A stretch of 64,000 nt of DNA from Paeniglutamicibacter psychrophenolicus (GTDB taxonomy: Bacteria > Actinomycetota > Actinomycetes > Actinomycetales > Micrococcaceae). Shown one piece after another: positions 1-64,000 of this stretch. Location: contig NZ_JAGIOE010000001.1 of the NCBI RefSeq assembly GCF_017876575.1, positions 434,001-498,000 on the forward strand, read 5' to 3'. Within the stretch, counting starts at the first letter, position 1. Each line of letters starts with the position of its first letter. Under the pieces are notes generated by a model, which searched no databases, had not been told where the DNA came from, and saw only the letters and a list, made by a program, of their open reading frames with translations. A program made the translations under genes and the position numbers.

Positions 1-1
1 A

Positions 2-760
2 CACATGCTCGAACCCGTTTGGTCCTCGACCCTGGGGCGGATCATGGCGCGCGTGGTTGCCGACGGGCACCACAAGCCCGCGGTGGATCTGCTGGCCGAA
101 CGTGCCGAGCAGTGGGTGACAGGCAACCGGGTCATGATCGTGTCCCTGGTCGCCGAGCGTTCCCCCTCCTGGGTCCCGGCGGTGGTCGACACCTTGCTGG
201 GCGAGAAACTTCACCGCGAACTGCACAAGTTCGTCCGTGCCGTGCGCGAGAATCCGCACCACCCGATGCGGCTGAGCATCGATGCGTGGCTGGAGAAATT
301 CGCCACCGACATGCAGGACGACGACGAAATGATCGCCAAGGTCGAGGCCCTGAAGCATTCGGTGCTGGGGGATGCGCAATTGCGTGATCTTGCGGCCACC
401 AGCTGGTCCTCGATCAAGGCCGGCCTGATCGACGCCATGGAAAACCCGGAATCGGAGTTGCGCCGGTCAATGATCGCGGCGATCCGCGACCTCGGCGCCA
501 GGCTGCGCGACGACGCGCAGCTCGCGGCGAAGGTCAACGGGTGGGTGGGCAACGCCGTGGGCTACATCGTGGAAAACTACCGCGGGCAGATCACGTCGCT
601 GATCACCGAGACCGTGGCCCGCTGGGACGGGCGGGAAACCAGCGAAAAGATCGAGTTGCAGGTGGGCAGGGACCTGCAGTTCATTCGCATCAACGGCACG
701 GTCGTGGGTTCCCTGGCGGGACTGGCCATCTTCACGGTGGCCAACGCGCTGCTGCGTTAG
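2..760 (+). CDS. DUF445 family membrane protein, 3' part
   Basis: This is the C-terminal part of a DUF445 protein; the reading frame is open to the left edge, so the true start lies outside the window. Family members are usually around 400 residues, and about 250 are visible here. Seen: a long amphipathic helical region and the family-typical end, with a WDGRETSEKIE stretch, GRDLQFIRINGT, and one hydrophobic C-terminal segment of about 17 residues (roughly 230-247). Function is unknown; these are thought to be membrane-anchored proteins with a long helical body. Its stop codon overlaps that of the convergent EcsC-like gene by four bases. Confidence 0.85.
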   Translation, partial: HMLEPVWSSTLGRIMARVVADGHHKPAVDLLAERAEQWVTGNRVMIVSLVAERSPSWVPAVVDTLLGEKLHRELHKFVRAVRENPHHPMRLSIDAWLEKFATDMQDDDEMIAKVEALKHSVLGDAQLRDLAATSWSSIKAGLIDAMENPESELRRSMIAAIRDLGARLRDDAQLAAKVNGWVGNAVGYIVENYRGQITSLITETVARWDGRETSEKIELQVGRDLQFIRINGTVVGSLAGLAIFTVANALLR

Positions 761-1578
761 GGCGTCTCGCCGGCTTCCAGGCTTGTTCCGCGTCGCTGGC
801 GTTCGGCCTCGATGCCGGCCTCGACCTCGGCCATGGCTTCGCGCCGTTCGCCCTCGCTGACCAGCTGCCCGGGAATGGTGGTCGGCAGGGTGCCGAAGGC
901 CAGGGCCGCCGCCTCGATGACCTTCTTGCCCAGGAATCGGTTGCCGAATCCGCCGACCGCCGCCCCGATGCCGAAGGGGACCATCCGCCCGAGCATCGAA
1001 GCGCCCTGGGTGGCGAACATCTTCTTCAGGAAGGTCCGCTGCATGGTTCCCTGCAGCGTCGAGACCAGGCTGGAGGGTTTGTTGGTGCCGAACATTGCCG
1101 CCCAGCCCTTGACGGGTCCCGCGCCGTGTCCTGCGGCCTGGTGGGTCAGGGCCGAAATCATCGAGCTGCCCTCGTCGCCAAGCAGGATCGCCATGACCAG
1201 GAGCCGTGCCTTGTCCGGGTCCTCGGTGGTGATGCCGTGAAGTTCGGCCAGTGATTGGGCGTAGAGGGCGCTGGCCTCGAGGAAGGCCACGGTTGCGGCG
1301 GCCGAGAACCCCAGGGCCGCGACGGTTCCCACGCCGGGGATCGCGGCGGTGGCACCCACCGCGGCACCGGAGCCGGTGATGGTGAGCAGGTAGTCGCGCT
1401 CGACCAGCTTGGCCAGTTCCGCCGCGCTGCGGCCCGGATTCTTGCGCCGCATCCGCCGCAGGTAGGCCAGGACCAGCGGGCGCTGCACGCCGACGGCCTT
1501 CATGATGGCGCCCTGCACCCCCGGCTTGGGCTTGCCGTCGGGGCCGATGACAGTGGAGGTAATGGGGTTCTTTTTCAT
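757..1578 (-). CDS. EcsC family protein
   Basis: The 273-residue protein resembles the EcsC family, named after a Bacillus protein encoded with an ABC transporter. Seen: a charged N-terminus, then a glycine/alanine-rich hydrophobic stretch around residues 70-105 (TGSGAAVGATAAIPGVGT) and a second one near 195-235 (GIGAAVGGFGNRFLGKK), followed by a charged helical tail. These suggest membrane association. No catalytic motif is evident. It is convergent with the DUF445 gene and not in an obvious operon. The ATG start is supported by the typical MKKNP start of the protein; function remains unknown. Confidence 0.8.
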   Translation of the reverse strand: MKKNPITSTVIGPDGKPKPGVQGAIMKAVGVQRPLVLAYLRRMRRKNPGRSAAELAKLVERDYLLTITGSGAAVGATAAIPGVGTVAALGFSAAATVAFLEASALYAQSLAELHGITTEDPDKARLLVMAILLGDEGSSMISALTHQAAGHGAGPVKGWAAMFGTNKPSSLVSTLQGTMQRTFLKKMFATQGASMLGRMVPFGIGAAVGGFGNRFLGKKVIEAAALAFGTLPTTIPGQLVSEGERREAMAEVEAGIEAERQRRGTSLEAGETP

Positions 1579-1738
1579 CCTGCCCCCACTCTATGGGCAC
1601 CGGGCCGGTCGCCGTAAACGTATTTTCGCTGGGCATATGCTGGCAACCGCACCGCCCGCCCGGCGGGAAGCCCGGGGAGCGGCGAGTTTCCGCGGCGGAA
1701 GGTGCCGCGCCGCGGGCGCAACCGGACTGGTCTCCCCC

Positions 1739-2197
1739 TCAGCGACCGCCGAGCGCCGGCGCAACCGGGCCGAGCGTGTCGGCCTTCATCAGTGCCGTCC
1801 GCAGGGAAACAAACAGCACGACCACGGCAACGGTCAGGGAAATGTGTCCCAGGCCGGCAATCCCGGCGAAGGCCGCGGAGCTTGCGTCGGTGCCCAGCAC
1901 CACCAGCGTGCCCTTGACGAGCATCATGCCTCCGGTCACCGCGACGCCAACGGTCCAGAGCCAGTAGAACCAGGTGAAGGCGCGCGGGGCGGCGGCGGAG
2001 ATTCCAAAGATCTTCTCCAGCGCCAGCACGATGAGCAGGAACACGAAGCCAAGCACCAGCAGGTGGGTGTGGACCAGCGGCAGCTGGGACGCCGAGCGGT
2101 CCATGAAGTCGTTGGCCTTGGTCAGCTCCCGGTAGTACAGGCCCGAGAGGACCCCGGTGATTCCAAAGGCAAAGGCGGTGTACAGCAGGCGCATCAT
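1739..2197 (-). CDS. DUF2871 family membrane protein
   Basis: Small integral membrane protein of 152 residues with about four hydrophobic segments. The frame extends further upstream, but the start chosen is the first ATG of the MMRLLYTAF pair. It follows an AAGGAA ribosome-binding site at good spacing, and the upstream extension is proline/arginine-rich and not protein-like. Seen: LLYTAFAFGITGVLSGLYYR, then HTHLLVLGFVFLLIVLALE, with conserved histidines and a tryptophan-rich loop. The layout resembles DUF2871, and the HTH and GHI histidines recall haem-associated membrane proteins, but no function is established. Confidence 0.8.
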   Translation of the reverse strand: MMRLLYTAFAFGITGVLSGLYYRELTKANDFMDRSASQLPLVHTHLLVLGFVFLLIVLALEKIFGISAAAPRAFTWFYWLWTVGVAVTGGMMLVKGTLVVLGTDASSAAFAGIAGLGHISLTVAVVVLFVSLRTALMKADTLGPVAPALGGR

Positions 2198-2365
2198 GAG
2201 AGTGTTCCTTCTTTCGGCGGTGCCCGGGCAGGCGATGGTTGTGCCGGCAGGGCCGAAGGGCCGGGGCCTTGCCGCATCCCACCACCAACCCTGCCCGGAA
2301 ACGTTCCCGCCCGGATCAACCATCCGGTTGATCCTGCTTGATTCCCGCGCCAGGCGCCTGCCCGC

Positions 2366-2992
2366 TCAGGGCGCCAGGTAGTGCTTGAGGAAGTTGCGCA
2401 CGTCGCGGCGTTCGTCCGCTCCGAACCCGTGCCCCATCTCCGGGTAGGTGCGAGCGGTCAGCGCCGTGTTTTGGTCCAGCCACCGGTCCGTGTGGTCGAT
2501 GGCATCCGGGTTGATCACCACATCATGCGGGTCCCGCCCCCAGAAGCACGGGATCGCCTTCCCGGGTTCGGGGACCGCGTCGGTGAGGTTCAGCAGCTCG
2601 TTGGAAAGCACGAAGCCGCTCAGTCCCACGAGGGCCTTGTAGGTTCCGGGCCGCAACCGGTGCAGCGTGGTGGCCATGGCCATGCCCTGGGAATGCCCGA
2701 GCAGGCTGATCGAGCGGTAACCACGGGCATGGCGGTCCTGCCAGTCGAAGACCCGCTGGGCGGCGGCGACGACCTGGGCAAAGTCGTTGGCCAGGAAGTA
2801 GTCCAGCAGGAACCAGCCGCGGTCCCCGCCCACATCCATCGGGCCGCGCAGTGCCACCCCGGTGGCGTGGGGCGGTAGTTCGTCGAACCAGCCCGTCATC
2901 CGCTCGGGGTTGGAGCCGTACCCGTGCAGCACCACAACCAGGTCGGTGCCTTCACGCTGCGGTGCCGGGCGCGAATAGATTCCCTCATCCAT
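2366..2992 (-). CDS. Phospholipase/carboxylesterase-type alpha/beta hydrolase
   Basis: A 208-residue cytosolic serine hydrolase of the carboxylesterase/phospholipase (abhydrolase_2) type. Seen: the oxyanion-hole strand LVVVLHGYGSNPE near residues 18-30, the nucleophile elbow GHSQG near residue 98-102, an aspartate in WGRDPHDVV near 152, and the catalytic histidine in MGHGF near 190. Length and spacing match the family. It probably hydrolyses short acyl esters or thioesters; the substrate cannot be read from sequence. It has its own transcription unit, separated by about 170 bases from the DUF2871 gene downstream. Confidence 0.85.
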   Translation of the reverse strand: MDEGIYSRPAPQREGTDLVVVLHGYGSNPERMTGWFDELPPHATGVALRGPMDVGGDRGWFLLDYFLANDFAQVVAAAQRVFDWQDRHARGYRSISLLGHSQGMAMATTLHRLRPGTYKALVGLSGFVLSNELLNLTDAVPEPGKAIPCFWGRDPHDVVINPDAIDHTDRWLDQNTALTARTYPEMGHGFGADERRDVRNFLKHYLAP

Positions 2993-3117
2993 TCCCCCAC
3001 CTTAACGGCCCGGTCCGCGGGACGCCGGGAGCTGTACGGTATTTGTTGTAGATTGAGACCATCGGACAGTGACACGCGTCACGCCGCAAGTCGCCGCAGT
3101 GTTCCAGGAGCCGCCAC

Positions 3118-4347
3118 GTGCCAACCACCCCTGATGCACCACCCGCCCGCCACGCCGGTGACCGCGAACGCTTTACGTCCTATTCCCGGGCGCTGGAACA
3201 AGCCGGCCTGGATTCAAGACCCGTGGGAATCCTTGACCTTGACGACTTCGACGCGAATGCCGCGGAATTGTCCCGGCGCGCCGGGTCCAAACCCATCCGC
3301 GTGGCCTCCAAGTCCCTGCGCATCCGCTTTGCGGTGCAACGCGCGCTGGCACGCCGCGGCTACGCGGGGGTGCTGGCCTTCAGCCTCCACGAGGCCATCT
3401 GGCTTGCCGAATCGGGAATCCGGGACATCGTCGTGGGATACCCATGCACCGATACGGCAGCACTTGCGGCACTGGCCGCCAGCGAAGTGGCCCTGGAACA
3501 GGTGACCCTGATGGTCGATGACACGGCCCAGCTCGACGCCCTGGCAGCAGCGGCCCCGAACCACCCGCCCGTGCAGGTCGCGATCGAGCTGGATGCCTCC
3601 TACCGGCCGGTGCGCTGGGTGGGCATCGGCGCGGCGCGCTCCCCGCTGCGCACCGCGGCCGACGTTGCGGCACTGGGGGCAGCGATCATGCACCGCAGGA
3701 ACCTGGCTCTGGTGGGGATGATGGCCTACGAGGGGCAGATCGCCGGGGTCCCGAATGCCGTACCGGGACCGCGCGGGATGATCGTGCGCCGCATGCAGCG
3801 GGCCTCGGCCGCCGACATCGGCGATCGCCGCGCGCAGGCGGTGGCTGCACTTTCCTCGATGGCCGAGCTGCGCTTCGTCAACGGCGGGGGCACCGGATCG
3901 CTGGAATCCACGGCGGCCGAGGCGGCCGTGAGCGAGGTTGCCGCCGGTTCCGGGCTCATCGGACCCGGGCTCTTTGACGGGTACCGGGGATTCAAGCCGC
4001 GCCCGGCCCTGCACTTCGGGCTGCAGGTGGTGCGCCGCCCCGGCCCGGGGATCGTGACCGTGCACGGCGGGGGCTGGATCGCCTCGGGCCCGCCGGGCAC
4101 CGACAGGCAGCCGACCATCGCCTGGCCCAGGGGGCTGAAGTACCGCGGCACCGAGGGCGCCGGCGAGGTGCAGACCCCGCTGGCGGGCGCCGCCGCGAAC
4201 ACCCTGGCATTGGGCGACACCGTGTATTTCCGCCACGCCAAGGCCGGGGAGCTGGCCGAGCACCTTAACGAGGTGGCGGTGTATTCCGCCGGGCGCATCA
4301 TCGAATGCCAACCCACCTATCGCGGGGAAGGGAAGGCATTCCTGTGA
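3118..4347 (+). CDS. PLP-dependent amino acid deaminase/aldolase (D-serine deaminase-like, alanine racemase N-terminal fold)
   Basis: A 409-residue fold-type III PLP enzyme. Seen: the N-terminal barrel with PIRVASKSLRIRF, whose lysine is the expected PLP Schiff-base residue, then VGMMAYEGQIAG and FVNGGGTGSL (phosphate-binding glycines). A C-terminal domain with GLQVVRRPG, HGGGWIASGPP and DTVYFRHAKAGE supplies the histidine region seen in D-threonine aldolase/D-serine dehydratase relatives. The start is GTG, seven bases after AGGAG. Its stop overlaps the start of the next gene (GTGA), so the two are translationally coupled. The likely activity is on a D-amino acid or beta-hydroxy amino acid; the exact substrate is unknown. 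Confidence 0.82.
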   Translation: MPTTPDAPPARHAGDRERFTSYSRALEQAGLDSRPVGILDLDDFDANAAELSRRAGSKPIRVASKSLRIRFAVQRALARRGYAGVLAFSLHEAIWLAESGIRDIVVGYPCTDTAALAALAASEVALEQVTLMVDDTAQLDALAAAAPNHPPVQVAIELDASYRPVRWVGIGAARSPLRTAADVAALGAAIMHRRNLALVGMMAYEGQIAGVPNAVPGPRGMIVRRMQRASAADIGDRRAQAVAALSSMAELRFVNGGGTGSLESTAAEAAVSEVAAGSGLIGPGLFDGYRGFKPRPALHFGLQVVRRPGPGIVTVHGGGWIASGPPGTDRQPTIAWPRGLKYRGTEGAGEVQTPLAGAAANTLALGDTVYFRHAKAGELAEHLNEVAVYSAGRIIECQPTYRGEGKAFL

Positions 4348-5678
4348 GGACGGCACGGCTCGAGGGCCTGGACCGGAACGGGACCTGGCGCAACTGGGCG
4401 GCAAGCGTCGTGGCCCGCCCCTCCGGAACGGCCGCCCCGGGCAGCGAGGACGAGATCTCCACCCTGCTGGCCGGGGCCAACGATTCCGGCACTCGGCTGA
4501 AGGTGGTCGGCGGCGGGCATTCCTTCACACCGATCGCCGCCAGCGACGGGCTGCTGCTGAGCCTCGATGCGCTGACCGGGATCGTGCACGTCGATGCGGC
4601 CACGGCCCGGGTGCGTTTCCGCGCCGGGACGCGGCTGCGGGACGTGGCGCGCCTGCTGGAACCCCACGGTCTGGCGCTGGCCAACATGGGCGACATCGAC
4701 CACCAGTCGCTGGCCGGGGCGATCAGTACCTCCACGCACGGGACCGGGCTGGGCTTCACCGGTTTCTCCGGAATGGTCACCGCGCTGCGCCTGGTGCTGC
4801 CCGACGGCAGCGCGCGCGAGTGCTCACCAACGTCCAACCCGGATTTGTTCCAGGCCGCCCGAGTGGGCCTCGGCGCGCTGGGAGTGCTCACCGAGGTCAC
4901 CCTCCAATGCGTCCCGCGCTTCAAGTTGCGCGCGCTCGAGGCCCCCGAACCGCTGGAGGGCATGCTCGAATCCTTCGTGGAACGCTGCGCGGGCACCGAC
5001 CATTTGGAGTTCTACTGGTTCCCGCACACCGAGGTGGCCCTGGCCAAGACCAATAAGCGGTTGCCCGACAACACGGCCAGCGACCCGGTGCCGCTGCGCT
5101 CGCGGCTCATCGACGACGAGCTGCTGGGCAACGGGGCCTTCGCACTGACCTGCAGGCTGGGGGCTGCCCTGCCCTGGATGGTGCCGAGGCTGAACCGCTT
5201 TGCCGCCAGGGCGCTGGCGGTGCGCGAATACACCGACCAGTCCGAGCGCGTGTTCGTGGCCCCGCGCAGGGTCCGCTTCCGCGAAATGGAGTACGCCATC
5301 CCGCTCGGAGCCCTTCCCGCGGCCTTCAACCAGGTGCGCCGGGTCGTGGAGGCCTACCCGCAGAAGATCTCCTTCCCGCTGGAGGTCAGGTCGGCCGCGG
5401 CGGACGACACCTGGCTGGGCACCGCGACGGGCCGGGAGACGGCATACATTGCCGTGCATCGCTACGCGCGGGAACCGGCCGGGGACTTCCTGGCAAGCGT
5501 GGAAAAGGTTTTCACGGAATTCGACGGGCGCCCGCACTGGGGAAAGCTGCACACCCGCGACGGCGCATTCTTCGAGGCCGCCTACCCGCGCTTCGGCGAC
5601 TTCCTGGCCCAACGCGATGCCGTCGACCCGCACGGGACGCTGCTGAACGAGCACCTGCGCCACATCCTGGGAAGGTGA
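4344..5678 (+). CDS. D-arabinono-1,4-lactone/L-gulono-lactone oxidase-type FAD oxidoreductase
   Basis: FAD-linked sugar-lactone oxidase, 444 residues from the GTG that overlaps the upstream stop as GTGA; an ATG 39 bases earlier is possible but has no ribosome-binding site. Seen: VVGGGHSFTPIA (the histidine that carries covalent FAD in aldonolactone oxidases), ANMGDIDHQSLAGAISTSTHG (FAD-binding), GALGVLTEVTLQ, and the C-terminal HWGKLHTRD typical of the ALO family. It likely oxidises an aldono-lactone or polyol with oxygen. The coupling to a PLP enzyme is common in actinobacteria but its metabolic reason is unclear. Confidence 0.85.
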   Translation: MRTARLEGLDRNGTWRNWAASVVARPSGTAAPGSEDEISTLLAGANDSGTRLKVVGGGHSFTPIAASDGLLLSLDALTGIVHVDAATARVRFRAGTRLRDVARLLEPHGLALANMGDIDHQSLAGAISTSTHGTGLGFTGFSGMVTALRLVLPDGSARECSPTSNPDLFQAARVGLGALGVLTEVTLQCVPRFKLRALEAPEPLEGMLESFVERCAGTDHLEFYWFPHTEVALAKTNKRLPDNTASDPVPLRSRLIDDELLGNGAFALTCRLGAALPWMVPRLNRFAARALAVREYTDQSERVFVAPRRVRFREMEYAIPLGALPAAFNQVRRVVEAYPQKISFPLEVRSAAADDTWLGTATGRETAYIAVHRYAREPAGDFLASVEKVFTEFDGRPHWGKLHTRDGAFFEAAYPRFGDFLAQRDAVDPHGTLLNEHLRHILGR

Positions 5679-5732
5679 GCCGGCACCCGGCCGATTCGCT
5701 TCGATGGCGAGCCGCGTCGCATACTGGGGCGC

Positions 5733-6308
5733 ATGAGAATCGATTCGTTGGACGTGTCGCTGATCGAGCTGTTCACCGACGTCCCGGGCATCGGGGTCAT
5801 GGAGTGCTCCAAGCGCCTGGGCGTTGCCCGCGGCACGGTGCAGAACAGGCTGAACCGGCTGCACGAATCCGGGGTCATCACCCGCATTGCCCCGCACATC
5901 GATGCCGCGGCCATGGGATACCCGGTCGCCGCGTTCTGCTCGCTGCAGATCCAGCAGAACCTGGGCCAGGACGGCATGGCCGAGAAGCTCGCCCAGATCC
6001 CCGAGATCCTTGAGCTGCACACCGTCTCGGGCTCCAGCGACTTCCTGGTGAAGATCGTCGCCCGCTCGACCGCGGACCTGCAGCGGGTGCTCGATGCGAT
6101 TTCCTCCACCGAGGGCATGGGCCGCTCCTCCTCGTCCATCGTGCTGGAAACGCACTTCGAGAACCGGGTCATCCCGTTGGCGCGGGATGCCGCCGCGCAG
6201 AATCCCGAGGCCCCGCCGGAGCCCGGCCGGCGCTCGCGAAACGGCGTGCAGCGCAATGGCGGTACGCTGAATGCGGCTAGAAAAAACATTGGGCACAATG
6301 TCCAGTGA
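5733..6308 (+). CDS. Lrp/AsnC family transcriptional regulator
   Basis: A 191-residue regulator. Seen: an N-terminal AsnC-type winged helix-turn-helix (residues about 5-55, with MECSKRLGVARGTVQNRLNRL as the recognition region) followed by the RAM ligand-binding domain (about 70-150; LHTVSGSSDFLVKIVAR is typical). The last 40 residues are a basic, low-complexity tail beyond the usual family end. It directly precedes an aminotransferase and an amino-acid permease on the same strand. Lrp proteins commonly control adjacent amino-acid genes, so autoregulation and control of these two are likely (inference). Confidence 0.87.
   Translation: MRIDSLDVSLIELFTDVPGIGVMECSKRLGVARGTVQNRLNRLHESGVITRIAPHIDAAAMGYPVAAFCSLQIQQNLGQDGMAEKLAQIPEILELHTVSGSSDFLVKIVARSTADLQRVLDAISSTEGMGRSSSSIVLETHFENRVIPLARDAAAQNPEAPPEPGRRSRNGVQRNGGTLNAARKNIGHNVQ
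6287..6300. promoter_or_regulatory. Candidate palindromic operator upstream of the aminotransferase
   Basis: The sequence CATTG-GGCA-CAATG is a perfect 5+5 inverted repeat preceded by an A6 run. It overlaps the extreme 3' end of the Lrp-family gene and sits about 150 bases before the aminotransferase start. It could be a binding site for the adjacent Lrp regulator. Short palindromes occur by chance, so support is weak. Confidence 0.25.
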
Positions 6309-6452
6309 TTCACGACACGCAGTGACCCTTGTGTACATGTTGTGCGGTGTTTTGCCGGTCGGTTGACCCGCCGGAGCTTATTTTCGTAGCTTTTGTGAGT
6401 CACGTCACCGGCGACGTGCGAACGGCTTGTTTTTCGAAAGGCACCCCCCACC

Positions 6453-7532
6453 ATGAGCATTGTCCAGCGCACTTCCCTGCACGCGATCCCCGCCTACAAG
6501 CAGGGCGCAACCCCGGGTGCCGGGGAGCAGGCCTTCAAGCTGTCCTCGAACGAGAATCCCTATCCGCCGCTGGGCTCGGTCATCGCCGGCCTTTCATCCG
6601 AGCTGGGCACCATCAACCAGTACCCCAACGCCGCGGCCCCCGAGCTGGTCGGCGCCCTGACCGCACGCCTCGGCGTGGAGCCGGAGACCATCGCCCTGGG
6701 CGCCGGATCCGTGGAGGTTGCCGGACAGCTGATCCACGCGACCACCAACCCGGGCGACGAGGTCCTCTTCGCCTGGCGCTCCTTCGAGGCCTACCCGATC
6801 CTGGCCCACGTGGCCGGGGCAACCCCGGTGATGGTGCCGCTGGACGGGCACGGGGCCCACGACCTTCCCGCCATGGCCGCGGCGATCACCGAGCGCACCG
6901 CGCTGGTGTTCATCTGCAACCCCAACAACCCGACCGGCACCGTCGTTGACACCGCCGCGGTGGATGCCTTCATGGCCCAGGTCCCGGCCCGCGTGCTGGT
7001 GGTCATCGACGAGGCCTACGTCCACTTCAACACCGACCCGGACTCGGCCATCGGCCTGGACTTCTTCCACCGCTACCCCAACGTCGCGGTGCTGCACACC
7101 TTCTCCAAGGCCTATGGTCTGGCCGGGCTGCGCATCGGCTACGCCGTGGCACCACCGGAGGTCGCCGCGAACCTGCGCAAGACCGCCATCCCGTTCGGCG
7201 TCACCGCGCTGGCCCAGCGCGCCGCGGTGCTTTCCCTGGAACACGAGGACGAGCTGCAGGTGCGCATCGACGAGCTGGTCGCCGCCCGCGAGTCCCTGCT
7301 CGCCGAACTGCGCACCGCCGGAATCAATGCCACCGATTCCCAGGCCAACTTCATCTGGCTTTCCACCGGGGACGCCACCGAAGCCGTGGATGCGGTGCTG
7401 CGCGCCGCAGGCGTCTGGGCGCGAGCCTTCCCCGGGGACGGGATCCGGATCTCCATCGGGTCCCCCGAGGCCAACAAGGCCATTGCCAAGACCGTCATCT
7501 CGGCGCTGGCCGAAGCCCCCGCGAATGCCTAG
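6453..7532 (+). CDS. Histidinol-phosphate/aromatic amino acid aminotransferase
   Basis: Class I/II PLP aminotransferase of 359 residues, the length of HisC and of actinobacterial aromatic aminotransferase Pat. Seen: LSSNENPYPP near the N-terminus, CNPNNPTG (substrate/PLP contact), VIDEAYVHF (PLP aspartate region), TFSKAYGLAGLRIGYA (Schiff-base lysine) and the C-terminal GDGIRISIGSPE (carboxylate-binding arginine). It is probably a stand-alone aromatic/histidinol-phosphate transaminase, because no other his genes are nearby and it sits between an Lrp regulator and an amino-acid permease. HisC versus Pat cannot be settled from sequence alone. About 145 bases of AT-richer leader precede it. Confidence 0.83.
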   Translation: MSIVQRTSLHAIPAYKQGATPGAGEQAFKLSSNENPYPPLGSVIAGLSSELGTINQYPNAAAPELVGALTARLGVEPETIALGAGSVEVAGQLIHATTNPGDEVLFAWRSFEAYPILAHVAGATPVMVPLDGHGAHDLPAMAAAITERTALVFICNPNNPTGTVVDTAAVDAFMAQVPARVLVVIDEAYVHFNTDPDSAIGLDFFHRYPNVAVLHTFSKAYGLAGLRIGYAVAPPEVAANLRKTAIPFGVTALAQRAAVLSLEHEDELQVRIDELVAARESLLAELRTAGINATDSQANFIWLSTGDATEAVDAVLRAAGVWARAFPGDGIRISIGSPEANKAIAKTVISALAEAPANA

Positions 7533-7539
7533 GACCGCC

Positions 7540-8967
7540 ATGAACCCCAAGACCGCGAGCCTTAACACCCGCCAGATCACCATGATGGGCCTTGGCGGTG
7601 CCATCGGCGCCGGCCTGTTCATCGGTTCCGGGCAGGCCGTTGCGGTGGCCGGCCCGGGCATCATCCTGGCGTTCGCCCTGGCCGGGCTCCTGGTCATCCT
7701 GATCATGAACATGCTCGGCGAAATGGCCGCGGCAAACCCCTCCTCCGGCTCCTTCTCCGTATATGCCACCAAGGCCATGGGCCCGAATGCCGGGGCCATC
7801 ATCGGCTGGCTCTACTGGATCCAGGGCGTCATCGTCATCGCCGCGGAGGCAACGGGCGCCGCGGCGATCATCGGGGGCTGGTTCCCCGGGGTGTCCCAGG
7901 GAACCTGGTCGCTTTTCTTCGTGGCGCTGCTGACCGCGGTCAACCTGGCCAATGTGGCACGCTTCGGCCAGTTCGAGTACTGGTTCTCCTTCCTGAAGGT
8001 CGCCGCGATCGTGGCGTTCCTGGCCATCGGCGTCGCCATCATCGCCGGGCTGGTGCCCGGGGTGGCGGCCACCGGGCTTTCCAACCTGGTGGCCCACGAC
8101 GGCTTCCTGCCCAATGGCGTGGTCGGCCTGTGCGCCGGGCTGTTGATGGTCATCTTCGCCTTCGGCGGCATCGAGATCGTGGCCATTGCCGCGGCCGAAA
8201 GCGACGACCCGCGCACCTCCATCCGCAAGGCCGTGCGAGGGGTGCTGTTCCGCGTGCTGGTCTTCTATGTGGGCTCGGCCCTGGTGATGGTCTCGGTGCT
8301 GCCCTGGTACTCGCCGGAGCTGGCCGCTTCGCCTTTCGTCGCGGTCCTCACCTTCGCGCACATCCCGTGGATCGACTCGATCATGGCCCTGGTGGTGGTG
8401 ATTGCCCTGCTCTCGGCCATGAACGCGAACATCTATGCCGCCTCGCGCATGTTGCTTTCGCTCTCCGAGCGCAAGATCGCCCCTCGGGTCATCCAGGTGC
8501 GCAACCGCAGCAACACCCCGTACGTCGCGGTGACCGCCTCGGTGATCCTGTGCTCGGTCGCGGTGGTCATGAACTACCTGGCCCCTGACTTGGTCATGCC
8601 GATGCTGCTCAACGCCGTGGGTTCAACGCTGCTGGTCACCTGGGGATTCATTGCGCTCTCGCAGGTCATCCTGCGCGTGCGTGCCGACAGGGACCCGTCC
8701 ATCCACCTGCCGGTGCGGATGCCGCTCTTCCCGTACCTGTCCATCCTGGCGCTGGTGATGCTCGCGGGCATCGTGGTGCTGGCGCTCTTCGACCCCGCCA
8801 GCCGCACACAGCTGATTGCCACGCTGGGGCTCACCGTGGCGATCGGGGTGCTCAACGCCCTGGCCCAGCGCCGTGCCCTGCGCTTGGCGGCTCCCGGGGC
8901 CCCCGGAGCCGAGGTTCGGCACGCCGATGCGGCGGATGCGGAGCGTGGGGACCACCGGGTTTCCTGA
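7540..8967 (+). CDS. APC superfamily amino acid permease
   Basis: A 475-residue permease of the amino acid transporter (AAT) family with about 12 membrane spans. Seen: the family-typical first helix with MGLGGAIGAGLFIGSG, the GEMAAANPSSGSFSVYA region after helix 2, and FGGIEIVAIAAAES in the middle. The start chosen is the ATG five bases after AGGA, seven bases beyond the aminotransferase stop; another ATG 15 bases upstream lacks a ribosome-binding site. The operon-like position suggests import of the amino acid that the upstream transaminase processes (inference). The exact substrate is not determinable. A strong hairpin follows. Confidence 0.86.
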   Translation: MNPKTASLNTRQITMMGLGGAIGAGLFIGSGQAVAVAGPGIILAFALAGLLVILIMNMLGEMAAANPSSGSFSVYATKAMGPNAGAIIGWLYWIQGVIVIAAEATGAAAIIGGWFPGVSQGTWSLFFVALLTAVNLANVARFGQFEYWFSFLKVAAIVAFLAIGVAIIAGLVPGVAATGLSNLVAHDGFLPNGVVGLCAGLLMVIFAFGGIEIVAIAAAESDDPRTSIRKAVRGVLFRVLVFYVGSALVMVSVLPWYSPELAASPFVAVLTFAHIPWIDSIMALVVVIALLSAMNANIYAASRMLLSLSERKIAPRVIQVRNRSNTPYVAVTASVILCSVAVVMNYLAPDLVMPMLLNAVGSTLLVTWGFIALSQVILRVRADRDPSIHLPVRMPLFPYLSILALVMLAGIVVLALFDPASRTQLIATLGLTVAIGVLNALAQRRALRLAAPGAPGAEVRHADAADAERGDHRVS

Positions 8968-8993
8968 GCCGCTGGTCGTCCCGGACGCCGGAC

Positions 8994-9025
8994 GGCCACC
9001 ACCTCCCCTTGGGGAGGTGGCGGCC
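8994..9025. terminator. Bidirectional hairpin terminator between permease and secreted nuclease
   Basis: Perfect ten-base stem CCACCTCCCC/GGGGAGGTGG with a TT loop, extended by GGCC/GGCC after one mismatch. It lies between two convergent genes 84 bases apart, so it can end transcription from both sides. Confidence 0.8.
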
Positions 9026-9051
9026 GTTCGTCGTTGCCCGGGATGCCGCGC

Positions 9052-10308
9052 CTAGTTCCCCAGTGAGACCTCGACCCAGACCAGCCGGTGGTCGCTGCTG
9101 GCCGGCGGCCATCCGGATACCAGGTCTGCACCGTCTTGCCCGGCTGCGGGCCAATAGACCCCCGAGCCGCGCACCGGCAGTGTCGCCGAGGGCAGCACGT
9201 AGTCCACCCGCAGCACCCCGGCGCTTCCCTGCCCGAAGTCGGCGGTGCCCGTCACGTTGCGCGTGATCCCGGCAAGCCCCCGCATCGGGTCTCCCGCGGC
9301 CTGGGGCACGGCGGGCAGCGGATCAACCAGCAGCGGGTTGCCCAGCAGCGCGCGGATGGCCTCCGGGCTGGATTCCCCGGAGCGGGGATCTGCGTTCAGG
9401 TCCCCGAGCACCACGAAGTTGCTGCCCGGGGCCAGCGGGCCGCGATTGCCCGCATCGTCGTAGATGTAGTCCCCTGCCCCGCGGAGGTAGTCGTTGATCA
9501 TCCTGATCTCGTCGTGGTTGCGTGCCTGGTTGCGCTTTTCGGGACCGTCGAAGACCGGCGGGGTGGGGTGGGCGGCAATCACGTGGACCGTTTGCCCGCC
9601 GACCCGAACCGGCACGTCCCACATGGACTTGCTGGGCAGGCGCAGCACGCCGCGGACCAGTTCGTCGTAATGCCGGGTCGGCAGCCGGGAACCGGGCATG
9701 TCCTTCCACAGGAACTTCTGGAAGGTGCGCACGTTGGCGGTGTCGATGGGGTACTTCGAATACAGCACCATGCCGTACTGCCCCTCGAAGTCGCCGTAGC
9801 CCAGCGCGTCGGCCGGGCCGCCTACGACGCCGTCCCCGTCGAGGTCGGCGCCGCTGGGGATGCCCGTGTTGGAGGGCGCCAGGTACATGTACGGGTAGTC
9901 AATGGGTGCCTGTCCGCGCTGGGAACGGGCCAGGTAGTTGTCCCTGAAGCCTTCCGCGGCGGCGCCCTCGGCGTCGTGGTCGAATTCGTTGAGCAGCAGC
10001 ACGTCCGGGGCGTTGCGCTGCACGATCTCGGCCACGGCCCGCGCATGGGGGTCAACCGGCGTGCCGAGGTCCCTGGCCAGCTGCCCGGGCGCCGGCCGGT
10101 TGAGCGAGGCGTTGAAGGTTGCCACCCGCAGCCTTGGCCCCACGGTGTCGAAACCTTCGGGGTAGGGCGCGGTGGCCGCACTGTCGGGGTGCACGATGCT
10201 CGTCCTCACTTCGGTCACGGGCCGGGCCTGCGCCGGGACGGCTCCACCGAGGGCCAACGCGGCCACTGCTGCTGCGGCCATGGCCGTACGGATCAGGTAA
10301 TGCACCAT
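9052..10308 (-). CDS. Secreted endonuclease/exonuclease/phosphatase family protein
   Basis: A 418-residue exported protein. Residues about 1-28 form a Sec signal peptide (TAMAAAAVAALALGGAVPAQA then R). The body carries EEP-fold features: RVATFNASLNR (strand 1), DVLLLNEFDHD (metal-binding glutamate), VIAAHPTPP, VVLGDLNADP (catalytic asparagine/aspartate), and ASDHRLVWVE near the C-terminus (catalytic histidine). An Asp/Gly-rich insertion DLDGDGVVGG is present, as in many actinobacterial secreted members. A role as extracellular nuclease or phosphoesterase, perhaps for phosphate or nucleotide scavenging, is inference. Confidence 0.83.
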   Translation of the reverse strand: MVHYLIRTAMAAAAVAALALGGAVPAQARPVTEVRTSIVHPDSAATAPYPEGFDTVGPRLRVATFNASLNRPAPGQLARDLGTPVDPHARAVAEIVQRNAPDVLLLNEFDHDAEGAAAEGFRDNYLARSQRGQAPIDYPYMYLAPSNTGIPSGADLDGDGVVGGPADALGYGDFEGQYGMVLYSKYPIDTANVRTFQKFLWKDMPGSRLPTRHYDELVRGVLRLPSKSMWDVPVRVGGQTVHVIAAHPTPPVFDGPEKRNQARNHDEIRMINDYLRGAGDYIYDDAGNRGPLAPGSNFVVLGDLNADPRSGESSPEAIRALLGNPLLVDPLPAVPQAAGDPMRGLAGITRNVTGTADFGQGSAGVLRVDYVLPSATLPVRGSGVYWPAAGQDGADLVSGWPPASSDHRLVWVEVSLGN

Positions 10309-10325
10309 CCCACCCTAGGGGCGGA

Positions 10326-10343
10326 ACCTACCTTGCGGTAGGT
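10326..10343. promoter_or_regulatory. Palindrome upstream of the secreted nuclease gene
   Basis: ACCTACC-TTGC-GGTAGGT is a perfect seven-base inverted repeat 17 bases upstream of the start codon of the exported EEP protein, next to an AT-rich stretch. It could be an operator, or a hairpin in the 5' leader. No regulator for it is recognisable nearby. Confidence 0.35.
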
Positions 10344-10417
10344 CAATAATTTATCCACTCAATGATTTTTCTTCCGGCGGAACCCGGCGGCCCCGCGGGG
10401 AGCCGCCCGCAGCGGGC

Positions 10418-12079
10418 TCAGCGGCGCACGGCCGCGGACCGCCGGTTGGCCTCGAGGACCTCTTCCATGTAGGGGGCGCGCACGGCCGGGGAGATGCGGC
10501 AGTCCACCACAAAGACCCCGCTGGCACCGGCAGCGACCCAGTCCCGCAGGCCCGAAAGGTCTTCGAGGGTGCGGACCTTGGTGGCGTTGGCGCCGAGCCC
10601 GCGGGCCACGGCGGCGAAGTCGACCTCGGGAATCAGCATGGGCCCCTCGTGCAGCCCGATCGAGCCGTACTGGTGGATTTCGGCCCCGTAGCCGGCATCG
10701 TTGTAGATGACGATGATGCCGCTGCGCACCGAGCGGATGACCGATTCCAGGTCCGCCAGGCCCATCAGGAAGCCGCCGTCCCCGCTGGCCAACACGATCG
10801 TGGAATCCGGCGCGGCGGCCCCGGCCCCCACTGCGGAGGCCAGGCCCAGGCCGATGCTCTGGTAAGCGGTGCCCACCAGGTGAAGCGCGTGCGGGCCCGG
10901 CACCTTCCAGTACATGGGGCCCCAGCCGATGAAGTGTCCGCCGTCCTGCACCACCACGCGATCCGCCGGCATGATCGAATCCAGCGCCCGGGCGACCGAG
11001 CGGGGGTCCAGCAGCCCGTCCGGAGCCGTTGCGTCCCCCCGGGCGTGCTCGCCGGTGCGGGCCAGGCGGTCCCCCGCCAGATCCACCCAGCGCGCACCGG
11101 GCTCGCGACGGGCCACCAGCGGCAGCAAGGCCGTCGCAACCGCCGCGGCGTCGGCCCTGATGAATGCATCCACCCGCGCGCTGGTCGCTGCCTGCGCGAC
11201 ATCGACCTGGATCACCTGGGCGCCGTCGTTGAACAGCTCCCCGAAGCGGGTGGTGAATTGGTTCAGGCCCGCCCCGAGCACCAGCACCACGTCTGACTCG
11301 TGGATCAGCGCGGCGGTCTCCGCCGAGGAGAAGCCGCCGGTGATCCCCAGGTCGCCGTGGCGCCCGGCCAGCAGGTTCGGTGCCAGGACGGTGCTGGAAC
11401 TCAGCGCTCCCAGGGAATCGGCGAGCGCGGTGACGGCGTTCGCGGCGTTCGCCAGGCGCGCCCCGCGCCCGTAGAGCACCAGCGGGCGCTTGGAGTCGTT
11501 CAGGGCCGAGGCGGCCTGGGCGAGCAGCTGCGGTGCGGCCGCCGGGTGGCCGGGATCAAGGTTGAAGTCCGACAGGGTCGGGGCCTGCTCCCCGGCAGCC
11601 TCGTCGGAGACGATGTCGTAGGGAATCGAGATGACCACCGCGGTGCGCTCGCGCAGGGCGTGGGCCACTGCCTCGAGGGCAATGGCCATGGGGCGCCGGG
11701 CATCGACCACGAAGGTCTTGGCTCCCACGGCGTCGCTGACGGCCTTCTGGTCGATGTCCCACGGACGGGCGCCGGTGGTTGGCTGGTCGCCGGTGAGAAG
11801 CACCATCGGGATCCGGGCCTTGGCTGCCTCGGCCAGCGGGGTGATCGCGTTGCTGAAGCCCGCGCCGTAGGTGGTCGTGGCAACGGCGGGCTTCCCGGTG
11901 ACACGGAAGTAGGCGTCGGCGGCGGTGACCGCGGCCGATTCGTGGCGCACGGCGGTGAAGCGGAACCCGGTGCGCAATGCGGCGTCAAGGAAATGGGCGT
12001 TGCCGTTGCCCATGACCCCGAAGATCTCGGAGGTGCAGGTTAAAAGGGCGCGGGAAACGGCAGCGGAAACTGTAGGCAT
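10418..12079 (-). CDS. Thiamine-diphosphate enzyme, acetolactate synthase-like
   Basis: A 553-residue ThDP-dependent enzyme with the IlvB/benzoylformate decarboxylase layout. Seen: the N-terminal PYR domain with the activating glutamate in AVRHESAAVTAAD (near residue 47), a central FAD/nucleotide-type domain (DVVLVLGAGLN; VIQVDVAQ), and the C-terminal PP domain with the GDGGFLMGLADLES...YND cofactor motif (about residues 430-460). It lacks an adjacent small subunit, so a biosynthetic acetolactate synthase is less likely than a 2-oxo acid decarboxylase or carboligase. The substrate is unknown. It appears monocistronic. Confidence 0.82.
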   Translation of the reverse strand: MPTVSAAVSRALLTCTSEIFGVMGNGNAHFLDAALRTGFRFTAVRHESAAVTAADAYFRVTGKPAVATTTYGAGFSNAITPLAEAAKARIPMVLLTGDQPTTGARPWDIDQKAVSDAVGAKTFVVDARRPMAIALEAVAHALRERTAVVISIPYDIVSDEAAGEQAPTLSDFNLDPGHPAAAPQLLAQAASALNDSKRPLVLYGRGARLANAANAVTALADSLGALSSSTVLAPNLLAGRHGDLGITGGFSSAETAALIHESDVVLVLGAGLNQFTTRFGELFNDGAQVIQVDVAQAATSARVDAFIRADAAAVATALLPLVARREPGARWVDLAGDRLARTGEHARGDATAPDGLLDPRSVARALDSIMPADRVVVQDGGHFIGWGPMYWKVPGPHALHLVGTAYQSIGLGLASAVGAGAAAPDSTIVLASGDGGFLMGLADLESVIRSVRSGIIVIYNDAGYGAEIHQYGSIGLHEGPMLIPEVDFAAVARGLGANATKVRTLEDLSGLRDWVAAGASGVFVVDCRISPAVRAPYMEEVLEANRRSAAVRR

Positions 12080-12415
12080 TTAAGGTGACTTTCGAATGCA
12101 GCAAAAAAATAATGGCCATATTCGTCTTCGGGCATCGCGCCCGGATTTCGCCCATTTTTAGAGCGACGGCCAGAACTGCAGAATCGTTCCGCCTGACGAT
12201 GCCACAATATCCGGGGCGCTGTGTCCTGCGCAACATTGCTACCCCGAGGGACGGGGACGACGATACTCCCCTGGCCGACCCCGGCAGGGTGCGGAGGCAT
12301 AGCGCCATCTCCGGGAGTCTTGGTGTCACGGATCTTCCCGATCTCCGCCCCCTTCTTCCCCGTGCCGGCCGGGCTGCCGCACCGGGCCCCTCCACGTCCC
12401 ACACTTCGCATGGCA
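12080..12415. other. Leader/promoter region of the ThDP enzyme gene
   Basis: About 335 bases without a credible gene. The part next to the ThDP gene is AT-richer than its surroundings (runs such as AAAAAAATAATGG and a CCATTTTTAGAGCG stretch) and probably holds its promoter. I looked for thiamine riboswitch consensus features in the leader and found none. The remainder is GC-rich with no clear structure. Confidence 0.4.
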
Positions 12416-12465
12416 CGACAAAGCGGCGTTGGCTTGTGAGGACACAAGCCAACGCCGCTTTGTCG
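12416..12465. terminator. Very long perfect hairpin terminator downstream of drrB-like gene
   Basis: A 23-base perfectly paired stem (arms beginning CGACAAAGCGG and ending CCGCTTTGTCG) with an AGGA loop. It lies about 40 bases downstream of the minus-strand ABC permease stop and isolates the export operon from the ThDP gene. Confidence 0.85.
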
Positions 12466-12507
12466 CGTGACGTTCACGGTGGCGGCCCAGCTGCGGGCCC
12501 CGCCGGC

Positions 12508-13272
12508 TCAGCGGATCTTGCGGCGGTATTTGGCGATCGCGAACCCGTAGGAAACGACCAGGATGCCAAGCAGCCAGGCCAGGGCGATCCAGATGTCGTT
12601 GCCGACCGGCTCCTGGGCGAACAGGGCCCGGATGGTGTCCACGATGGAGGTCACCGGCTGGTTCTCGGCGAACCACGCGACGGGGCCGGGCATCGAACCG
12701 GTGGGCACGAAGGCCGAGGAGATGAATGGCAGGAAGATCAACGGGTAGCTGAATGCGCTCGCCCCGTCGACCGTCTTTGCCGAGAGTCCGGCGATCACGG
12801 CGATCCAGGTCAGCGCGAGAGTGAACAGGACCAGGATTCCGGCGACCGCGAGCCAGGCGCCCACCGAGGCCCCGGTGCGGAACCCCATGAGCAGCGCGAC
12901 GCCGACGACGGCCGCAACGGAGACAAGGTTCGCGGCCAGGGACGTGAACACGTGGGCCCAGAGCACGGACGAGCGGGCGATCGGCATGGAGGCGAAGCGT
13001 TCGAAGATGCCGCCCTGCATGTCCAGGAACAGGCGGTAGGCGGTGTACGCGACGCCGGAGGCGATGGTGATCAGCAGGATGCCCGGGAGCATGTAGTTGA
13101 CGTATGACTGCCCGGAGCCGGTGTTGATCGCGCCTCCCAGCACGTACACGAACAGCAGCATCAGGGCGATCGGGGTGATCACGGTGGTGATGATGGTGTC
13201 GGGGCTGCGCAGGATGTGGCGCAGCGAGCGGCCGGTCAGGACGCCGGTGTCCGCCAGGACGTGGGTGCTCAT
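12508..13272 (-). CDS. ABC-2 type drug exporter permease (DrrB-like)
   Basis: A 254-residue membrane permease with six predicted spans. Seen: an N-terminal cytosolic segment ending in LRSPDTIITTVITPIALMLLFVYVLGGA, the YVNYMLPGILLITIASGVAYTAYRLFLDM region typical of DrrB/ABC-2 permeases, and FSYPLIFLPFISSAFVPTGSMP, the conserved re-entrant helix motif. It partners the ATPase encoded immediately upstream, whose stop overlaps its start by four bases. Together they form an efflux pump for a hydrophobic compound. Control by the upstream PadR protein is likely. Confidence 0.9.
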   Translation of the reverse strand: MSTHVLADTGVLTGRSLRHILRSPDTIITTVITPIALMLLFVYVLGGAINTGSGQSYVNYMLPGILLITIASGVAYTAYRLFLDMQGGIFERFASMPIARSSVLWAHVFTSLAANLVSVAAVVGVALLMGFRTGASVGAWLAVAGILVLFTLALTWIAVIAGLSAKTVDGASAFSYPLIFLPFISSAFVPTGSMPGPVAWFAENQPVTSIVDTIRALFAQEPVGNDIWIALAWLLGILVVSYGFAIAKYRRKIR

Positions 13273-14099
13273 TGGATTTCCTTTCCCGCTTGGACCGTGC
13301 CGTCGGCGCGGCCGCCCGTGGCGCTGTCGATCCCGCCGCCTTCCACGAGGGCCAGGAAGACTTCTTCGAGAGAAGGCTGCTTCTCGACGTATTCGAGCTT
13401 GGCGGGCGGGAGCAGTGCCTTGAGTTCGGCGAGGGTGCCGTTTTGGATGATGGTGCCCTTGTGCAGGATCGCGATGCGGTCCGCGAGGGTCTCTGCCTCG
13501 TCAAGGTATTGCGTCGTGAGCAGCACGGTCGTGCCGCCGGCGGCAAGGCCCCTGACGGTCTGCCACACCTCGAGTCGGGCCTGCGGATCCAGTCCGGTGG
13601 TGGGCTCGTCGAGGAAGATGACCGGCGGGTTGCCGATCAGGCTCATCGCAATGTCGAGCCGGCGGCGCATGCCGCCGGAGTACGTCGAGGCCTTGCGGTT
13701 TCCCGCCTCGGTAAGCGTGAAGCGGGCCAGCAGGTCGTCGGCGATCGCGCCGGGGTCCTTCAGGTGGCGCAGCCTGGCGATGAGCACAAGGTTCTCCCGT
13801 CCGGTGAGCACCTCGTCGACCGCGGCGAATTGGCCTGTCAGGCTGATCGACTCGCGTACCCGCCCCGGCTGGGCGGCGACGTCGAAGCCGTTGACCGATG
13901 CGGTGCCCGCGTCGGCCTTCAGCAGCGTCGAGAGGATCCGCACCAGCGTGGTCTTGCCGGCGCCATTGGAGCCGAGCAGCGCGAAGACGCTGCCCGACCG
14001 CACGTCGAATTCGACGCCCCGCAGCACCTGCAGGTCCTTGAAGGACTTCTCGATGCCCCGCACCCGGATCGCGGGCCCGGGGGCTTGGCTTGTTTCCAT
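13269..14099 (-). CDS. Daunorubicin-resistance type ABC transporter ATP-binding protein (DrrA-like)
   Basis: ABC ATPase, 276 residues from the ATG preceded by GGAG. A longer frame with an upstream ATG overlaps the preceding gene and was not preferred. Seen: Walker A GSNGAGKTT (about 43-51), Q-loop SLTGQFAAVDE, signature YSGGMRRRLD, Walker B VIFLDEPTTGLDP. The H-loop position carries glutamine (LLTTQYLDEA) instead of histidine, a trait of the DrrA subfamily. The C-terminal domain contains EYVEKQPSLEEVFL, also DrrA-typical. It energises the DrrB-like permease encoded next. Confidence 0.91.
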   Translation of the reverse strand: METSQAPGPAIRVRGIEKSFKDLQVLRGVEFDVRSGSVFALLGSNGAGKTTLVRILSTLLKADAGTASVNGFDVAAQPGRVRESISLTGQFAAVDEVLTGRENLVLIARLRHLKDPGAIADDLLARFTLTEAGNRKASTYSGGMRRRLDIAMSLIGNPPVIFLDEPTTGLDPQARLEVWQTVRGLAAGGTTVLLTTQYLDEAETLADRIAILHKGTIIQNGTLAELKALLPPAKLEYVEKQPSLEEVFLALVEGGGIDSATGGRADGTVQAGKEIQ

Positions 14100-14124
14100 G
14101 GGGGTTTCTCCGTTTCCGGTGGGG

Positions 14125-14487
14125 TCAGGCTTCGTCAACGGACTGGTCGATGGCATCGTTCAGGCGCTTGCGTTCCTTGTTGATCCATTGGCCATCCGCG
14201 TAGTTTGCGATGAAGGCATCGGCGAACTCGACCGGGTCTTCACCGACAATGTCCCGGATCGGGGTGCCGTCCGTGGCCGCACGCTCGATCAGGTCGGCGA
14301 GGTCCTCGAGCATCTGCATGAAGACATCGCCCTTGACGATCGACCCGGCATACATGAAGTAGCGTTCGATCCCTTCGATTGTCGTTCGGTAGCTCGTGGG
14401 GAGCTGTTCCTTGCGGGCCTTGTATCGGCGCCAGCGCTTCTTGTCCTCGAACGATCCGGTGACCAGTTCGATCCATTTTGCTGCCAT
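14125..14487 (-). CDS. DUF1048 family protein
   Basis: A 120-residue cytosolic helical protein resembling DUF1048 (N-terminal MAAKWIELVTGSFEDKKRWR; central YFMYAGSIVKGDVFMQML). Genes of this family commonly sit between a PadR regulator and a DrrAB-type exporter, as here: two bases follow the PadR stop and 25 bases precede the ATPase start. Function is unknown; a role in modulating or sensing for the exporter is suggested only by context. Confidence 0.85.
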   Translation of the reverse strand: MAAKWIELVTGSFEDKKRWRRYKARKEQLPTSYRTTIEGIERYFMYAGSIVKGDVFMQMLEDLADLIERAATDGTPIRDIVGEDPVEFADAFIANYADGQWINKERKRLNDAIDQSVDEA

Positions 14488-14489
14488 GT

Positions 14490-14840
14490 CTACTCTCCTG
14501 TTTCCTGCGTGTTTTCAATGTGCTGTTTCAGCTGCGCGATCCGTTCCGCAAGGAAGCTCCAGGTCCCCCAAAACTCCTCGAGGTACTCGCCGCCCTGTGC
14601 GTTCAGCGAGTAGACCTTGCGCGGCGGCCCCTTTTCGGACGGGACCTTTTCGACGTCGACGAGGTCGCGCTTCTCGATCCTGATCAACACGGCGTAAACG
14701 GTGCCCTCGACGATGTCGGAGAAGCCCTCGTCGCGCAGCCGCGCCGTGATCTCGTAGCCGTATGCCGGCCGCACGGCCAGGATCGCGAGGATCATGCCCT
14801 CGAGCGTGCCCTTGAGCATCTCGGTCATTTGCTTGCCCAT
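14490..14840 (-). CDS. PadR family transcriptional regulator
   Basis: A 116-residue PadR-like repressor. Seen: a winged helix domain with LKGTLEGMILAILAVRPAYGYEI, the recognition part EGTVYAVLIRIEKRDLV, and the wing PPRKVYSLNAQGGEYL, followed by a short dimerisation helix rich in Gln/Glu. PadR proteins repress neighbouring drug-efflux or phenolic-acid genes and are released by the compound. It is the first gene of the PadR-DUF1048-DrrA-DrrB operon, with an inverted repeat in its promoter region consistent with autorepression. Confidence 0.9.
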   Translation of the reverse strand: MGKQMTEMLKGTLEGMILAILAVRPAYGYEITARLRDEGFSDIVEGTVYAVLIRIEKRDLVDVEKVPSEKGPPRKVYSLNAQGGEYLEEFWGTWSFLAERIAQLKQHIENTQETGE

Positions 14841-14865
14841 GGAACTCCCCTCCCTGACTACTCTG

Positions 14866-14883
14866 TAGTGCTAACTACCACTA
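14866..14883. promoter_or_regulatory. Probable PadR operator/promoter
   Basis: TAGTG-N8-CACTA inverted repeat 25 bases upstream of the padR-like start, inside a markedly AT-rich island (14856-14896) in otherwise GC-rich DNA. The spacing of the two arms resembles PadR-type operators, and AT-rich minus-strand segments next to it could act as a -10 element. Assignment as the PadR autoregulatory site is inference. Confidence 0.5.
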
Positions 14884-14896
14884 AATAGTATCACTG

Positions 14897-15214
14897 AATA
14901 GCGGTCGCGCAAGAGGGAAAGTTCACGAATTTTGGTCGTTCGATTTCGGCAGCGGGGCGCCGCCATTCACGTGCCCAAGGTATCCCGGGCCACCCAGGCC
15001 GGTCGCCGTCACTTGCCGATTGGCCATGGGGGCTTCGTTGCTCGCGGGGGCTGCCGTCGGCGACCGAATGGAACAGGGAGCGCGGGCAATGCCGATGCAG
15101 GTCGGGGCAAGGCCATCAAATGACTCGGGCCAAAAACACACACCCGCACCTTGGCGTGACGCGGGTCGGTTGAGGGTCCGGGCTGCCGCTTGCCAAGCCA
15201 TCCGGAAAACAGAA
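14897..15214. other. Gene-poor spacer between the exporter operon and tRNA-Lys
   Basis: No coding frame with sensible codon usage or homology was recognised, and no repeat or mobile element was seen. Only the tRNA terminator at its right edge stands out. Confidence 0.4.
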
Positions 15215-15245
15215 GGTCCCCGCTCTCTCAAGGAGAACGGGGACC
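15215..15245 (-). terminator. Terminator of tRNA-Lys
   Basis: Thirteen-base stem with one mismatch (GGTCCCCG...CGGGGACC plus CTC/GAG) and a five-base loop, directly downstream of the minus-strand tRNA and followed on that strand by TTCTGTTTT. Confidence 0.75.
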
Positions 15246-15251
15246 GATCTG

Positions 15252-15324
15252 TGCGCCCTGCGGGGCTCGAACCCGCGACCAATGGATTAAAAGTCCAGTG
15301 CTCTACCAACTGAGCTAAAGGCGC
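15252..15324 (-). tRNA. tRNA-Lys (anticodon TTT)
   Basis: A 73-base tRNA on the minus strand. The seven-base acceptor stem starts GCGCCTT and closes with AGGGCGC plus discriminator A. The D-arm region is AGCTCAGTTGGTAGAGC, and the anticodon loop CTTTTAA gives anticodon TTT. The T-arm is GCGGGTTCGAGCCCCGC. CCA is not encoded. A hairpin terminator follows. Confidence 0.95.
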
Positions 15325-15620
15325 GTTGGCACTTAGCCATCACCCATATTAGCGGATAACCCGGCATCTTCCGGACATCCTTGCCAGATTCAACCGACAC
15401 TTGGAACCCAGGGGTTTGCAGTGGTCACCCTCGTCATGGCCCCATTGGCCACCGGCTTCTTGGCACGGGCAGGCAGCGGCCCAATTCCAATTGGTGGTCC
15501 TCGCCGGCCTGGCCCCGGGCGGGGCAGTGACCGCATTGGTCGCCGCGCATGGTGCCTTCGGTTCGGCCCGCCCACCCGCCGATGGGTAACTATCCAGCAG
15601 GGCAGAGTATCCTCTAGCCC

Positions 15621-16280
15621 ATGAAGGGCCACCCAGCATTGACTCCACCGGCAACCACGTTCCGCCACCACAAGCCCAAACCGTTTGCACCCATGGACTT
15701 CGATCCTTTCGAGGGCGGCGCCGATCCTGCACGCATTTCCGAGGCCGCACATCTTTCCGCCCATGCCCTGGTGCAGGCTGGAAAACTCAATGACGACCCC
15801 GAGGTCCGCGAGCGCCTGGTGCGCCTTGCCGAGGACGAGGGCCTGGAGGTCATTGCCGAGCTCTGGTCCAAGGCCCCGGCCCGCTCTCTTCCCGGGGCAC
15901 TGTGGCGCCTGTACGCGATCCGTGCCGCAACGGTCAGCAACCCCGAGGCCATGGCCTCCTTCTTTGCCGCCGGCGCCCACCTGGCCCAGGTCGAACGCGT
16001 CGTTGCCGGCGCCGCGGAGCCCCCGGGCGCCGAGGAACTGTGCGCCATGACCAGTTCCATCCTCACCGGTGCCTTTGACGGCGAGTTCGACGTCGCTTTG
16101 GAGCGCACCGCCGCCTACTGCCGGGTCATTGCCCTGGGCCAGGCCGAACAGGCCGACGCGGCCGAACACTCGCACCCGGAGCGCGCCACCTTGATGACCA
16201 CCCGTGCGCACGCCCTGGTGAAGACCGCCGAGGACCTGGAATCGGCCGCGGCGTCATGGCGGGCCGGGGAGCTGGACTGA
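15621..16280 (+). CDS. Conserved-looking protein of unknown function
   Basis: A 219-residue soluble protein that I do not recognise. It is helical and Ala/Glu-rich with no signal peptide or membrane span. Seen: a proline-rich N-terminus (HHKPKPFAPMDFDPFEGG), then repeated helices; WSKAPARSLPGALWRLYAIRAAT and TAYCRVIALGQAEQA are the most distinctive stretches. Codon usage fits the neighbourhood and the ATG start is plausible. It sits between tRNA-Lys and the DUF47/PiT phosphate pair, but 284 bases separate it from the latter, so co-function is not implied. Confidence 0.6.
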   Translation: MKGHPALTPPATTFRHHKPKPFAPMDFDPFEGGADPARISEAAHLSAHALVQAGKLNDDPEVRERLVRLAEDEGLEVIAELWSKAPARSLPGALWRLYAIRAATVSNPEAMASFFAAGAHLAQVERVVAGAAEPPGAEELCAMTSSILTGAFDGEFDVALERTAAYCRVIALGQAEQADAAEHSHPERATLMTTRAHALVKTAEDLESAAASWRAGELD

Positions 16281-16320
16281 GAGTTCCTTCACGCTGCGCG
16301 CGAATATGTGGCATCCCATG

Positions 16321-16347
16321 TTGACAGGAAGCCCTGTTTCCTAGAAA
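16321..16347 (+). promoter_or_regulatory. Candidate promoter upstream of the DUF47-PiT pair
   Basis: A perfect -35 TTGACA is followed after 15 bases by TAGAAA, a possible -10; the spacing is shorter than the usual 17. It lies about 220 bases upstream of the DUF47 start. Confidence 0.3.
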
Positions 16348-16564
16348 ACTGTATTCACGGTGCCGGACCGCGGCAGCCCCGGGCTCCAACTTTCAGCCGC
16401 TACGAGCGGCCTTCCGCCGAGAGGCGCTCCCGGTTCGGCACCGCCAACTTCCCCCCGCGATCGACGGGGGATGCACTTCTACAAGGCCACCGGCGAGCTT
16501 GTTAACCTTCGTTGGCTAAACTGGGCAACGACCTGCTTTCCCCTTTGCATCCGGTGGTATCTTC

Positions 16565-17179
16565 GTGAAGTTTAGATTGTTCCCTTCGGACACGCGCGGC
16601 CTTGAGCTGCTGCGCGATTTGTCCACCGAGGTCCACCACTGCGTCGGGGTGCTTTCCGAGATGCTCGGCTCCGACGAGGACCGCGAACTGCACCTCGAGG
16701 CGCTCAACGCCTCCGAGGTCAAGACCACCGACCTGCACTACGCGGTGCTCACCCACCTGCGCACCAGCTACGTCAACCCGTTGCCGCGCGAGGACGTCTA
16801 CACCTTCTCCCGCTTGCTCCACGAGGCCGTCGAACAGCTCAGCGGCGCCGGCGACCTCATCTCCCACCTGGGCAAGCGCCAGCTTTCGCACCGGGCCGCC
16901 GAGCAGCTCGAACTCATTGGCCGGCAGGCCGAGCTAACCACCCAGGCCCTGGGCCAGCTGACGCGCCTGGACGACCTCGAGGACCTGTGGCTGGAACTGG
17001 TGCGCATCTCCAAGCGGGCGCACCGCACCCACCTGACCTGGGTCGGGGAAATCGGGGAACTGAGCAAGGCCGGAACCATCATCCGCCACCGCTCGGTCGC
17101 CGAGCAGTTCCTGGCCTCCGCGCAATCCCTGCGCGCCGTGGCCGACCACCTCGGACGCGTCCTGGTCAAGGAATCCTGA
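16565..17179 (+). CDS. DUF47 (PhoU-like) protein
   Basis: A 204-residue all-helical protein of the DUF47/PhoU-like group. Seen: the start KFRLFPSDTRGLELL, a repeated pattern of long helices (LHYAVLTHLRTSYVNPLPREDVYTF is highly characteristic), and no membrane span. It begins with GTG. The gene is seven bases upstream of the PiT phosphate transporter gene, the standard pairing in which DUF47 acts as an accessory or regulator of PiT transport. Role in phosphate or metal-phosphate uptake is by family context. Confidence 0.88.
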   Translation: MKFRLFPSDTRGLELLRDLSTEVHHCVGVLSEMLGSDEDRELHLEALNASEVKTTDLHYAVLTHLRTSYVNPLPREDVYTFSRLLHEAVEQLSGAGDLISHLGKRQLSHRAAEQLELIGRQAELTTQALGQLTRLDDLEDLWLELVRISKRAHRTHLTWVGEIGELSKAGTIIRHRSVAEQFLASAQSLRAVADHLGRVLVKES

Positions 17180-17186
17180 GCCGCCC

Positions 17187-18212
17187 GTGGTGACCGGCCA
17201 ATCCTTCATGATGTTCGTGGTGCTGTTGTGCACCTGCGCCTTCGCGTTCCTCAACGGCTTCCGCGACGCCTCGAACTCGGTCGCCGTCGCGGTGCGCAAC
17301 CGGGCGCTGACCCCCACCTACGCGGTCCTGGTCGCGGCGCTCTTCACCTTCGCGGGCACCATGCTTTCGACCAGTTTCGGGGTCTATCTGGTCTCCGCGG
17401 TGGAGCTGAACGTCCCGACCGGGATCCCGGGCCTGGCCCTGCTGCTTTCCGCGTTGCTGGCGAGCGGCGCCTGGGCGCTGCTGTGCTGGTGGCGCGGGTT
17501 GCCGGTGTCCTCCACGCATTCGCTGATCGCGGCGCTTGCCGGGGCCTCCGGCGCCTCCGCGCTGTTGGGCAACGACGGCGTGCATGACGCCTGGCGGATG
17601 CTGGCCGGCGGGGTGCTGCTGCCGCTGGTCTTCACCCCGGTCTTCGCCTTTGCCGTCTCCTACGCCCTGGTCATCCCCGTCACCTGGCTGGTGCGCCACT
17701 CCACGGCCTCCGACGTCAACGGCGTGTCCCGTGCCGGCCAGGCCATTGCGGCGTGCGCGGTGGCCCTGGGCAACGGGCTGCAGGACGGCCAGCGCACCGG
17801 AGCCTTCCTGACCCTGGCCCTGGTGACCGCCGGCGCGGCCGAACCCGGGTCCATCATGCTCGGCCCGCAGCTGCTCGGTGCCAGCTGCCTGGCCGCGGGC
17901 GTCCTCTTTGGCGGCTGGCGGATCGCCCACACCCTTGCCTACCGTCTGGTCAACATGGACCCGCTGCGCGGAATGGTCGCCCAGTCGGTCTCCGCCGCCA
18001 TGCTCTTCCTCGGCGCCATGCTGATCCACCTGCCGATCTCCACCACCCAGGCGGTCACCAGCTCGATCGTCGGGGCCGGCACCAACCAGCGCTTCGAGTC
18101 CGTGACCTGGCGGCACGTGAACCGCATCCTGCGGCACTGGGTCGCCACCCCGATGGTCTGCGCCCTGGTGGGCGGGATCCTGTACCTGGCCATGCACCCG
18201 CTGGTGAGCTGA
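17187..18212 (+). CDS. PiT family low-affinity inorganic phosphate transporter
   Basis: A 341-residue integral membrane transporter. Seen: the two internally repeated PiT signatures, GFRDASNSVA in the N-terminal half and GLQDGQRTGA in the C-terminal half (each a variant of GANDVANA), plus the paired PVSSTHS and PISTTQAVTSSIVG motifs. About ten membrane spans are visible. It moves phosphate, often as a metal-phosphate complex, driven by the proton gradient. It forms an operon with the DUF47 gene and ends at a short perfect hairpin. It complements the high-affinity Pst system encoded 4 kb away. Confidence 0.9.
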   Translation: MVTGQSFMMFVVLLCTCAFAFLNGFRDASNSVAVAVRNRALTPTYAVLVAALFTFAGTMLSTSFGVYLVSAVELNVPTGIPGLALLLSALLASGAWALLCWWRGLPVSSTHSLIAALAGASGASALLGNDGVHDAWRMLAGGVLLPLVFTPVFAFAVSYALVIPVTWLVRHSTASDVNGVSRAGQAIAACAVALGNGLQDGQRTGAFLTLALVTAGAAEPGSIMLGPQLLGASCLAAGVLFGGWRIAHTLAYRLVNMDPLRGMVAQSVSAAMLFLGAMLIHLPISTTQAVTSSIVGAGTNQRFESVTWRHVNRILRHWVATPMVCALVGGILYLAMHPLVS

Positions 18213-18237
18213 CCGGCAAGCGCACGGCGCACTGTGG

Positions 18238-18259
18238 GCAACGGCCCTTGGGCCGTTGC
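18238..18259. terminator. Terminator after the PiT gene
   Basis: Ten-base perfect stem GCAACGGCCC/GGGCCGTTGC with a TT loop, 26 bases after the transporter stop and just before the convergent Ldh-family gene; it is followed by CTTGGTTGTTG on the plus strand. Confidence 0.75.
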
Positions 18260-18281
18260 ACTTGGTTGTTGACGTTGGTTG

Positions 18282-19313
18282 TCAGTGCCCCTGGACGGCC
18301 CCGGGCATCGCCAGCTTCAGTTCCCGGGCGATCCGCCCCAGTTCAGACCAGGTCCTGGCATTGACCTCCACCGGGTGGCCGGCGGGGTAGCTGTCCCCCA
18401 CCGAGGGGCCTTCGCCCGGCACCCGGATGGGTCCGTTGCCGTCCTCCGGCTCGCCGGATTTCACATGGGCAATGAACTCCTCGACCTGCGCGGTGAATTC
18501 GTGCAGCTCGCGCAATTGCGCCACGTCTATCGCGATGACCAGGGTGCCCTGGTGGTCCGCCGTCTTCCGCTCCGAGACGGTCTCGGAACCCGTCAGCGCG
18601 CCGCCCAGGGCCTCGACCAGCAGCGCCAGCCCGAAGCCCTTGAACCCGCCGAAGGGCTTGAGCAGCCCCTCGGGGGTCACCCACTGCCCGGACAGCTCCG
18701 TGCCGCGGTCGCGTTCCTCGGCCAGCCGGCCGCCGGCCACCGTGCTGGTGGCAAAGTCGATGACCAGGTGCGGAGCACTGCTGCGCGGGACCCCGGCGGC
18801 AATCGGGTTGGTGGACAGCCGCGCCCGGGTGCCGCCCGGCGGCACCACGACCTGCCCGGCCCCGTTGTTGTTCCCGAACAGCAGGGTCGCCACCCCGGCG
18901 TTGGCCGCTTCCTCGCAGAAGGGCGCAAACCGCCCCGCATACTCGCTGTTGCGCACCGCGACCGCGGCGATCCCGTGGGCCTTGGCACGGGCCACGGCCA
19001 GCGCCGTGGCATCGCGCAGCGCAAAGTGCCCGTAGGTGCCGTTGCCGTTCATGCGCACCAGGGAGCCGGTGTCCAGCTCGATCGAGGCCCGCGCCCCGGG
19101 CTGCGCGAATCCCTTCAGCGCCCGGTCGACGTACTCGGGAAGCCTGCGCATGCCGTGCGAGGGGTGGTTGGCCAGCTCCGAGGCGATCAACTGGTCCGCC
19201 ATGTAGGCGGCGTCCGTCCCGGATGCCCCGACCGCGGCCATGGCCTGCACGACGAATCCGTGCAGGTCTCCCGCCCGGCTTCTCTGGTGCACCGTTGCGG
19301 TTTCTTCGCTCAC
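18282..19313 (-). CDS. Ldh family (malate/L-sulfolactate-type) NAD(P)-dependent oxidoreductase
   Basis: A 343-residue member of the malate/L-lactate dehydrogenase (MDH2/ComC) family, unrelated to classical LDH. The start is GTG preceded by AAGGAAACAAC; the frame continues upstream but crosses a hairpin region. Seen: SHGMRRLPEYVDR (catalytic histidine region), GNGTYGHFAL, VAVRNSEYAGRFAPFCEEA, LFGNNNGAGQVVVPPGG, STNPIAAGVPR and FGGFKGFGLALLVEALGG, all typical positions. It probably oxidises or reduces a 2-hydroxy/2-oxo acid pair. It is transcribed alone. Confidence 0.85.
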   Translation of the reverse strand: MSEETATVHQRSRAGDLHGFVVQAMAAVGASGTDAAYMADQLIASELANHPSHGMRRLPEYVDRALKGFAQPGARASIELDTGSLVRMNGNGTYGHFALRDATALAVARAKAHGIAAVAVRNSEYAGRFAPFCEEAANAGVATLLFGNNNGAGQVVVPPGGTRARLSTNPIAAGVPRSSAPHLVIDFATSTVAGGRLAEERDRGTELSGQWVTPEGLLKPFGGFKGFGLALLVEALGGALTGSETVSERKTADHQGTLVIAIDVAQLRELHEFTAQVEEFIAHVKSGEPEDGNGPIRVPGEGPSVGDSYPAGHPVEVNARTWSELGRIARELKLAMPGAVQGH

Positions 19314-19450
19314 GTTGTTTCCTTCTGTGGGGGGGTGTGCTGGCTCCCCACCATACCGACGGCAAGCACCCTCCGTGGCCAGGCCCGCTGGCGCGGCGCA
19401 CCCGCCCGGTCGTCCCCCAGGCAAAACGGGAACCGATGTTAAACGAGGCA

Positions 19451-19493
19451 ACGGCGGAGGAATGCGCAAGACTCGTGCGCATTCCTCCGCCGT
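19451..19493 (-). terminator. Terminator of the pst operon
   Basis: An 18-base perfect stem (ACGGCGGAGGAATGCGCA and its complement) with a seven-base loop, about 110 bases downstream of the pstB stop on the minus strand and upstream of the Ldh-family gene. Confidence 0.75.
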
Positions 19494-19604
19494 CGCGATC
19501 CCCCTCCAGGGATCCCCGGAAGATCCCCCTTCCGGTACCGCCACCACGACCTGTTCGGTCATGCCGGCGAATTCTGGTGTTGCGTGTTTTCCCTTGGGCG
19601 GGAA

Positions 19605-20384
19605 TTATCCGAAGCGGCCCGAGACGTAGTCCTCGGTGGCCTTGACCGACGGGTTGGAGAAGATCGTGGCGGTTTCCGCGTATTCGATCAGCTTGCCCGG
19701 CTTGCCGGTTCCGGCGATGTTGAAGAACGCTGTCTTGTCGCTCACGCGCGCGGCCTGCTGCATGTTGTGCGTCACGATCACCACGGTGAACTCGCTCTTG
19801 AGCTCGTTGATCAAATCCTCGATGGCCAGGGTGGAGATCGGGTCCAGGGCCGAGCACGGCTCGTCCATCAGGATCACCTGGGGCTTCACGGCGATGGTGC
19901 GGGCGATGCACAGGCGTTGCTGCTGCCCGCCGGAGAGGCCCGATCCGGGCTTGTCCAGGCGGTCCTTGACCTCGTTCCAGAGGTTGGCCCCGCGCAGCGA
20001 CTTCTCAACCAGCGAGTCCGCATCGGACCTGGAGATCTTCTTGCCGTTGAGCTTCACCCCGGCCAGCACGTTGTCCTTGATGGACATGGTCGGGAACGGG
20101 TTGGGGCGCTGGAAGACCATGCCGATCTGGCTGCGGACCGTCACCGGGTCGACGCCGGACTCGTAGAGGTTGTCCCCGTCCAGCAGCACCTCGCCCTCGA
20201 CGCGGCCACCGGGGATGACCTCGTGCATGCGGTTCAGGGTGCGTAGGAAGGTGGACTTTCCGCAGCCCGAGGGGCCGATGAACGCGGTGACGGACTTGGC
20301 TTCGATTTCGATGTTGACATCTTCAACGGCCAGGAACTTGGAGTAGTAGACGTTGAGGTCTTTGACGTCGATGCGCTTTGACAT
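19605..20384 (-). CDS. pstB: Phosphate ABC transporter ATP-binding protein PstB
   Basis: A 259-residue ATPase. Seen: Walker [10 protein letters not shown] (about 38-46), Q-loop [15 protein letters not shown] which is diagnostic of PstB, signature [13 protein letters not shown], Walker [15 protein letters not shown]-loop [15 protein letters not shown], and the PstB-type end ([21 protein letters not shown]). It drives high-affinity phosphate import. It is last in the pstSCAB operon, 51 bases after pstA, and its ATG follows the AAGGAACAACC leader. Confidence 0.96.
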
Positions 20385-20435
20385 GGTGGTTGTTCCTTAG
20401 AAAGTTTTTTGGTGTCGGGTCCGGAGCCTAAAGGC

Positions 20436-21587
20436 TCAACGGCCCTTCTTGGGGGCGAACAGGCCGGCAACCAGGCGGGCGCCGAGGTTGAGCACCATGA
20501 CCATGACGATCAGCAGCAGGGCCGCGGCCCAGGCACGCTGGATCGAGGGGTCCACGTTGGTCGGCGAGGTCGGGGTGAGGATCTGGTAGTAGATGAACGT
20601 CGGCAGCGTTGCCATCCAGTTGCCAAAGACGTTCACGTTGATGTTGTTCGCCAACCCGGCGGTGACCAGGATCGGTGCGGTCTCGCCGATGACGCGGGCG
20701 ATGGCCAGGGTGACACCGGAGGCGATGCCGGAGATCGCCGTGGGAATGACGACCTTGGCGATGGTGCGCCACTTGCGCACGCCCAGCGCGTAGGCGGCCT
20801 CGCGCAATTCGTTCGGCACGATCTTGAGCATTTCCTCGGTGGAGCGGACCACCGTGGGGATCATCAGCACGCTCAAGGCAACCGCGGCGACGATGCCCAT
20901 CCGGGCGGTCGGGCCCAGCAGCACCGCGAACAGCGCGGTGGCGAACAGGCCGGCGACGATCGAGGGAATGCCTGTCATCACGTCCACGAAGAAGGTGATG
21001 GCGCGGGCCAGCGGCCCGTTCTTGCCGTATTCAACCAGGTAGATGGCGGTCAGCATGCCCACGGGCACCGAGATGACCGTCGACCACAGGGTGATCAGCA
21101 GCGTGCCGATGACCGCGTGGTAGGCCCCGCCGAGCACCGGGGTGCCGTTTTCGACGCTGGCGTTGTCGACCGCGCCGGTGATCCCGTTCATGGAGTGGAA
21201 CAGGAAGTGCGTGTTGATGCCCGGCAGTCCCTTTTGCAGCACCGTGAACAGCACGGAAGCCAAGGGGATCAGCGCCAGCAGGAAGGCGGCGTAGACCAGG
21301 TTGGTGGCCAGTGCGTTGCGGCCCTGGCGCGGGCCCTCCACCAGCGTGGTGATGACGGTGGAGGCGATGACGAAGATGATGGCCGTGTAGATGGCCAGGG
21401 TGGCCACCGAGAAGCCGCCAAGCGTGGAGGCCGCGGCCCCCAGGATCAGCGAGGCGGCGGCGATCCCCGGCACAGCCCAGCGGGGCAGGTGGCCCTTGGC
21501 CAGGGAGTTGCGCTTGCGGGCAACCGGCGGCGGGTTCTGCAGGTTGCGCGAATCGTTCGGGGTCTTGCGCGTGGTTGTGGCACTCAT
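20436..21587 (-). CDS. pstA: Phosphate ABC transporter permease PstA
   Basis: A 383-residue permease. A hydrophilic N-terminal part with a cluster of prolines and basic residues (about 1-30) precedes the usual six-span BPD permease domain, as in other actinobacterial PstA proteins. Seen: GMLTAIYLVEYGKNGPLARAITFFVDVMTGIPSIVAGLFA and the EAAYALGVRKWRTIAKVVIPTAISGIASG loop that contacts PstB. Its start overlaps the pstC stop by one base (TGATG), implying coupled translation. Confidence 0.95.
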   Translation of the reverse strand: MSATTTRKTPNDSRNLQNPPPVARKRNSLAKGHLPRWAVPGIAAASLILGAAASTLGGFSVATLAIYTAIIFVIASTVITTLVEGPRQGRNALATNLVYAAFLLALIPLASVLFTVLQKGLPGINTHFLFHSMNGITGAVDNASVENGTPVLGGAYHAVIGTLLITLWSTVISVPVGMLTAIYLVEYGKNGPLARAITFFVDVMTGIPSIVAGLFATALFAVLLGPTARMGIVAAVALSVLMIPTVVRSTEEMLKIVPNELREAAYALGVRKWRTIAKVVIPTAISGIASGVTLAIARVIGETAPILVTAGLANNINVNVFGNWMATLPTFIYYQILTPTSPTNVDPSIQRAWAAALLLIVMVMVLNLGARLVAGLFAPKKGR

Positions 21588-22519
21588 CAGTTGGCTCCCG
21601 AGAATTCCTTGTGGCGGGCGATGATGGCCCGGGCGATGAGGTTGACCACCAGGGTGATCACGAACAGCACCAGGCCGGCGGCGATCAGCTCGGCCAGGCG
21701 CAGGCCGAAGGCCTCGGGGAAGTTCAGTGCGATCTCCGCGGCGATGGTCTGGTTGCCGGACTTGATCAGCGACGGGATCAACCCGCCGGTGGACAGCACC
21801 AGTGCCACGGCCATGGTCTCGCCCAGGGCGCGGCCCAGGCCAAGCATGACGGCGGAGATGATGCCGGGGCGCGCGAAGGGCAGCACCGACATGGTGATCA
21901 TTTCCCAGCGCGTGGCACCCAGCGCGAGCGCGGCTTCCTCATGCAGCTTCGGGGTCTGCAGGAAGATCTCGCGGCTCAGCGAGGTGATGATCGGAAGGAC
22001 CATCACCGCGAGCACGATGCCGGCGGTGAGGATGGTCTTGCCGGTCTGCGATGCGGGGCCGGCGAAGAGCGGGATGAAGCCGAGGTTCGCGGCGAGCCAC
22101 TGGAAGGTGGGCACCAGGGCGGGGGCCAGGACCAGGTAGCCCCAGGCGCCGTAGATGACCGAGGGGATTGCGGCGAGCAGGTCGATGACGTAGCCCAGGC
22201 CCGCTGCCAGCTTGCGCGGGGCGTAGTGCGAGATGAACAGGGCCACCGCGATGCCCACCGGGGTGGCGATCAGCAGGGCAATGGCCGCGGCGATCACGGT
22301 GCCGACGACGATCGGGAAGATGTAGCTGGCAAATCCTTCGCCGCCGGTGATCAGCGTCGGGTCGGCGGTGAAGGTGGGCAGCGCCTGGATGAACAGGAAG
22401 ATCGCCACCGCAAGCAGCGTTGCGAGGATCAGGATGCCTGCGCCGAGCGCGGCACCGGAGAATACCTTGTCTCCGGCTTGTCCCTTGGATCCGTTGCGCC
22501 GAAGCGCGTTGGTAGTCAT
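21587..22519 (-). CDS. pstC: Phosphate ABC transporter permease PstC
   Basis: A 310-residue permease with six or seven spans. The ATG start gives the typical MTTNALRR N-terminus; a TTG nine codons upstream is less likely. Seen: SYIFPIVVGTVIAAAIALLIATPVGI, AAIPSVIYGAWGYLVLAP (PstC-typical), and the EEAALALGATRWEMITMSVLPFARPG loop for the ATPase. It forms the channel with PstA. It is separated from pstS by a hairpin-containing gap of about 150 bases. Confidence 0.95.
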   Translation of the reverse strand: MTTNALRRNGSKGQAGDKVFSGAALGAGILILATLLAVAIFLFIQALPTFTADPTLITGGEGFASYIFPIVVGTVIAAAIALLIATPVGIAVALFISHYAPRKLAAGLGYVIDLLAAIPSVIYGAWGYLVLAPALVPTFQWLAANLGFIPLFAGPASQTGKTILTAGIVLAVMVLPIITSLSREIFLQTPKLHEEAALALGATRWEMITMSVLPFARPGIISAVMLGLGRALGETMAVALVLSTGGLIPSLIKSGNQTIAAEIALNFPEAFGLRLAELIAAGLVLFVITLVVNLIARAIIARHKEFSGAN

Positions 22520-22615
22520 ATGGGTGAGCCTTTGGAATTCGTGCAAACGGTTTCAGGGGGATCGGGTGGCCGTCTGCGCTGGGATGTGTGGAGGGGGGTA
22601 GGTGTGATGCTACTG

Positions 22616-22659
22616 CGCCGGCCGGGGAATATCGATGGATCGACGTTCCCCGGCCGGCG
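22616..22659 (-). terminator. Intercistronic hairpin between pstS and pstC
   Basis: A perfect 14-base stem (CGCCGGCCGGGGAA and its complement) around a 16-base loop, ten bases after the pstS stop. There is no T-run, so partial termination or 3'-end stabilisation that keeps PstS more abundant than the membrane subunits is likely (inference). Confidence 0.6.
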
Positions 22660-22669
22660 GGGGTGAAAG

Positions 22670-23785
22670 CTAGGAGCCGACCTTGATGGAGTCGATCGAC
22701 TTGATGGCCGCTTCGCTCATCTTGGCAGAGAGCGGTGCGTTTCCGGCGGAGGCCGCGGCTTCCTTCTGTCCGGCCTCGGAGAGCACGTACTCGCCGAAGC
22801 TCTTGACCAGGTCGACCGTGGCCTGGTCCTTGTAGCTGGAGCAGAACACGTGGTACGAGACCAGGATGATCGGGTAGGACCCGGATTCGGTGGTGTCGCG
22901 CTTCAGGTCCAGGGACATGTCCAGTGCGCCGCGGCCTTCGACCGGGGTGGCTGCCTCGACGCCCTTGGCTGCTGCCTCGGAGGAGATCTTGGTGAAGTCC
23001 TCGCCGACCTTCACGTTCACGGTGCCCAGCTTGCCCACGGCCGAGTGGTCGGCGTAGGTGATGGCGCCTTCGGTGCCGGTGGTCGTTGCCACGACACCCG
23101 AGGTGCCCTTGGCGTTTTCGCTGGCCAGGTCCTTGGGCCAGTCGCCGGAGACCTCGTAGGTCCACACGTCCTTTGCCGCGACCGCAAGGTAGTCGACGAA
23201 GTTCTCGGTGGTGCCGGACTCGTCGTTGCGGTGCACCACGGTGATGGCGGTGTCCGGGAGGGCGATGCCTTCGTTCATGGCGGCGATGGCCGGGTCGTTC
23301 CACTTGGTGATTTCGAGCTTGAAGATCTTCGCGATGGTGGCCGCGTCAAGGTTCAGCGTCTCGATGCCCGGCAGGTTGAAGGCAACCGCGATCGGGGAAA
23401 CGTATGCCGGGACGTTGAAGGCGCCTTCGGGGCCGCAGACCTGCTTCGAGGATTCGATTTCCTCGGCCTTCAGGTAGGCGTCGGAGCCTGCGAACTGTGC
23501 GCCGCCGGCCAGGAATGCCTTGCGGCCCGCGCCGGAGCCGTCCGGGGAGTACTGGACCATGGTGCCGGGGTTGGCGGCTTCGAAGCCGGCCTTCCAGGCT
23601 TCCATGGCGGACTTCTGCGAGGATGCGCCGGAGCCGGTCAACGTTCCGGTTACCGCAGCGGCGGAGCCGCCGGTCGAGGCAGCCGTGCCGGCCGTTGCGG
23701 TCGGGCTGTCCGAACCGCAAGCGGTCAGGGCCAGGGCGGCGACGGTAAGAACAGCAGCCGCGCTGCCAATGCGATGAAGCTTCAC
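22670..23785 (-). CDS. pstS: Periplasmic-type phosphate-binding lipoprotein PstS
   Basis: A 371-residue substrate-binding lipoprotein. Residues 1-22 are a lipoprotein signal with lipobox LTAC (Cys23), followed by a Ser/Thr/Gly/Ala linker. Phosphate-contact regions typical of PstS are visible: TGSGASSQKSAMEAW, GSDAYL, VHRNDESGTTENFVDYL and GTSGVVATTTGTEGAITYADHS. It binds extracellular phosphate for PstCAB. It is first gene of the operon and lies directly downstream of a PHO box. Confidence 0.95.
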   Translation of the reverse strand: MKLHRIGSAAAVLTVAALALTACGSDSPTATAGTAASTGGSAAAVTGTLTGSGASSQKSAMEAWKAGFEAANPGTMVQYSPDGSGAGRKAFLAGGAQFAGSDAYLKAEEIESSKQVCGPEGAFNVPAYVSPIAVAFNLPGIETLNLDAATIAKIFKLEITKWNDPAIAAMNEGIALPDTAITVVHRNDESGTTENFVDYLAVAAKDVWTYEVSGDWPKDLASENAKGTSGVVATTTGTEGAITYADHSAVGKLGTVNVKVGEDFTKISSEAAAKGVEAATPVEGRGALDMSLDLKRDTTESGSYPIILVSYHVFCSSYKDQATVDLVKSFGEYVLSEAGQKEAAASAGNAPLSAKMSEAAIKSIDSIKVGS

Positions 23786-23914
23786 GAGTTATCCTCTTTC
23801 AAATGCCTGTCAATGACGAAACGTGTCGTCCTGGTTTGTTCCCAAGGATGCGCATGCCGGCACATCGCTTCAATACGAAGTTAGGCCCCGGAGGTAACCA
23901 GCTGTTGCGATGAA

Positions 23915-23932
23915 GGTGAACGCAGGGTGAAC
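23915..23932 (-). promoter_or_regulatory. PHO box (PhoP operator) upstream of pstS
   Basis: On the minus strand GTTCACC occurs twice as a perfect direct repeat at 11-base spacing (GTTCACCCTGCGTTCACC). This is the established PhoP box architecture of Streptomyces and related actinobacteria. A degenerate third unit (GGTTACC) lies 22 bases further downstream on the minus strand, at 23893-23899, in phase with the repeats. It indicates induction of pstSCAB under phosphate starvation by PhoR-PhoP, whose genes are not in the window. Confidence 0.85.
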
Positions 23933-24011
23933 AGCTACGCGCCAGGCCCGTGTTTCGGGTCACAATTGGCGCTTTGCCGCCGCGCGCGAAACACGTGACA
24001 GACTGTTCTCC

Positions 24012-25139
24012 ATGGGTATCGGATCATCGGCGGGCGGCACGTGGACGTTCATCAAGCGCCGCTACCGCGTGGGCATGCGCCGCGCCGGCGCCTCGTTCCC
24101 CAAAATCATCCAAATGACAGTTTCGGCGGTGCTTGCCTACTGGATCGCCGAACGCCTGCTGGGCCACGACGCCCCGATCTTCGCTGCAACCAGCGGGCTG
24201 CTGGCCCTGGGTTTCGGAACCCAGACCACGGTGCGCCGCACCCTCGAGGTAGCCATTGGCTGCACCCTGGGCGTGGCGGTCGGCGACCTGCTGCTGACCC
24301 TGCTGGGAAGCGGGCTGTGGCAGGCCGGCCTGGTGCTCTTCCTGTCCCTGATGATCGCCAGGTTCCTTGATTCCGGTCCCATCTTCACCACCCAGCTGGG
24401 CCTGCAGTCGGTGCTGGTGGTGTTGCTGCCCATCGGTGCCGCCGGCCCCTTCAGCCGTTCGCTGGATGCGGTCGTCGGCTCGCTGTGCGGCCTGCTGATC
24501 CTGATGGTCTTTCCCCGTGACCCGCGCCGCACCCCGATGGCCGAGCTTGGCAAGCTCCTGGGCGAGCTCTCCGGGGTGCTGCAGGAGTGCGGGCGCGCGG
24601 TCAGCACCTCGGATTCCACGCTCGCATTCCACGCGCTGGTCCGGGCCCGCGGCACCCAGAAGCTGATGGACTCGCTGCCCGCGGCACTGAACCTGGCCCG
24701 CGAGGTCGCCACCCTGGCCCCGGCGCACCGGCGGCACCGGCAGGACCTGGAGCGGTTGAGGATCGCCGCGGACAAGACCGACCTGGCAGTGCGCAACTCC
24801 CGGGTCCTGGCCCGCCGGCTGACCACGGTGATCAACCACGGTGCACTGACCGACCGCGGGGTCGAGGCGGTGTCCGGGCTGCTCACCGAGCTTTCCGAGG
24901 CCGTCGATGCCTTCGGCTATGCCGTGCTGGAACCCAACGAATCCGGGTACCGGAGGGCCGTGGGACGCGCCAAGCGCGAGCTCGCCGAATGCGCTGCCCG
25001 GCTCGATCCCAAGTCCCTGCAGGTCAGCGGCATGCAGGGCGAGGGCATGGTGCTGCTGTTGCGTCCGCTGGTCGTCGACCTGCTCGAGGCCACCGGAACC
25101 AGCCACGAGGACGCCGTCGCCCTGATGCCGCGCCTGTAG
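24012..25139 (+). CDS. FUSC/aromatic acid exporter family membrane protein
   Basis: A 375-residue membrane protein of the FUSC/ArAE group. The N-terminal half (about residues 30-170) has six hydrophobic segments, beginning with IIQMTVSAVLAYWIAERLLGH and including APIFAATSGLLALGFGTQTTVRRTLEVAIGCTLG reduced to the family-typical pattern of a helix, a turn and basic residues. The C-terminal half (about 180-375) is soluble and helical. Family members export aromatic acids or are of unknown function. It is divergent from pstS and ends 56 bases before radA. Confidence 0.82.
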   Translation: MGIGSSAGGTWTFIKRRYRVGMRRAGASFPKIIQMTVSAVLAYWIAERLLGHDAPIFAATSGLLALGFGTQTTVRRTLEVAIGCTLGVAVGDLLLTLLGSGLWQAGLVLFLSLMIARFLDSGPIFTTQLGLQSVLVVLLPIGAAGPFSRSLDAVVGSLCGLLILMVFPRDPRRTPMAELGKLLGELSGVLQECGRAVSTSDSTLAFHALVRARGTQKLMDSLPAALNLAREVATLAPAHRRHRQDLERLRIAADKTDLAVRNSRVLARRLTTVINHGALTDRGVEAVSGLLTELSEAVDAFGYAVLEPNESGYRRAVGRAKRELAECAARLDPKSLQVSGMQGEGMVLLLRPLVVDLLEATGTSHEDAVALMPRL

Positions 25140-25195
25140 CGAAAACAGTCCCAGGCTCAACCAAAACGTCGGTGCCGGGCACTAGCATCAAGCAC

Positions 25196-26587
25196 ATGGC
25201 TAAGAACCCCCGCTCCAGGAACACACCCGCATACCGTTGCGCGGAATGCGGGTGGAGCGCGGTGAAATGGGTGGGCCGTTGCGGCGAATGCCAGGCCTGG
25301 GGCACCGTGGAGGAAATGGGCGCTGTCTCGGCCAAGACCACCGTGGCCACCACCATCGCCACCCCTGCCCAGCCCATCGGCGAGGTCGATGCCACCGCGG
25401 CTTCCTACCGCGCCTCCGGGGTGGACGAGCTTGACCGGGTGCTCGGCGGCGGGCTGGTGCCCGGAGCCGTCATCCTGCTGGCCGGGGAGCCAGGGGTGGG
25501 CAAGTCCACGCTGCTGCTGGACGTCGCGGCGCGCGCCGCGCGCACCGGCCGCAAGGTCCTGTACATCACCGGCGAGGAATCCGCCGCCCAGGTCAAGGTG
25601 CGGGCCGAACGCATCGACGCGATGGCCGAGACCCTGTACCTGACCGCCGAGACCGACCTGGGCATCGCGCTGGGCCAGGTGGAAAAAATCGACCCGGAAC
25701 TGTTGATCATCGACTCCGTGCAGACCCTGGCCTCCTCCGAGGTCGACGGGACCGCCGGGGGCATCTCCCAGGTCCGCGAGGTCGCGGCCTCCCTGATCAA
25801 CGCCGCCAAGCGCCGGAACATGACAGCCATCCTGGTCGGGCACGTCACCAAGGACGGCTCCATCGCCGGGCCCCGGCTGCTGGAGCACCTGGTGGATGTG
25901 GTGTGCCAGTTCGACGGCGAGCGCCACTCCCGCCTGCGGCTGCTGCGCGCCCTGAAGAACCGTTACGGGCCCACCGACGAGGTCGGCTGCTTCGACTTGA
26001 CCGAGGCGGGCATCGAGGGCCTTGCCGATCCCTCGGGGCTCTTTGTCACCCGCACCAAGGACCCTGTCCCCGGCACCTGCATCACCGTGACCCTCGAGGG
26101 CCGGCGTCCCCTGGTCGCGGAGGTGCAGACCCTGCTCTCGCGCGCGGCCAGCGCCATCCCGCGCCGGACCACCAGCGGCCTGGACGCCGCGCGCACCCAG
26201 ATGATCCTGGCGGTGCTGCAGTCCCGGGCGCGCATGGAGCTGGGCGGGCTGGATTCCTACGTGGCCACGGTCGGCGGGGTCAAGCTCAGCGAACCGGCCA
26301 CGGACCTGGCCACCGCCCTGGCACTGGCATCCTCCATGCACAACCACCCGCTGCCCCCGCAGTTCGTGGCCTTCGGGGAGGTCGGGCTGGCCGGGGAGGT
26401 GCGCCCGGTGCCGGAGATCGGCCGGCGGATCATCGAGGCCGAACGGCTCGGATTCCGCTACGCGATGGTCCCGGCATCCCCGCAGCCGCCAAAGAACATC
26501 CCCGACTCGATCAGGGTCTTCACGGTCTCCTCGGTGCATGAGGCCTTGGACATCGCCTTCGAGCAACGCGTCAAGACCGACTCCTGA
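25196..26587 (+). CDS. radA: DNA repair protein RadA
   Basis: A 463-residue RecA-like helicase that helps process recombination intermediates. Seen: the N-terminal C4 zinc finger (Cys15, 18, 29, 32), Walker A GEPGVGKST (97-105), Walker B LLIIDSVQTL, the RadA-specific KNRYG motif (from Lys254; the classical form is KNRFG), and a C-terminal Lon-like domain with SGLDAARTQMILAVLQ and GEVGLAGEVR. The ATG start agrees with the conserved MAKxxxxY-C opening. It is directly upstream of disA, the usual actinobacterial and Bacillus order. Confidence 0.96.
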   Translation: MAKNPRSRNTPAYRCAECGWSAVKWVGRCGECQAWGTVEEMGAVSAKTTVATTIATPAQPIGEVDATAASYRASGVDELDRVLGGGLVPGAVILLAGEPGVGKSTLLLDVAARAARTGRKVLYITGEESAAQVKVRAERIDAMAETLYLTAETDLGIALGQVEKIDPELLIIDSVQTLASSEVDGTAGGISQVREVAASLINAAKRRNMTAILVGHVTKDGSIAGPRLLEHLVDVVCQFDGERHSRLRLLRALKNRYGPTDEVGCFDLTEAGIEGLADPSGLFVTRTKDPVPGTCITVTLEGRRPLVAEVQTLLSRAASAIPRRTTSGLDAARTQMILAVLQSRARMELGGLDSYVATVGGVKLSEPATDLATALALASSMHNHPLPPQFVAFGEVGLAGEVRPVPEIGRRIIEAERLGFRYAMVPASPQPPKNIPDSIRVFTVSSVHEALDIAFEQRVKTDS

Positions 26588-26705
26588 GCGTGCCTTCGGT
26601 AACAAAGGGGTACCGAAGTGTCCCCGACCTGCCCCAAAGGGCGGGTCGGGGTCCGGCCTTGGCCATACGATAGGTAGTAGTCCCCCTGGAAGGAAATGGC
26701 CACCC

Positions 26706-27782
26706 ATGTCGAAGAGCCCCGAAGATGCGCTGCGCGCCACGCTGGCCCGCGTTGCACCCGGAACGGAGCTGCGCGACGGGTTGGAGCGCATCCTGCGCGG
26801 ACGCACCGGCGCACTGATCGTGCTGGGGCACGACCGGGTGGTCGATTCGATCTGCTCCGGCGGCTTCGACATCAGCATTGCCTTCTCCCCCACCAGGTTG
26901 CGCGAGCTGGCCAAGATGGACGGGGCGATCGTCTGCGACAAGGACGGTTCCAACATCCTGCGCGCCGGGGTGCAGCTGGTCCCGGACCACTCGATCCCCA
27001 CCCAGGAATCGGGAACCCGGCACCGCACCGCCGAGCGCGTGGCCATCCAGACCGGCTTCCCGGTCGTCTCGGTCTCGCAGTCGATGCACATCATCGCCCT
27101 GTACGTGCAGGGCATCCGCTACCTGCTCGAGGGCTCCGAACCGGTGCTTGCCCGCGGCAACCAGGCCCTGGCCACCCTGGAACGCTACCGCTCGCGCCTC
27201 GACCAGGTCACCAGTGCGCTGTCCGCGGCGGAGATCGAGGCCGTCGTGACGGTCCGCGACGTCGCGGCGGTGCTGCAGCGCCAGGAAATGGTGCGCCGCA
27301 TCTCCGAGGAGATCGCCCAGTACGTGCTGGAGCTCGGCGCCGATGGCCGGTTGCTCGCGCTGCAGCTCGACGAGCTTTCCGCGGGCCTTGGCCCGGGCTC
27401 GGACCTGCTGCTGAAGGACTACTCGAACCTGGGCCGCGAGGAACTGGACATCGAGGCGGCGCTGAAGAAGCTGCAGGGCCTTGATTCCACCGACCTGATC
27501 GACCTGGGCAAGTTCGCCGCCATCCTGGGCATCAGCCCCGGCATCGATTCGCTCGAGGCCGTCGTGGCACCCAAGGGACACCGGTTGCTGGCGGGCATCA
27601 AGTCGGTGCCGCGCGCGGTGGCCGACCGGCTGGTCAACAACTTCGGCGGCCTGCAGCGGCTGATGGCCGCCAACATCGAGGATTTGATGGCGGTGGACGG
27701 GATCGGCGAGCAGCGCGCCCGCACCGTGCGCGAGGGGCTCTCGCGCGTCGCCGAGTCCTCGCTGCTGGACCGCTTCCTCTAG
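26706..27782 (+). CDS. disA: DNA integrity scanning diadenylate cyclase DisA
   Basis: A 358-residue enzyme that makes c-di-AMP from two ATP. Seen: the N-terminal DAC domain with its two catalytic motifs, DGA (72-74) and RHR (105-107), a central helical spine, and a C-terminal helix-hairpin-helix domain (FGGLQRLMAANIEDLMAVDGIGEQRARTV) for branched DNA. The start is the ATG after GGAAGGAAATGG; the open frame upstream is not protein-like. Coupled genomic placement with radA fits its known interplay with RadA in DNA-damage signalling. Confidence 0.96.
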   Translation: MSKSPEDALRATLARVAPGTELRDGLERILRGRTGALIVLGHDRVVDSICSGGFDISIAFSPTRLRELAKMDGAIVCDKDGSNILRAGVQLVPDHSIPTQESGTRHRTAERVAIQTGFPVVSVSQSMHIIALYVQGIRYLLEGSEPVLARGNQALATLERYRSRLDQVTSALSAAEIEAVVTVRDVAAVLQRQEMVRRISEEIAQYVLELGADGRLLALQLDELSAGLGPGSDLLLKDYSNLGREELDIEAALKKLQGLDSTDLIDLGKFAAILGISPGIDSLEAVVAPKGHRLLAGIKSVPRAVADRLVNNFGGLQRLMAANIEDLMAVDGIGEQRARTVREGLSRVAESSLLDRFL

Positions 27783-27807
27783 ACCGGGACGCCGGCCGGC
27801 CGCCGCG

Positions 27808-28437
27808 CTACTTCAGTTCGAACTTCGCGGTCTCGCTGCTCAGGTCCCCCAGTTTCGCGGTGAATCCGTACCAGCCGGGCCGCGGCTTGGCGCTGACGAT
27901 TTTGCAGCCCGGTGCGCTGCGCACCCGGGTCCAGGTGAAGCGGGCGGTCTCGCTGGAGCCTGGCTTGATGGTGATTTCGGTGTCCATCGGATCCTGGACG
28001 CAGTCCGAGGTGGCGAAGATCCGGTCCGAGCCGCTCGTCACGGAAAACTCCTGCTGGCTGGTGCCCACATTGACCTTGCAGTCGAATTTCCCCTCGTTCT
28101 TGATGGTCATCACCAGCACCGGGTTCTGCGCCGGCCCGTGCGTGCCCTGGGCGGTGGAAGCACCGATCACCACGTCGCCCTCGAGGCAGTCTGTCGCTTC
28201 GTCGGAGGGTTCGGTGCCCGGCTCCTGGGAGGGCTGTGGCGAAGTGCTGCTTGTCCCGCCGGCCACCGGGTCGGTCCCGGTGGCGCCGGGATCCGCTGGC
28301 CGCAACATCGAGGCCATGCCGAATCCTGCCCACAACAAAAGCCCCGCGACAACCAGCAGGGAAATGAACACCGCGAGTCGACGACGCCGAAAAACCCGTG
28401 CGGAGGGACGGGTGGAACGGACCTGCTTTTGTGCCAT
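27808..28437 (-). CDS. Membrane-anchored hypothetical protein with extracellular domain
   Basis: A 209-residue protein with a basic N-terminus, one membrane span (about residues 21-45) and a Ser/Thr/Pro/Gly linker. The extracytoplasmic domain of about 130 residues has four cysteines, probably two disulfides (DCLEGDV, FDCKVNV, SDCVQDP, PGCKIVS). The domain has a beta-sandwich look (VLVMTIKNEGKFDCKVNVG) similar to DUF4232-like or adhesion-type folds in actinobacteria. No enzyme motif is visible. It is convergent with disA and divergent from mutY. Function unknown. Confidence 0.75.
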   Translation of the reverse strand: MAQKQVRSTRPSARVFRRRRLAVFISLLVVAGLLLWAGFGMASMLRPADPGATGTDPVAGGTSSTSPQPSQEPGTEPSDEATDCLEGDVVIGASTAQGTHGPAQNPVLVMTIKNEGKFDCKVNVGTSQQEFSVTSGSDRIFATSDCVQDPMDTEITIKPGSSETARFTWTRVRSAPGCKIVSAKPRPGWYGFTAKLGDLSSETAKFELK

Positions 28438-28540
28438 GCCTCAAGGCTACGAAACCAATCGTTTTGATCCCGACTCCCACGCCGCCAGCTAGAGTGATAT
28501 CGCCAGCATTCCCCTTCCAGCCAAAGGAATTCCCCTGACC

Positions 28541-29536
28541 GTGCCGCACCCCGACCTTCCGAGAATCCACCGTGAAATCAACGACTGGTATCTCTCCCAC
28601 GCCCGCGACCTGCCGTGGCGCCGCGAGTCTGCCGGGGCGTGGGCCGTGATGGTCTCGGAGTTCATGCTGCAGCAGACCCCGGTGGTTCGGGTGCTCCCGG
28701 TGTGGGAGGCCTGGATTGAGCGCTGGCCCACCCCGGCCGCGCTGGCCGCCGAACAGGTCGCCGAGGCCGTCAAGGCCTGGGGCCGGCTGGGGTACCCGCG
28801 CCGGGCACTGCGCCTGCATGCCGCCGCCACCGTGATCGCCAACGAACATGGCGGCCAGGTCCCGGGCACCGAGGCGGAGCTGCTCGCCCTTCCCGGAATC
28901 GGCACCTACACCGCCGCGGCCATAGCGTGCTTCGCCTTCAAGGTCCCCACCGTGGTGGTGGACACCAACATCCGCCGGGTCCACGCCCGGCTGGTCAGCG
29001 GCAGGGCGTTGCCCGAGCAGAACCAGAACGCAGCCGAACTCGCACTGGCCGCACGCCTGCTTCCCGAATCCGGCCCCGGGAATCCTGAGGGCACGGCGCT
29101 GGCCAACGGCTGGAACATCGCGGTGATGGAGCTCGGCGCCCTGGTGTGCACGGCCCGTTCCCCGCGCTGCGAGGACTGCCCGGTGATCGAGAGCTGTGCC
29201 TGGATTGCCGCCGGGCGGCCCGAACCCCACTACAAGCCCAAGGGCCAGCCGTGGCACGGCACGGACCGGCAGGTGCGCGGGGCAATGATGGCGGTGCTGC
29301 GGCACTCCGCCGGCCCGGTGGACCGCTCCGAGCTGCTCGGGGTCCCCGACCTTGCGCTCGAGGGGCAGGACGCCCGACCGCTGAACCCGGCCCGCGAGGC
29401 CGAGCCCATCCACCAGGCGTGGGTCGGCCTGCACGCGCTGGAAGCCGGTGCCGAGCAACGCGAACGCGCCCTGGATTCCCTGCTGGCCGACGGCCTTGCA
29501 CAGCATTCCGCCGCGGGCATCAGCCTGCCGCACTGA
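28541..29536 (+). CDS. mutY: A/G-specific adenine glycosylase MutY
   Basis: A 331-residue glycosylase that removes adenine mispaired with 8-oxoguanine. Seen: catalytic Glu40 in MVSEFMLQQTPV, the helix-hairpin-helix LPGIGTYTAAAIACFAF, catalytic Asp141 in VVVDTNIRRVH, and the 4Fe-4S cysteine pattern C-X6-C-X2-C-X5-C (CTARSPRCEDCPVIESC). A shortened C-terminal region replaces the full Nudix-like domain, common in actinobacteria. The start is GTG after AAAGGAA at somewhat long spacing. Confidence 0.94.
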   Translation: MPHPDLPRIHREINDWYLSHARDLPWRRESAGAWAVMVSEFMLQQTPVVRVLPVWEAWIERWPTPAALAAEQVAEAVKAWGRLGYPRRALRLHAAATVIANEHGGQVPGTEAELLALPGIGTYTAAAIACFAFKVPTVVVDTNIRRVHARLVSGRALPEQNQNAAELALAARLLPESGPGNPEGTALANGWNIAVMELGALVCTARSPRCEDCPVIESCAWIAAGRPEPHYKPKGQPWHGTDRQVRGAMMAVLRHSAGPVDRSELLGVPDLALEGQDARPLNPAREAEPIHQAWVGLHALEAGAEQRERALDSLLADGLAQHSAAGISLPH

Positions 29537-29554
29537 TCCGTTCCGGGCGGCACG

Positions 29555-30361
29555 CTATGCGGTCGCCGTGCCGCGCAGCGACGTGAAGTCTGCATCGCGC
29601 CGACCCAGCACCGCCGCAATCCCCTCGGCTGCCTCGTCATCGCCCTGGCTGGCGACCATGGCATCGGCCTCGCGTTCCATCTGCTCCGCCAGGGTGTGCA
29701 TGCGGGCGTCCCGGCACAGCCCAAGGATCCTTCCGGTGGCCCGTTCCGGCCCTGTGGCCAGCTGCCGGGCCAACTCGATCGCCTCGCCCACGGCATGCCC
29801 CTTCTCCACCAACGTCGTAACGACGCCCAGCTGGTGCATCCGCTCCGCGCCCTGGCGTTCACCCGTGAGGCACATGTGCGTCAGCGCCTGGCGCGGCATC
29901 GATTCGGCCAGCAACGCGGTGAGCCCGCCATCGGGGGTCAGCCCCGCCCTGATGTAGGAAGCGGCGAAGAACGCGTTGCGTGCGGCCACCAGCAGGTCCC
30001 CGGCGAGCGCAAGCGCCATGCCTGCACCGGTCGCCCCGCCTTCCACGGCCATGATGACGGGCTTGGGGCTTCTCCTGATGTCCAGGATTGTCTTGTGGAG
30101 CAGCTCGAGTCGCTCCCGGCGCACCTCGGGACCCCGCTCCCTGTTGGCGGCAAGTTCGTTGAGGTTGCCGCCGGAGCAGAAGAACCCGCCGGCGCCGGTG
30201 AATACGATGGCCCCCACGGTGCTGTCGGCGGCCGCCCGTGCCAGTTCCTTGCTGGCTGCACGGAAGAACTCCGGTCCTATCGCGTTGCGCAGCGAGGGGT
30301 TGTTGATGGCCAGCACCAGGACCGGGCCCTCGGTGCGGACCAGGAGAACATCGTTGTTCAT
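29555..30361 (-). CDS. Enoyl-CoA hydratase/isomerase family protein
   Basis: A 268-residue crotonase-fold protein. The chosen ATG follows GGAG at eight bases; the longer open frame is upstream leader. Seen: the oxyanion-hole segments FCSGGNLNEL (about residues 65-75) and GGATGAGMALALAGD (about 110-125), and RAGLTPDGGLTALL. The glutamates that catalyse hydration in classical enoyl-CoA hydratases are not both obvious (the second position reads PDGG), so isomerase or another crotonase activity is possible. It lies between mutY and the start of the catabolic island and may belong to either. Confidence 0.83.
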   Translation of the reverse strand: MNNDVLLVRTEGPVLVLAINNPSLRNAIGPEFFRAASKELARAAADSTVGAIVFTGAGGFFCSGGNLNELAANRERGPEVRRERLELLHKTILDIRRSPKPVIMAVEGGATGAGMALALAGDLLVAARNAFFAASYIRAGLTPDGGLTALLAESMPRQALTHMCLTGERQGAERMHQLGVVTTLVEKGHAVGEAIELARQLATGPERATGRILGLCRDARMHTLAEQMEREADAMVASQGDDEAAEGIAAVLGRRDADFTSLRGTATA

Positions 30362-30667
30362 GAGGCGGACTCCTGTCCAGGGTCGTTGAAGCACTTCGGG
30401 GTCGGGGACCACCCCCACGCGCGAAACGGCGCTACGGCCCCGGGCCGAGGTGATCATCATGCTAACCCACCGGGGGAAGCCAAGACCGCCACGCTTCCCC
30501 GCGCATGATCCACGGATCGCCCCCTCCCCGCCCTTGGCTTCGCACGGTGGTTGACCGGATGCTTCCTTCCCGCGATGCCAAGGATCCGGAAGGCAAGCCA
30601 TGTCGTATACCCGTGATTACCACTTGGCACTGTGAACCAGGGCACGTTTTGGGCTAACGTCCAGAGC
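30362..30667. other. Divergent promoter region
   Basis: About 306 bases between the crotonase gene and the histidine-phosphatase gene. It contains a TTGACC element at about 30549 and an AT-richer stretch just before the phosphatase start, but no convincing operator, repeat or small gene. Confidence 0.35.
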
Positions 30668-31321
30668 GTGAGCGTTCTTTATTTGATCCGTCACGGACAA
30701 GCATCCTTCGGGACAGACGATTACGATCGGCTGTCCCCCCGCGGCCTGGACCAGAGCCAGGTGCTGGGTACCCATTTGTTGCGCGCCGGCGCGACTCCCG
30801 CGCGCGTTGTTGCAGGCGACATGAAAAGGCAGCGCCAGACGGCGCAGGGCATCATCGATGCCGCCGACTGGTCCAACAACCTGGAAATCGATCCCGGATG
30901 GGACGAATTCAATGCCACCGAGGTGATCGACGCGTATCCCGAGGGCGACCCGAATGCCAAGAGCGATTCGCGTGCCTTCCAGCGCCTGCTCGAAAAGTCC
31001 TCCGCCCGCTGGGCCTCCGGGGAACACGACGCGGACTACCGGGAAACCTTCACCGCCTTCACCCGGCGCATCGATGAGGCGCTGGACCGCTCCATCGCGG
31101 ACCTCGGCTCCGGCAAGAGCGCCGTGGTCGTCTCCAGCTCCGGGGTCGTGGCCTGGGTGGCCACCCGGCTGCTGAACGGCGGCTTCGACCAGTGGCTCGC
31201 ACTGAACCGGGTCACCGTGAACTCCGGGGTCACCAAGATCGTTTTCGGTGCCTCGGGCAAGACCATGGTGACCTACAACGAGCACGGACACCTCCCCCAC
31301 TCCTGGATCACCTACCGCTAG
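30668..31321 (+). CDS. Histidine phosphatase (phosphoglycerate mutase-like) family protein
   Basis: A 217-residue protein of the branch-2/1 histidine phosphatase superfamily. Seen: the phosphohistidine motif LIRHGQAS at the N-terminus (residues about 6-13), the second arginine region DMKRQRQTAQ, the acid residue region WDEFNATEV, and the C-terminal VVVSSSGVVAWV in place of the usual GH motif. The last point leaves the second catalytic histidine unclear. The GTG start puts the RHG strand at the expected distance from the N-terminus. It leads the beta-oxidation set by 50 bases, possibly as an operon. Confidence 0.8.
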   Translation: MSVLYLIRHGQASFGTDDYDRLSPRGLDQSQVLGTHLLRAGATPARVVAGDMKRQRQTAQGIIDAADWSNNLEIDPGWDEFNATEVIDAYPEGDPNAKSDSRAFQRLLEKSSARWASGEHDADYRETFTAFTRRIDEALDRSIADLGSGKSAVVVSSSGVVAWVATRLLNGGFDQWLALNRVTVNSGVTKIVFGASGKTMVTYNEHGHLPHSWITYR

Positions 31322-31371
31322 GGCGGCAAGGGCTTCGACTTCACTCCCGAGACAAGGAAACAGGTTTAACC

Positions 31372-32130
31372 ATGACTGAAATCAAGCGCACGGCCATCGT
31401 CACCGGAGCAGGCCGCGGCATCGGCGCCGACATCGCCCGCCGCCTGGCCTCCGACGGATTCAACGTCGCGGCGATCGACCTCGACCAGAAGGGCCTCGAT
31501 GCCCTCACCGCGGAGCTGACCGCGGCCGGCCACCGGGCCATCGGCATCGTCGCCGACATCTCCGACGAGGCGGCAGTCGACGCGGCCGTGGAGCGCACCG
31601 CCACCGAGCTGGGCGCACCGACCGTGGTGGTCAACAATGCGGGCATCATCCGCGACAACCTGCTGTTCAAGATGTCGGTCTCCGACTGGGACCTGGTCAT
31701 GAACGTGCACCTGCGCGGCTCCTTCCTGGTCTCCCGCGCCGCCCAGAAGCACATGGTCGAAGCCAAGTGGGGCCGCATCGTGAACCTCTCGAGCACCTCG
31801 GCGCTGGGCAACCGCGGCCAGGCCAACTACTCGGCCGCCAAGGCCGGCCTGCAGGGCTTCACCAAGACCCTGGCCCTGGAGCTTGGCCCGTTCGGCGTCA
31901 CCGCCAACGCCATCGCACCGGGCTTCATCGAAACCGAGATGACCGCCTCCACCGCCGAGCGCATGGGCATCACCTTCGAGGAATTCACCTCCAAGGCCGC
32001 CGCCGCGATCCCGGTGCGCCGCACCGGAAAGCCCGCTGACATCGCCAACGCCGTGTCCTTCTTCGCCTCCGAGAACGCCGGTTTCGTCTCCGGCCAGGTG
32101 CTGTACGTGGCGGGCGGGCCGAAGGCATGA
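31372..32130 (+). CDS. SDR family 3-oxoacyl-(ACP/CoA) reductase-like dehydrogenase
   Basis: A 252-residue classical short-chain dehydrogenase. Seen: cofactor motif TGAGRGIG (11-18), NNAGII, serine in NLSSTSALG, and the catalytic Tyr153/Lys157 pair in NYSAAKAG, with the end FVSGQVLYVAGGPKA. Most similar in style to FabG. With a MaoC hydratase overlapping its stop (ATGA) and a thiolase after that, it most likely acts as the 3-hydroxyacyl-CoA dehydrogenase step of beta-oxidation for an island substrate (inference). Confidence 0.88.
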   Translation: MTEIKRTAIVTGAGRGIGADIARRLASDGFNVAAIDLDQKGLDALTAELTAAGHRAIGIVADISDEAAVDAAVERTATELGAPTVVVNNAGIIRDNLLFKMSVSDWDLVMNVHLRGSFLVSRAAQKHMVEAKWGRIVNLSSTSALGNRGQANYSAAKAGLQGFTKTLALELGPFGVTANAIAPGFIETEMTASTAERMGITFEEFTSKAAAAIPVRRTGKPADIANAVSFFASENAGFVSGQVLYVAGGPKA

Positions 32131-32612
32131 GGATCTTCAACGGCATCGACGAGTTCGAAAAACACGTCGGCGAGGAACTCGGCGTCACCGCATGGCGCAC
32201 CATCACCCAGGAGGACATCGACGCGTTCGCCAAGGTGACCAACGACCACCAGTGGATCCACGTCGACACCGAGCGTGCCGCCTCCGGCCCGTTCGGCACC
32301 ACCCTGGTGCACGGCTACATGACCCTGGCCCTGGTCTCCGGTTTCATGTTCGACACCTACCGCGTCGACGGGCTGTCCATGGGCGTGAACTACGGATCGA
32401 ACAAGGTCCGCTACCCGGCCCCGGTCCTGGTCGGCTCGCGCGTGCGCGGCCGCATCAAGCTGGTCCAACTGGACCGGCAGGACGGCTGGGCCCAGTCCAC
32501 CGTCCAGGTCACCGTCGAGCAGGAGCTCAACGGGGAGGCCAAGAAGCCCGGCTGCGTCGCCGAGGTCGTTTCCCGTCTCTACGAGGCCCCGGCCCCGGCA
32601 ACGGGCAACTGA
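32127..32612 (+). CDS. MaoC family (R)-specific enoyl-CoA hydratase
   Basis: A 161-residue hot-dog-fold hydratase. Seen: the MaoC/hydratase-2 active site with Asp40 and His45 in TNDHQWIHVD, followed by GPFGTTLVHGYMTLAL; NYGSNKVRYPAPVLVGSRVRG is typical of the C-terminal half. It hydrates trans-2-enoyl-CoA to the (R)-3-hydroxyacyl-CoA, which suits the FabG-like SDR encoded just upstream. The stop/start overlap of four bases indicates translational coupling. Confidence 0.9.
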   Translation: MRIFNGIDEFEKHVGEELGVTAWRTITQEDIDAFAKVTNDHQWIHVDTERAASGPFGTTLVHGYMTLALVSGFMFDTYRVDGLSMGVNYGSNKVRYPAPVLVGSRVRGRIKLVQLDRQDGWAQSTVQVTVEQELNGEAKKPGCVAEVVSRLYEAPAPATGN

Positions 32613-32663
32613 CACAGGCGCCCGCAAACACCACCGATCCAGTTCCAATCCAAGGAGTCCGCC

Positions 32664-33866
32664 ATGCCCAGAGCAGCCATCGTTGCAACCGCCCGCACAC
32701 CCATCGGCAAGGCGTACCGCGGGGCCTTCAACAACACCACCGCTCCCGAACTTGCGGGGCACGCGATTGCCGCGGCGCTGGCCAAGACGGGAATCGACCC
32801 GGCCCTGGTCGAGGACGTCGTCCTGGGTGCCGCGGCGCAACAGGGCACCCAAAGCTTCAACCTGGCCCGGCAGGCCGCGCTGCGTGCGGGCCTGCCGGTC
32901 ACGGTTCCCGGGCAGACCATCGACAGGCAGTGCTCCTCCGGGTTGATGGCCGTCGCGACCGCGGCCAAACAGATCCTCTTCGATTCCATGGACGTGGCCA
33001 TCGGCGGCGGGGTCGAATCCATTTCACTGGTGCAGAACGAGCACTACAACAAGTACCGCAGCCGCGATCCCTGGCTCGAGGCCAACTTCCCCGGCACCTA
33101 CATGCCCATGCTGCGCACCGCCGAGCTCGTGGCCGAACGCTATGGCATCGGCCGCGAGGCACAGGATGCGATGGGTGCGCAATCCCAGCGGCGGGCAGCC
33201 CAGGCCCAGGCGAGCGGCAGGTTCGATGACGAGATCACCCCTATCCGGGTGACCACGCTGAAGACCGACAAGGAAAGCGGCGAGGTCACCGAGTTCGAGC
33301 AGCTGGTCTCGGCGGACGAGGGCGTGCGCGCCGGAACCACCCTCGAAACCCTGGCCAAGCTCCGCACCGTCCTGCAGCCCGGGGAATTCACGGCGAACCC
33401 TACCGTGACCGCTGGCAACGCTTCCCAGCTGTCCGACGGTGCCTCGGCCAACGTGCTGATGAACAGCGACTACGCCGCGTCCCTGGGCCTGGCTCCGCTG
33501 GGCTACTACTGCGGCATCGCCGTGACCGGGTGCGAGCCCGACGAGATGGGCGTTGGTCCGGTCACCGCGATCCCGCGGCTGCTGAAGAACCACGGGCTCA
33601 CCGTGGAGGACATCGGGGTGTGGGAGCTGAACGAGGCCTTCGCCTCGCAGGCCGCCTACTGCCGCGACTTCCTGGGGATCGATCCGGAGAAAATGAACGT
33701 CAACGGCGGGGCCATCGCCCTGGGCCACCCGTACGGGATGACCGGTTCGCGGGCCGTGGGCTCCGCGCTGCTCGAGGCCCGGCGCCGCGGCGAGCAATTC
33801 GTTGTCATCTCCATGTGCGTGGGCGGCGGCCAGGGTGCCGCCGGCCTCTTCGAGGTCGCCCGCTAG
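32664..33866 (+). CDS. Acetyl-CoA C-acyltransferase (thiolase)
   Basis: A 400-residue thiolase. Seen: nucleophilic Cys90 in DRQCSSGLMA, His355 in GGAIALGHPYGMTGSR, and the second catalytic Cys385 in CVGGGQGAAGLFEV. The ATG start is six bases after AAGGAG. It cleaves 3-oxoacyl-CoA to acetyl- or propionyl-CoA plus a shortened acyl-CoA, completing the beta-oxidation set with the preceding SDR and MaoC genes. A large hairpin follows the stop. Confidence 0.93.
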   Translation: MPRAAIVATARTPIGKAYRGAFNNTTAPELAGHAIAAALAKTGIDPALVEDVVLGAAAQQGTQSFNLARQAALRAGLPVTVPGQTIDRQCSSGLMAVATAAKQILFDSMDVAIGGGVESISLVQNEHYNKYRSRDPWLEANFPGTYMPMLRTAELVAERYGIGREAQDAMGAQSQRRAAQAQASGRFDDEITPIRVTTLKTDKESGEVTEFEQLVSADEGVRAGTTLETLAKLRTVLQPGEFTANPTVTAGNASQLSDGASANVLMNSDYAASLGLAPLGYYCGIAVTGCEPDEMGVGPVTAIPRLLKNHGLTVEDIGVWELNEAFASQAAYCRDFLGIDPEKMNVNGGAIALGHPYGMTGSRAVGSALLEARRRGEQFVVISMCVGGGQGAAGLFEVAR

Positions 33867-33894
33867 AGGCCCAAGCCCCGCAAGCCAACGCATT

Positions 33895-33937
33895 CCAGGC
33901 GGTTCCCGTCGGCAGCATGCCGAAGGGAGCCGCCTGG
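33895..33937. terminator. Terminator between thiolase and convergent NIPSNAP gene
   Basis: Outer 13-base stem (CCAGGCGGTTCCC with GGGAGCCGCCTGG, one G-T pair) enclosing an inner five-base stem CGGCA/TGCCG. It separates two convergent genes. Confidence 0.75.
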
Positions 33938-33950
33938 CTGTTTGCCCGCC

Positions 33951-34538
33951 CTATTGCAGCGGGGAGAACGTTGCGGGGGCCAGGAGCTTGAGAACCGTGG
34001 ACAGCGGCTCCGGTCCCCCGGCCGGCAGCGCGGCCGGCGCACGGCGCTCCCCGTCGGAGTGCGCCCAGATCTGGACGATCCCGTTGGTCTGCCCGAATTC
34101 CAGGCGCCCCGCCAGCACCAGTTCGTCACTGCCGCTGCGTTCCTCGATCGCCTTCGACCAGGCCTCGCCCGCGGCCCGCAGGTCCGAGACCCTGAAGTAG
34201 TCGTAGCGGATCTCAAAGACCGGGCCGATGGCGGCAACGCCGCGGTGCTGGACGAAATCGAACGGGACGACCAGCTCCACCATCATCCGCTCAACGAAGG
34301 GGCCAGTCGCCGGAGGCCAGTTCGGGTGTTGCGCCGCCTGTGCGCGCCGCTCGGTGCGTTCGGCCAGGTCCCGGTAGGGCCACACGTGGATAACTTCGCT
34401 CTGCGGCGCAGACGTGGTGCGCCAGAATCCCGTCAGGGGCGAGTATGCCGCGCGGTCGACGTAGCCGGCGCCGAACCGCCGTTCGAACTCCTGCACATTC
34501 GCGGAGGCCACCTGGTAGGAACGAATCTCGTAAATCAT
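33951..34538 (-). CDS. NIPSNAP family protein
   Basis: A 195-residue protein with two dimeric alpha/beta-barrel (NIPSNAP-like) units: MIYEIRSYQ...WPYRDLAER in the first half and GPVFEIRYDYFRVSD...QIWAHSDGER in the second. The second ATG is preferred, because AGGA is seven bases upstream of it; the first ATG abuts the ribosome-binding site. NIPSNAP proteins recur in aromatic and terpenoid catabolic clusters, but their chemistry is mostly unknown. It is the last gene of the amidase-led group of small proteins. Confidence 0.85.
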   Translation of the reverse strand: MIYEIRSYQVASANVQEFERRFGAGYVDRAAYSPLTGFWRTTSAPQSEVIHVWPYRDLAERTERRAQAAQHPNWPPATGPFVERMMVELVVPFDFVQHRGVAAIGPVFEIRYDYFRVSDLRAAGEAWSKAIEERSGSDELVLAGRLEFGQTNGIVQIWAHSDGERRAPAALPAGGPEPLSTVLKLLAPATFSPLQ

Positions 34539-34596
34539 GGGCATTTCCTATCCCTGTTGGTTGGACGGCTTCCCCCGTGCCGGGGGTCCGGAAAAC

Positions 34597-34998
34597 CTAT
34601 GGCAATAGCGCTGCGGCCCCGGCGGCCGCGCATTGCTCGTCCTGCTCGCCGGTGCCGCCGCCCACCCCGCAGGCCCCGGCCAACACGCCGTCAATGAAGA
34701 TCGGCACGGCGCCCTTGGCGTAGAAGATGTGCCCGCCCTCGGCCTGGGCAATGCCGAGCATGATCGGCGAGGAGGCCCGCTCGGTGAGCAGGCCGCTGGG
34801 CTTGGCGAACGCGGCGGAGGCTACGGCCTTGCCCTGCGAGCCATAACCGGCGCCCCAGTGCCCGCCGTCCATCCGCCCGAAGGCCAGCAGGCGGCCACCG
34901 GCGTCGCAGACCGAGACGCTGATCCTGATGTCCAATTCCGTGGCCTTGTCGATGGCGCTTGCGATGGCGAGGTTTGCCTGGGCGAGGGTGAGTGTCAT
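34597..34998 (-). CDS. GlcG/HbpS family haem-binding-like protein
   Basis: A 133-residue protein of the GlcG/HbpS family (DUF336). Seen: TLAQANLAIASAIDKATELDIRISVSVCDAGG reduced to the family opening, LLAFGRMDGGHWGAGYGSQGKAVASAAF in the middle, and the glycine-rich GAVPIFIDGVLAGACGVGGGTGEQDEQCA end. HbpS binds haem and senses redox stress in Streptomyces; many catabolic-cluster homologues have no assigned role. Its start overlaps the stop of the upstream gene (ATGA). Confidence 0.88.
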   Translation of the reverse strand: MTLTLAQANLAIASAIDKATELDIRISVSVCDAGGRLLAFGRMDGGHWGAGYGSQGKAVASAAFAKPSGLLTERASSPIMLGIAQAEGGHIFYAKGAVPIFIDGVLAGACGVGGGTGEQDEQCAAAGAAALLP

Positions 34999-35366
34999 GA
35001 GGTGTCTTTCGGTTGGCGTGAAAAATGATCCAGGGATTCCGCAGACGCCTGGCCCATGGCCCGGAACATCGACAACGCGGAGTTGGCCAGATGTGGCTTG
35101 ATCTTCGCCGCCCAGTCGCCCCGGGCGGATGCGGCCTTCCATTCCGGGGTCTGCGGCAGCTCCGGGGAGTTCACCCGGTAAAGCGTTGCGTAGCGCTGCA
35201 TGCCGGTACTTGACCGTTCCAGGACGTAGCGCTGGACGCCCAGGACCCCGGGGACCTGGGCAATGAACGGCACGTGTTGCGTGTCGTAGATGCGGTTGAA
35301 CTCGTCCTCGAACTCCTCGGGGATATCGAGCTGGACGAGCCACAGGTACTCGGGTTCTTCCTTCAC
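34995..35366 (-). CDS. EthD-like dimeric alpha/beta-barrel protein
   Basis: A 123-residue small protein. Start GTG, following an AAGGCAAGG ribosome-binding region. Seen: EYLWLVQLDIPEEFEDEFNRIYDTQHVPFIAQVPGV, a ferredoxin-like strand-helix pattern with a His shortly before the second strand, and GVQRYVLERSS, as in EthD/monooxygenase-like barrel proteins. Tail is variable. Such proteins accompany ring-cleaving and ether-cleaving P450 systems (EthD is essential for EthB function), and a P450 is encoded 2 kb upstream. The specific role here is unknown. Confidence 0.72.
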   Translation of the reverse strand: MKEEPEYLWLVQLDIPEEFEDEFNRIYDTQHVPFIAQVPGVLGVQRYVLERSSTGMQRYATLYRVNSPELPQTPEWKAASARGDWAAKIKPHLANSALSMFRAMGQASAESLDHFSRQPKDTS

Positions 35367-35400
35367 AGGCCTTGCCTTTCGAAAGACGTTCGGGCACGTT

Positions 35401-37053
35401 TCACGGGAATTCCAGTGAAAACACGTTGGCCGGCGCCTCGGCATGGCCGTGGTCGCGCGGCAACCGATCCGCCATGGCCAGGGCGTGGGGCGCCCCTTCC
35501 AACAGCTGCGCGAACATCCGCCCATCGAGGTCCAACCCCGCCCGGGCGGCGGCCCACTGGCATGCTGCGCGCAGCGCAGGGTCCGGGTCCCCGGTGCCGG
35601 CGGCAGCCGGCCGGGGTCCTTCCACCGGCGGGGCCACGGCGCCGGCGGGCAGTTCGGCACGGCGCCGGTGCCACCCGGTCGCCGACTGGTAGGCATGGCC
35701 GATCCGCAGGATCGCTTCCTCGCCGAAGGGCCGGCCGAGGATCTGCATGCCCAGCGGCATCCCGCCCGCGCCGAAGCCGTTGGGCAGCGCAAGGACCGGC
35801 TGGCCGGTGACGTTGGCCGCGGCGTAAGGGTTCGCGTGTTTCCAGAACCCCAGCGGGTCATGTGCGGAAAAGGGCGGCGCCTCGCCCGCACAGGTGGTGA
35901 TGAAGGCGTCGAAGCGCCGGTACAGGGGCTTCATTCCGGCGATCGCCCGCCGGTGTTCCCGGCCGGCCCGCACCAGGTCGTTGGCGCTGAACAGCACGGC
36001 CGGCAGCATCCGGCCCAGGATGTCGGCGCCGAAGTCCCCGGGACGCTCGGCCAGCGCGGCCTGGTGCACGTTGAGGATCTCGGTTTCCGCGATGACCGTC
36101 TTGATGTCGTTGTAGCCTTGCAGCGGCCCCATGGTGCAGTCCTCCACGACTGCGCCCAGTTCCACCAGCACGCACAGGGCGGCCTCCATGGCCCGGCGCT
36201 CTTCGGCGCTCGCGGAGGACTCCTCCTCCCACTGGTGGCGCAGCACCCCGATGCGCACCCCGCGCAGGTCCACGGTCAGGGCACCGCGGTAGTCGGGCAG
36301 GGTGCGGGCAACGCTCGCCGGGTCGCCGGGGTCGCGTCCCGCGATCCCCTGGAGCAGGATGGCGCAATCCATCACCGTCTTGCCCATGGGGCCGACGCGG
36401 TCGAAGGTGTGGGAGTGGGGGATCGTCCCGGACCGGCCCACCAGGCCGGGGGTCGGCATCAATCCGGTGATGCCGCAGCGGGAGGCCGGCACGCGGATCG
36501 AACCACCGGTGTCGGTGCCGATGCTTGCCGGCACCAGGCCCGCGGCGATCGCCGCGGCCGAACCGCTCGAGGAGCCCCCGGTGACCCGGGAAAGGTTCCA
36601 CGGATTGCGTGCCGGAGGCCAGGGCGCATCGAACGAGGGCCCGCCGTGGGCCAGTTCGTGCATGGCCACCTTGCCCATCATCACGGCCCCGGCCTGTTTC
36701 AGCTTCGCGGCCACGCCCGCGTCCCGGTCCGGCACGTTGCTTGCCAGCACCCGTGAATGCCCGGTGGTCGGGATGCCGGCGGTGTTGATGCAGTCCTTGA
36801 GCGCAAAGGGGATGCCGTGCAGCGGGCCTCGATACTCCCCCGCGGCAATCTCTGATTCCGCCGCGTGTGCAGCATCGAGCGCCTGCTCGAAGGTCCGGGT
36901 GATGAACGAGTTGACCTGCGGCTCGAGCGCCTCGGCGCGGGCGACCAGGGCGCGGGCGTACTCGAGGGGAGAGAGCGCCCGTGAGCGGATCAGCTCCCCC
37001 GCCTGGGCAATGGTCAGCTGGTGAAGCTCGGTGGCTTGGATGGATGTTTCCAA
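35401..37053 (-). CDS. Amidase signature family hydrolase
   Basis: A 550-residue amidase. The start chosen is TTG eight bases after a perfect AAGGAG; another TTG ten codons upstream lacks such a site. Seen: the Ser-cisSer-Lys triad, with Lys86 in ALKDCIN, the cis-serine in GGSSSGSAAA (near 161-163) and nucleophile Ser185 in TDTGGSIRVPAS. The C-terminal 200 residues complete the usual fold. It hydrolyses an amide or ester bond. It heads the group amidase/EthD-like/HbpS-like/NIPSNAP and lies behind the P450 terminator, so it probably has its own promoter. Confidence 0.88.
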   Translation of the reverse strand: METSIQATELHQLTIAQAGELIRSRALSPLEYARALVARAEALEPQVNSFITRTFEQALDAAHAAESEIAAGEYRGPLHGIPFALKDCINTAGIPTTGHSRVLASNVPDRDAGVAAKLKQAGAVMMGKVAMHELAHGGPSFDAPWPPARNPWNLSRVTGGSSSGSAAAIAAGLVPASIGTDTGGSIRVPASRCGITGLMPTPGLVGRSGTIPHSHTFDRVGPMGKTVMDCAILLQGIAGRDPGDPASVARTLPDYRGALTVDLRGVRIGVLRHQWEEESSASAEERRAMEAALCVLVELGAVVEDCTMGPLQGYNDIKTVIAETEILNVHQAALAERPGDFGADILGRMLPAVLFSANDLVRAGREHRRAIAGMKPLYRRFDAFITTCAGEAPPFSAHDPLGFWKHANPYAAANVTGQPVLALPNGFGAGGMPLGMQILGRPFGEEAILRIGHAYQSATGWHRRRAELPAGAVAPPVEGPRPAAAGTGDPDPALRAACQWAAARAGLDLDGRMFAQLLEGAPHALAMADRLPRDHGHAEAPANVFSLEFP

Positions 37054-37115
37054 CCGCGCAACTCCTTGGTGTTTGGAATTCAACGAATCCCGGGCCGGAG
37101 GGGCACGGAAAAAAC

Positions 37116-37159
37116 GGGAAGGCCGGCGCCGGGGGTCTGCTCCCCGGTACCGGCCTCCC
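37116..37159 (-). terminator. Terminator after the cytochrome P450 gene
   Basis: About 18 pairs with small internal mismatches (GGGAAGGCCGG...CCGGGG and CCCCGG...CCGGCCTCCC). On the minus strand it is followed by CCCGTTTTTTCCG, a true T-run, so it is a good intrinsic terminator between P450 and amidase. Confidence 0.8.
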
Positions 37160-37178
37160 GCAGTGCCTGGGGGTTTTC

Positions 37179-38396
37179 CTAGGCGAGGGTGATGCGCAGC
37201 GGCACGGCGCCCCAGCCGCGCAGCGCGTTGTTGTGGTGGTACTCGACCGGTGCTGCCAGCTCGATGCTTTCAACCAGCGGCACCAGCTTCTCCAGCAGGC
37301 AGGCCGCCTGCAGGCGGGCGGCGTGCTGGCCGACGCACTGGTGCACGCCCATGCCGAAGGCCAGGTGGCCCGAGGGATCGCGCGAGAGGTCGAACTTGTC
37401 CGGGTTCTCCCAGCGGCGGGGGTCGCGGTTGGCTGCGGCGAAGCTCAGCATGACCCTGGTGCCGGCCTTGATGAGTGTTCCGCCGATCTCCACGTCCTGG
37501 GCGGCCTTGCGGAACAGGTGCTGCACCGGGGAGATCCAGCGCAGGGACTCGTCGAAGGCCACGCGGGCCAGGCCCGGGTTTGCCTTCAACGCGGCCCACT
37601 GGTCCGGGTTGGTGGCCAGTGCGTAGAGCAGGCCGGTGATGCCGTAGACGGTGGTGTCCACGCCCGCGGAGAGCAGCGAGCGGGTGAGCAGCGGGGCAAA
37701 GTCGTGGGTGATGTCCCCGCGGTCAGCGGCGGCCCAGATGTCGGCACCGAAGCCCTCGGGCTTCAGCGAATCGCGCTGGCACGCGGCCGTGGCCCACTCG
37801 GCCAGGGCCGGGGCCTGGCATTCGCCGCTCTTGAACAGCTCGTTCTGCGGCCCGGCCCCGTTGAAGATGTGGTCGGCATAGGGAACGAGGTTCTCGCGTC
37901 CCTCGTCGGTGATGCCGGAGGCCTCCGGGAAGAAGTTCACCGGCATGACGGCTCCGATGTCGCGGAACCCGTCGATCTCCACCTGTGCGCCGGAAGGCTT
38001 GCCGGCCAGCAGCGGGTCAAGCACCGCGTCGGCGTATGAAAGGCAGGTGTCCTTCAACGCGCGCAGGGCACGCGAGGAGAGGATCTCCTGCAGCACCTCG
38101 CGCGGGGCGTCGTGCTCGGGCGGATCCATCTGCAACAGGCCGCGGGCGCGCCAAGGCTCGTTCAGGCCCACGCCGGACCCCGAGGTCAGCTCCTGCCAGT
38201 TTTCCAGCGAGCTGGCCAGTTCCTCGTGCCGCCCGATCGCGTAGACGTGGTACTTGGAGAGGTACACCACCGGGCCCGACTCGCGCAGGAGTTCCTGGAA
38301 CGGCAACGGGTCTTCAAGGATTTCCTCCGAGAACGGGTCCTCGTTGAGTACCGGGACGGTTCCGTGGGGGGCTGGGCATTTTGCCGTTGTCGACAT
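37179..38396 (-). CDS. Cytochrome P450, CYP199-like
   Basis: A 405-residue soluble bacterial P450. Seen: I-helix SLLSAGVDTTVYG, the ExxR motif (ESLRW) and haem-binding FGMGVHQCVG with Cys354. From memory of CYP199A2/A4 (para-substituted benzoate oxidases) the resemblance extends over most of the chain: SGPVVYLSKYHVYAIGRHEE, GRENLVPYADHIFNG, the LLTRSLLSAG stretch and ANRDPRRW. The arginine of PWRARG matches a substrate carboxylate-binding arginine, but the neighbouring serine is replaced by glycine here. A carboxylate-bearing aromatic substrate is therefore plausible but not proven. The electron donor is probably encoded 14 bases upstream. Confidence 0.88.
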   Translation of the reverse strand: MSTTAKCPAPHGTVPVLNEDPFSEEILEDPLPFQELLRESGPVVYLSKYHVYAIGRHEELASSLENWQELTSGSGVGLNEPWRARGLLQMDPPEHDAPREVLQEILSSRALRALKDTCLSYADAVLDPLLAGKPSGAQVEIDGFRDIGAVMPVNFFPEASGITDEGRENLVPYADHIFNGAGPQNELFKSGECQAPALAEWATAACQRDSLKPEGFGADIWAAADRGDITHDFAPLLTRSLLSAGVDTTVYGITGLLYALATNPDQWAALKANPGLARVAFDESLRWISPVQHLFRKAAQDVEIGGTLIKAGTRVMLSFAAANRDPRRWENPDKFDLSRDPSGHLAFGMGVHQCVGQHAARLQAACLLEKLVPLVESIELAAPVEYHHNNALRGWGAVPLRITLA

Positions 38397-38410
38397 GGGG
38401 AGTACCTCTT

Positions 38411-39427
38411 CTATAGATCCAGCACAAGGCGATCGGAGATCGCGCGTGAGACACATACAAACATCCGGTCGTTCTTCGCACGCTCACCGTCGTTCAGCAG
38501 GGAGTCGCGGTGCTCGGGGGTGCCCTTGAGCACGCCGACCTCGCAGGTGCCGCAGACGCCCTCCATGCAGGAGGCGAGCACCGGAACCCCGGCGCAGGCC
38601 AGTGCGGAGAGCACCGTCTCGTCCGTCCCGACGGTGACGGTCTTCTTGGAGACCGCGAGTTCGAGCTCGAACGGCTCGGTGCGTACCGGTGCCTCCAGGG
38701 CTGCCGCAACAAAGCGTTCGAAGCGAACCGCCCAGGAGGGCCATGCCGCGGCGGCACCCGCCACCGCGTTCAACAGCGGTTCGGGACCGCAGCAGTACAC
38801 GCGGCCGTCCTGCACCGGTTCCTTGAGGAAGCTCAGGTCCAGGTGGCCCATTTCATCCTGCGGCCAGACGGTGACGCGGTCGCCGTACTGTTCCAACTCG
38901 TCGAGGAACGCCATGGAGGCGCGCGTGCGGCCGCCATAGTGCAGGTGCCAGTCGATGCCGAGCGTATGGGCGGCCTTGATCATGGTCATGATCGGGGTGA
39001 TCCCGATGCCGCCGGCAATGAAGTTGAACTTCTTGCCCTGGGTCAGGTGGAAGTTGTTGCGGGGGGTGCCCACGGTGATCATGTCACCGACGGCAAGCTT
39101 GTCGTGGATGTAGCGCGATCCGCCGCGGGAGTTGGGCTCGTTCAGCACCGCGACCTCGTAGGCGTGCGGGTCCCAGCGGTCCCCGCACAACGAGTAGTGC
39201 CGCGAGATGTTTCCCTCGTCCGAGGTCGGCAGCACCAATTCGATGTGTGATCCGGGCGTCCAGTCCGGCACGCGCGAGTTGTGCGGCTCTTCAAGCCGCA
39301 ATCGCACGACGCCGTCGGCCAGCAGGTCCTTCCGTGCAACCCGGAGGGACTGGATACCAGGGCGGCCAATGGCGGGCCTGGTAGCCGAGGAAGAGTCGGC
39401 GGTGAGCGAATCGGCTTTTATAGGCAT
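38411..39427 (-). CDS. FAD/2Fe-2S oxidoreductase (phthalate dioxygenase reductase type), P450 partner
   Basis: A 338-residue electron-transfer protein with three domains in order: flavin-binding barrel (SRHYSLCGD, the RxYS flavin motif), NAD-binding (FIAGGIGITPIMTM; YCCGPEPLL) and a C-terminal plant-type 2Fe-2S ferredoxin (CMEGVCGTCEVG...FVCVS, four cysteines). This is the PDR/vanillate demethylase reductase layout. The ATG start is from MPIKADS; the open frame before it is leader containing a LysR-type box. It is encoded directly upstream of the P450 and should pass NAD(P)H electrons to it. Confidence 0.9.
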   Translation of the reverse strand: MPIKADSLTADSSSATRPAIGRPGIQSLRVARKDLLADGVVRLRLEEPHNSRVPDWTPGSHIELVLPTSDEGNISRHYSLCGDRWDPHAYEVAVLNEPNSRGGSRYIHDKLAVGDMITVGTPRNNFHLTQGKKFNFIAGGIGITPIMTMIKAAHTLGIDWHLHYGGRTRASMAFLDELEQYGDRVTVWPQDEMGHLDLSFLKEPVQDGRVYCCGPEPLLNAVAGAAAAWPSWAVRFERFVAAALEAPVRTEPFELELAVSKKTVTVGTDETVLSALACAGVPVLASCMEGVCGTCEVGVLKGTPEHRDSLLNDGERAKNDRMFVCVSRAISDRLVLDL

Positions 39428-39475
39428 GCCACGATCATCCACTCTAAGTGTTGCTGTAATCAATCTCACACAGCA

Positions 39476-39491
39476 TATCAAGGCGATAGCC
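39476..39491. promoter_or_regulatory. LysR-type operator upstream of the reductase-P450 operon
   Basis: TATCAAGGCGATAGCC contains TATC-N5-GATA, a 13-base interrupted palindrome of the T-N11-A type used by LysR regulators. Thirteen of 16 positions match the site at 56836-56851. On the minus strand it overlaps TTGATA, a possible -35 element 17 bases before TACAGC, about 50 bases from the reductase start. The candidate regulator is the LysR protein encoded in the island. Confidence 0.55.
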
Positions 39492-39565
39492 ACGTCGTGG
39501 AGGTCTCCCCCTTGACAGCTTTCACCCGCCGCGGCACCACCGGCCCATCCCCGGCCAGGCACGGC

Positions 39566-39600
39566 AATGTCCCCCGCCACGTGGCGTGGCGGGGGACATT
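39566..39600 (-). terminator. Terminator after the first acyl-CoA dehydrogenase
   Basis: A perfect 16-base stem (AATGTCCCCCGCCACG and complement) with a TGG loop, ten bases after the stop of the minus-strand dehydrogenase gene. Confidence 0.85.
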
Positions 39601-39609
39601 GATTCCGGC

Positions 39610-40851
<1,242 letters not shown>

Positions 40852-40912
40852 TTACTTGTACTCCTTCAGCGATTCGAACCCGAGTTCAGTCAACAACGGC
40901 ACGGTGCCGCCG
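40852..40912 (-). pseudogene. 3' remnant of an APH-type kinase gene (deletion scar)
   Basis: These 61 bases encode, in frame up to a TAA, GGTVPLLTELGFESLKEYK, matching the end of the intact kinase at 43756-44832 (GSTVPLLIELGLESLKEHK). The DNA itself aligns base for base with the 3' end of that gene. The remnant begins immediately after the TAG stop of the substrate-binding protein gene, so the rest of a kinase gene (over 1 kb) was removed by a deletion whose junction is at about 40912/40913. The remnant has no start and is not a functional gene, though it still carries the ribosome-binding site (AAGGAG) for the dehydrogenase. Confidence 0.9.
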
Positions 40913-42028
40913 CTACGCCCGCGCAAATTCGGGAACCAGGGTTTCAAAGGTGATGGCGCCCTTCTTGATGCTTCCGAAGCGCTCGGCGAGCGTGGCCATG
41001 TGCTCCACGGTTTCCTTTTTTGCCTTGAACATCGGCTGGAGCTTCGGCGCCATGACGGTGGTGTAGTGCTCGATGTAGGCCTGCGCAATTTCCGGTGCTT
41101 TGCCGCCCAGCGCGCTGGTGTTGAGCAGGTCGGCGGCCTCCTTCTTGTTCTTCTGGACCCACTGGTTGGCGTCCTCCTGGGTGTCCAGCCACTGCTTGAC
41201 GAGGTCCGGCTGCTCCTGGGCCATTTCCTCGCGGACGGCGATCGCCAGCACGGCCTGGTTGCGCATCGTCTCCGGGACGTTCGGTTCGGCGAAGTCCAGC
41301 AGGATTTGGCCCCCGGTCTCCTTGGCGACATAGCGCGTGGAGGTCCACTGCACGGTGACGTACGCGTCAACGCGTTCCTTCTTCACGTTGGGGATGGCTT
41401 GGGCGGTGGTGCCGATCGCCAGCGTGGTGACATCGGAATACTTCATGCCCGCAAGTTCGAGGGCGAGCTTCAGCTGCAGGTCGCTGCCGGAACCCACGGA
41501 CGTGACACCGACCTTCTTGCCCTTCAGCGAAGCCATCTTCTCCTCGAAGCTGGCGTCGGGACCGGGCCAGCTGATGCCCTTGCGGCCCACGATGCCGTAG
41601 GAGGTCTCCGCGGTGCGGAAACCAACCAGCACCGGGCGCTTGCCCTTGGAGCTGTTCGCGTGGGTCGCCATCAACAGCATCGTGTCGGCCGCCAACCCGT
41701 CGAGGGCACCGGCAACCATCAGCTGGAACGACTGGACGCCGCTTTGCGGGGTCAGGTGCTTGGGGACGTCCAGGCCGTGGTTGGCGTAGTCCTTGTTGGC
41801 CAGGTTGACGGTGTCCAGGAAGAACGCGTCACCGGGGAACGACCCGATCTCGAATTTCGTCAGGCCGCCGCTGCCTTCTGCGCTGCCGCCGCAGGCCGTC
41901 AGCAACGAGGCCGAACCAAGTGCAGCCGTGCCAAGCCCGACATACTTCAACAGCGAACGACGCGAGACGCCCCGGTCCAACAGACGCGGACCTGCGAAAA
42001 GCGATCCGCCGTTTTGTGACTCAAACAT
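40913..42028 (-). CDS. NitT/TauT-type ABC substrate-binding protein (module copy 1)
   Basis: A 371-residue exported lipoprotein. The N-terminus carries a twin-arginine pair (SRRSLLKYVG) and a lipobox LTAC (Cys46). The body has the NMT1/THI5-like fold: FEIGSFPGDAFFLDTVNLANKDYANHGLDV, LKGKKVGVTSVGSGSDLQLKLALE, and DAYVTVQWTSTRYVAKE. The ATG start is six bases after AGGAG. It is similar along its length to the protein at 44835-45953. The only permease and ATPase of this type in the window are encoded at 54977-57945, so it presumably feeds them. Confidence 0.88.
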   Translation of the reverse strand: MFESQNGGSLFAGPRLLDRGVSRRSLLKYVGLGTAALGSASLLTACGGSAEGSGGLTKFEIGSFPGDAFFLDTVNLANKDYANHGLDVPKHLTPQSGVQSFQLMVAGALDGLAADTMLLMATHANSSKGKRPVLVGFRTAETSYGIVGRKGISWPGPDASFEEKMASLKGKKVGVTSVGSGSDLQLKLALELAGMKYSDVTTLAIGTTAQAIPNVKKERVDAYVTVQWTSTRYVAKETGGQILLDFAEPNVPETMRNQAVLAIAVREEMAQEQPDLVKQWLDTQEDANQWVQKNKKEAADLLNTSALGGKAPEIAQAYIEHYTTVMAPKLQPMFKAKKETVEHMATLAERFGSIKKGAITFETLVPEFARA

Positions 42029-42448
42029 TACTGCTCCTAATGTGGTTGGTTCGTACTTGGTCGCCTCGGGCGTGGACGGGGGGTTCCCGCCGGGGAACTC
42101 AGCATTGCTTGCCTTCGGCCCGCGCGGGGCCCTGTGGCACCGCCTCAACCCCCGCCGGGCTCCTCGATGCGGGCAGGCCCGTCCGGGTTCCCGCGTTCAC
42201 GTGGTTCGCGTCCACGGCACCGCGCGGCTTCGCGGACCGGATCTTTTGCCCCGGCAATTGCGTGGTTGCTGCTTGTGGCTGTTTCGACTGGCAACGGGGC
42301 ACCTTCACTGGGGAGCGGATCCGGAAGGGCGATCCCTCGCATCCGGTGTGACCCAAGTCTCCACAGCGGGCTTTGTCGGCGGTAGAGCGCGGGCCATTGC
42401 AGGGTGATAAGAATCCGCTATCGCGGGTTGCCTTCTACGCGGGCATGA
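42029..42448. promoter_or_regulatory. Promoter region of module copy 1, containing a shared ~145-bp element
   Basis: No gene was recognised. The right part, 42278-42423, is related almost colinearly to 52439-52583 upstream of the CoA-ligase operon: both open with GGCTGTTTCGACT, share CCGGTGTGA in the middle and end with GGTGATA-N7-GCTATCG. The left part shows similarity only in the last ~35 bases next to the ribosome-binding site, where it resembles the leader of the second binding-protein gene (TTGGTTCGT). It is a probable regulated promoter. Confidence 0.6.
42278..42423 (-). repeat. Shared upstream element, copy 1
   Basis: About 146 bases related with few small gaps to 52439-52583. Its end carries GGTGATA (42403-42409) and GCTATCG (42417-42423) at a spacing identical to the other copy. 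Both copies have the same orientation with respect to the downstream minus-strand operon, so a duplicated regulatory region is the simplest explanation. Confidence 0.7.
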
Positions 42449-42489
42449 AAAAGGTCCCGCCACCACAAGCTGTGGTGACGGGACCTTTT
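42449..42489 (-). terminator. Terminator after the second acyl-CoA dehydrogenase
   Basis: A 19-base stem with one mismatch (AAAAGGTCCCG...ACCACA and TGTGGTGACGGGACCTTTT) with an AGC loop, followed on the minus strand by TTTTT. It ends the long carboxylase-to-dehydrogenase operon. Confidence 0.9.
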
Positions 42490-42497
42490 GGCTAAGG

Positions 42498-43754
42498 CTA
42501 GGCCTTGGCTGCTGCGGCCGCTGCGCGGGCCTCGCGGCGGGCGCGCTGGCGCTTGAGCTCGTTGCGGGCCATGGAGTTCTTGTGGACCTCGTCCGGGCCG
42601 TCAGCGAAGCGGATGGTGCGCGCGTAGGCGAAGGAGGACGCCAGGAAGAAGTCCTGCGACAGCCCCGCGGCACCGTGCACCTGGATGGCCTTGTCGAGGA
42701 TCCACTCGACTGCTGCCGGGGTGGCGATCTTGATGGCCTGGATCTCGGTGTGGGCGGCCTTGTTGCCCACGGTGTCCATGAGCCATGCGGTCTTGAGGAC
42801 CATCAGGCGAAGCTGTTCGATCTTCACGCGGGACTCGGCGATCCAGGTGCGCACCACGCCCTGGTCGGACAGCGGCTTGCCGAACGGCGTGCGGGCATCC
42901 GCGCGCTCGCACATCATCGAGATGGCGCGCTCGGCCATGCCGATGGCGCGCATGCAGTGGTGGATGCGGCCGGGGCCCAGGCGGGCCTGGGCGATGGCGA
43001 AGCCCTCGCCCTCCGCGCCGATGATGTTCGAGACCGGGACGCGGACGTCCTTGAACTCCAGCTCCGCGTGGCCACCGTTGTAGTGGTCCTCGTAGCCGAA
43101 GATGGTCATGCCGCGCTTGACGGTCACACCCGGGGTGTTGCGCGGAACCAGGATCTGGCTCTGCTGCTTGTGGCGCTCCGCGGTCGGATCGGTCTTGCCC
43201 ATCACGATGAAGATCTCGGCGTTGGGGTTCATGGCACCGGTGATGAACCACTTGGTGCCGTTGATGACGTACTCGTCGCCGTCGCGCACGATCGAGGTTT
43301 CGATGTTGGTGGCATCCGAGGATGCGACCTTCGGCTCGGTCATCGCGAAGGCCGAACGGATCTCGCCGTTCAGCAGCGGCTTGAGCCACTTTTCCTTTTG
43401 CTCCTCGGTGCCGAACTCGGCCAGCAGCTCCATGTTTCCGGTGTCCGGGGCGGCGCAGTTCAGTGCGGCAGGGGCCAGCGTGCGGGCGCGCCCGGTGATC
43501 TCGGACAGGGCCGCGTACTGGACGTTGGTCAGGCCGGCACCACCCTCGCCCGGGAGGAACAGGTTCCACAGCCCGCGGCTGCGGGCCTCGGCGCGCAGCT
43601 CGTTGAGGATCTTGGACTCGGACCAGGCGTACGGGTTCTCCATGGTCTTGAGCTCATCGGCGAAGGCCTGCTCGTTCGGGTACACGTGCGAGTACATGAA
43701 GTCGACGAGTTCCTTCTTCAGGAGCTCCGTGCGTTCATCGATCGAGAATTCCAA
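42498..43754 (-). CDS. Acyl-CoA dehydrogenase, ACAD10/11-like (module copy 2)
   Basis: A 418-residue flavoprotein closely related to the one at 39610-40851; it differs mostly at the N-terminal 50 and C-terminal 20 residues (the end here is Ala/Lys-rich). Seen: FAMTEPKVASSDATN, FIVMGKTDP, RTPFGKPLSDQG, HGAAGLSQD. The start is TTG, one base after the kinase stop, with AAGGAG nine bases upstream. In ACAD10/11-type pathways this enzyme converts the phosphorylated 4-hydroxyacyl-CoA to a 2-enoyl/3-hydroxyacyl-CoA. The adjacency of an intact kinase gene upstream supports that role. Confidence 0.9.
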   Translation of the reverse strand: MEFSIDERTELLKKELVDFMYSHVYPNEQAFADELKTMENPYAWSESKILNELRAEARSRGLWNLFLPGEGGAGLTNVQYAALSEITGRARTLAPAALNCAAPDTGNMELLAEFGTEEQKEKWLKPLLNGEIRSAFAMTEPKVASSDATNIETSIVRDGDEYVINGTKWFITGAMNPNAEIFIVMGKTDPTAERHKQQSQILVPRNTPGVTVKRGMTIFGYEDHYNGGHAELEFKDVRVPVSNIIGAEGEGFAIAQARLGPGRIHHCMRAIGMAERAISMMCERADARTPFGKPLSDQGVVRTWIAESRVKIEQLRLMVLKTAWLMDTVGNKAAHTEIQAIKIATPAAVEWILDKAIQVHGAAGLSQDFFLASSFAYARTIRFADGPDEVHKNSMARNELKRQRARREARAAAAAAKA

Positions 43755-43755
43755 T

Positions 43756-44832
43756 TTACTTGTGCTCCTTCAGTGATTCGAGCCCGAGTTCAATCAACAA
43801 CGGCACGGTGCTGCCGCTGTCCTCGAAGCCCTCGCCAACGGTCTGGCGGTTGATGTGTCTGTAGCGGACTCCCTCGGAGATGCCGGCGAGCTTGAAGCAG
43901 GCCAGTCCCAGGTGGAATCCAAAGCCTTCGAGCTTTCGTCCGCTCTCGGCCTCGTAAAGCGCCATGATCTCCTCGGTGGAGAGGTATCCGGGCGCCAGGG
44001 TCACGTCGTAGTTGGCCGGGTCGGTTGTTTCGTAACCGGCAACGATCTTGGCACGGCGCTGGTAGGTCAGCATCAGTGCAAGGTCCAGCAGCGGGTCCCC
44101 GAGCGTGGCCATTTCCCAGTCGATGACCGCCGCGGGCAAGTCGTCCGGGCCCATCAGCACGTTGTCCAGGCGGAAGTCGCCGTGCACGATGCCGGCGGCG
44201 GACTTGGCCGGAACCGTGGCCAGCAGCTTTGCGTGCAGTTCCTCGACGCCGGGAAGCTCGCGGGTCTTGGACGTATCAAGCTGCTGCTTCCAGCGCTTGA
44301 CCTGGCGGCCCAGGAAGCCCTCGGGGCGGCCGAAGTCGCCCAGGCCCACCTGTGCGGGGTCGACGCTGTGCAGCTTGGCCAGGGTGCCTACCAGCTCGGT
44401 GGACAGGCCGCGGGTGCGTTCCTCGCCCAGTGCGCGCAGCTCGTCGGCGTAGCGGTACGGCACGCCGTCGATGCGTTCCATGATGTAGAAGTCCGCGCCC
44501 AGCACGTCCTTGTCGCCGCAGTAGGCGTACATCTTGGCGACCGGCACATCGGTGCCGCGCAGGGCGTCGGCCATGGTGTACTCGCGGCGCATGTCGTGTG
44601 CCGTGGCCATGATGGTGCCCAGCGGCGGACGGCGCACGATCCACGCGTTGGTGCCGTCGGTCAGTTCGTAGGTCAGGTTCGACTTGCCGCCGGTGATCAG
44701 CGTTGCGGACAGTTCCCCGGCGACCATGCCGGGGTGTTCGGCCGCAAGCCAGTCGGTCAGCTTGTCGAGGTCCAGACCCGTGGGGGAAACGCGCTTCGTT
44801 GCAGCGTTGGTGTTTTCGGTGTTGGTGCTCAT
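43756..44832 (-). CDS. APH-fold phosphotransferase, probable 4-hydroxyacyl-CoA kinase
   Basis: A 358-residue kinase-like protein of the aminoglycoside phosphotransferase family. Seen: the catalytic loop HGDFRLDN (217-224) and metal-binding DWE (238-240), with a glycine-rich nucleotide loop in ITGGKSNLTYEL near residue 50. The family includes the N-terminal kinase domain of human ACAD10/11 and Pseudomonas LvaA, which phosphorylate 4-hydroxyacyl-CoA. The downstream ACAD-type gene is one base away, and the upstream stop is two bases from its ATG, so the three genes are tightly coupled. An antibiotic-resistance function is unlikely given this context. Confidence 0.88.
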   Translation of the reverse strand: MSTNTENTNAATKRVSPTGLDLDKLTDWLAAEHPGMVAGELSATLITGGKSNLTYELTDGTNAWIVRRPPLGTIMATAHDMRREYTMADALRGTDVPVAKMYAYCGDKDVLGADFYIMERIDGVPYRYADELRALGEERTRGLSTELVGTLAKLHSVDPAQVGLGDFGRPEGFLGRQVKRWKQQLDTSKTRELPGVEELHAKLLATVPAKSAAGIVHGDFRLDNVLMGPDDLPAAVIDWEMATLGDPLLDLALMLTYQRRAKIVAGYETTDPANYDVTLAPGYLSTEEIMALYEAESGRKLEGFGFHLGLACFKLAGISEGVRYRHINRQTVGEGFEDSGSTVPLLIELGLESLKEHK

Positions 44833-44834
44833 GT

Positions 44835-45953
44835 TTAGGCCCTTGCAAATTCAGGTACGAGCGATTCGAAGGTGATATCGCCCTTCTTGACACTGCCGAA
44901 GCGCAGGGCCAGCTCGGCCATGTGGTCCACGGTCTCCTTGCTGGCCTTGAACATCGGGTTCAGTTTCGGTGCCACGTCGGCGGCATAGTGCTCGACGTAG
45001 GCCTTGGCGATCTCGGGTGCCTTGCCGCCAAGCCCTGTGGTGTTCAGCAGGTCCGCTGCCTTGTCCGGATTCGCGATGATCCACTTGTTGGCGTCTTCCT
45101 GCGCGGCCAGCCAGTTCTGCACGACCTCCGGCTTCTGCTCCACCAGGTCCTCGCGCACCCCAATGGCCACGACGGCCTGGTTGCGCATCAAGTCCGGAAC
45201 GCCCTTCTCGGCGAAGTCGATCAGGATGGTGCCCCCGGTCTCCTTGGCCACAAAGCGCGTGGAGGTCCACTGGACCGTCACGTAGGCGTCGACGCGGTCG
45301 GCCTTCAGGTTCGGGATGGCCTGTGCGGTCGGGCCGATGGCAAGGGCCGTGACATCGGAATACTTCATGCCCGCAAGTTCCAGGGCCAGCTTCAGCTGCA
45401 GGTCGCCGCCGGCGCCAACGGAGGAGACACCGACCTTCTTGCCCTTCAGCGAAGCCATCTTTTCCTCGAAGCTCGCATCCGCGGACGGCCACTGGTGCTT
45501 CTGGCTGCCCACGATGCCGTAGGTGGTTTCCATGGTGCGGAAGCCGACCAGCAGCGGGCGCTTGCCCTTGGAGCTGTTGGCGTGGGTGGCCATGAGCAGC
45601 AGCGTGTCGGCGGCGTAGCCGTCGATGGCGCCGGCAACCAACAGCTGGAAGGCCTGGACCCCGGATTGCGGGTTCAGGTGCTTGGGGACGTTGAGGTTGT
45701 GCTTGGCATAGTCCTTGTTAGCCAGGTTGACCGCGTCAAGGAAGTAGGCGTCGCCGGGGAAGGCGGCAATGGAAAAGTCCGTGACCCCACCCTCGGAGGC
45801 GTTTTTGCCGCCGCCGCAGGCCGCCAGCAGCGGCACCGAACCGAGCGCCGCGGCACCCAGGCCGGCGTACCTCAGCAGGGAGCGGCGTGAGACGCCCCCG
45901 TCCAATCCCTGCAGTCCGCCGAAGGGCGATCCGCCGTTCCGTGATTCAAACAT
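44835..45953 (-). CDS. NitT/TauT-type ABC substrate-binding protein (module copy 2)
   Basis: A 372-residue exported lipoprotein, paralogous to that at 40913-42028. Seen: twin arginine in SRRSLLRYAG, lipobox LAAC (Cys46), FSIAAFPGDAYFLDAVNLANKDYAKHNLNV, LKGKKVGVSSVGAGGDLQLKLALE and VTVQWTSTRFVAKETGG. The start ATG follows AGGAGTAGGA. Differences between the copies cluster in the ligand-side loops (for example SQKHQWPSAD versus GRKGISWPGPD), which might reflect different ligand preference (inference). It sits in the same run as the kinase and dehydrogenase. Confidence 0.9.
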   Translation of the reverse strand: MFESRNGGSPFGGLQGLDGGVSRRSLLRYAGLGAAALGSVPLLAACGGGKNASEGGVTDFSIAAFPGDAYFLDAVNLANKDYAKHNLNVPKHLNPQSGVQAFQLLVAGAIDGYAADTLLLMATHANSSKGKRPLLVGFRTMETTYGIVGSQKHQWPSADASFEEKMASLKGKKVGVSSVGAGGDLQLKLALELAGMKYSDVTALAIGPTAQAIPNLKADRVDAYVTVQWTSTRFVAKETGGTILIDFAEKGVPDLMRNQAVVAIGVREDLVEQKPEVVQNWLAAQEDANKWIIANPDKAADLLNTTGLGGKAPEIAKAYVEHYAADVAPKLNPMFKASKETVDHMAELALRFGSVKKGDITFESLVPEFARA

Positions 45954-46027
45954 TCCTACTCCTGAGTGATTGGTTCGTGCCTTGTTTGAAGGCGGCAGCC
46001 GGTCCGGGCGCCTGTGCCCCGTTGGTG

Positions 46028-47044
46028 CTACGTGGAGCTCTGGGAGTGTTCCATGACCACGCGGCCCACGGTCTTGCCGTCGGCCAGGCGCTGCAGGCCG
46101 GCGGGCACGCCGTCGATCTCGAAGCGCTCGGACACGAAGGGCACGATGGCCCCGGAGTCGGCCAACCGGGTCAGTTCCTTGTGGCAGTCGTCGACCGCCT
46201 GCGGGTTCTTGGTGTTGTACAGGCCCCAGTGGATGCCGAGGATCGCGTAGTTCTTCACCAGTGCGTGGTTCAGCTTGGCGGACTGGATCTCCCCGCCGGC
46301 GAAGCCGACCACGATGATCCGGCCCTCGAAGGCGATGCACTTGGTGGAGCGCTGGTAGGTTTCGCCGCCGACCGGGTCGTAGATGACATCCGCGCCCCGC
46401 CCGTCGGTGAATTCGTTGACCAGTGCCACGAAGTCTTCCTCGCGGCGGTCGATGACCAGGTCCGCACCGAGCTCCTTGGCGTATGCGGCCTTCGCCGCAC
46501 CGCCGACCACGCCGATGACCTTGGCCCCGGCGGCCTTGCCCAGCTGGATGGCGGCGGAACCGACGCCTCCGGCGGCGGCATGCACCAGCAGGGTTTCCCC
46601 GGGCTGGATGCGGGCCAGGCGGTGCAGGCCGAACCAGCCGGTCTGGTACCCGATGAACAGGCAAGCTGCCTGCGCATCGTCAAGCGATGCCGGCGCCGAG
46701 TGGACCGCGTGCTGGTCCATCAGCGCGTATTCGGCGAACCCGCCGTGCGGAAGCGTGGTCAACCCCAGCACCCTGTCCCCGACCTTGGCGCGGGTGACAC
46801 CCGGGCCGGTGGAGATGACCTCGGCGCAAACCTCGCGACCGGGGGTGAAGGGAAGCTCCGGCTTCACCTGGTAGACGCCGCGGCACATCAACACGTCGGG
46901 GAAGTTGGCCGCGGAGGCGAGCACGCGCACCAGGACCTGGCCTTCACCGGGGGTTGGTACAGCGCGTTCGACTAGCTGCAGGGCATCGACCGGTTCACCG
47001 AGTTCGGTGACCGACCATGCCTTCAGGGTGCTGGGGATCGTCAT
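46028..47044 (-). CDS. NADPH:quinone oxidoreductase-like medium-chain reductase
   Basis: A 338-residue MDR-superfamily protein without the structural-zinc cysteines. Seen: PGREVCAEVISTGPGV, VGDRVLGLTTLPHGGFAEYALM, HAAAGGVGSAAIQLGKAAGAKVIG (the NADPH Rossmann motif AGGVG), and DVIYDPVGGETYQRSTKCIAFEGR. The arrangement is that of quinone oxidoreductase or enoyl reductase enzymes. In the island it could reduce an enone or enoyl-CoA. It lies four bases after the biotin-carrier gene and 74 bases before the second binding-protein gene, in one minus-strand run. Confidence 0.88.
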   Translation of the reverse strand: MTIPSTLKAWSVTELGEPVDALQLVERAVPTPGEGQVLVRVLASAANFPDVLMCRGVYQVKPELPFTPGREVCAEVISTGPGVTRAKVGDRVLGLTTLPHGGFAEYALMDQHAVHSAPASLDDAQAACLFIGYQTGWFGLHRLARIQPGETLLVHAAAGGVGSAAIQLGKAAGAKVIGVVGGAAKAAYAKELGADLVIDRREEDFVALVNEFTDGRGADVIYDPVGGETYQRSTKCIAFEGRIIVVGFAGGEIQSAKLNHALVKNYAILGIHWGLYNTKNPQAVDDCHKELTRLADSGAIVPFVSERFEIDGVPAGLQRLADGKTVGRVVMEHSQSST

Positions 47045-47048
47045 GCTG

Positions 47049-47270
47049 CTACTCCGCTTCGAAACTGACCAGGGCCTGGCCCGGTGCCACCACGTCGCCC
47101 TCGGCGACGTGGAGCTCGGTCACGGTGCCGGCGTCTTCGGCCATGACGGGGATTTCCATCTTCATGGCTTCGAGGATCATGAACACGTCATCTTCCTCGA
47201 CCTTGTCGCCCGGGGCGACAAGGATCTTCCATACGTTGGCACCCATGTCTGCTGCGATTGTTTCTGCCAT
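47049..47270 (-). CDS. Biotin carrier protein of an acyl-CoA carboxylase (short, stand-alone)
   Basis: A 73-residue protein consisting only of a biotinyl/lipoyl domain, with the biotinylation motif EAMKME (Lys37). The chosen ATG is nine bases after GGAG; a second ATG two codons earlier overlaps the upstream stop as ATGA, so either may be used. It would carry carboxybiotin between the biotin carboxylase and carboxyltransferase encoded immediately upstream. Many actinobacterial carboxylases fuse this domain to the biotin carboxylase subunit; here it is separate. Confidence 0.9.
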   Translation of the reverse strand: MAETIAADMGANVWKILVAPGDKVEEDDVFMILEAMKMEIPVMAEDAGTVTELHVAEGDVVAPGQALVSFEAE

Positions 47271-47272
47271 GA

Positions 47273-48658
<1,386 letters not shown>

Positions 48659-48668
48659 GGTTTTCCCC

Positions 48669-50228
48669 TTAGAAGCTCGTCGGCCAGGTGCTCAGGTTGT
48701 GTTCGCCGATGCCGTTGGTGCGGGCACGGTAGTGGTCCTTGAGGGCGCCGATGATGTAATCGCGCGTCTCTGCCGGATCGATGACCTGCTCGAAGCCGAA
48801 GACCTGGGCCACGTCGTAGGCCGTGGTGCCCTTGGCCATCTCGGCCAGGCGCAGCTCGTACATCTCCGGATCGGTTTCCTTGTCGATGCCGTGGACCACG
48901 GCGACCGCGGAGGTCGGGTCCATGAAGCTGACCTCGGAGGACCACCAGCCGGCGGTGGAGTCGGCGGTGCCGCCGCCGCCCATGTTGATCAATGCCTGTC
49001 CGTAGTTCTTGCGCATCGTCACGGCGATCTTCGGGACGGTGACCAGCGACAGGGCGTTCATCCAGTTGATGATCTTGCCGGCAACCTTGCTGCGCTCGGC
49101 CTCCAGGCCGATCAGGAAGCCGGGCTGGTCAACCAGGTGGACGACCGGGATGTTGTAGGAGTCGCACAGCACCAGGAAGCTGGTCGCCTTGTCGCAGGCA
49201 GCCCCGTCCAGTGCGCCGCCCTTGAACTGCGGGTTGTTGGCGATGATGCCCACGGACTGGCCGTTGATGCGGGCCAGCGAGGTGACCAGGGACTTGCCGT
49301 AGCGGGCCTTGATCGGGAAGACCGAGCCGGTGTCGGCAATGATCTCGATGACCTTGCGCACGTCGTAGGTCTGCGTGCGGGACTCGGGAACGATCGCCTT
49401 GAGTTCCGCGGCGCGCTCGCCCGAGCCGGCCGGGACCGGTGCGGTCGGCGGCAGCTCGCCGTTGTGCGAGGGCAGGTAGGACAGGAAGCGGCGGATCAGT
49501 TCGATCGCTTCCTCGTCGGAGTCGGCGACCGCGTCGGCGAACCCGGTGACCTCGGCGTGCATCTTCCAGCCGCCGAGTTCCTGGGCGTCGACCTGCTGGC
49601 CGGTGGCGCGGGCCACCAGGTTGGGGCTGGACACCGCGAGCACTGCACCCTTGCGGAAGACCGCAAAGTCACTGGTCATGGTGTGCCAGGCGGCCGAACC
49701 GAAGCAGTAGCCGAAGGCCGCGGACACCCATGGGCTTTCGCGCTTGCGCAGGAAGCGGGTCTTGCCGTTGGCCGAGCCCATGCCGGTGCCGCCCATGGCG
49801 TCGGGCATGCGCACGCCGGTGGACTCGGAAAGGTAGACCAGCGGCTGGCCGGTCTTGACCACCATTTCCTTGAAGTGGGACATCTTCTTGTTGCTGATCG
49901 GGGACGAGGAGGAGCCCTTGACGGTGAAGTCGTAGGCGACCACGCTCGCGCGCCGGCCGTCGATCTCGCCGCTGCCGGTGATCTTGCCGTCGGCCGGGGT
50001 CTTGTCGCGGTCCGCCGGCACGGCCGAGGTCACGAACAGCCCGGACTCGCGGAACGTGCCCGGGTCCAGCAGCAGCGCGACGCGCTCGCGTGCGTTCAGC
50101 TCGCCCTTGTCGCGGCGGGCATCAAGCTTCCGGGCCCCGCCCATGGCCAGGGCGGCGGCGCGCTTCTGCTCGTGCTCCTGCTCGCGGGTCAACTTTGCAT
50201 CCTGGGTCTTCACGGCTTCCTGCGTCAT
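48669..50228 (-). CDS. Acyl-CoA carboxylase carboxyltransferase (beta) subunit
   Basis: A 519-residue carboxyltransferase. Seen: RERVALLLDPGTFRESGLF near the N-terminus, the oxyanion-hole type glycine pairs in the first half (AMGGTGMGSANGKT; FGYCFGSAAWHTM) and in the second half (NMGGGGTADSTAGWW), and PVVHLVDQPGFLIGLEAERSK. It transfers the carboxyl group from biotin to an acyl-CoA. Acceptor preference (acetyl-, propionyl-, methylcrotonyl- or geranyl-CoA) cannot be read from the sequence. It is encoded five bases after the CoA ligase gene. Confidence 0.93.
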   Translation of the reverse strand: MTQEAVKTQDAKLTREQEHEQKRAAALAMGGARKLDARRDKGELNARERVALLLDPGTFRESGLFVTSAVPADRDKTPADGKITGSGEIDGRRASVVAYDFTVKGSSSSPISNKKMSHFKEMVVKTGQPLVYLSESTGVRMPDAMGGTGMGSANGKTRFLRKRESPWVSAAFGYCFGSAAWHTMTSDFAVFRKGAVLAVSSPNLVARATGQQVDAQELGGWKMHAEVTGFADAVADSDEEAIELIRRFLSYLPSHNGELPPTAPVPAGSGERAAELKAIVPESRTQTYDVRKVIEIIADTGSVFPIKARYGKSLVTSLARINGQSVGIIANNPQFKGGALDGAACDKATSFLVLCDSYNIPVVHLVDQPGFLIGLEAERSKVAGKIINWMNALSLVTVPKIAVTMRKNYGQALINMGGGGTADSTAGWWSSEVSFMDPTSAVAVVHGIDKETDPEMYELRLAEMAKGTTAYDVAQVFGFEQVIDPAETRDYIIGALKDHYRARTNGIGEHNLSTWPTSF

Positions 50229-50233
50229 GACTG

Positions 50234-52375
50234 CTACCTTCCTTCCGTGCCGTTGGCACCCGTGTGGGTGGCCCGGCTCTGCTCAAGTACTGCGCGCGCG
50301 GCAAGTGCCGCGTCTTCGAATGCCGGGAACACGGGGATGCCGATCGCCCGTGCGCGCTTGGCGTAGGCCTCGATCATCTCCCCGGTTTCGGCGCTGCCGT
50401 CGGTCTTCAGGACCAACAGCTGGTGGGTGCCGGGCGCGGATGCGTCACGGGCCTCGGCGATGGAATCAATGATGTTTCCGGTGACATCCCCGTGGGTGGC
50501 CCCGAGGTTGCGCTGGATGATGCCCACGTTCAGGTGGGAGATCAACAGAGCCGGGCTGGACCCGGCCAGCACGGTCTTGAGGATGTCCCCCGCAACGGCG
50601 CCGTTCTTGACCGCGAGGGTCCCGGCCGGCACGTCGATGGGGTTGTGGAAGCCGTTGCCCGGGGGCAGTTCGAGGGACTCGAGGGCGGCGATGACCGAGT
50701 CGGGCAGCGGCGAGGTGCCGACGCCCTGGCGGTCCAGCGCGTCCGCGCCGAGCACGGAGGCGCCGCCGCCGTTGCCGAAGAGCACCGCCTCGCGCCCGTT
50801 GGTCGCAACCGACAGGTCAAGGGTGGACAGCGCGTGCAGCGCGGTGGCGAACTCGGCCAGCGAGTCGACCAGGGTCATCCCGGCCTGGCGGGCGATTGCC
50901 GGCCAGAGGCGGTGGTTGCCGGCCAGCGCACCGGTGTGGCTGGTGGCGGCGCGTGAACCCTCGGCCGTGCGGCCTCCGGCCAGCAGCACCACGGGCTTGC
51001 GGGTTTCGGAGTTCTCGAGCACGTCCAGCACCTCGCGGGCGATGCTCAGCGATTCGAGGTAGAGCCCGATCACCTGGACCTCGTCGTTGGCCAGGTGGGA
51101 GGCGACGAGCTCGGCGGCGGAAACGTCGGCGCTGTTGCCGATGCTGACCACGGAGTGGAAGTCGATGCCGCTGGAGGCGCCGACGCGCAGGATGTCAACG
51201 GAGAGCCCGCCGCTCTGCGAGACCACGGCGGTGGTGCCCGGGGTCAGCGGTGCCTGCGGGACGAAGGAGAGCTTGCCGGCCGAGGCGTGGGTGCCCAGGC
51301 AGTTCGGGCCGATCAGGCGGATGCCCGCCTCGCGCACCGTGGCAACCAAGGCCGCTTCGAGCTCGATGCCCTCTTCGACCTCGCCGAAGCCGCTGGAGAC
51401 GACCTGGGCGAAACGCACCTTGCCGGCTCCGGCGCGCAGCGCATCGGCGACGCGGGCGCCGGGCAGTGCCACGAAGGCGTAGTCGATGGGTTCGGTCAGC
51501 TCGGCCAGCGAGGCGATTGCCGGCAGGCCTTCGATGACCGCGGTGGTGGGGTTCACCGGGACGATGGTCCCGTCAAAGCCGTTGGCGATCATGTTCTGGA
51601 TGAAGCGGTTGGCCATGTTGGGGCGCTTGCCGCTGGCACCCAGGACCGCGATGCGGCGGGGGTGGAAGAGCGGGGTGAAGTCGCCGACCTCGGTGCGTGC
51701 CCCGGCTGCCGCGGAGCCGGAGGCTTCCACTGCGGTGCGGTTGACCACGAAGCGGGCGTCAACGGCCACGGCACGGGTGTCCGAGACGATGATCGGGTTC
51801 AGGTCGATCTCCTGGACGTCCTCGGGCAGCGAGGCCAGCAGGCCCTCGGGGCCGGCAAGGTTCGAGATCAGCGAGACAAGTGCCGGGATGTCGGCCTTGA
51901 TCCCGCCGCGGGCGCCCTCAAGCACCTTCATGCCGCGCAGTTCATGCAGCATGTCAAGAATCTGGGATTCATTCAGCGGGGCCAGGCCGAAGGCCACGTC
52001 CTCGAAGACCTCGACCAGGATGCCGCCGAGACCGACCATGACGGTCCAGCCCAGTCCGGGGGCGCGGACGGCCCCGACGATGATCTCGTGGCCGGCCGGG
52101 ATCATTTCCTCGACCAGCAGGCCCTCGAGTTCGTGGCCGGCAGCCGCGAGGGACTCACGCATCTGCGCGGCGACCTCGTCGATCTCGGCGCGGGTCACGC
52201 CGACCCGAACACCGCCTGCGTCGGACTTGTGCACGAGCGTCGCTGAGATCGCCTTGACGACCAACGGTTCGCGAAGGTGGTCCGGGAGTTCCTGGCCAAC
52301 TTCTACTTCAACGCCTTGCGGAGTATCGATCCCAAAGGCCGAGAGCAGGGACTTGCCCTCTGCTTCGGTGAACAT
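50234..52375 (-). CDS. ADP-forming acyl-CoA ligase (acetate--CoA ligase family, ATP-grasp first)
   Basis: A 713-residue fused ligase. Seen: an N-terminal ATP-grasp domain (FTEAEGKSLLSAFGIDTPQG, HKSDAGGVRVGV, GLGGILVEVFEDVAFGLAPL; about residues 1-220), then a CoA-binding domain (RRIAVLGASGKRPNMANRF; about 240-370), then a succinyl-CoA-ligase-like domain with VSQSGGLSVDILR and an ATSHTGALAGNH stretch holding the probable phosphohistidine. This order (ATP-grasp before CoA-binding) is the reverse of the common family order. It activates a carboxylic acid with CoA. The start is the ATG after AGGGAA; the open frame before it is the promoter element. Confidence 0.9.
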   Translation of the reverse strand: MFTEAEGKSLLSAFGIDTPQGVEVEVGQELPDHLREPLVVKAISATLVHKSDAGGVRVGVTRAEIDEVAAQMRESLAAAGHELEGLLVEEMIPAGHEIIVGAVRAPGLGWTVMVGLGGILVEVFEDVAFGLAPLNESQILDMLHELRGMKVLEGARGGIKADIPALVSLISNLAGPEGLLASLPEDVQEIDLNPIIVSDTRAVAVDARFVVNRTAVEASGSAAAGARTEVGDFTPLFHPRRIAVLGASGKRPNMANRFIQNMIANGFDGTIVPVNPTTAVIEGLPAIASLAELTEPIDYAFVALPGARVADALRAGAGKVRFAQVVSSGFGEVEEGIELEAALVATVREAGIRLIGPNCLGTHASAGKLSFVPQAPLTPGTTAVVSQSGGLSVDILRVGASSGIDFHSVVSIGNSADVSAAELVASHLANDEVQVIGLYLESLSIAREVLDVLENSETRKPVVLLAGGRTAEGSRAATSHTGALAGNHRLWPAIARQAGMTLVDSLAEFATALHALSTLDLSVATNGREAVLFGNGGGASVLGADALDRQGVGTSPLPDSVIAALESLELPPGNGFHNPIDVPAGTLAVKNGAVAGDILKTVLAGSSPALLISHLNVGIIQRNLGATHGDVTGNIIDSIAEARDASAPGTHQLLVLKTDGSAETGEMIEAYAKRARAIGIPVFPAFEDAALAARAVLEQSRATHTGANGTEGR

Positions 52376-52438
52376 GGCAGATTCCCTGGTACGGGCCTGC
52401 GCTACGAGCTCGACGATGGTCGCTGAGCTACGGGGTTG

Positions 52439-52583
52439 GGCTGTTTCGACTAACAACTGGGGCACCTCACTGGACGGTCGGATCTGGGCGTCAAACTCTC
52501 GCGCCCGGTGTGATCTCAGTCTCGCCAGCGAATCGGGCCCTGTGAAGGGCGAGCGCGCTGGCACGGTGATATGACCGCGCTAT
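52439..52583 (-). repeat. Shared upstream element, copy 2
   Basis: Counterpart of 42278-42423. Common features: GGCTGTTTCGACT at the beginning, GGGGCACC, CACTGG, CCGGTGTGA in the middle, and GGTGATA (52563-52569) with GCTATCG (52577-52583) at the end. It lies 64-208 bases upstream of the CoA-ligase start and probably holds the promoter of the ligase-carboxylase-binding protein operon. Confidence 0.7.
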
Positions 52584-53044
52584 CGGCGCCTGGTCGCGGG
52601 GGTGTTCAGTGCAGTGTCCCAACCGCTGCCCAGCCCCGCCAAATGCACCATCCACGGGGTTTGGCCCGCCGGGGAGCCGGGGATTTCGCGCCCCGTGCCG
52701 CAGCCTGGGGGCAACGTCCCGGGGTCCGTCCGAAACGTAACAAGGCGGCAGTTTCGGTGCTCCGGGTGGCCAGGGGGTCGGATCCGGCATGCGTTCCGGG
52801 GTGGGCGGGAATCATCCGGGGCCCGCCGGGCGGGCCCCCCTGGCCTGCGCGTGCGACCCGATGCGTCGGCCCCGCGGGGACCGCAACCCACCCTCGGGAG
52901 GCGCGATGGCCCGCCACTGGACAGTCCCTGTGCGGTGCCATGGCCGGGGGCCCGGGGAATGGCAGCCAAGGAACCCGGCTGCCCGCCAGGCAGGGCCCCG
53001 GAGGGCTCCTGCGTGGCGTGTGGCCCGCCGAGGCCGCTATCGGG
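52584..53044. other. GC-rich spacer downstream of the LysR gene
   Basis: About 460 bases without a credible gene. It holds several GC-rich inverted repeats, the clearest GGGGCCCGCC/GGCGGGCCCC at 52818-52838, likely the LysR-gene terminator region. A single GCTATCG lies directly at the 3' end of the LysR gene (53036-53042) and may be chance. Confidence 0.45.
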
Positions 53045-53947
53045 TCAGAAGGTCTTCGCGGCTTCCCGCAGCAGACGCAGGAAGGCCTGCACGGCCGAGG
53101 ACCTGGCCTCGTCCTTCCTGACGATGGCGGAGGTGCTGGCCCGCGCCCATTCGAAGGGAAGCGGCACAAGCGCAACGCCGTTTCCGCTGATGGTCGATTC
53201 GAGCAGCGTGTTGGCCATGCAAATACCCACACCGGCACGCACCATGGCTTGCGAAGCCTCCGCATTGGGCGTCGTGTAAACGATCCTGGCCTCGACACCC
53301 TCCAGCATTTTCTCGTAGGCCACTCGCAGGATGCTCGACTCCGCGGGGAAGATCAGCGCCTCCCCCTCCAGGTCCGCAGGCTCGAAGTCGTCCTTGCCGG
53401 CGAGCCGGTGGTCTTCGGGGACCGCCAGGACCAGCCGGCCGGTGATCAGGTCGACGTGGTGCAGCAAGGCGTCCTCGGCCGGGGTCAGCTCGATGCCCGG
53501 CAGGCGGGTCACCAGGCCCACGTCCAGGTGGCCGCTGAGGACACCGCGGACCACCATCTTCGACGGCCCCTCATCCACCTCGAAGCGCACATTGGGGAAT
53601 TCGGTCAACAGGCGTTTGACCACCTTGGGAAGAATCGTCTGGGAACCGGCCGGCACCGTGCCGAGCCGGACCGCGCCCAGCTTCAGTCCGCCGATGGCGC
53701 TGGCCTCCTCGCGAAGCATGCGCTCGGCCTGGACCGCCGCAATCACGTGCGGCAGGATCCTTTCGGCCGCATAGGTCGGCCGCACGCCCTTCGCACCGCG
53801 GGTCACCAATATGACCCCCAGGTCCTCCTCGAGCCGTTGCACTTGGTTGGTGATTGTCGGCTGCGAGATATCTAGCTCCTTGGCAGCTTGCCGGAACGAA
53901 CCGGTTCGCAATGCTGCCTCCAGGTAGCGCAACTGCGCAAATCTCAT
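53045..53947 (-). CDS. LysR-family transcriptional regulator
   Basis: A 300-residue LTTR. Seen: N-terminal winged HTH (residues about 1-60; RYLEAALRTGSFRQAAKELDISQPTITNQVQRLEEDLG), linker helix, and the C-terminal periplasmic-binding-like inducer domain (VRLGTVPAGSQTILPKVVKRL; AVPEDHRLAG; AGVGICMANTLLES). It lies between the CoA-ligase operon and the transporter/SDR genes and is the only regulator found inside the island, so it is the likely candidate for the LysR-type boxes at 39476 and 56836 (inference). It is followed by a GC-rich spacer with hairpins. Confidence 0.93.
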   Translation of the reverse strand: MRFAQLRYLEAALRTGSFRQAAKELDISQPTITNQVQRLEEDLGVILVTRGAKGVRPTYAAERILPHVIAAVQAERMLREEASAIGGLKLGAVRLGTVPAGSQTILPKVVKRLLTEFPNVRFEVDEGPSKMVVRGVLSGHLDVGLVTRLPGIELTPAEDALLHHVDLITGRLVLAVPEDHRLAGKDDFEPADLEGEALIFPAESSILRVAYEKMLEGVEARIVYTTPNAEASQAMVRAGVGICMANTLLESTISGNGVALVPLPFEWARASTSAIVRKDEARSSAVQAFLRLLREAAKTF

Positions 53948-54059
53948 GGCGCCCTCTCTATTGCTGTCGCGGCCGAAAGCCGCTGGTGCCTACGTTACCC
54001 CGATCACAACTGTCGAACGGATTTCGTTAAGCACCCCGACCGATTCGTCCCTGCCGCTT

Positions 54060-54875
54060 TCAGCCACGCAACCCGTCGAGGCCAGTGGCATCCCGGGACA
54101 GCGCCCCGCCATCGACGGCGATCGTGGAGCCGGTGATGTACCCGGCCGCCGGCGACAGCAGGAACGCAATCGCGGAGGCGATTTCGTGGGGCTGGCCAAG
54201 CCGGCCGAGCAGCGGAGCCGCAGCCAGTGCCTGCGCGTCGGATTCGCTTCGTGCCTTGGCGACGTACCGTTCCGAGAGGAAAAGCCCAGGTGCCACCGCG
54301 TTGACGCGGATGCCGCGGGGGCCGTATTCGGCCGCAAGCTGCTTGACCCATACCTGCAGCGCCGCCTTGGCCGGGCCGTAGCCCGGTGCCACCAACCCGC
54401 CGCGCGAGGCAACCACCGAGGACACATGCACGATCGAACCCTCCGCAAGCAGCGGGACCAGCTTGCGTGCGGCCAGGAAGGCATGCGAGAGGTTCACCGT
54501 GAAATCGCGTTCCCAGTCCTCCAGGCCGTAGTCGGCGATCGGCTTGGCAAGCATCTGCCCGATGACATCGACGTACCCGTTGATCGTCCCGAACCCGGAG
54601 GCGGCCGCTGCAGCGATGCGCTCGATGCCTTCCTCGGTCGTGGCATCGGCGACCAGCCACGGCGCGCCCAGCGAGCCGGCCACTGCGGAAACCGCATCGG
54701 CGTTGATGTCAACGCACAGCAGCCGCCCGCCCAGCCCGGCGACCATCCTGCTCACATGCTCCCCGATCCCGCTGCCGGCGCCCAGGACGACGAATGACTT
54801 CCCGTCCAGTCTGAACAGGCCTGGGTAGTTCACGGCGCTGGCCGGGGTCGGCCGGGATGGATTGGCGATCTGCAT
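54060..54875 (-). CDS. SDR family oxidoreductase
   Basis: A 271-residue short-chain dehydrogenase. Seen: cofactor loop [31 protein letters not shown] with the active-site serine, and YGPAK for the Tyr/Lys pair, plus the C-terminal [18 protein letters not shown]. An unusual point is the N-terminal extension of about 25 residues before the Rossmann strand. Its likely role is alcohol/ketone interconversion in the island pathway. It lies about 100 bases downstream of the permease gene behind a strong hairpin, so it may have its own promoter. Confidence 0.88.
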
Positions 54876-54896
54876 GGAAAGGCCCTTTCGTTAAGC

Positions 54897-54940
54897 GATC
54901 GAGGCCGGGGCAGCGTTGGTAGCCTGCCCCGGCCTCGATC
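54897..54940 (-). terminator. Terminator after the NitT/TauT permease gene
   Basis: A perfect 17-base stem (GATCGAGGCCGGGGCAG and complement) with a ten-base loop, starting about 37 bases after the permease stop on the minus strand. Confidence 0.85.
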
Positions 54941-54976
54941 ATCCTGAGTGCAATTTTTGTTCGGTCTATTGCCGAC

Positions 54977-55831
54977 CTAGCGGGTCCACTTCGTCACGAG
55001 CTTCTGCAAGCCCGAGATGGAAAGGTCCAGGACCATCGAGAGCAGGCCCATGGCCAGCAGGATGGCGAAGGTCTCCGAGACCTGGAAGTTGTTGGTCACC
55101 ACGACCAGCCGCTGCCCGAGGCCGGTGTAGGCCCCGACCATTTCCGAGACCACCGCACCAAGCACCGAATAGACAGCTCCCAGGCGCAGGCCGCCGACGA
55201 TGGACGGCAGCGCCGAGGGCAGCTCGATCTTGAAGAAGCGCTGCGCCTTGGACATGCCCAGGGACTGGGTCAGCTGCTTGATGTCATGGTCCAGGGCCTG
55301 CAGGGCACCCATGGTGCTGGTCATCAGGACGAAGAACACGACGCTGAAGGCAACCAGTGCCTTCGGACCGAAGCCCAGCCCGAACCAGAGGATGAAGATC
55401 GGTGCAAGCGCCGGGCGCGGCAGCGAGTTCATCAGGGTCAGGAACGGCCTGGCGGCAACGTGGAGAACCTCGACACGGACGAAGATCACGCCGGCCAGGA
55501 TGCCCAGGATCGCGCCGGAGACAAGACCCGCCATGGCGCCGCTGAACGTCGCGGCGACGTCGGTCCAGAACGTGGAGTCCGCCAGCTGCTTGACGAAGGA
55601 CAATCCGACATCGCCCGGGGTGGAAACGAGCGTCGGATCCATGATCCCCTGGCCGGTCACGAAGGCCCAGCTGAAGATGAAGACGGCAAGCGCGCCGATC
55701 CTCAGGGCCCAGACACCGAACTGTCGGTTGATGCGTGATCGGCGCCGCTCGGCAACGATCGTGCTGTCGTCATAGGCATGTGCGCCCGTGGCTGCCACTG
55801 CTGCGCCGCCGGTCTTGGCTATCGTTTCCAT
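54977..55831 (-). CDS. NitT/TauT-type ABC transporter permease
   Basis: A 284-residue membrane subunit with six spans. The start chosen is ATG (METIAK) after AAGGGG at six bases; a GTG five codons earlier has a poorer site. Seen: the family-typical NSLPRPALAPIFILWFGLGFGPKALVAFSVV and the EAA-like loop ALDHDIKQLTQSLGMSKAQRFFKIELPSALPSIVGGLRLG. It pairs with the ATPase at 57061 and the two binding proteins encoded about 9-15 kb away. Its gene follows the SDR at 55874 by 42 bases. Confidence 0.9.
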   Translation of the reverse strand: METIAKTGGAAVAATGAHAYDDSTIVAERRRSRINRQFGVWALRIGALAVFIFSWAFVTGQGIMDPTLVSTPGDVGLSFVKQLADSTFWTDVAATFSGAMAGLVSGAILGILAGVIFVRVEVLHVAARPFLTLMNSLPRPALAPIFILWFGLGFGPKALVAFSVVFFVLMTSTMGALQALDHDIKQLTQSLGMSKAQRFFKIELPSALPSIVGGLRLGAVYSVLGAVVSEMVGAYTGLGQRLVVVTNNFQVSETFAILLAMGLLSMVLDLSISGLQKLVTKWTR

Positions 55832-55873
55832 GTCGAGCCCCTTCACTTCCGGTCTTCGGTGGTACTGAATGAA

Positions 55874-56707
55874 TCACGCATTGCGCGGTTCCCTGACAAG
55901 CTTTGAATCCAGCGGCGATGAGGTGTGCGGCCCGCCGGTGACCTGCAGGACGGTGCCGGTGATGAAGCTTGAGGCATCCGAGCACAGGTACAGGCAGGCG
56001 TCGGCGACTTCCTCGGGAAGCCCCACGCGCCCCAGGGCCAGGAACTCGCCGAAGGACTTCTCGACATCCGCATTGGCGAAGCGCGAGGACGGAGTCAAGG
56101 TGGCGCCCGGCTCGACGCAGTTGGCCCGCACTCCGCGGTCCGCCCACTCCCAGGACATGGTCTTGGTCAGCGAGGCAAGCCCCGCCTTGGCAGCTGCGTA
56201 CGCGCCGCGCATCGGGTGGGCGTAGTTCGCCGATCCGGAGCCGACGTTGATGATGTTTCCGCCACCCTGGCGCTCGAAGATCGGGAGGCAGGCCACGGAG
56301 GTGTGGAACGCGCCGGAGAGGTTGGTTCCGATGGTGGCGTTCCACGCGTTGACCGAAAGGTCTTCCAGGCGTGCGGCGAAGTTGCCGCCGGCGTTGTTGA
56401 TCAGGATGTCGATGCGGCCGAATTCCTCAAGGGCGGTCCGGACCAGCAAATCGGCGGTCTCGGGCTCACGGATGTTGCCGGTCACCACCACCGCCTTGCG
56501 TCCGAGTTCGCGGATCTGCTCGGCCTTGGCCTCAAGGGCTTCGGCCTTGCGTCCGTGCAGGATCAAATCGGCGCCGGCCTGTGCGAACTTGTCGGCGAGC
56601 GCCGATCCGATGCCGCCGGAGGCGCCCGTCACGATGACGACCTGGCCGGTGAAATCGAAGATGGTCTGGCCCACCTTTTTGCTGGTGCTGCTGACTGCGT
56701 TCGTCAT
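55874..56707 (-). CDS. SDR family oxidoreductase
   Basis: A 277-residue short-chain dehydrogenase, starting at ATG six bases after AGGAGG; the longer open frame upstream is leader. Seen: VIVTGASGGIGSALADKF (cofactor loop), NNAGGNFAARLEDLS, NVGSGSANYAHPMRGAYAAAKAG (serine, tyrosine and lysine of the active site) and FITGTVLQVTGGP. It resembles 2,4-dienoyl-CoA reductase/glucose dehydrogenase-type SDRs. It is transcribed together with the permease and divergently from the ATPase-hydrolase-Baeyer-Villiger operon. Confidence 0.88.
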   Translation of the reverse strand: MTNAVSSTSKKVGQTIFDFTGQVVIVTGASGGIGSALADKFAQAGADLILHGRKAEALEAKAEQIRELGRKAVVVTGNIREPETADLLVRTALEEFGRIDILINNAGGNFAARLEDLSVNAWNATIGTNLSGAFHTSVACLPIFERQGGGNIINVGSGSANYAHPMRGAYAAAKAGLASLTKTMSWEWADRGVRANCVEPGATLTPSSRFANADVEKSFGEFLALGRVGLPEEVADACLYLCSDASSFITGTVLQVTGGPHTSSPLDSKLVREPRNA

Positions 56708-57060
56708 CTGACGTCCTCCTGGTTTTGATGCGTTCCCGGTGTGTGCGGCTGGTTCACGCACTGCGGGCCGTCATGGCAATGGTGCGTTTGAGAAAGCTTC
56801 CATCCATTCGCTCCCCAGGGCAATGAACTAACCGCTATCGTTGCGATAGCCCCGGAAAGCCCGACTTTTCCTTGACTCTGCCGCGCATGTGTTCAACGAT
56901 TCATGGACAAGCAGGTGACGTGCACCACAAGCATAAGCCTCCCGGTTTCATCGTGTTCATAGCTGTTCCAGCGTGACCATCGCTGGTGCCGGCTCAGCAA
57001 TCCTCAACCAACGTAGACTGCCAAACGGGTCGGCCCCGCAACCCAATGACTGGAGCGAAA
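56708..57060. promoter_or_regulatory. Divergent promoter region with LysR-type box
   Basis: About 350 bases between divergently transcribed island operons; no gene. Contains the operator at 56836-56851, a possible plus-strand promoter TTGACT (56872-56877) 17 bases before AACGAT, and a run of GTTCA-type words near 56890-56960. Both operons are likely controlled from here. Confidence 0.6.
56836..56851. promoter_or_regulatory. LysR-type operator in the divergent promoter region
   Basis: TATCGTTGCGATAGCC; with the flanking GC at 56834 it forms the perfect palindrome GCTATCG-TTG-CGATAGC (56834-56850). TATC-N5-GATA fits the T-N11-A rule for LysR boxes. It matches the P450-operon site in 13 of 16 positions, including all of GCGATAGCC. 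Confidence 0.65.
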
Positions 57061-57945
57061 ATGTCTGATACAACCCTCCGTTCAACCCCCGATAGTGAGA
57101 CTCCCATGACTGAAAAGACGGCCCAGTCCTCAACGGCCAGAGGGGTCTCTGTCGAGTTCGAGAACGTGAACCACAGCTTCCTGCACGGCAACCGTCCTGT
57201 GCGGGTGTTGGACAACTTCAACCTGAAGATCGAGCCATCCGAGTTCGTCAGCATCGTCGGCCCCTCGGGCTGCGGCAAGACGACGGCCCTGGGCATGGTC
57301 GGCAACCTCCTGAAGCCGCGCGCCGGCAAGGTCCTCATCGACGGCCACGAGGTGCGCCCTGGCAGCAACGACGCCGCCTTCCTCTTCGCCCGCGATGCGC
57401 TGCTTCCCTGGCGCCGGGTCCGCAGCAACGTGGAACTCGGCATGGAGATCCGCGGGGTTCCCAAGGAAGAGCGCCGCGTGCGCGCCGAGGAGTGGCTGCG
57501 CAAGGTCCGCTTGCACGAATTTGCCGATTCCGACGTCCTGCACCTGTCCCAGGGCATGCGCCAGCGCGTTGCGATTGCCCGGACCTTGGTGCAGAACCCC
57601 AAGGTCCTGCTGATGGACGAGCCCTTCGCGGCCCTTGACGCACAGACCCGCGCGATCCAGCAGGAAGAGTTCACCAGCCTCTGGGAGGCCGAGCGTCCGA
57701 CTGTCATCTTCGTGACCCACGACCTCGAGGAAGCCATCCTGCTGTCCGACCGCGTCATCCTCATGGCCAGCCGCCCGGGCCGCATGGTGGTCGACATGAA
57801 GATCGAGCTCGAACGCCCGCGTCGCCAGGAGATGCGCCGGGATTCGGACATGTTCAAGTCCTACTTCCACGAAATGTCCGACCGGCTTCGCAAGGAAGTC
57901 GACCTCGCCGAAGAACGCATCAGGGAGGAAAGCAAGAATGACTAA
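57061..57945 (+). CDS. NitT/TauT-type ABC transporter ATP-binding protein
   Basis: A 294-residue ATPase like SsuB/TauB. The start is ATG after GGAG-N5. Seen: Walker A GPSGCGKTT (67-75), Q-loop FLFARDALLPWRRVRSNVELG (the AQ/ARD-LLPW motif of this subfamily), signature LSQGMRQRVAIART, Walker B VLLMDEPFAALD and H-loop VIFVTHDLEEAILLSD, with a C-terminal extension of about 50 residues. It supplies energy for the permease at 54977. Its stop overlaps the hydrolase start by eight bases. Confidence 0.92.
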   Translation: MSDTTLRSTPDSETPMTEKTAQSSTARGVSVEFENVNHSFLHGNRPVRVLDNFNLKIEPSEFVSIVGPSGCGKTTALGMVGNLLKPRAGKVLIDGHEVRPGSNDAAFLFARDALLPWRRVRSNVELGMEIRGVPKEERRVRAEEWLRKVRLHEFADSDVLHLSQGMRQRVAIARTLVQNPKVLLMDEPFAALDAQTRAIQQEEFTSLWEAERPTVIFVTHDLEEAILLSDRVILMASRPGRMVVDMKIELERPRRQEMRRDSDMFKSYFHEMSDRLRKEVDLAEERIREESKND

Positions 57946-58753
57946 CAACATCCTTCAGAAGATCACCGCTCCCGACGGCACCACCACCGTCTACCGCCAG
58001 TACGGGCACGGCCCGCGCCTTCTCACCGTTCTGCACTCGCTTGCATTGGACGGATCCTGGTACGCACCGCTGGCCGAGGCGCTCGGCGATGACTATCGCC
58101 TGCTCGCACCCGATTTCCGCGGGCACGGCCAAAGCGCACGCGGGGACTCGACCCCCACCCTGGCCCTCGTGGCCCAGGACATCGCCGCCATGTGGGACGC
58201 CGAGAACGTGCAAAGCTCGGTCATCCTGGGCATTTCGCTCGGCGGCATGGTCGCCCAGGCCGTTACCGGCAGCTTCCCCGATCGCGTCGATGCGCAGATC
58301 CTGATGGCCACCCGCGGCGCCTACGACGACGCGGCAACCACCGGGACCCTGGCGCGCGCCGCAGAGGTCCGGGCCCCGAACGGGCTCGAGGATGTCGGAG
58401 ACGTAACCATGCACCGCTGGTTCGGCGACAACTCCACCGACGCCTCCAACCCCATGGTGCTGCAGGCCCGCACCCAGTTCCTCGAGGCCGGCGGCAACAC
58501 GATCGCCGAGTACTTCGAGGCCATGACCACGGTCGGCGACTTCCAGCTTGACACGCCGCCGCCAACCCTCGTGGTCGGCGGCGACGACGACCGAAGCATC
58601 CCCCGTGCGTTCGTCGAGCAGCTAGCCGCTTCGATCCCCGGCGCCGAGCTGCTCTTTGCCAAGGGCGGGCACCTGGTTGCCTTCGAGAATCCGGAAGAGG
58701 TCGCCAAGACCGTGCGCCCCTTCCTTGATGCACTGGACTGCTGGACCAACTAA
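57938..58753 (+). CDS. Alpha/beta hydrolase (esterase/lactonase candidate)
   Basis: A 271-residue alpha/beta hydrolase. Seen: the strand HSLALDGSWYAPLAEALGDDYRLLAPDFRGHGQS, the nucleophile motif GISLGG (Ser near residue 98), acid residue in VGGDDDRSIP and catalytic His in GGHLVAFENPEE. The pattern is like 3-oxoadipate enol-lactonase and related esterases. Overlap with the ATPase gene and closeness to the Baeyer-Villiger enzyme gene (48 bases) make it a candidate to open the ester or lactone that enzyme forms (inference). Confidence 0.88.
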   Translation: MTNNILQKITAPDGTTTVYRQYGHGPRLLTVLHSLALDGSWYAPLAEALGDDYRLLAPDFRGHGQSARGDSTPTLALVAQDIAAMWDAENVQSSVILGISLGGMVAQAVTGSFPDRVDAQILMATRGAYDDAATTGTLARAAEVRAPNGLEDVGDVTMHRWFGDNSTDASNPMVLQARTQFLEAGGNTIAEYFEAMTTVGDFQLDTPPPTLVVGGDDDRSIPRAFVEQLAASIPGAELLFAKGGHLVAFENPEEVAKTVRPFLDALDCWTN

Positions 58754-58800
58754 CGGCCCTTCGGGTCCGCCGTACACTTAAACTGCCTTACGGAGAAGAA

Positions 58801-60714
58801 ATGAACAAGACACTGGATCGCGCCACGACGAAGGTCAGCGAAGAAGAACTCGCCGCCCACCTGGAATCCGCCCAGGTCCCCGCGCTGATCATGCTGACCG
58901 CCCACGTCACCGGCGACACCAGCGTGCTGCGCGACGACTGGCGCCCGAACCTCCGGGCCCTGCCCAGCAGCGGCCTGGACGCCGAGACCGAGGCCACGGC
59001 ACGCAAGCGCTGCTTCGAGCTGCTGGCACCGCACCTGGCGACCCAGACCACCTGGGCCTCCGAGCCCAGCGAGGAACTCCGCCTGGCCATGAGCACCTGG
59101 CTGATGGGCGCGCCCGTCGAGGACGCGCTGGCCATGTCCGAGGTCTCGTTCATTCCCAACAACACCGACCCGCGCCAGCCCGAGTGGAAGCTCGCGGACA
59201 TCGCCCCGGACACCGCACTGAACGCCGTGGTCATCGGCGCCGGCTTCTCCGGGCTGCTCGCCGGCCTGCGCCTGAAGCAGGCGGGCGTCCCGTTCAAGAT
59301 CATCGAGAAGAGCCGCGACGTCGGCGGCACCTGGTGGGAAAACACCTACCCGGATTGCCGCACCGACGTGCGCAGCCACATCTACACCTACTCCTTCACC
59401 CAGCACGACTGGGAGACGCACTTCGGGCGCCAGGACAAGATCCACGAGTACCTTCACAACTTCGCGAAGGACAATGGCCTGCTGGAGCACATGGTCTACG
59501 GCACCGAGGTCACCGCGACCCGATGGAACGAGGAGACCAGCACCTGGTCCCTGGAAACCAAGACCGCCGAAGGAGTCGGGGAAACCTTCGAGTCCAGCAT
59601 CGTGGTCAGCGCCGTGGGCCAGCTCAACCGCCCCTCGATCCCGAACCTGGAAGGCCTTGACACCTTCAAGGGCCCCATCGTGCACTCCGCGCGCTGGGAC
59701 CACGAGTTGGACTTCACCGACAAGAAGGTCGTCGTCGTCGGCACCGGCGCCAGCGCCCTGCAGTTCGCCCCGGCCGTCGCCAAGGTCGCCGAACAGGTCA
59801 CCATCTTCCAGCGCAGCGCCCCGTGGCTGCGTTCCACCCCGGTGCTCCGCCAGGAGATCGAGACCGGCGAGCGCTGGCTGCTGAACAACCTGAACCAGTA
59901 CCGCGCGTACTACCGCTTCTCGATCTTCCTGCCGCGCGTTGTGGGCAACCTCGCGGCCGCCACTGTCGATCAGGACTTCGGGCCGACCGAGGTCTCGGTC
60001 TCCGCGGCCAACGAGGCGCTGCGCCTGGACCTGACCTCCTACCTGCTCGACCAGGCCGGTGACGACGAGGTGCTGGCCAAGCAGATCATCCCGAACTACC
60101 CGCCGGCCGCCAAGCGCATCATCTGCGACGACGGCACCTGGGTCAAGACCCTCAAGCGCGAGAACGTCCGCCTGGTTTCCCAGGGCGTGAGCCGCGTCGA
60201 CGAGACCGGCGTGTGGTTGGGCGACGAGCACATCGATGCCGACATCATCCTGCTGGGCACCGGCTTCAAGGCCGCTGACTTCCTGCTTCCGATGTCCGTG
60301 GCGGGCATCGGCGGCAAGGACCTGCACGAGACCTGGGGCATCGACGCCAGCGCCTACCTGGGTTCCACGCTTCCGGGCTTCCCGAACTTCTTCTGCATGT
60401 ACGGGCCGAACACCAACACCGTCATCCACGGCAACCTGGTCTTCTTCCTGGAATGCCAGGCCGTCTACATGCTTGATGCGATCAAGACCCTGGCGGAGGG
60501 CGGCTACAAGTCGCTGAACCTGCGCGACGACGTGTTCTTCGAATACGACAAGGAAATCGTTTCCGAAAGCGCCAAGCGCACCTGGGGCTGGTCCAAGACC
60601 CACTCCTGGTACATGAACGCAGAGGGCCGCTCGACCATCATGTGGCCGCTGCCGGCACGGAACTACTTCGAGCGCACCACCCACGTGCGCCCCGAGGAAT
60701 ACCAGCTGGGCTAA
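58801..60714 (+). CDS. Baeyer-Villiger monooxygenase, 4-hydroxyacetophenone monooxygenase-like
   Basis: A 637-residue class B flavin monooxygenase. Seen: an N-terminal extension of about 140 residues as in HAPMO of Pseudomonas fluorescens (640 residues), the first Rossmann motif GAGFSG (146-151), the Baeyer-Villiger fingerprint FxGxxxHxxxW fully intact (Phe289, Gly291, His295, Trp299), and a second Rossmann motif GTGASA (314-319). It inserts oxygen next to a ketone using FAD and NADPH, giving an ester or lactone. The start ATG follows ACGGAGAAG. It is flanked by hydrolase genes on both sides, the usual pattern for a Baeyer-Villiger pathway. Confidence 0.93.
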   Translation: MNKTLDRATTKVSEEELAAHLESAQVPALIMLTAHVTGDTSVLRDDWRPNLRALPSSGLDAETEATARKRCFELLAPHLATQTTWASEPSEELRLAMSTWLMGAPVEDALAMSEVSFIPNNTDPRQPEWKLADIAPDTALNAVVIGAGFSGLLAGLRLKQAGVPFKIIEKSRDVGGTWWENTYPDCRTDVRSHIYTYSFTQHDWETHFGRQDKIHEYLHNFAKDNGLLEHMVYGTEVTATRWNEETSTWSLETKTAEGVGETFESSIVVSAVGQLNRPSIPNLEGLDTFKGPIVHSARWDHELDFTDKKVVVVGTGASALQFAPAVAKVAEQVTIFQRSAPWLRSTPVLRQEIETGERWLLNNLNQYRAYYRFSIFLPRVVGNLAAATVDQDFGPTEVSVSAANEALRLDLTSYLLDQAGDDEVLAKQIIPNYPPAAKRIICDDGTWVKTLKRENVRLVSQGVSRVDETGVWLGDEHIDADIILLGTGFKAADFLLPMSVAGIGGKDLHETWGIDASAYLGSTLPGFPNFFCMYGPNTNTVIHGNLVFFLECQAVYMLDAIKTLAEGGYKSLNLRDDVFFEYDKEIVSESAKRTWGWSKTHSWYMNAEGRSTIMWPLPARNYFERTTHVRPEEYQLG

Positions 60715-60766
60715 TCCGCCCCCCCCGCAAACATCCAACATCCGATCCACAACACCGGAGGCTGAA

Positions 60767-61633
60767 TTGCTCACCGAGACAACTACGATCACCGAGACGA
60801 CCGCTGTCGTCGCCAACCTTGAAACCCGCTACCTCTCCGGCGGCCCGGCCACCGGCGCCCCCGTCGTCGTCTTCCTGCACGACGGTGCCTGGGGCGGCGC
60901 CGCTGACGTGACCTGGGGCGGCATCCTGCCGCTGGCCGCCGAAAACTTCCGCGTGATCGCACCGGACCTGCTCGGCTACGGCGGATCCGCCAAGTCGATC
61001 CGCCTGGACGTTTCGCCCTTCGCGTTCCGCCTGACCCACCTGTTCTCGCTGCTGGACCAGCTGGGAATCACCGAGCCGGTCCACCTGGTCGGCAACTCCT
61101 TCGGCGGCTCGCTGACCCTGCGTGCGCTGACCAACCCGGCGTTGCGCGAGCGCATCGCCTCGGTGAGCACCATTGCCGGCACCGGCGGTGCCTGGCGCGG
61201 GGCCGACCTGGCCAAGATCGGCGACTTCGACGGCACCCCCGAGCGCCTCGAGGAAATCGTCGGCTTCCTGTGCGAACCGTTCGAGGACAAGGACGCCCAG
61301 CTCGAGGCCCGCATGCGCTGGGCCGTCGCACCGGGGCACTTCGCTTCGATGAAGGCACCGCACACCGCTCCGCCCGAGGCCATGAAGGTTGAGCGTCCGG
61401 CGGATCCGTACCCGGGCAACCTGACCGGGGTCACCACCCCTGCGCTGCTGATCGAGGGCAAGAACGACACCTTGTTCGAAAGCGGCTGGAGCACCAAGCT
61501 GCAGGAGTTCCTGCCGCAGGCCAAGGCCGTGGTCATGGATTCCAAGCACAGCCCGAACATCAGCCAGCCCGCTGCAACCTGGGCCGTCATCAACGAGTTC
61601 CTCACCGACATCACCAAGGGCGGCAACGCATGA
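60767..61633 (+). CDS. Alpha/beta hydrolase (MhpC-like)
   Basis: A 288-residue alpha/beta hydrolase starting at TTG, preceded by GGAGG at five bases (start decided by that site; no ATG/GTG lies in a better place). Seen: VVFLHDGAWGGAADVTWGGILPLAAENFRVIAPDLLGYGGS (core of C-C/ester hydrolases), nucleophile GNSFGGSLTL, acid LIEGKNDTLFES and a histidine in DSKHSPNISQP. The N-terminus is Thr-rich. It resembles MhpC-type C-C bond hydrolases but could equally be the esterase of the Baeyer-Villiger product. Confidence 0.87.
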   Translation: MLTETTTITETTAVVANLETRYLSGGPATGAPVVVFLHDGAWGGAADVTWGGILPLAAENFRVIAPDLLGYGGSAKSIRLDVSPFAFRLTHLFSLLDQLGITEPVHLVGNSFGGSLTLRALTNPALRERIASVSTIAGTGGAWRGADLAKIGDFDGTPERLEEIVGFLCEPFEDKDAQLEARMRWAVAPGHFASMKAPHTAPPEAMKVERPADPYPGNLTGVTTPALLIEGKNDTLFESGWSTKLQEFLPQAKAVVMDSKHSPNISQPAATWAVINEFLTDITKGGNA

Positions 61634-62328
61634 GCGCACCGGCACTGGTAATCTCCGGCGGTTCCTCGGGAATCGGCGAGGGCCTGGTCAATGACCTGCG
61701 CAATGACTGGGATGTCACCTCGGTGTCCCGCTCGCTGCCCAAGAACCCGCTGGACGGGGTCAACTACGTGGCAGGGGATGTCGCAGGCGACGCCGCGGAG
61801 AATGTCCGCGCAGCCTTGAAGGAGCAGGGACGGACCTCCATCCACTCCTTGATCCACTGCGCAGGCGTTGGCCTCTTCGGCAAGTTCCTGGACACCCCCA
61901 AGGCCGACTGGGAACGCGCGCTGATGCTGAACCTGCACGGCACGCTGAACTTCCTTCAGGGAACCGCTGACCTGGTTCAGGACGGCGGACGCATCGTGCT
62001 GTATTCCTCGGGCACCGTGTTCAAGGCCCCGGGCGGCGCTGCAGCCTACGCAGCCTCCAAGGCCGGCATCATCGGCTTTGCCCGCAGCTTCGCCATGGAA
62101 ATGGGCGAACGCAACATCACGGTCAACGTGATTGCACCGGGCCTGGTCATGACCCCGTTGGCAGCCAAGCTCGCCGGCGGCGAGGACGCGAACATCGCCA
62201 CCCGCGCCATCAAGCGCGCCTCGATTGTGGAGGACTACGTGGGGCCGACCCGCTTCTTCCTCTCCGAGGGTGCCGGGTTTGTCACCGGCCAGACGCTGGT
62301 CGTCGACGGCGGCTCGATCCGCCGCTGA
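61630..62328 (+). CDS. SDR family oxidoreductase
   Basis: A compact 232-residue short-chain dehydrogenase. Seen: cofactor loop GGSSGIGEGL (10-16 core), CAGVG in place of the usual NAGxx, serine in YSSGTVF, Tyr140/Lys144 in AYAASKAG, and FVTGQTLVVDGG at the end. Its start overlaps the hydrolase stop (ATGA). It likely oxidises or reduces an alcohol/ketone of the Baeyer-Villiger branch. It closes the plus-strand operon that begins with the transporter ATPase. Confidence 0.9.
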   Translation: MSAPALVISGGSSGIGEGLVNDLRNDWDVTSVSRSLPKNPLDGVNYVAGDVAGDAAENVRAALKEQGRTSIHSLIHCAGVGLFGKFLDTPKADWERALMLNLHGTLNFLQGTADLVQDGGRIVLYSSGTVFKAPGGAAAYAASKAGIIGFARSFAMEMGERNITVNVIAPGLVMTPLAAKLAGGEDANIATRAIKRASIVEDYVGPTRFFLSEGAGFVTGQTLVVDGGSIRR

Positions 62329-62349
62329 CCTCTTGGTTCCAGTCGAACA

Positions 62350-62383
62350 GGACTCCGCGTTCCCCTCGGGGGACGTGGAGTCC
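62350..62383. terminator. Terminator between the last SDR gene and argA-like gene
   Basis: A 16-pair stem with two G-T pairs (GGACTCC...CCCC / GGGGG...GGAGTCC) and a TC loop between two convergent genes. Confidence 0.75.
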
Positions 62384-62433
62384 CGGCGTTTAATGGCTGC
62401 GCAGGCGAACGGGCCTCCGGCCCGGCCCGGCGC

Positions 62434-62940
62434 CTAGAAGTGGGTGATCATCCTGGTGTTGCCGAGCGTATTGGGCTTGACCCGGGCCAGGTCCAGGAAC
62501 TCGGCCACGCCCTCATCGGTGGAACGCAAAAGCTCGGAATAGACTTCCGGGTCGACGGCGGACTGCTCGGCCATCACTGAGAACCCGTTGCGCAGGAAGA
62601 AGTCGACCTCGAAGGTCAGGCAGAAGACCCGTGAGACACCCAGCTCACGCGCCTCCAGAAGCAGCTTTTGCAGCAAGCGGTGCCCGACGCCGTGTCCGCG
62701 CCAGTCGGTATTCGTGGCCAGGGTGCGGACCTCGGCGATGTCTTCCCACATCACGTGCAGCCCGCCGCAGCCGATGACGTTGCCGTCCGAATCCTCGGCG
62801 ACGAAGAATTCCTGCAGGTTCTCGTAGTAGGCGACCGCTTCCTTTTCCAGCAGCACGCGGTCCTCCGCCAGCGGCCGGACCAGGTCTCGGATGCTTCTCA
62901 CATCGCTGGTCTTCGCACGCCTGATGGTAAAGGATTTCAT
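62434..62940 (-). CDS. Amino-acid N-acetyltransferase (ArgA-type GNAT)
   Basis: A 168-residue GNAT. Seen: FTIRRAKTSDVRSIRDLV at the start, the acetyl-CoA-binding Q/RxxGxG/A pattern as WRGHGVGHRLLQKLL, and FCLTFEVDFFLRNGF. It is similar to the short actinobacterial ArgA (single acetyltransferase domain without kinase domain), the N-acetylglutamate synthase of arginine biosynthesis. It marks return to core genes after the catabolic island, adjacent to clpC. Confidence 0.85.
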   Translation of the reverse strand: MKSFTIRRAKTSDVRSIRDLVRPLAEDRVLLEKEAVAYYENLQEFFVAEDSDGNVIGCGGLHVMWEDIAEVRTLATNTDWRGHGVGHRLLQKLLLEARELGVSRVFCLTFEVDFFLRNGFSVMAEQSAVDPEVYSELLRSTDEGVAEFLDLARVKPNTLGNTRMITHF

Positions 62941-63020
62941 CTTTGTATCCTATGCCCGGCACCGGTACCCGACGTGAATTGTGTAGCGGCGGCCCCGAAC
63001 CGTTCCCGGCGCACGCAAAA

Positions 63021-63063
63021 CGCCCCTGGGGTGGCTTTCCTTGCGGATGCCACCCCAGGGGCG
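63021..63063 (-). terminator. Terminator of clpC
   Basis: A perfect 15-base stem (CGCCCCTGGGGTGGC and complement) with a 13-base loop, about 20 bases after the ClpC stop codon, followed on the minus strand by GTTTTGCG. Confidence 0.85.
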
Positions 63064-63081
63064 CAGTTGCGTGCTTCGGGC

Positions 63082-64000
63082 TTAGCCCTCGATGGCGACC
63101 GGTGCCGGCTCGCCCTCGATCTGCGGGGTTCCGCCTTCGCCGTGGAAGGTGAACGTCGCTTCGTCGCCCTCGCCGTCGACATCGACCTTGATGTGCTGTC
63201 CGGAGACCAGCTCGCCAAAGAGGATCTTCTCCGAAAGCTGGTCCTCGATGTCGCGCTGCATGGTCCGGCGCAGCGGGCGGGCGCCCATGGCCGGATCGTA
63301 GCCGCGGGTCGCCAGCAGGACGCGTGCGGCCTGGGACAGCTCAATGGTCATGTTCCGGTCCACCAGGCGCTTGCGCAGGCGTCCGAGGAACAGGTCCACG
63401 ATCTCCACGATCTCGTCCTGGGTCAGCTGCGGGAAGACCACAACGTCGTCGACACGGTTCAGGAACTCGGGACGGAAGTGCTGGCGCAGCTCTTCCTGGA
63501 CCTTGGCCTGCATGCGGTTGTATCCGGTCTTGGTATCGCTGGACGACTGGAAGCCGGTCATGACGCCCTTGGAGATGTCGCGGGTGCCAAGGTTGGTGGT
63601 CATGATGATGATCGTGTTCTTGAAGTCCACGACGCGTCCCTGGGAGTCGGTCAGACGGCCGTCTTCCAGGATCTGCAGCAACGAGTTGAACAGGTCGGCG
63701 TGGGCCTTTTCGACCTCGTCGAAGAGCACCACGGAGAACGGACGGCGACGGACCTTCTCGGTCAGCTGTCCGCCTTCCTCGTAGCCGACGTAGCCCGGAG
63801 GTGCACCGAAGAGACGCGAGACCGTGTGCTTCTCCGAGTACTCGGACATGTCCAGGGTGATCAGCGCGTCTTCCTCACCGAAGAGGAATTCCGCCAGGGC
63901 CTTGGCCAGTTCGGTCTTGCCGACGCCGGTGGGGCCGGCGAAGATGAACGAGCCGCCGGGGCGGTTCGGGTCCTTCAGTCCGGCACGGGTGCGGCGGATG
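63082..64000 (-). CDS. clpC: ATP-dependent Clp protease ATP-binding subunit ClpC, 3' part
   Basis: C-terminal part (about 306 residues) of the HSP100 unfoldase ClpC; the gene runs off the right edge. Seen in frame: second AAA+ domain with Walker [50 protein letters not shown] (pore loop GYVGYEE), Walker [12 protein letters not shown], sensor TTNLGTRDI, arginine [15 protein letters not shown], and a long C-terminal domain. The last ~35 residues are Glu/Gly/Pro-rich. It feeds substrates to ClpP. It is a core gene in actinobacteria. Confidence 0.96.

Follow-up and report, generated by a model that had tools for sequence, protein, structure and literature searches.

Gene content of the island

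The analysed window comprises 64,000 nucleotides from Paeniglutamicibacter psychrophenolicus. It contains what looks, from its genes, like a 25-30 kb catabolic gene set that is spread among soil actinobacteria and encodes a new route for a bulky, probably ring-shaped organic acid. No description of this island was found in the literature searched. An ACAD10/11-type acyl-CoA kinase of the APH fold (43756-44832, minus strand; PF01636, 165.6 bits) matches the kinase domain of ACAD11 and chains related to it; its gene immediately precedes one for an ACAD11-type dehydrogenase (copy A; 42498-43754, minus strand; PDB 2wbi/8v3u ACAD11, E 4.3e-131). A second copy of this dehydrogenase (copy B; 39610-40851, minus strand) is 86% identical to copy A. 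The kinase carries HGDFRLDN and DWEMATLGDP, with both the catalytic Asp/Asn (HGD..LDN) and the DWE...LG motif present. Copy A shows the motifs RLGPGRIHHCMR and ADGPDEVH, and both copies in the window keep the equivalents of R626, H634, R637 and the catalytic D753. HGDFRLDN is found in every island kinase in view, as are RLGPGRIHHCMR and ADGPDEVH, matching R626/R631/H634/R637/D753 of ACAD11, in every island dehydrogenase in view. These are the key residues of ACAD11 according to the accessible part of PMC12440821. Since residues tied to 4-hydroxyacyl-CoA chemistry are present in both proteins, the original prediction of an ACAD11-type kinase and dehydrogenase stands. A role of the kinase in aminoglycoside resistance was rejected, because its NCBIfam APH(3') score of 39.7 bits lies below the cut-off, which is 205.

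Mammalian ACAD10 and ACAD11 contain the same kinase and dehydrogenase domain families with the same key residues, whereas the island pair consists of two separate bacterial proteins in a catabolic island, without the HAD domain of ACAD10. Going by its published description, the lva operon of Pseudomonas putida for levulinic acid encodes the same type of pair (LvaA kinase, LvaC dehydrogenase), which takes 4-hydroxyacyl-CoA via a phosphorylated intermediate to enoyl- or 3-hydroxyacyl-CoA (accessible parts of PMC11342911 and PMC12440821). But lva begins with a linear keto acid, and the island adds an upper part of P450, Baeyer-Villiger monooxygenase (BVMO) and hydrolases, as well as an ADP-forming ligase, a biotin carboxylase and an ABC importer.

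As predicted, the BVMO (58801-60714, plus strand) is flanked by alpha/beta hydrolases, the PcaD-like HYD1 (57938-58753, plus strand) and HYD2 (60767-61633, plus strand). Type I BVMOs are recognized by an FxGxxxHxxxW(P/D) fingerprint and an FAD Rossmann motif; the window protein carries both, as FKGPIVHSARWD and GAGFSG, respectively. It is 637 aa long and has an N-terminal extension, its FMO domain starting at about residue 143. Enzymes of the HAPMO subfamily, which are active on 4-hydroxyacetophenone, have an extension of about 140 residues, and the island BVMO is similar to them in the general traits of length and extension. The solved structures that match it best include steroid, phenylacetone and cycloalkanone enzymes alike, and identities lie between 32.5 and 38.7% for the 20 top-listed of the 196 plasmid records that matched. 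HAPMO-type and steroid BVMOs and the acetophenone pair acpAB have the type I fingerprint and an adjoining hydrolase in common with the island, but differ in gene context. The chn cyclohexanone pathway employs a short BVMO of the CHMO class together with alcohol and aldehyde dehydrogenases and a lactone hydrolase; the window BVMO belongs to the N-extended class.

A set of SDR, MaoC and thiolase genes had been placed in the same interval (42498-61633). SDR1 (54060-54875) and SDR2 (55874-56761), both on the minus strand, are indeed located there, and SDR3 (61630-62328, plus strand) lies just past it. But neither MaoC nor thiolase was found among the ORFs scanned inside the interval. They belong to a lower beta-oxidation module at 30.6-33.9 kb, which on the plus strand encodes a histidine phosphatase (30632-31321), a FabG-like SDR4 (31192-32130; domain from about residue 65, the true start probably lying inside the frame), a MaoC hydratase (32127-32612) and a 3-ketoacyl-CoA thiolase (32664-33866). 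The module is adjoined by a gene for an enoyl-CoA hydratase family protein (29555-30601, minus strand), adjacent also in C2 and MYb213. Close MaoC, thiolase and SDR4 orthologues are absent from the R. koreensis stretches examined.

The P450 (37179-38396, minus strand; start inferred) is 53% identical to PbdA, the CYP199A p-methoxybenzoate O-demethylase of Rhodococcus jostii RHA1. As in PbdAB, a reductase gene adjoins it (38411-39427, minus strand; start placed at a conserved ATG), whose FNR protein with a C-terminal 2Fe-2S domain is the probable P450 partner; the wider gene context differs. R84, R236 and S237 of PbdA are kept, but S87, part of the CYP199A carboxylate triad (R84, S87, S237), is lost in all nine primary copies. 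We therefore classify the enzyme as CYP199-like, not as CYP199A. In a second P450 of MYb227, R84 and R236 are lost.

The importer consists of two NMT1-type (Pfam NMT1) substrate-binding lipoproteins, A (44835-45953, minus strand) and B (40913-42028, minus strand; open frame to 42148; 74% identical to A), a permease (54977-55846, minus strand) and an ATPase (56986-57945, plus strand). A search for the substrate class from the binding-protein sequence gave weak hits only (best E 4.6e-05).

The predicted CoA ligase is present as an ADP-forming enzyme (50234-52465, minus strand; open frame to 52564, probable start near 52465). On the same strand follow a carboxyltransferase (48669-50228), a biotin carboxylase (47273-48658) and a 73-aa biotin carboxyl carrier protein (47050-47270), the three subunits of a biotin-dependent acyl-CoA carboxylase. 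The biotinylation motif of the carrier is AMKM in the window and all eight other loci (9/9), and SMKM in the more distant island of G509. The nearest PDB relatives of the carboxyltransferase are propionyl-CoA carboxylase beta subunits (290 bits, versus 161 for GCC and up to 168 for MCC). The genome encodes three other carboxyltransferases, 32-33% identical to it, so that it is a protein in its own right; a housekeeping propionyl-CoA carboxylase was rejected on this ground. Likewise, a branched-acid route of the MCC/GCC type was not favoured, because the carboxyltransferase is nearer to propionyl-CoA carboxylase and the ORFs scanned revealed no gene resembling HMG-CoA lyase. The carboxylase may act on a product that is branched or has an odd chain. 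It is among the best-conserved parts of the island, yet the scheme proposed below assigns it no required step. An MDR/quinone-oxidoreductase-like protein (46028-47044, minus strand) is a possible enoyl or enone reductase.

Taken together, the kinase, dehydrogenase, BVMO, hydrolases, ligase and SDRs of the original prediction were recovered, but its gene set was incomplete: the P450 with its reductase, the importer and the three-part biotin carboxylase had been missed, and the MDR, the LysR regulator and the second ACAD11-type dehydrogenase were also absent from it.

Promoter elements, conservation and transfer

A LysR-type regulator (53045-53947, minus strand) is 82-93% identical in all eight other loci, lying in two pieces in A. 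cavernae. Between the divergent arms we found a LysR-type box, CTATCG-N3-CGATAG (56835-56849), which is exact in nine of ten loci and has one mismatch in R. koreensis. A box with two mismatches (39475-39489) lies about 50 bp upstream of the reductase-P450 genes, and a GATAG...TATC element upstream of the ligase (52565-52585, minus strand) is conserved in 8/8 loci given to the alignment. The palindrome thus marks the BVMO/importer and P450 promoters, and a related element precedes the ligase. Because these related elements are conserved, co-regulation of the three arms is likely. Shared elements also speak against a lack of co-expression of the BVMO and kinase genes. In the window alone, the palindrome count of two is not significant (0.94 expected; 26 of 100 shuffles reach two).

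The gene order of the island recurs in eight other loci, from Arthrobacter, Pseudarthrobacter, Glutamicibacter and Rhodococcus, and is conserved in all of them except where insertions or, in one case, the end of a contig interrupt it, which indicates that the genes are grouped by more than chance. The CoA ligase, the kinase (at least 70%) and the BVMO (at least 70%) co-occur in the same four of 149 genomes of the family. In R. koreensis, DisA is 53% identical, whereas all 18 island proteins compared are 59-85% identical. This closer relationship argues for a spread of the island by horizontal transfer. We also correlated pairwise distances in eight genomes for 19 of 22 chosen genes, leaving out A. 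cavernae and G509 and dropping thiolase, MaoC and histidine phosphatase, which had no hit in one or two genomes of the loci subset given. The correlation with the BVMO was 0.40-0.86 for 17 genes and 0.18 for SDR4, values to which we give no weight since relatedness was not controlled for.

A proposed route for an alicyclic acid

We consider it somewhat short of an even chance that the island, spread by horizontal transfer, serves the breakdown of a bulky carboxylic acid, probably an alicyclic one, via the BVMO and the 4-hydroxyacyl-CoA kinase/dehydrogenase. Starting from the observed gene identities, catalytic residues, conservation, promoter elements and signs of transfer, we propose a substrate, an order of steps and all activities as follows. 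The ABC importer would take in the acid anion, and the P450 with its reductase would hydroxylate the ring end distal to the carboxylate. An SDR would then form the ketone (a para-keto acid), into which the BVMO would insert oxygen, and the hydrolases would open the lactone(s) to a 4-hydroxy acid. After activation to the CoA thioester by the ADP-forming ligase, the kinase would phosphorylate the 4-hydroxyacyl-CoA and the ACAD11-type enzyme would eliminate phosphate to give 2-enoyl-CoA. MaoC, the FabG-like SDR and thiolase would complete beta-oxidation. For a ketone of the 4-oxocyclohexanecarboxylate type, oxygen insertion and hydrolysis would yield HO-CH2-CH2-CH(COOH)-CH2-CH2-COOH, a 4-hydroxy acid relative to the original carboxylate, and the predicted end products would be acetyl-CoA and glutaryl-CoA. 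Ring opening to a 4-hydroxy acid would account for the presence of a BVMO and an ACAD11-type kinase in one island. In favour of this reading, a second set of binding protein, ACAD11-type dehydrogenase and P450 in MYb227, with an exact box of its own, adjoins a second BVMO, and within the stretches examined two of the eight loci have a second, short-type BVMO (G. soli, and MYb227 within a chn-like set). The lack of close lower-module orthologues in R. koreensis, the loss of R84 and R236 in the second P450 of MYb227 and the mixed relatives of the BVMO weigh against it.

The flow from ketone via ester or lactone and hydroxy acid to 4-hydroxyacyl-CoA, as originally suggested, fits the gene set. 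But a carboxylic acid suits a CYP199-like P450 better than do the substrates then named (cyclic ketones, gamma-lactones, and terpenoid or aryl ketones). Jasmonate was considered as a substrate but not favoured, as nothing relevant was found in the literature searched and a route without the kinase would be simpler. Nor was abscisic acid favoured; the accessible part of PMC7996341 names no gene cluster of this kind.

Only tentatively, and with some doubt, do we suggest that these genes form a new aerobic pathway: a CYP199-like P450 and a BVMO would turn an alicyclic acid of the para-keto cyclohexanecarboxylate type into the 4-hydroxyacyl-CoA for an ACAD11-type kinase/dehydrogenase, and a dedicated biotin carboxylase would add a further step. 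Baeyer-Villiger ring opening would thereby be linked for the first time to beta-oxidation by phosphate elimination. It is only recently that the kinase/dehydrogenase step has been elucidated, for levulinate and mammalian 4-hydroxy fatty acids. If the scheme is true, ring opening of alicyclic acids, which include persistent naphthenic and terpenoid acids, may be a source of 4-hydroxy acids in soil. Since definite substrates and intermediates follow from the scheme, it can be put to a direct test.

Alternative routes

It is unlikely that the island instead serves an aryl-ketone route, in which the P450 would hydroxylate a p-alkylbenzoate, an SDR would give the aryl ketone and the BVMO an aryl ester, from which a hydrolase would free hydroxybenzoate; the CoA-ligase, kinase and dehydrogenase genes would deal with no more than the alkyl fragment set free, or with an unrelated acid. 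p-Substituted benzoates are substrates of CYP199A enzymes, and p-ethylbenzoate is hydroxylated by PbdA (accessible part of PMC11530827). The island P450s retain F173 of the PbdA pocket, which makes an aromatic substrate possible, but in all nine primary copies small or aliphatic residues take the place of F176 and F291, and the B loop is shortened by six residues relative to PbdA. In R. pyridinivorans 4-4, genes for a P450, reductase, BVMO, hydrolase and SDR form a module, and the stretch read contains none of the island CoA genes; the P450 of this module retains F176 but carries S87A and F291V. A literature search by the name of this strain gave no relevant paper. For strain GD02, acetophenone breakdown by a BVMO and an esterase was proposed from transcriptomes (accessible part of PMC9618137). 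However, a scan of the island ORFs revealed no gene for aromatic ring cleavage, and the aryl-ketone route leaves the CoA-linked genes without explanation.

Separate operons (importer/BVMO, carboxylase, kinase/dehydrogenase) for different substrates could also move jointly as one island of general catabolic function, again an improbable reading. The BVMO-P450 module stands alone in R. pyridinivorans. In G509, the kinase and a close MDR are absent from the cluster and the nearest kinase (54%) is encoded elsewhere in the genome, adjoining an SDR4 orthologue (68%); the kinase is therefore not an obligate neighbour of the BVMO. In MYb227 a chn-like set has inserted into the island. Against separate operons speak the gene order kept in 8/8 loci of Arthrobacter relatives and Rhodococcus, the related elements at three promoters, and the single close kinase (E<=1e-20) in nine of the ten genome entries searched, corresponding to eight of nine distinct genomes.

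Least probable, and quite unlikely, is a ketone carboxylation as in the Hpe pathway of Rhodococcus rhodochrous GD02: the biotin carboxylase would act on a ketone, perhaps after its phosphorylation, the ligase would form a beta-ketoacyl-CoA for cleavage by thiolase, and the BVMO would be a side branch. According to the accessible part of PMC9618137, HpeCBA carboxylates a phospho-ketone, and its cluster shares with the island a three-part biotin carboxylase, a kinase, a CoA ligase and signs of mobility, but has a two-subunit HpeHI kinase, an AMP-forming ligase and, among its eight genes, no BVMO. The ligase and carboxyltransferase genes are adjacent in all eight island loci and also in L021 and Sulfitobacter, as this route might suggest. 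But the only kinase among the island ORFs scanned is the APH-fold enzyme with ACAD11 residues preceding an ACAD11-type dehydrogenase, unlike HpeHI, and the BVMO genes are kept in all eight loci and in G509.

Organization of the island and its predicted promoter elements

The island is a real, conserved and mobile catabolic unit and is probably co-regulated. Its host genome comprises 4.9 Mb, and the window covers positions 434001-498000 of contig C1. Genes for SDR2, an ABC permease, SDR1, a LysR-type protein, an ADP-forming CoA ligase, carboxyltransferase (CT), biotin carboxylase (BC), a biotin carboxyl carrier protein (BCCP) of 73 residues, the quinone-oxidoreductase-like MDR reductase, binding protein A, the kinase (43756-44832), ACAD A (42498-43754), binding protein B, ACAD B (39610-40851), a reductase and a P450 lie on the minus strand, whereas the ABC ATPase, hydrolase 1, the Baeyer-Villiger monooxygenase (BVMO, 58801-60714), hydrolase 2 and SDR3 are encoded on the plus strand. 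The gaps are 2-10 bp in the CT-BC-BCCP-MDR series and 1-2 bp between binding protein, kinase and ACAD.

The original prediction placed MaoC and thiolase within 42498-61633. Both fall outside, in a plus-strand lower-pathway group at 30.6-33.9 kb (thiolase, MaoC, the FabG-like SDR4 and a histidine phosphatase), and therefore that interval truncates the unit at its left. In the fetched stretches, relatives at least 57% identical surround six of the eight islands for thiolase, MaoC and SDR4 and seven of eight for the phosphatase; in P. siccitolerans, the lower-pathway genes sit on the opposite island side. The phosphatase gene (30632-31321) adjoins the lower β-oxidation genes, and its product is possibly a remover of stray phospho-acyl-CoA. 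Between P450 and thiolase lie genes for an HbpS-like protein and an amidase (34597-37083), a pair common, among the eight loci, only to A. hankyongi and the window; in genome G509, an HbpS-like gene adjoins those for BCCP and BC.

T-N11-A palindromes are of the kind used by LysR-type regulators. One such palindrome, CTATCG-N3-CGATAG, is located in the divergent SDR2/ABC-ATPase region: it is exact in nine of ten loci and has one mismatch in R. koreensis. A kindred palindrome precedes the reductase-P450 pair with at most two mismatches in 8/9 loci (three in P. siccitolerans, counted by eye in the alignment), and GATAG...TATC lies upstream of the ligase gene in all eight aligned loci, C2 and G509 being left out. 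The window alone holds two palindrome hits against 0.94 expected, which is not significant; the case is built on conservation at fixed places. We infer that the LysR protein may bind these predicted sites.

The ACAD11-type kinase and dehydrogenases

The PDB relatives of the kinase include the ACAD11 kinase domain, and the best PDB relative of the ACAD is ACAD11 itself. PMC12440821 gives R626, R631, H634, R637 and D753 as key ACAD11 residues, together with the catalytic Asp and Asn in the kinase. Equivalents of all of these align in the window proteins. Motif scans recovered the kinase motif in the window's kinase as well as in its island counterparts at the eight other loci, and the ACAD motif in both window ACADs, the island ACADs of the seven loci with an ACAD in view (the A. 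cavernae contig stops at the kinase), the second MYb227 ACAD and the G509 island ACAD. Two other ACAD paralogues and two other kinases of G509 failed one of the two motif patterns. At E<=1e-20, nine of ten genome handles searched (one strain counted twice, G094 = G151) contain a single kinase of this kind; R. koreensis has ten. By alignment, the predicted ACAD11-type pair is confirmed at the residue level. The proposed route from ketone via lactone and 4-hydroxyacyl-CoA to β-oxidation finds partial support, an acid being a more likely substrate than a neutral ketone.

Both ACAD and binding protein are duplicated within the island (39610-43754). ACAD A and the MYb227 ACAD share 97% identity, compared with 75% for the adjoining kinase and ∼80% for the binding protein, which suggests gene exchange.

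Substrate pocket of the P450 and a possible route

The island P450 is 53% identical to PbdA, which, according to PMC11530827, grips the substrate carboxylate through R84, S87, S237 and a water on R236, its ring pocket including F173, F176 and F291. All nine primary island copies retain R84, R236, S237 and F173. Unlike PbdA, all nine have lost S87, carry a preceding loop shorter by six residues, and replace F176 by A, G or L and F291 by L or I. From these pocket residues, we read the substrate as probably an acid bulkier than flat benzoate; alternatively, it may be aromatic. The second P450 of MYb227 lacks R84 and R236 and therefore may take a different substrate.

For such an acid, we propose a scheme by chemical argument. 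Baeyer-Villiger insertion into 4-oxocyclohexanecarboxylate followed by hydrolysis would lead to 4-hydroxy-2-(2-carboxyethyl)butanoic acid. Once its original carboxylate is activated with CoA, this acid would become a 4-hydroxyacyl-CoA, a member of the kinase's expected substrate class, and elimination, hydration, oxidation and thiolysis would release acetyl-CoA and glutaryl-CoA. The main weakness of this scheme is that it gives the carboxylase no needed step. Branched members of the substrate class could provide one. Alternatively, the carboxylase could act in a ketone carboxylation like that of the Hpe pathway (PMC9618137). Among the papers listed in the literature covered, we found no description of the island in a title or the opening of an abstract; this coverage leaves out most subscription journals and hence is no proof of novelty. 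The one listed paper that reportedly brings Baeyer-Villiger chemistry and ACAD11 together is a mouse study.

Distribution and probable exchange of the island

A ligase query of genome contigs returned nine loci. A common order is kept in eight of them, from Arthrobacter, Pseudarthrobacter, Glutamicibacter and Rhodococcus koreensis. The differences are an insertion separating ACAD from reductase in MYb227, a longer LysR-ligase gap and an additional binding protein in C2, only a B-like binding protein in MYb213, and the contig end at the kinase in A. cavernae. The A. cavernae LysR gene (L020 8923-9821) matches as two overlapping pieces, as if split by a frameshift or sequencing error. Matches at the ninth, alphaproteobacterial locus are limited to CT and ligase. 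Outside the eight islands, CT and ADP-forming ligase also adjoin each other in an alphaproteobacterial MAG (L021) and on a Sulfitobacter plasmid (L046), where a CoA ester lyase and MaoC accompany them. The recurrence of the pair hints at a common carboxylation step.

Of 149 family genomes sampled, four contain the ligase (E<=1e-100), and the same four carry kinase and BVMO orthologues at least 70% identical; including more distant relatives, there are kinases in 26 (E<=1e-40) and BVMOs in 19 (E<=1e-100). The P450 (at least 66% identical) is present in five. The fifth, G023 (L065-L066), is labelled with the genus of G051 and has no more than remnants of SDR3, ACAD and reductase beside the P450, apparently left over from a deletion of the island. 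Among 394 class genomes, CT at E<=1e-120 was restricted to the window's own genome and G509. The island orthologues found in G509 are 42-71% identical; kinase and a close MDR are missing from this cluster. Its nearest kinase (54%) lies elsewhere, adjoining an SDR4 orthologue (68%), which counts against an obligate kinase-BVMO link, although the G509 genome still has this kinase and its island encodes an ACAD of ACAD11 type.

The relatives of the host genome in our searches are Arthrobacter-type strains. With DisA as a thin, single-gene housekeeping yardstick, R. koreensis is 53% identical to the window, compared with 59-85% for 18/18 island proteins; Arthrobacter sp. C2 is 96% identical in DisA and 70-92% in 18 of 19 island proteins, SDR3 reaching 98%. 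These contrasts, in both directions, point to probable horizontal exchange.

Extra BVMOs and extra P450s (>60% identity) were confined to two of the eight loci in the fetched stretches. In MYb227, a second BVMO, binding protein, ACAD11-type ACAD and P450 are grouped with an exact box, and therefore these four recur together there. Its inserted chn-like set (L028 873-10427) comprises ALDH, two Zn-ADHs, a hydrolase, a short-type BVMO, MFS and an SDR. Among NCBIfam models, this SDR matches cis-4-hydroxycyclohexanecarboxylate dehydrogenase second best, its 242 bits falling short of the cut-off of 350. Near the G. soli island lie a short-type BVMO and a second pair of P450 and binding protein. A Rhodococcus pyridinivorans 4-4 plasmid (NZ_CP086070.1, L048) carries a stand-alone P450-reductase-BVMO-hydrolase-SDR module, near which no CoA genes were found within the stretch read. 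This module is 37-49% identical to the upper part of the island, and its P450 retains F176 and carries S87A, V288L and F291V.
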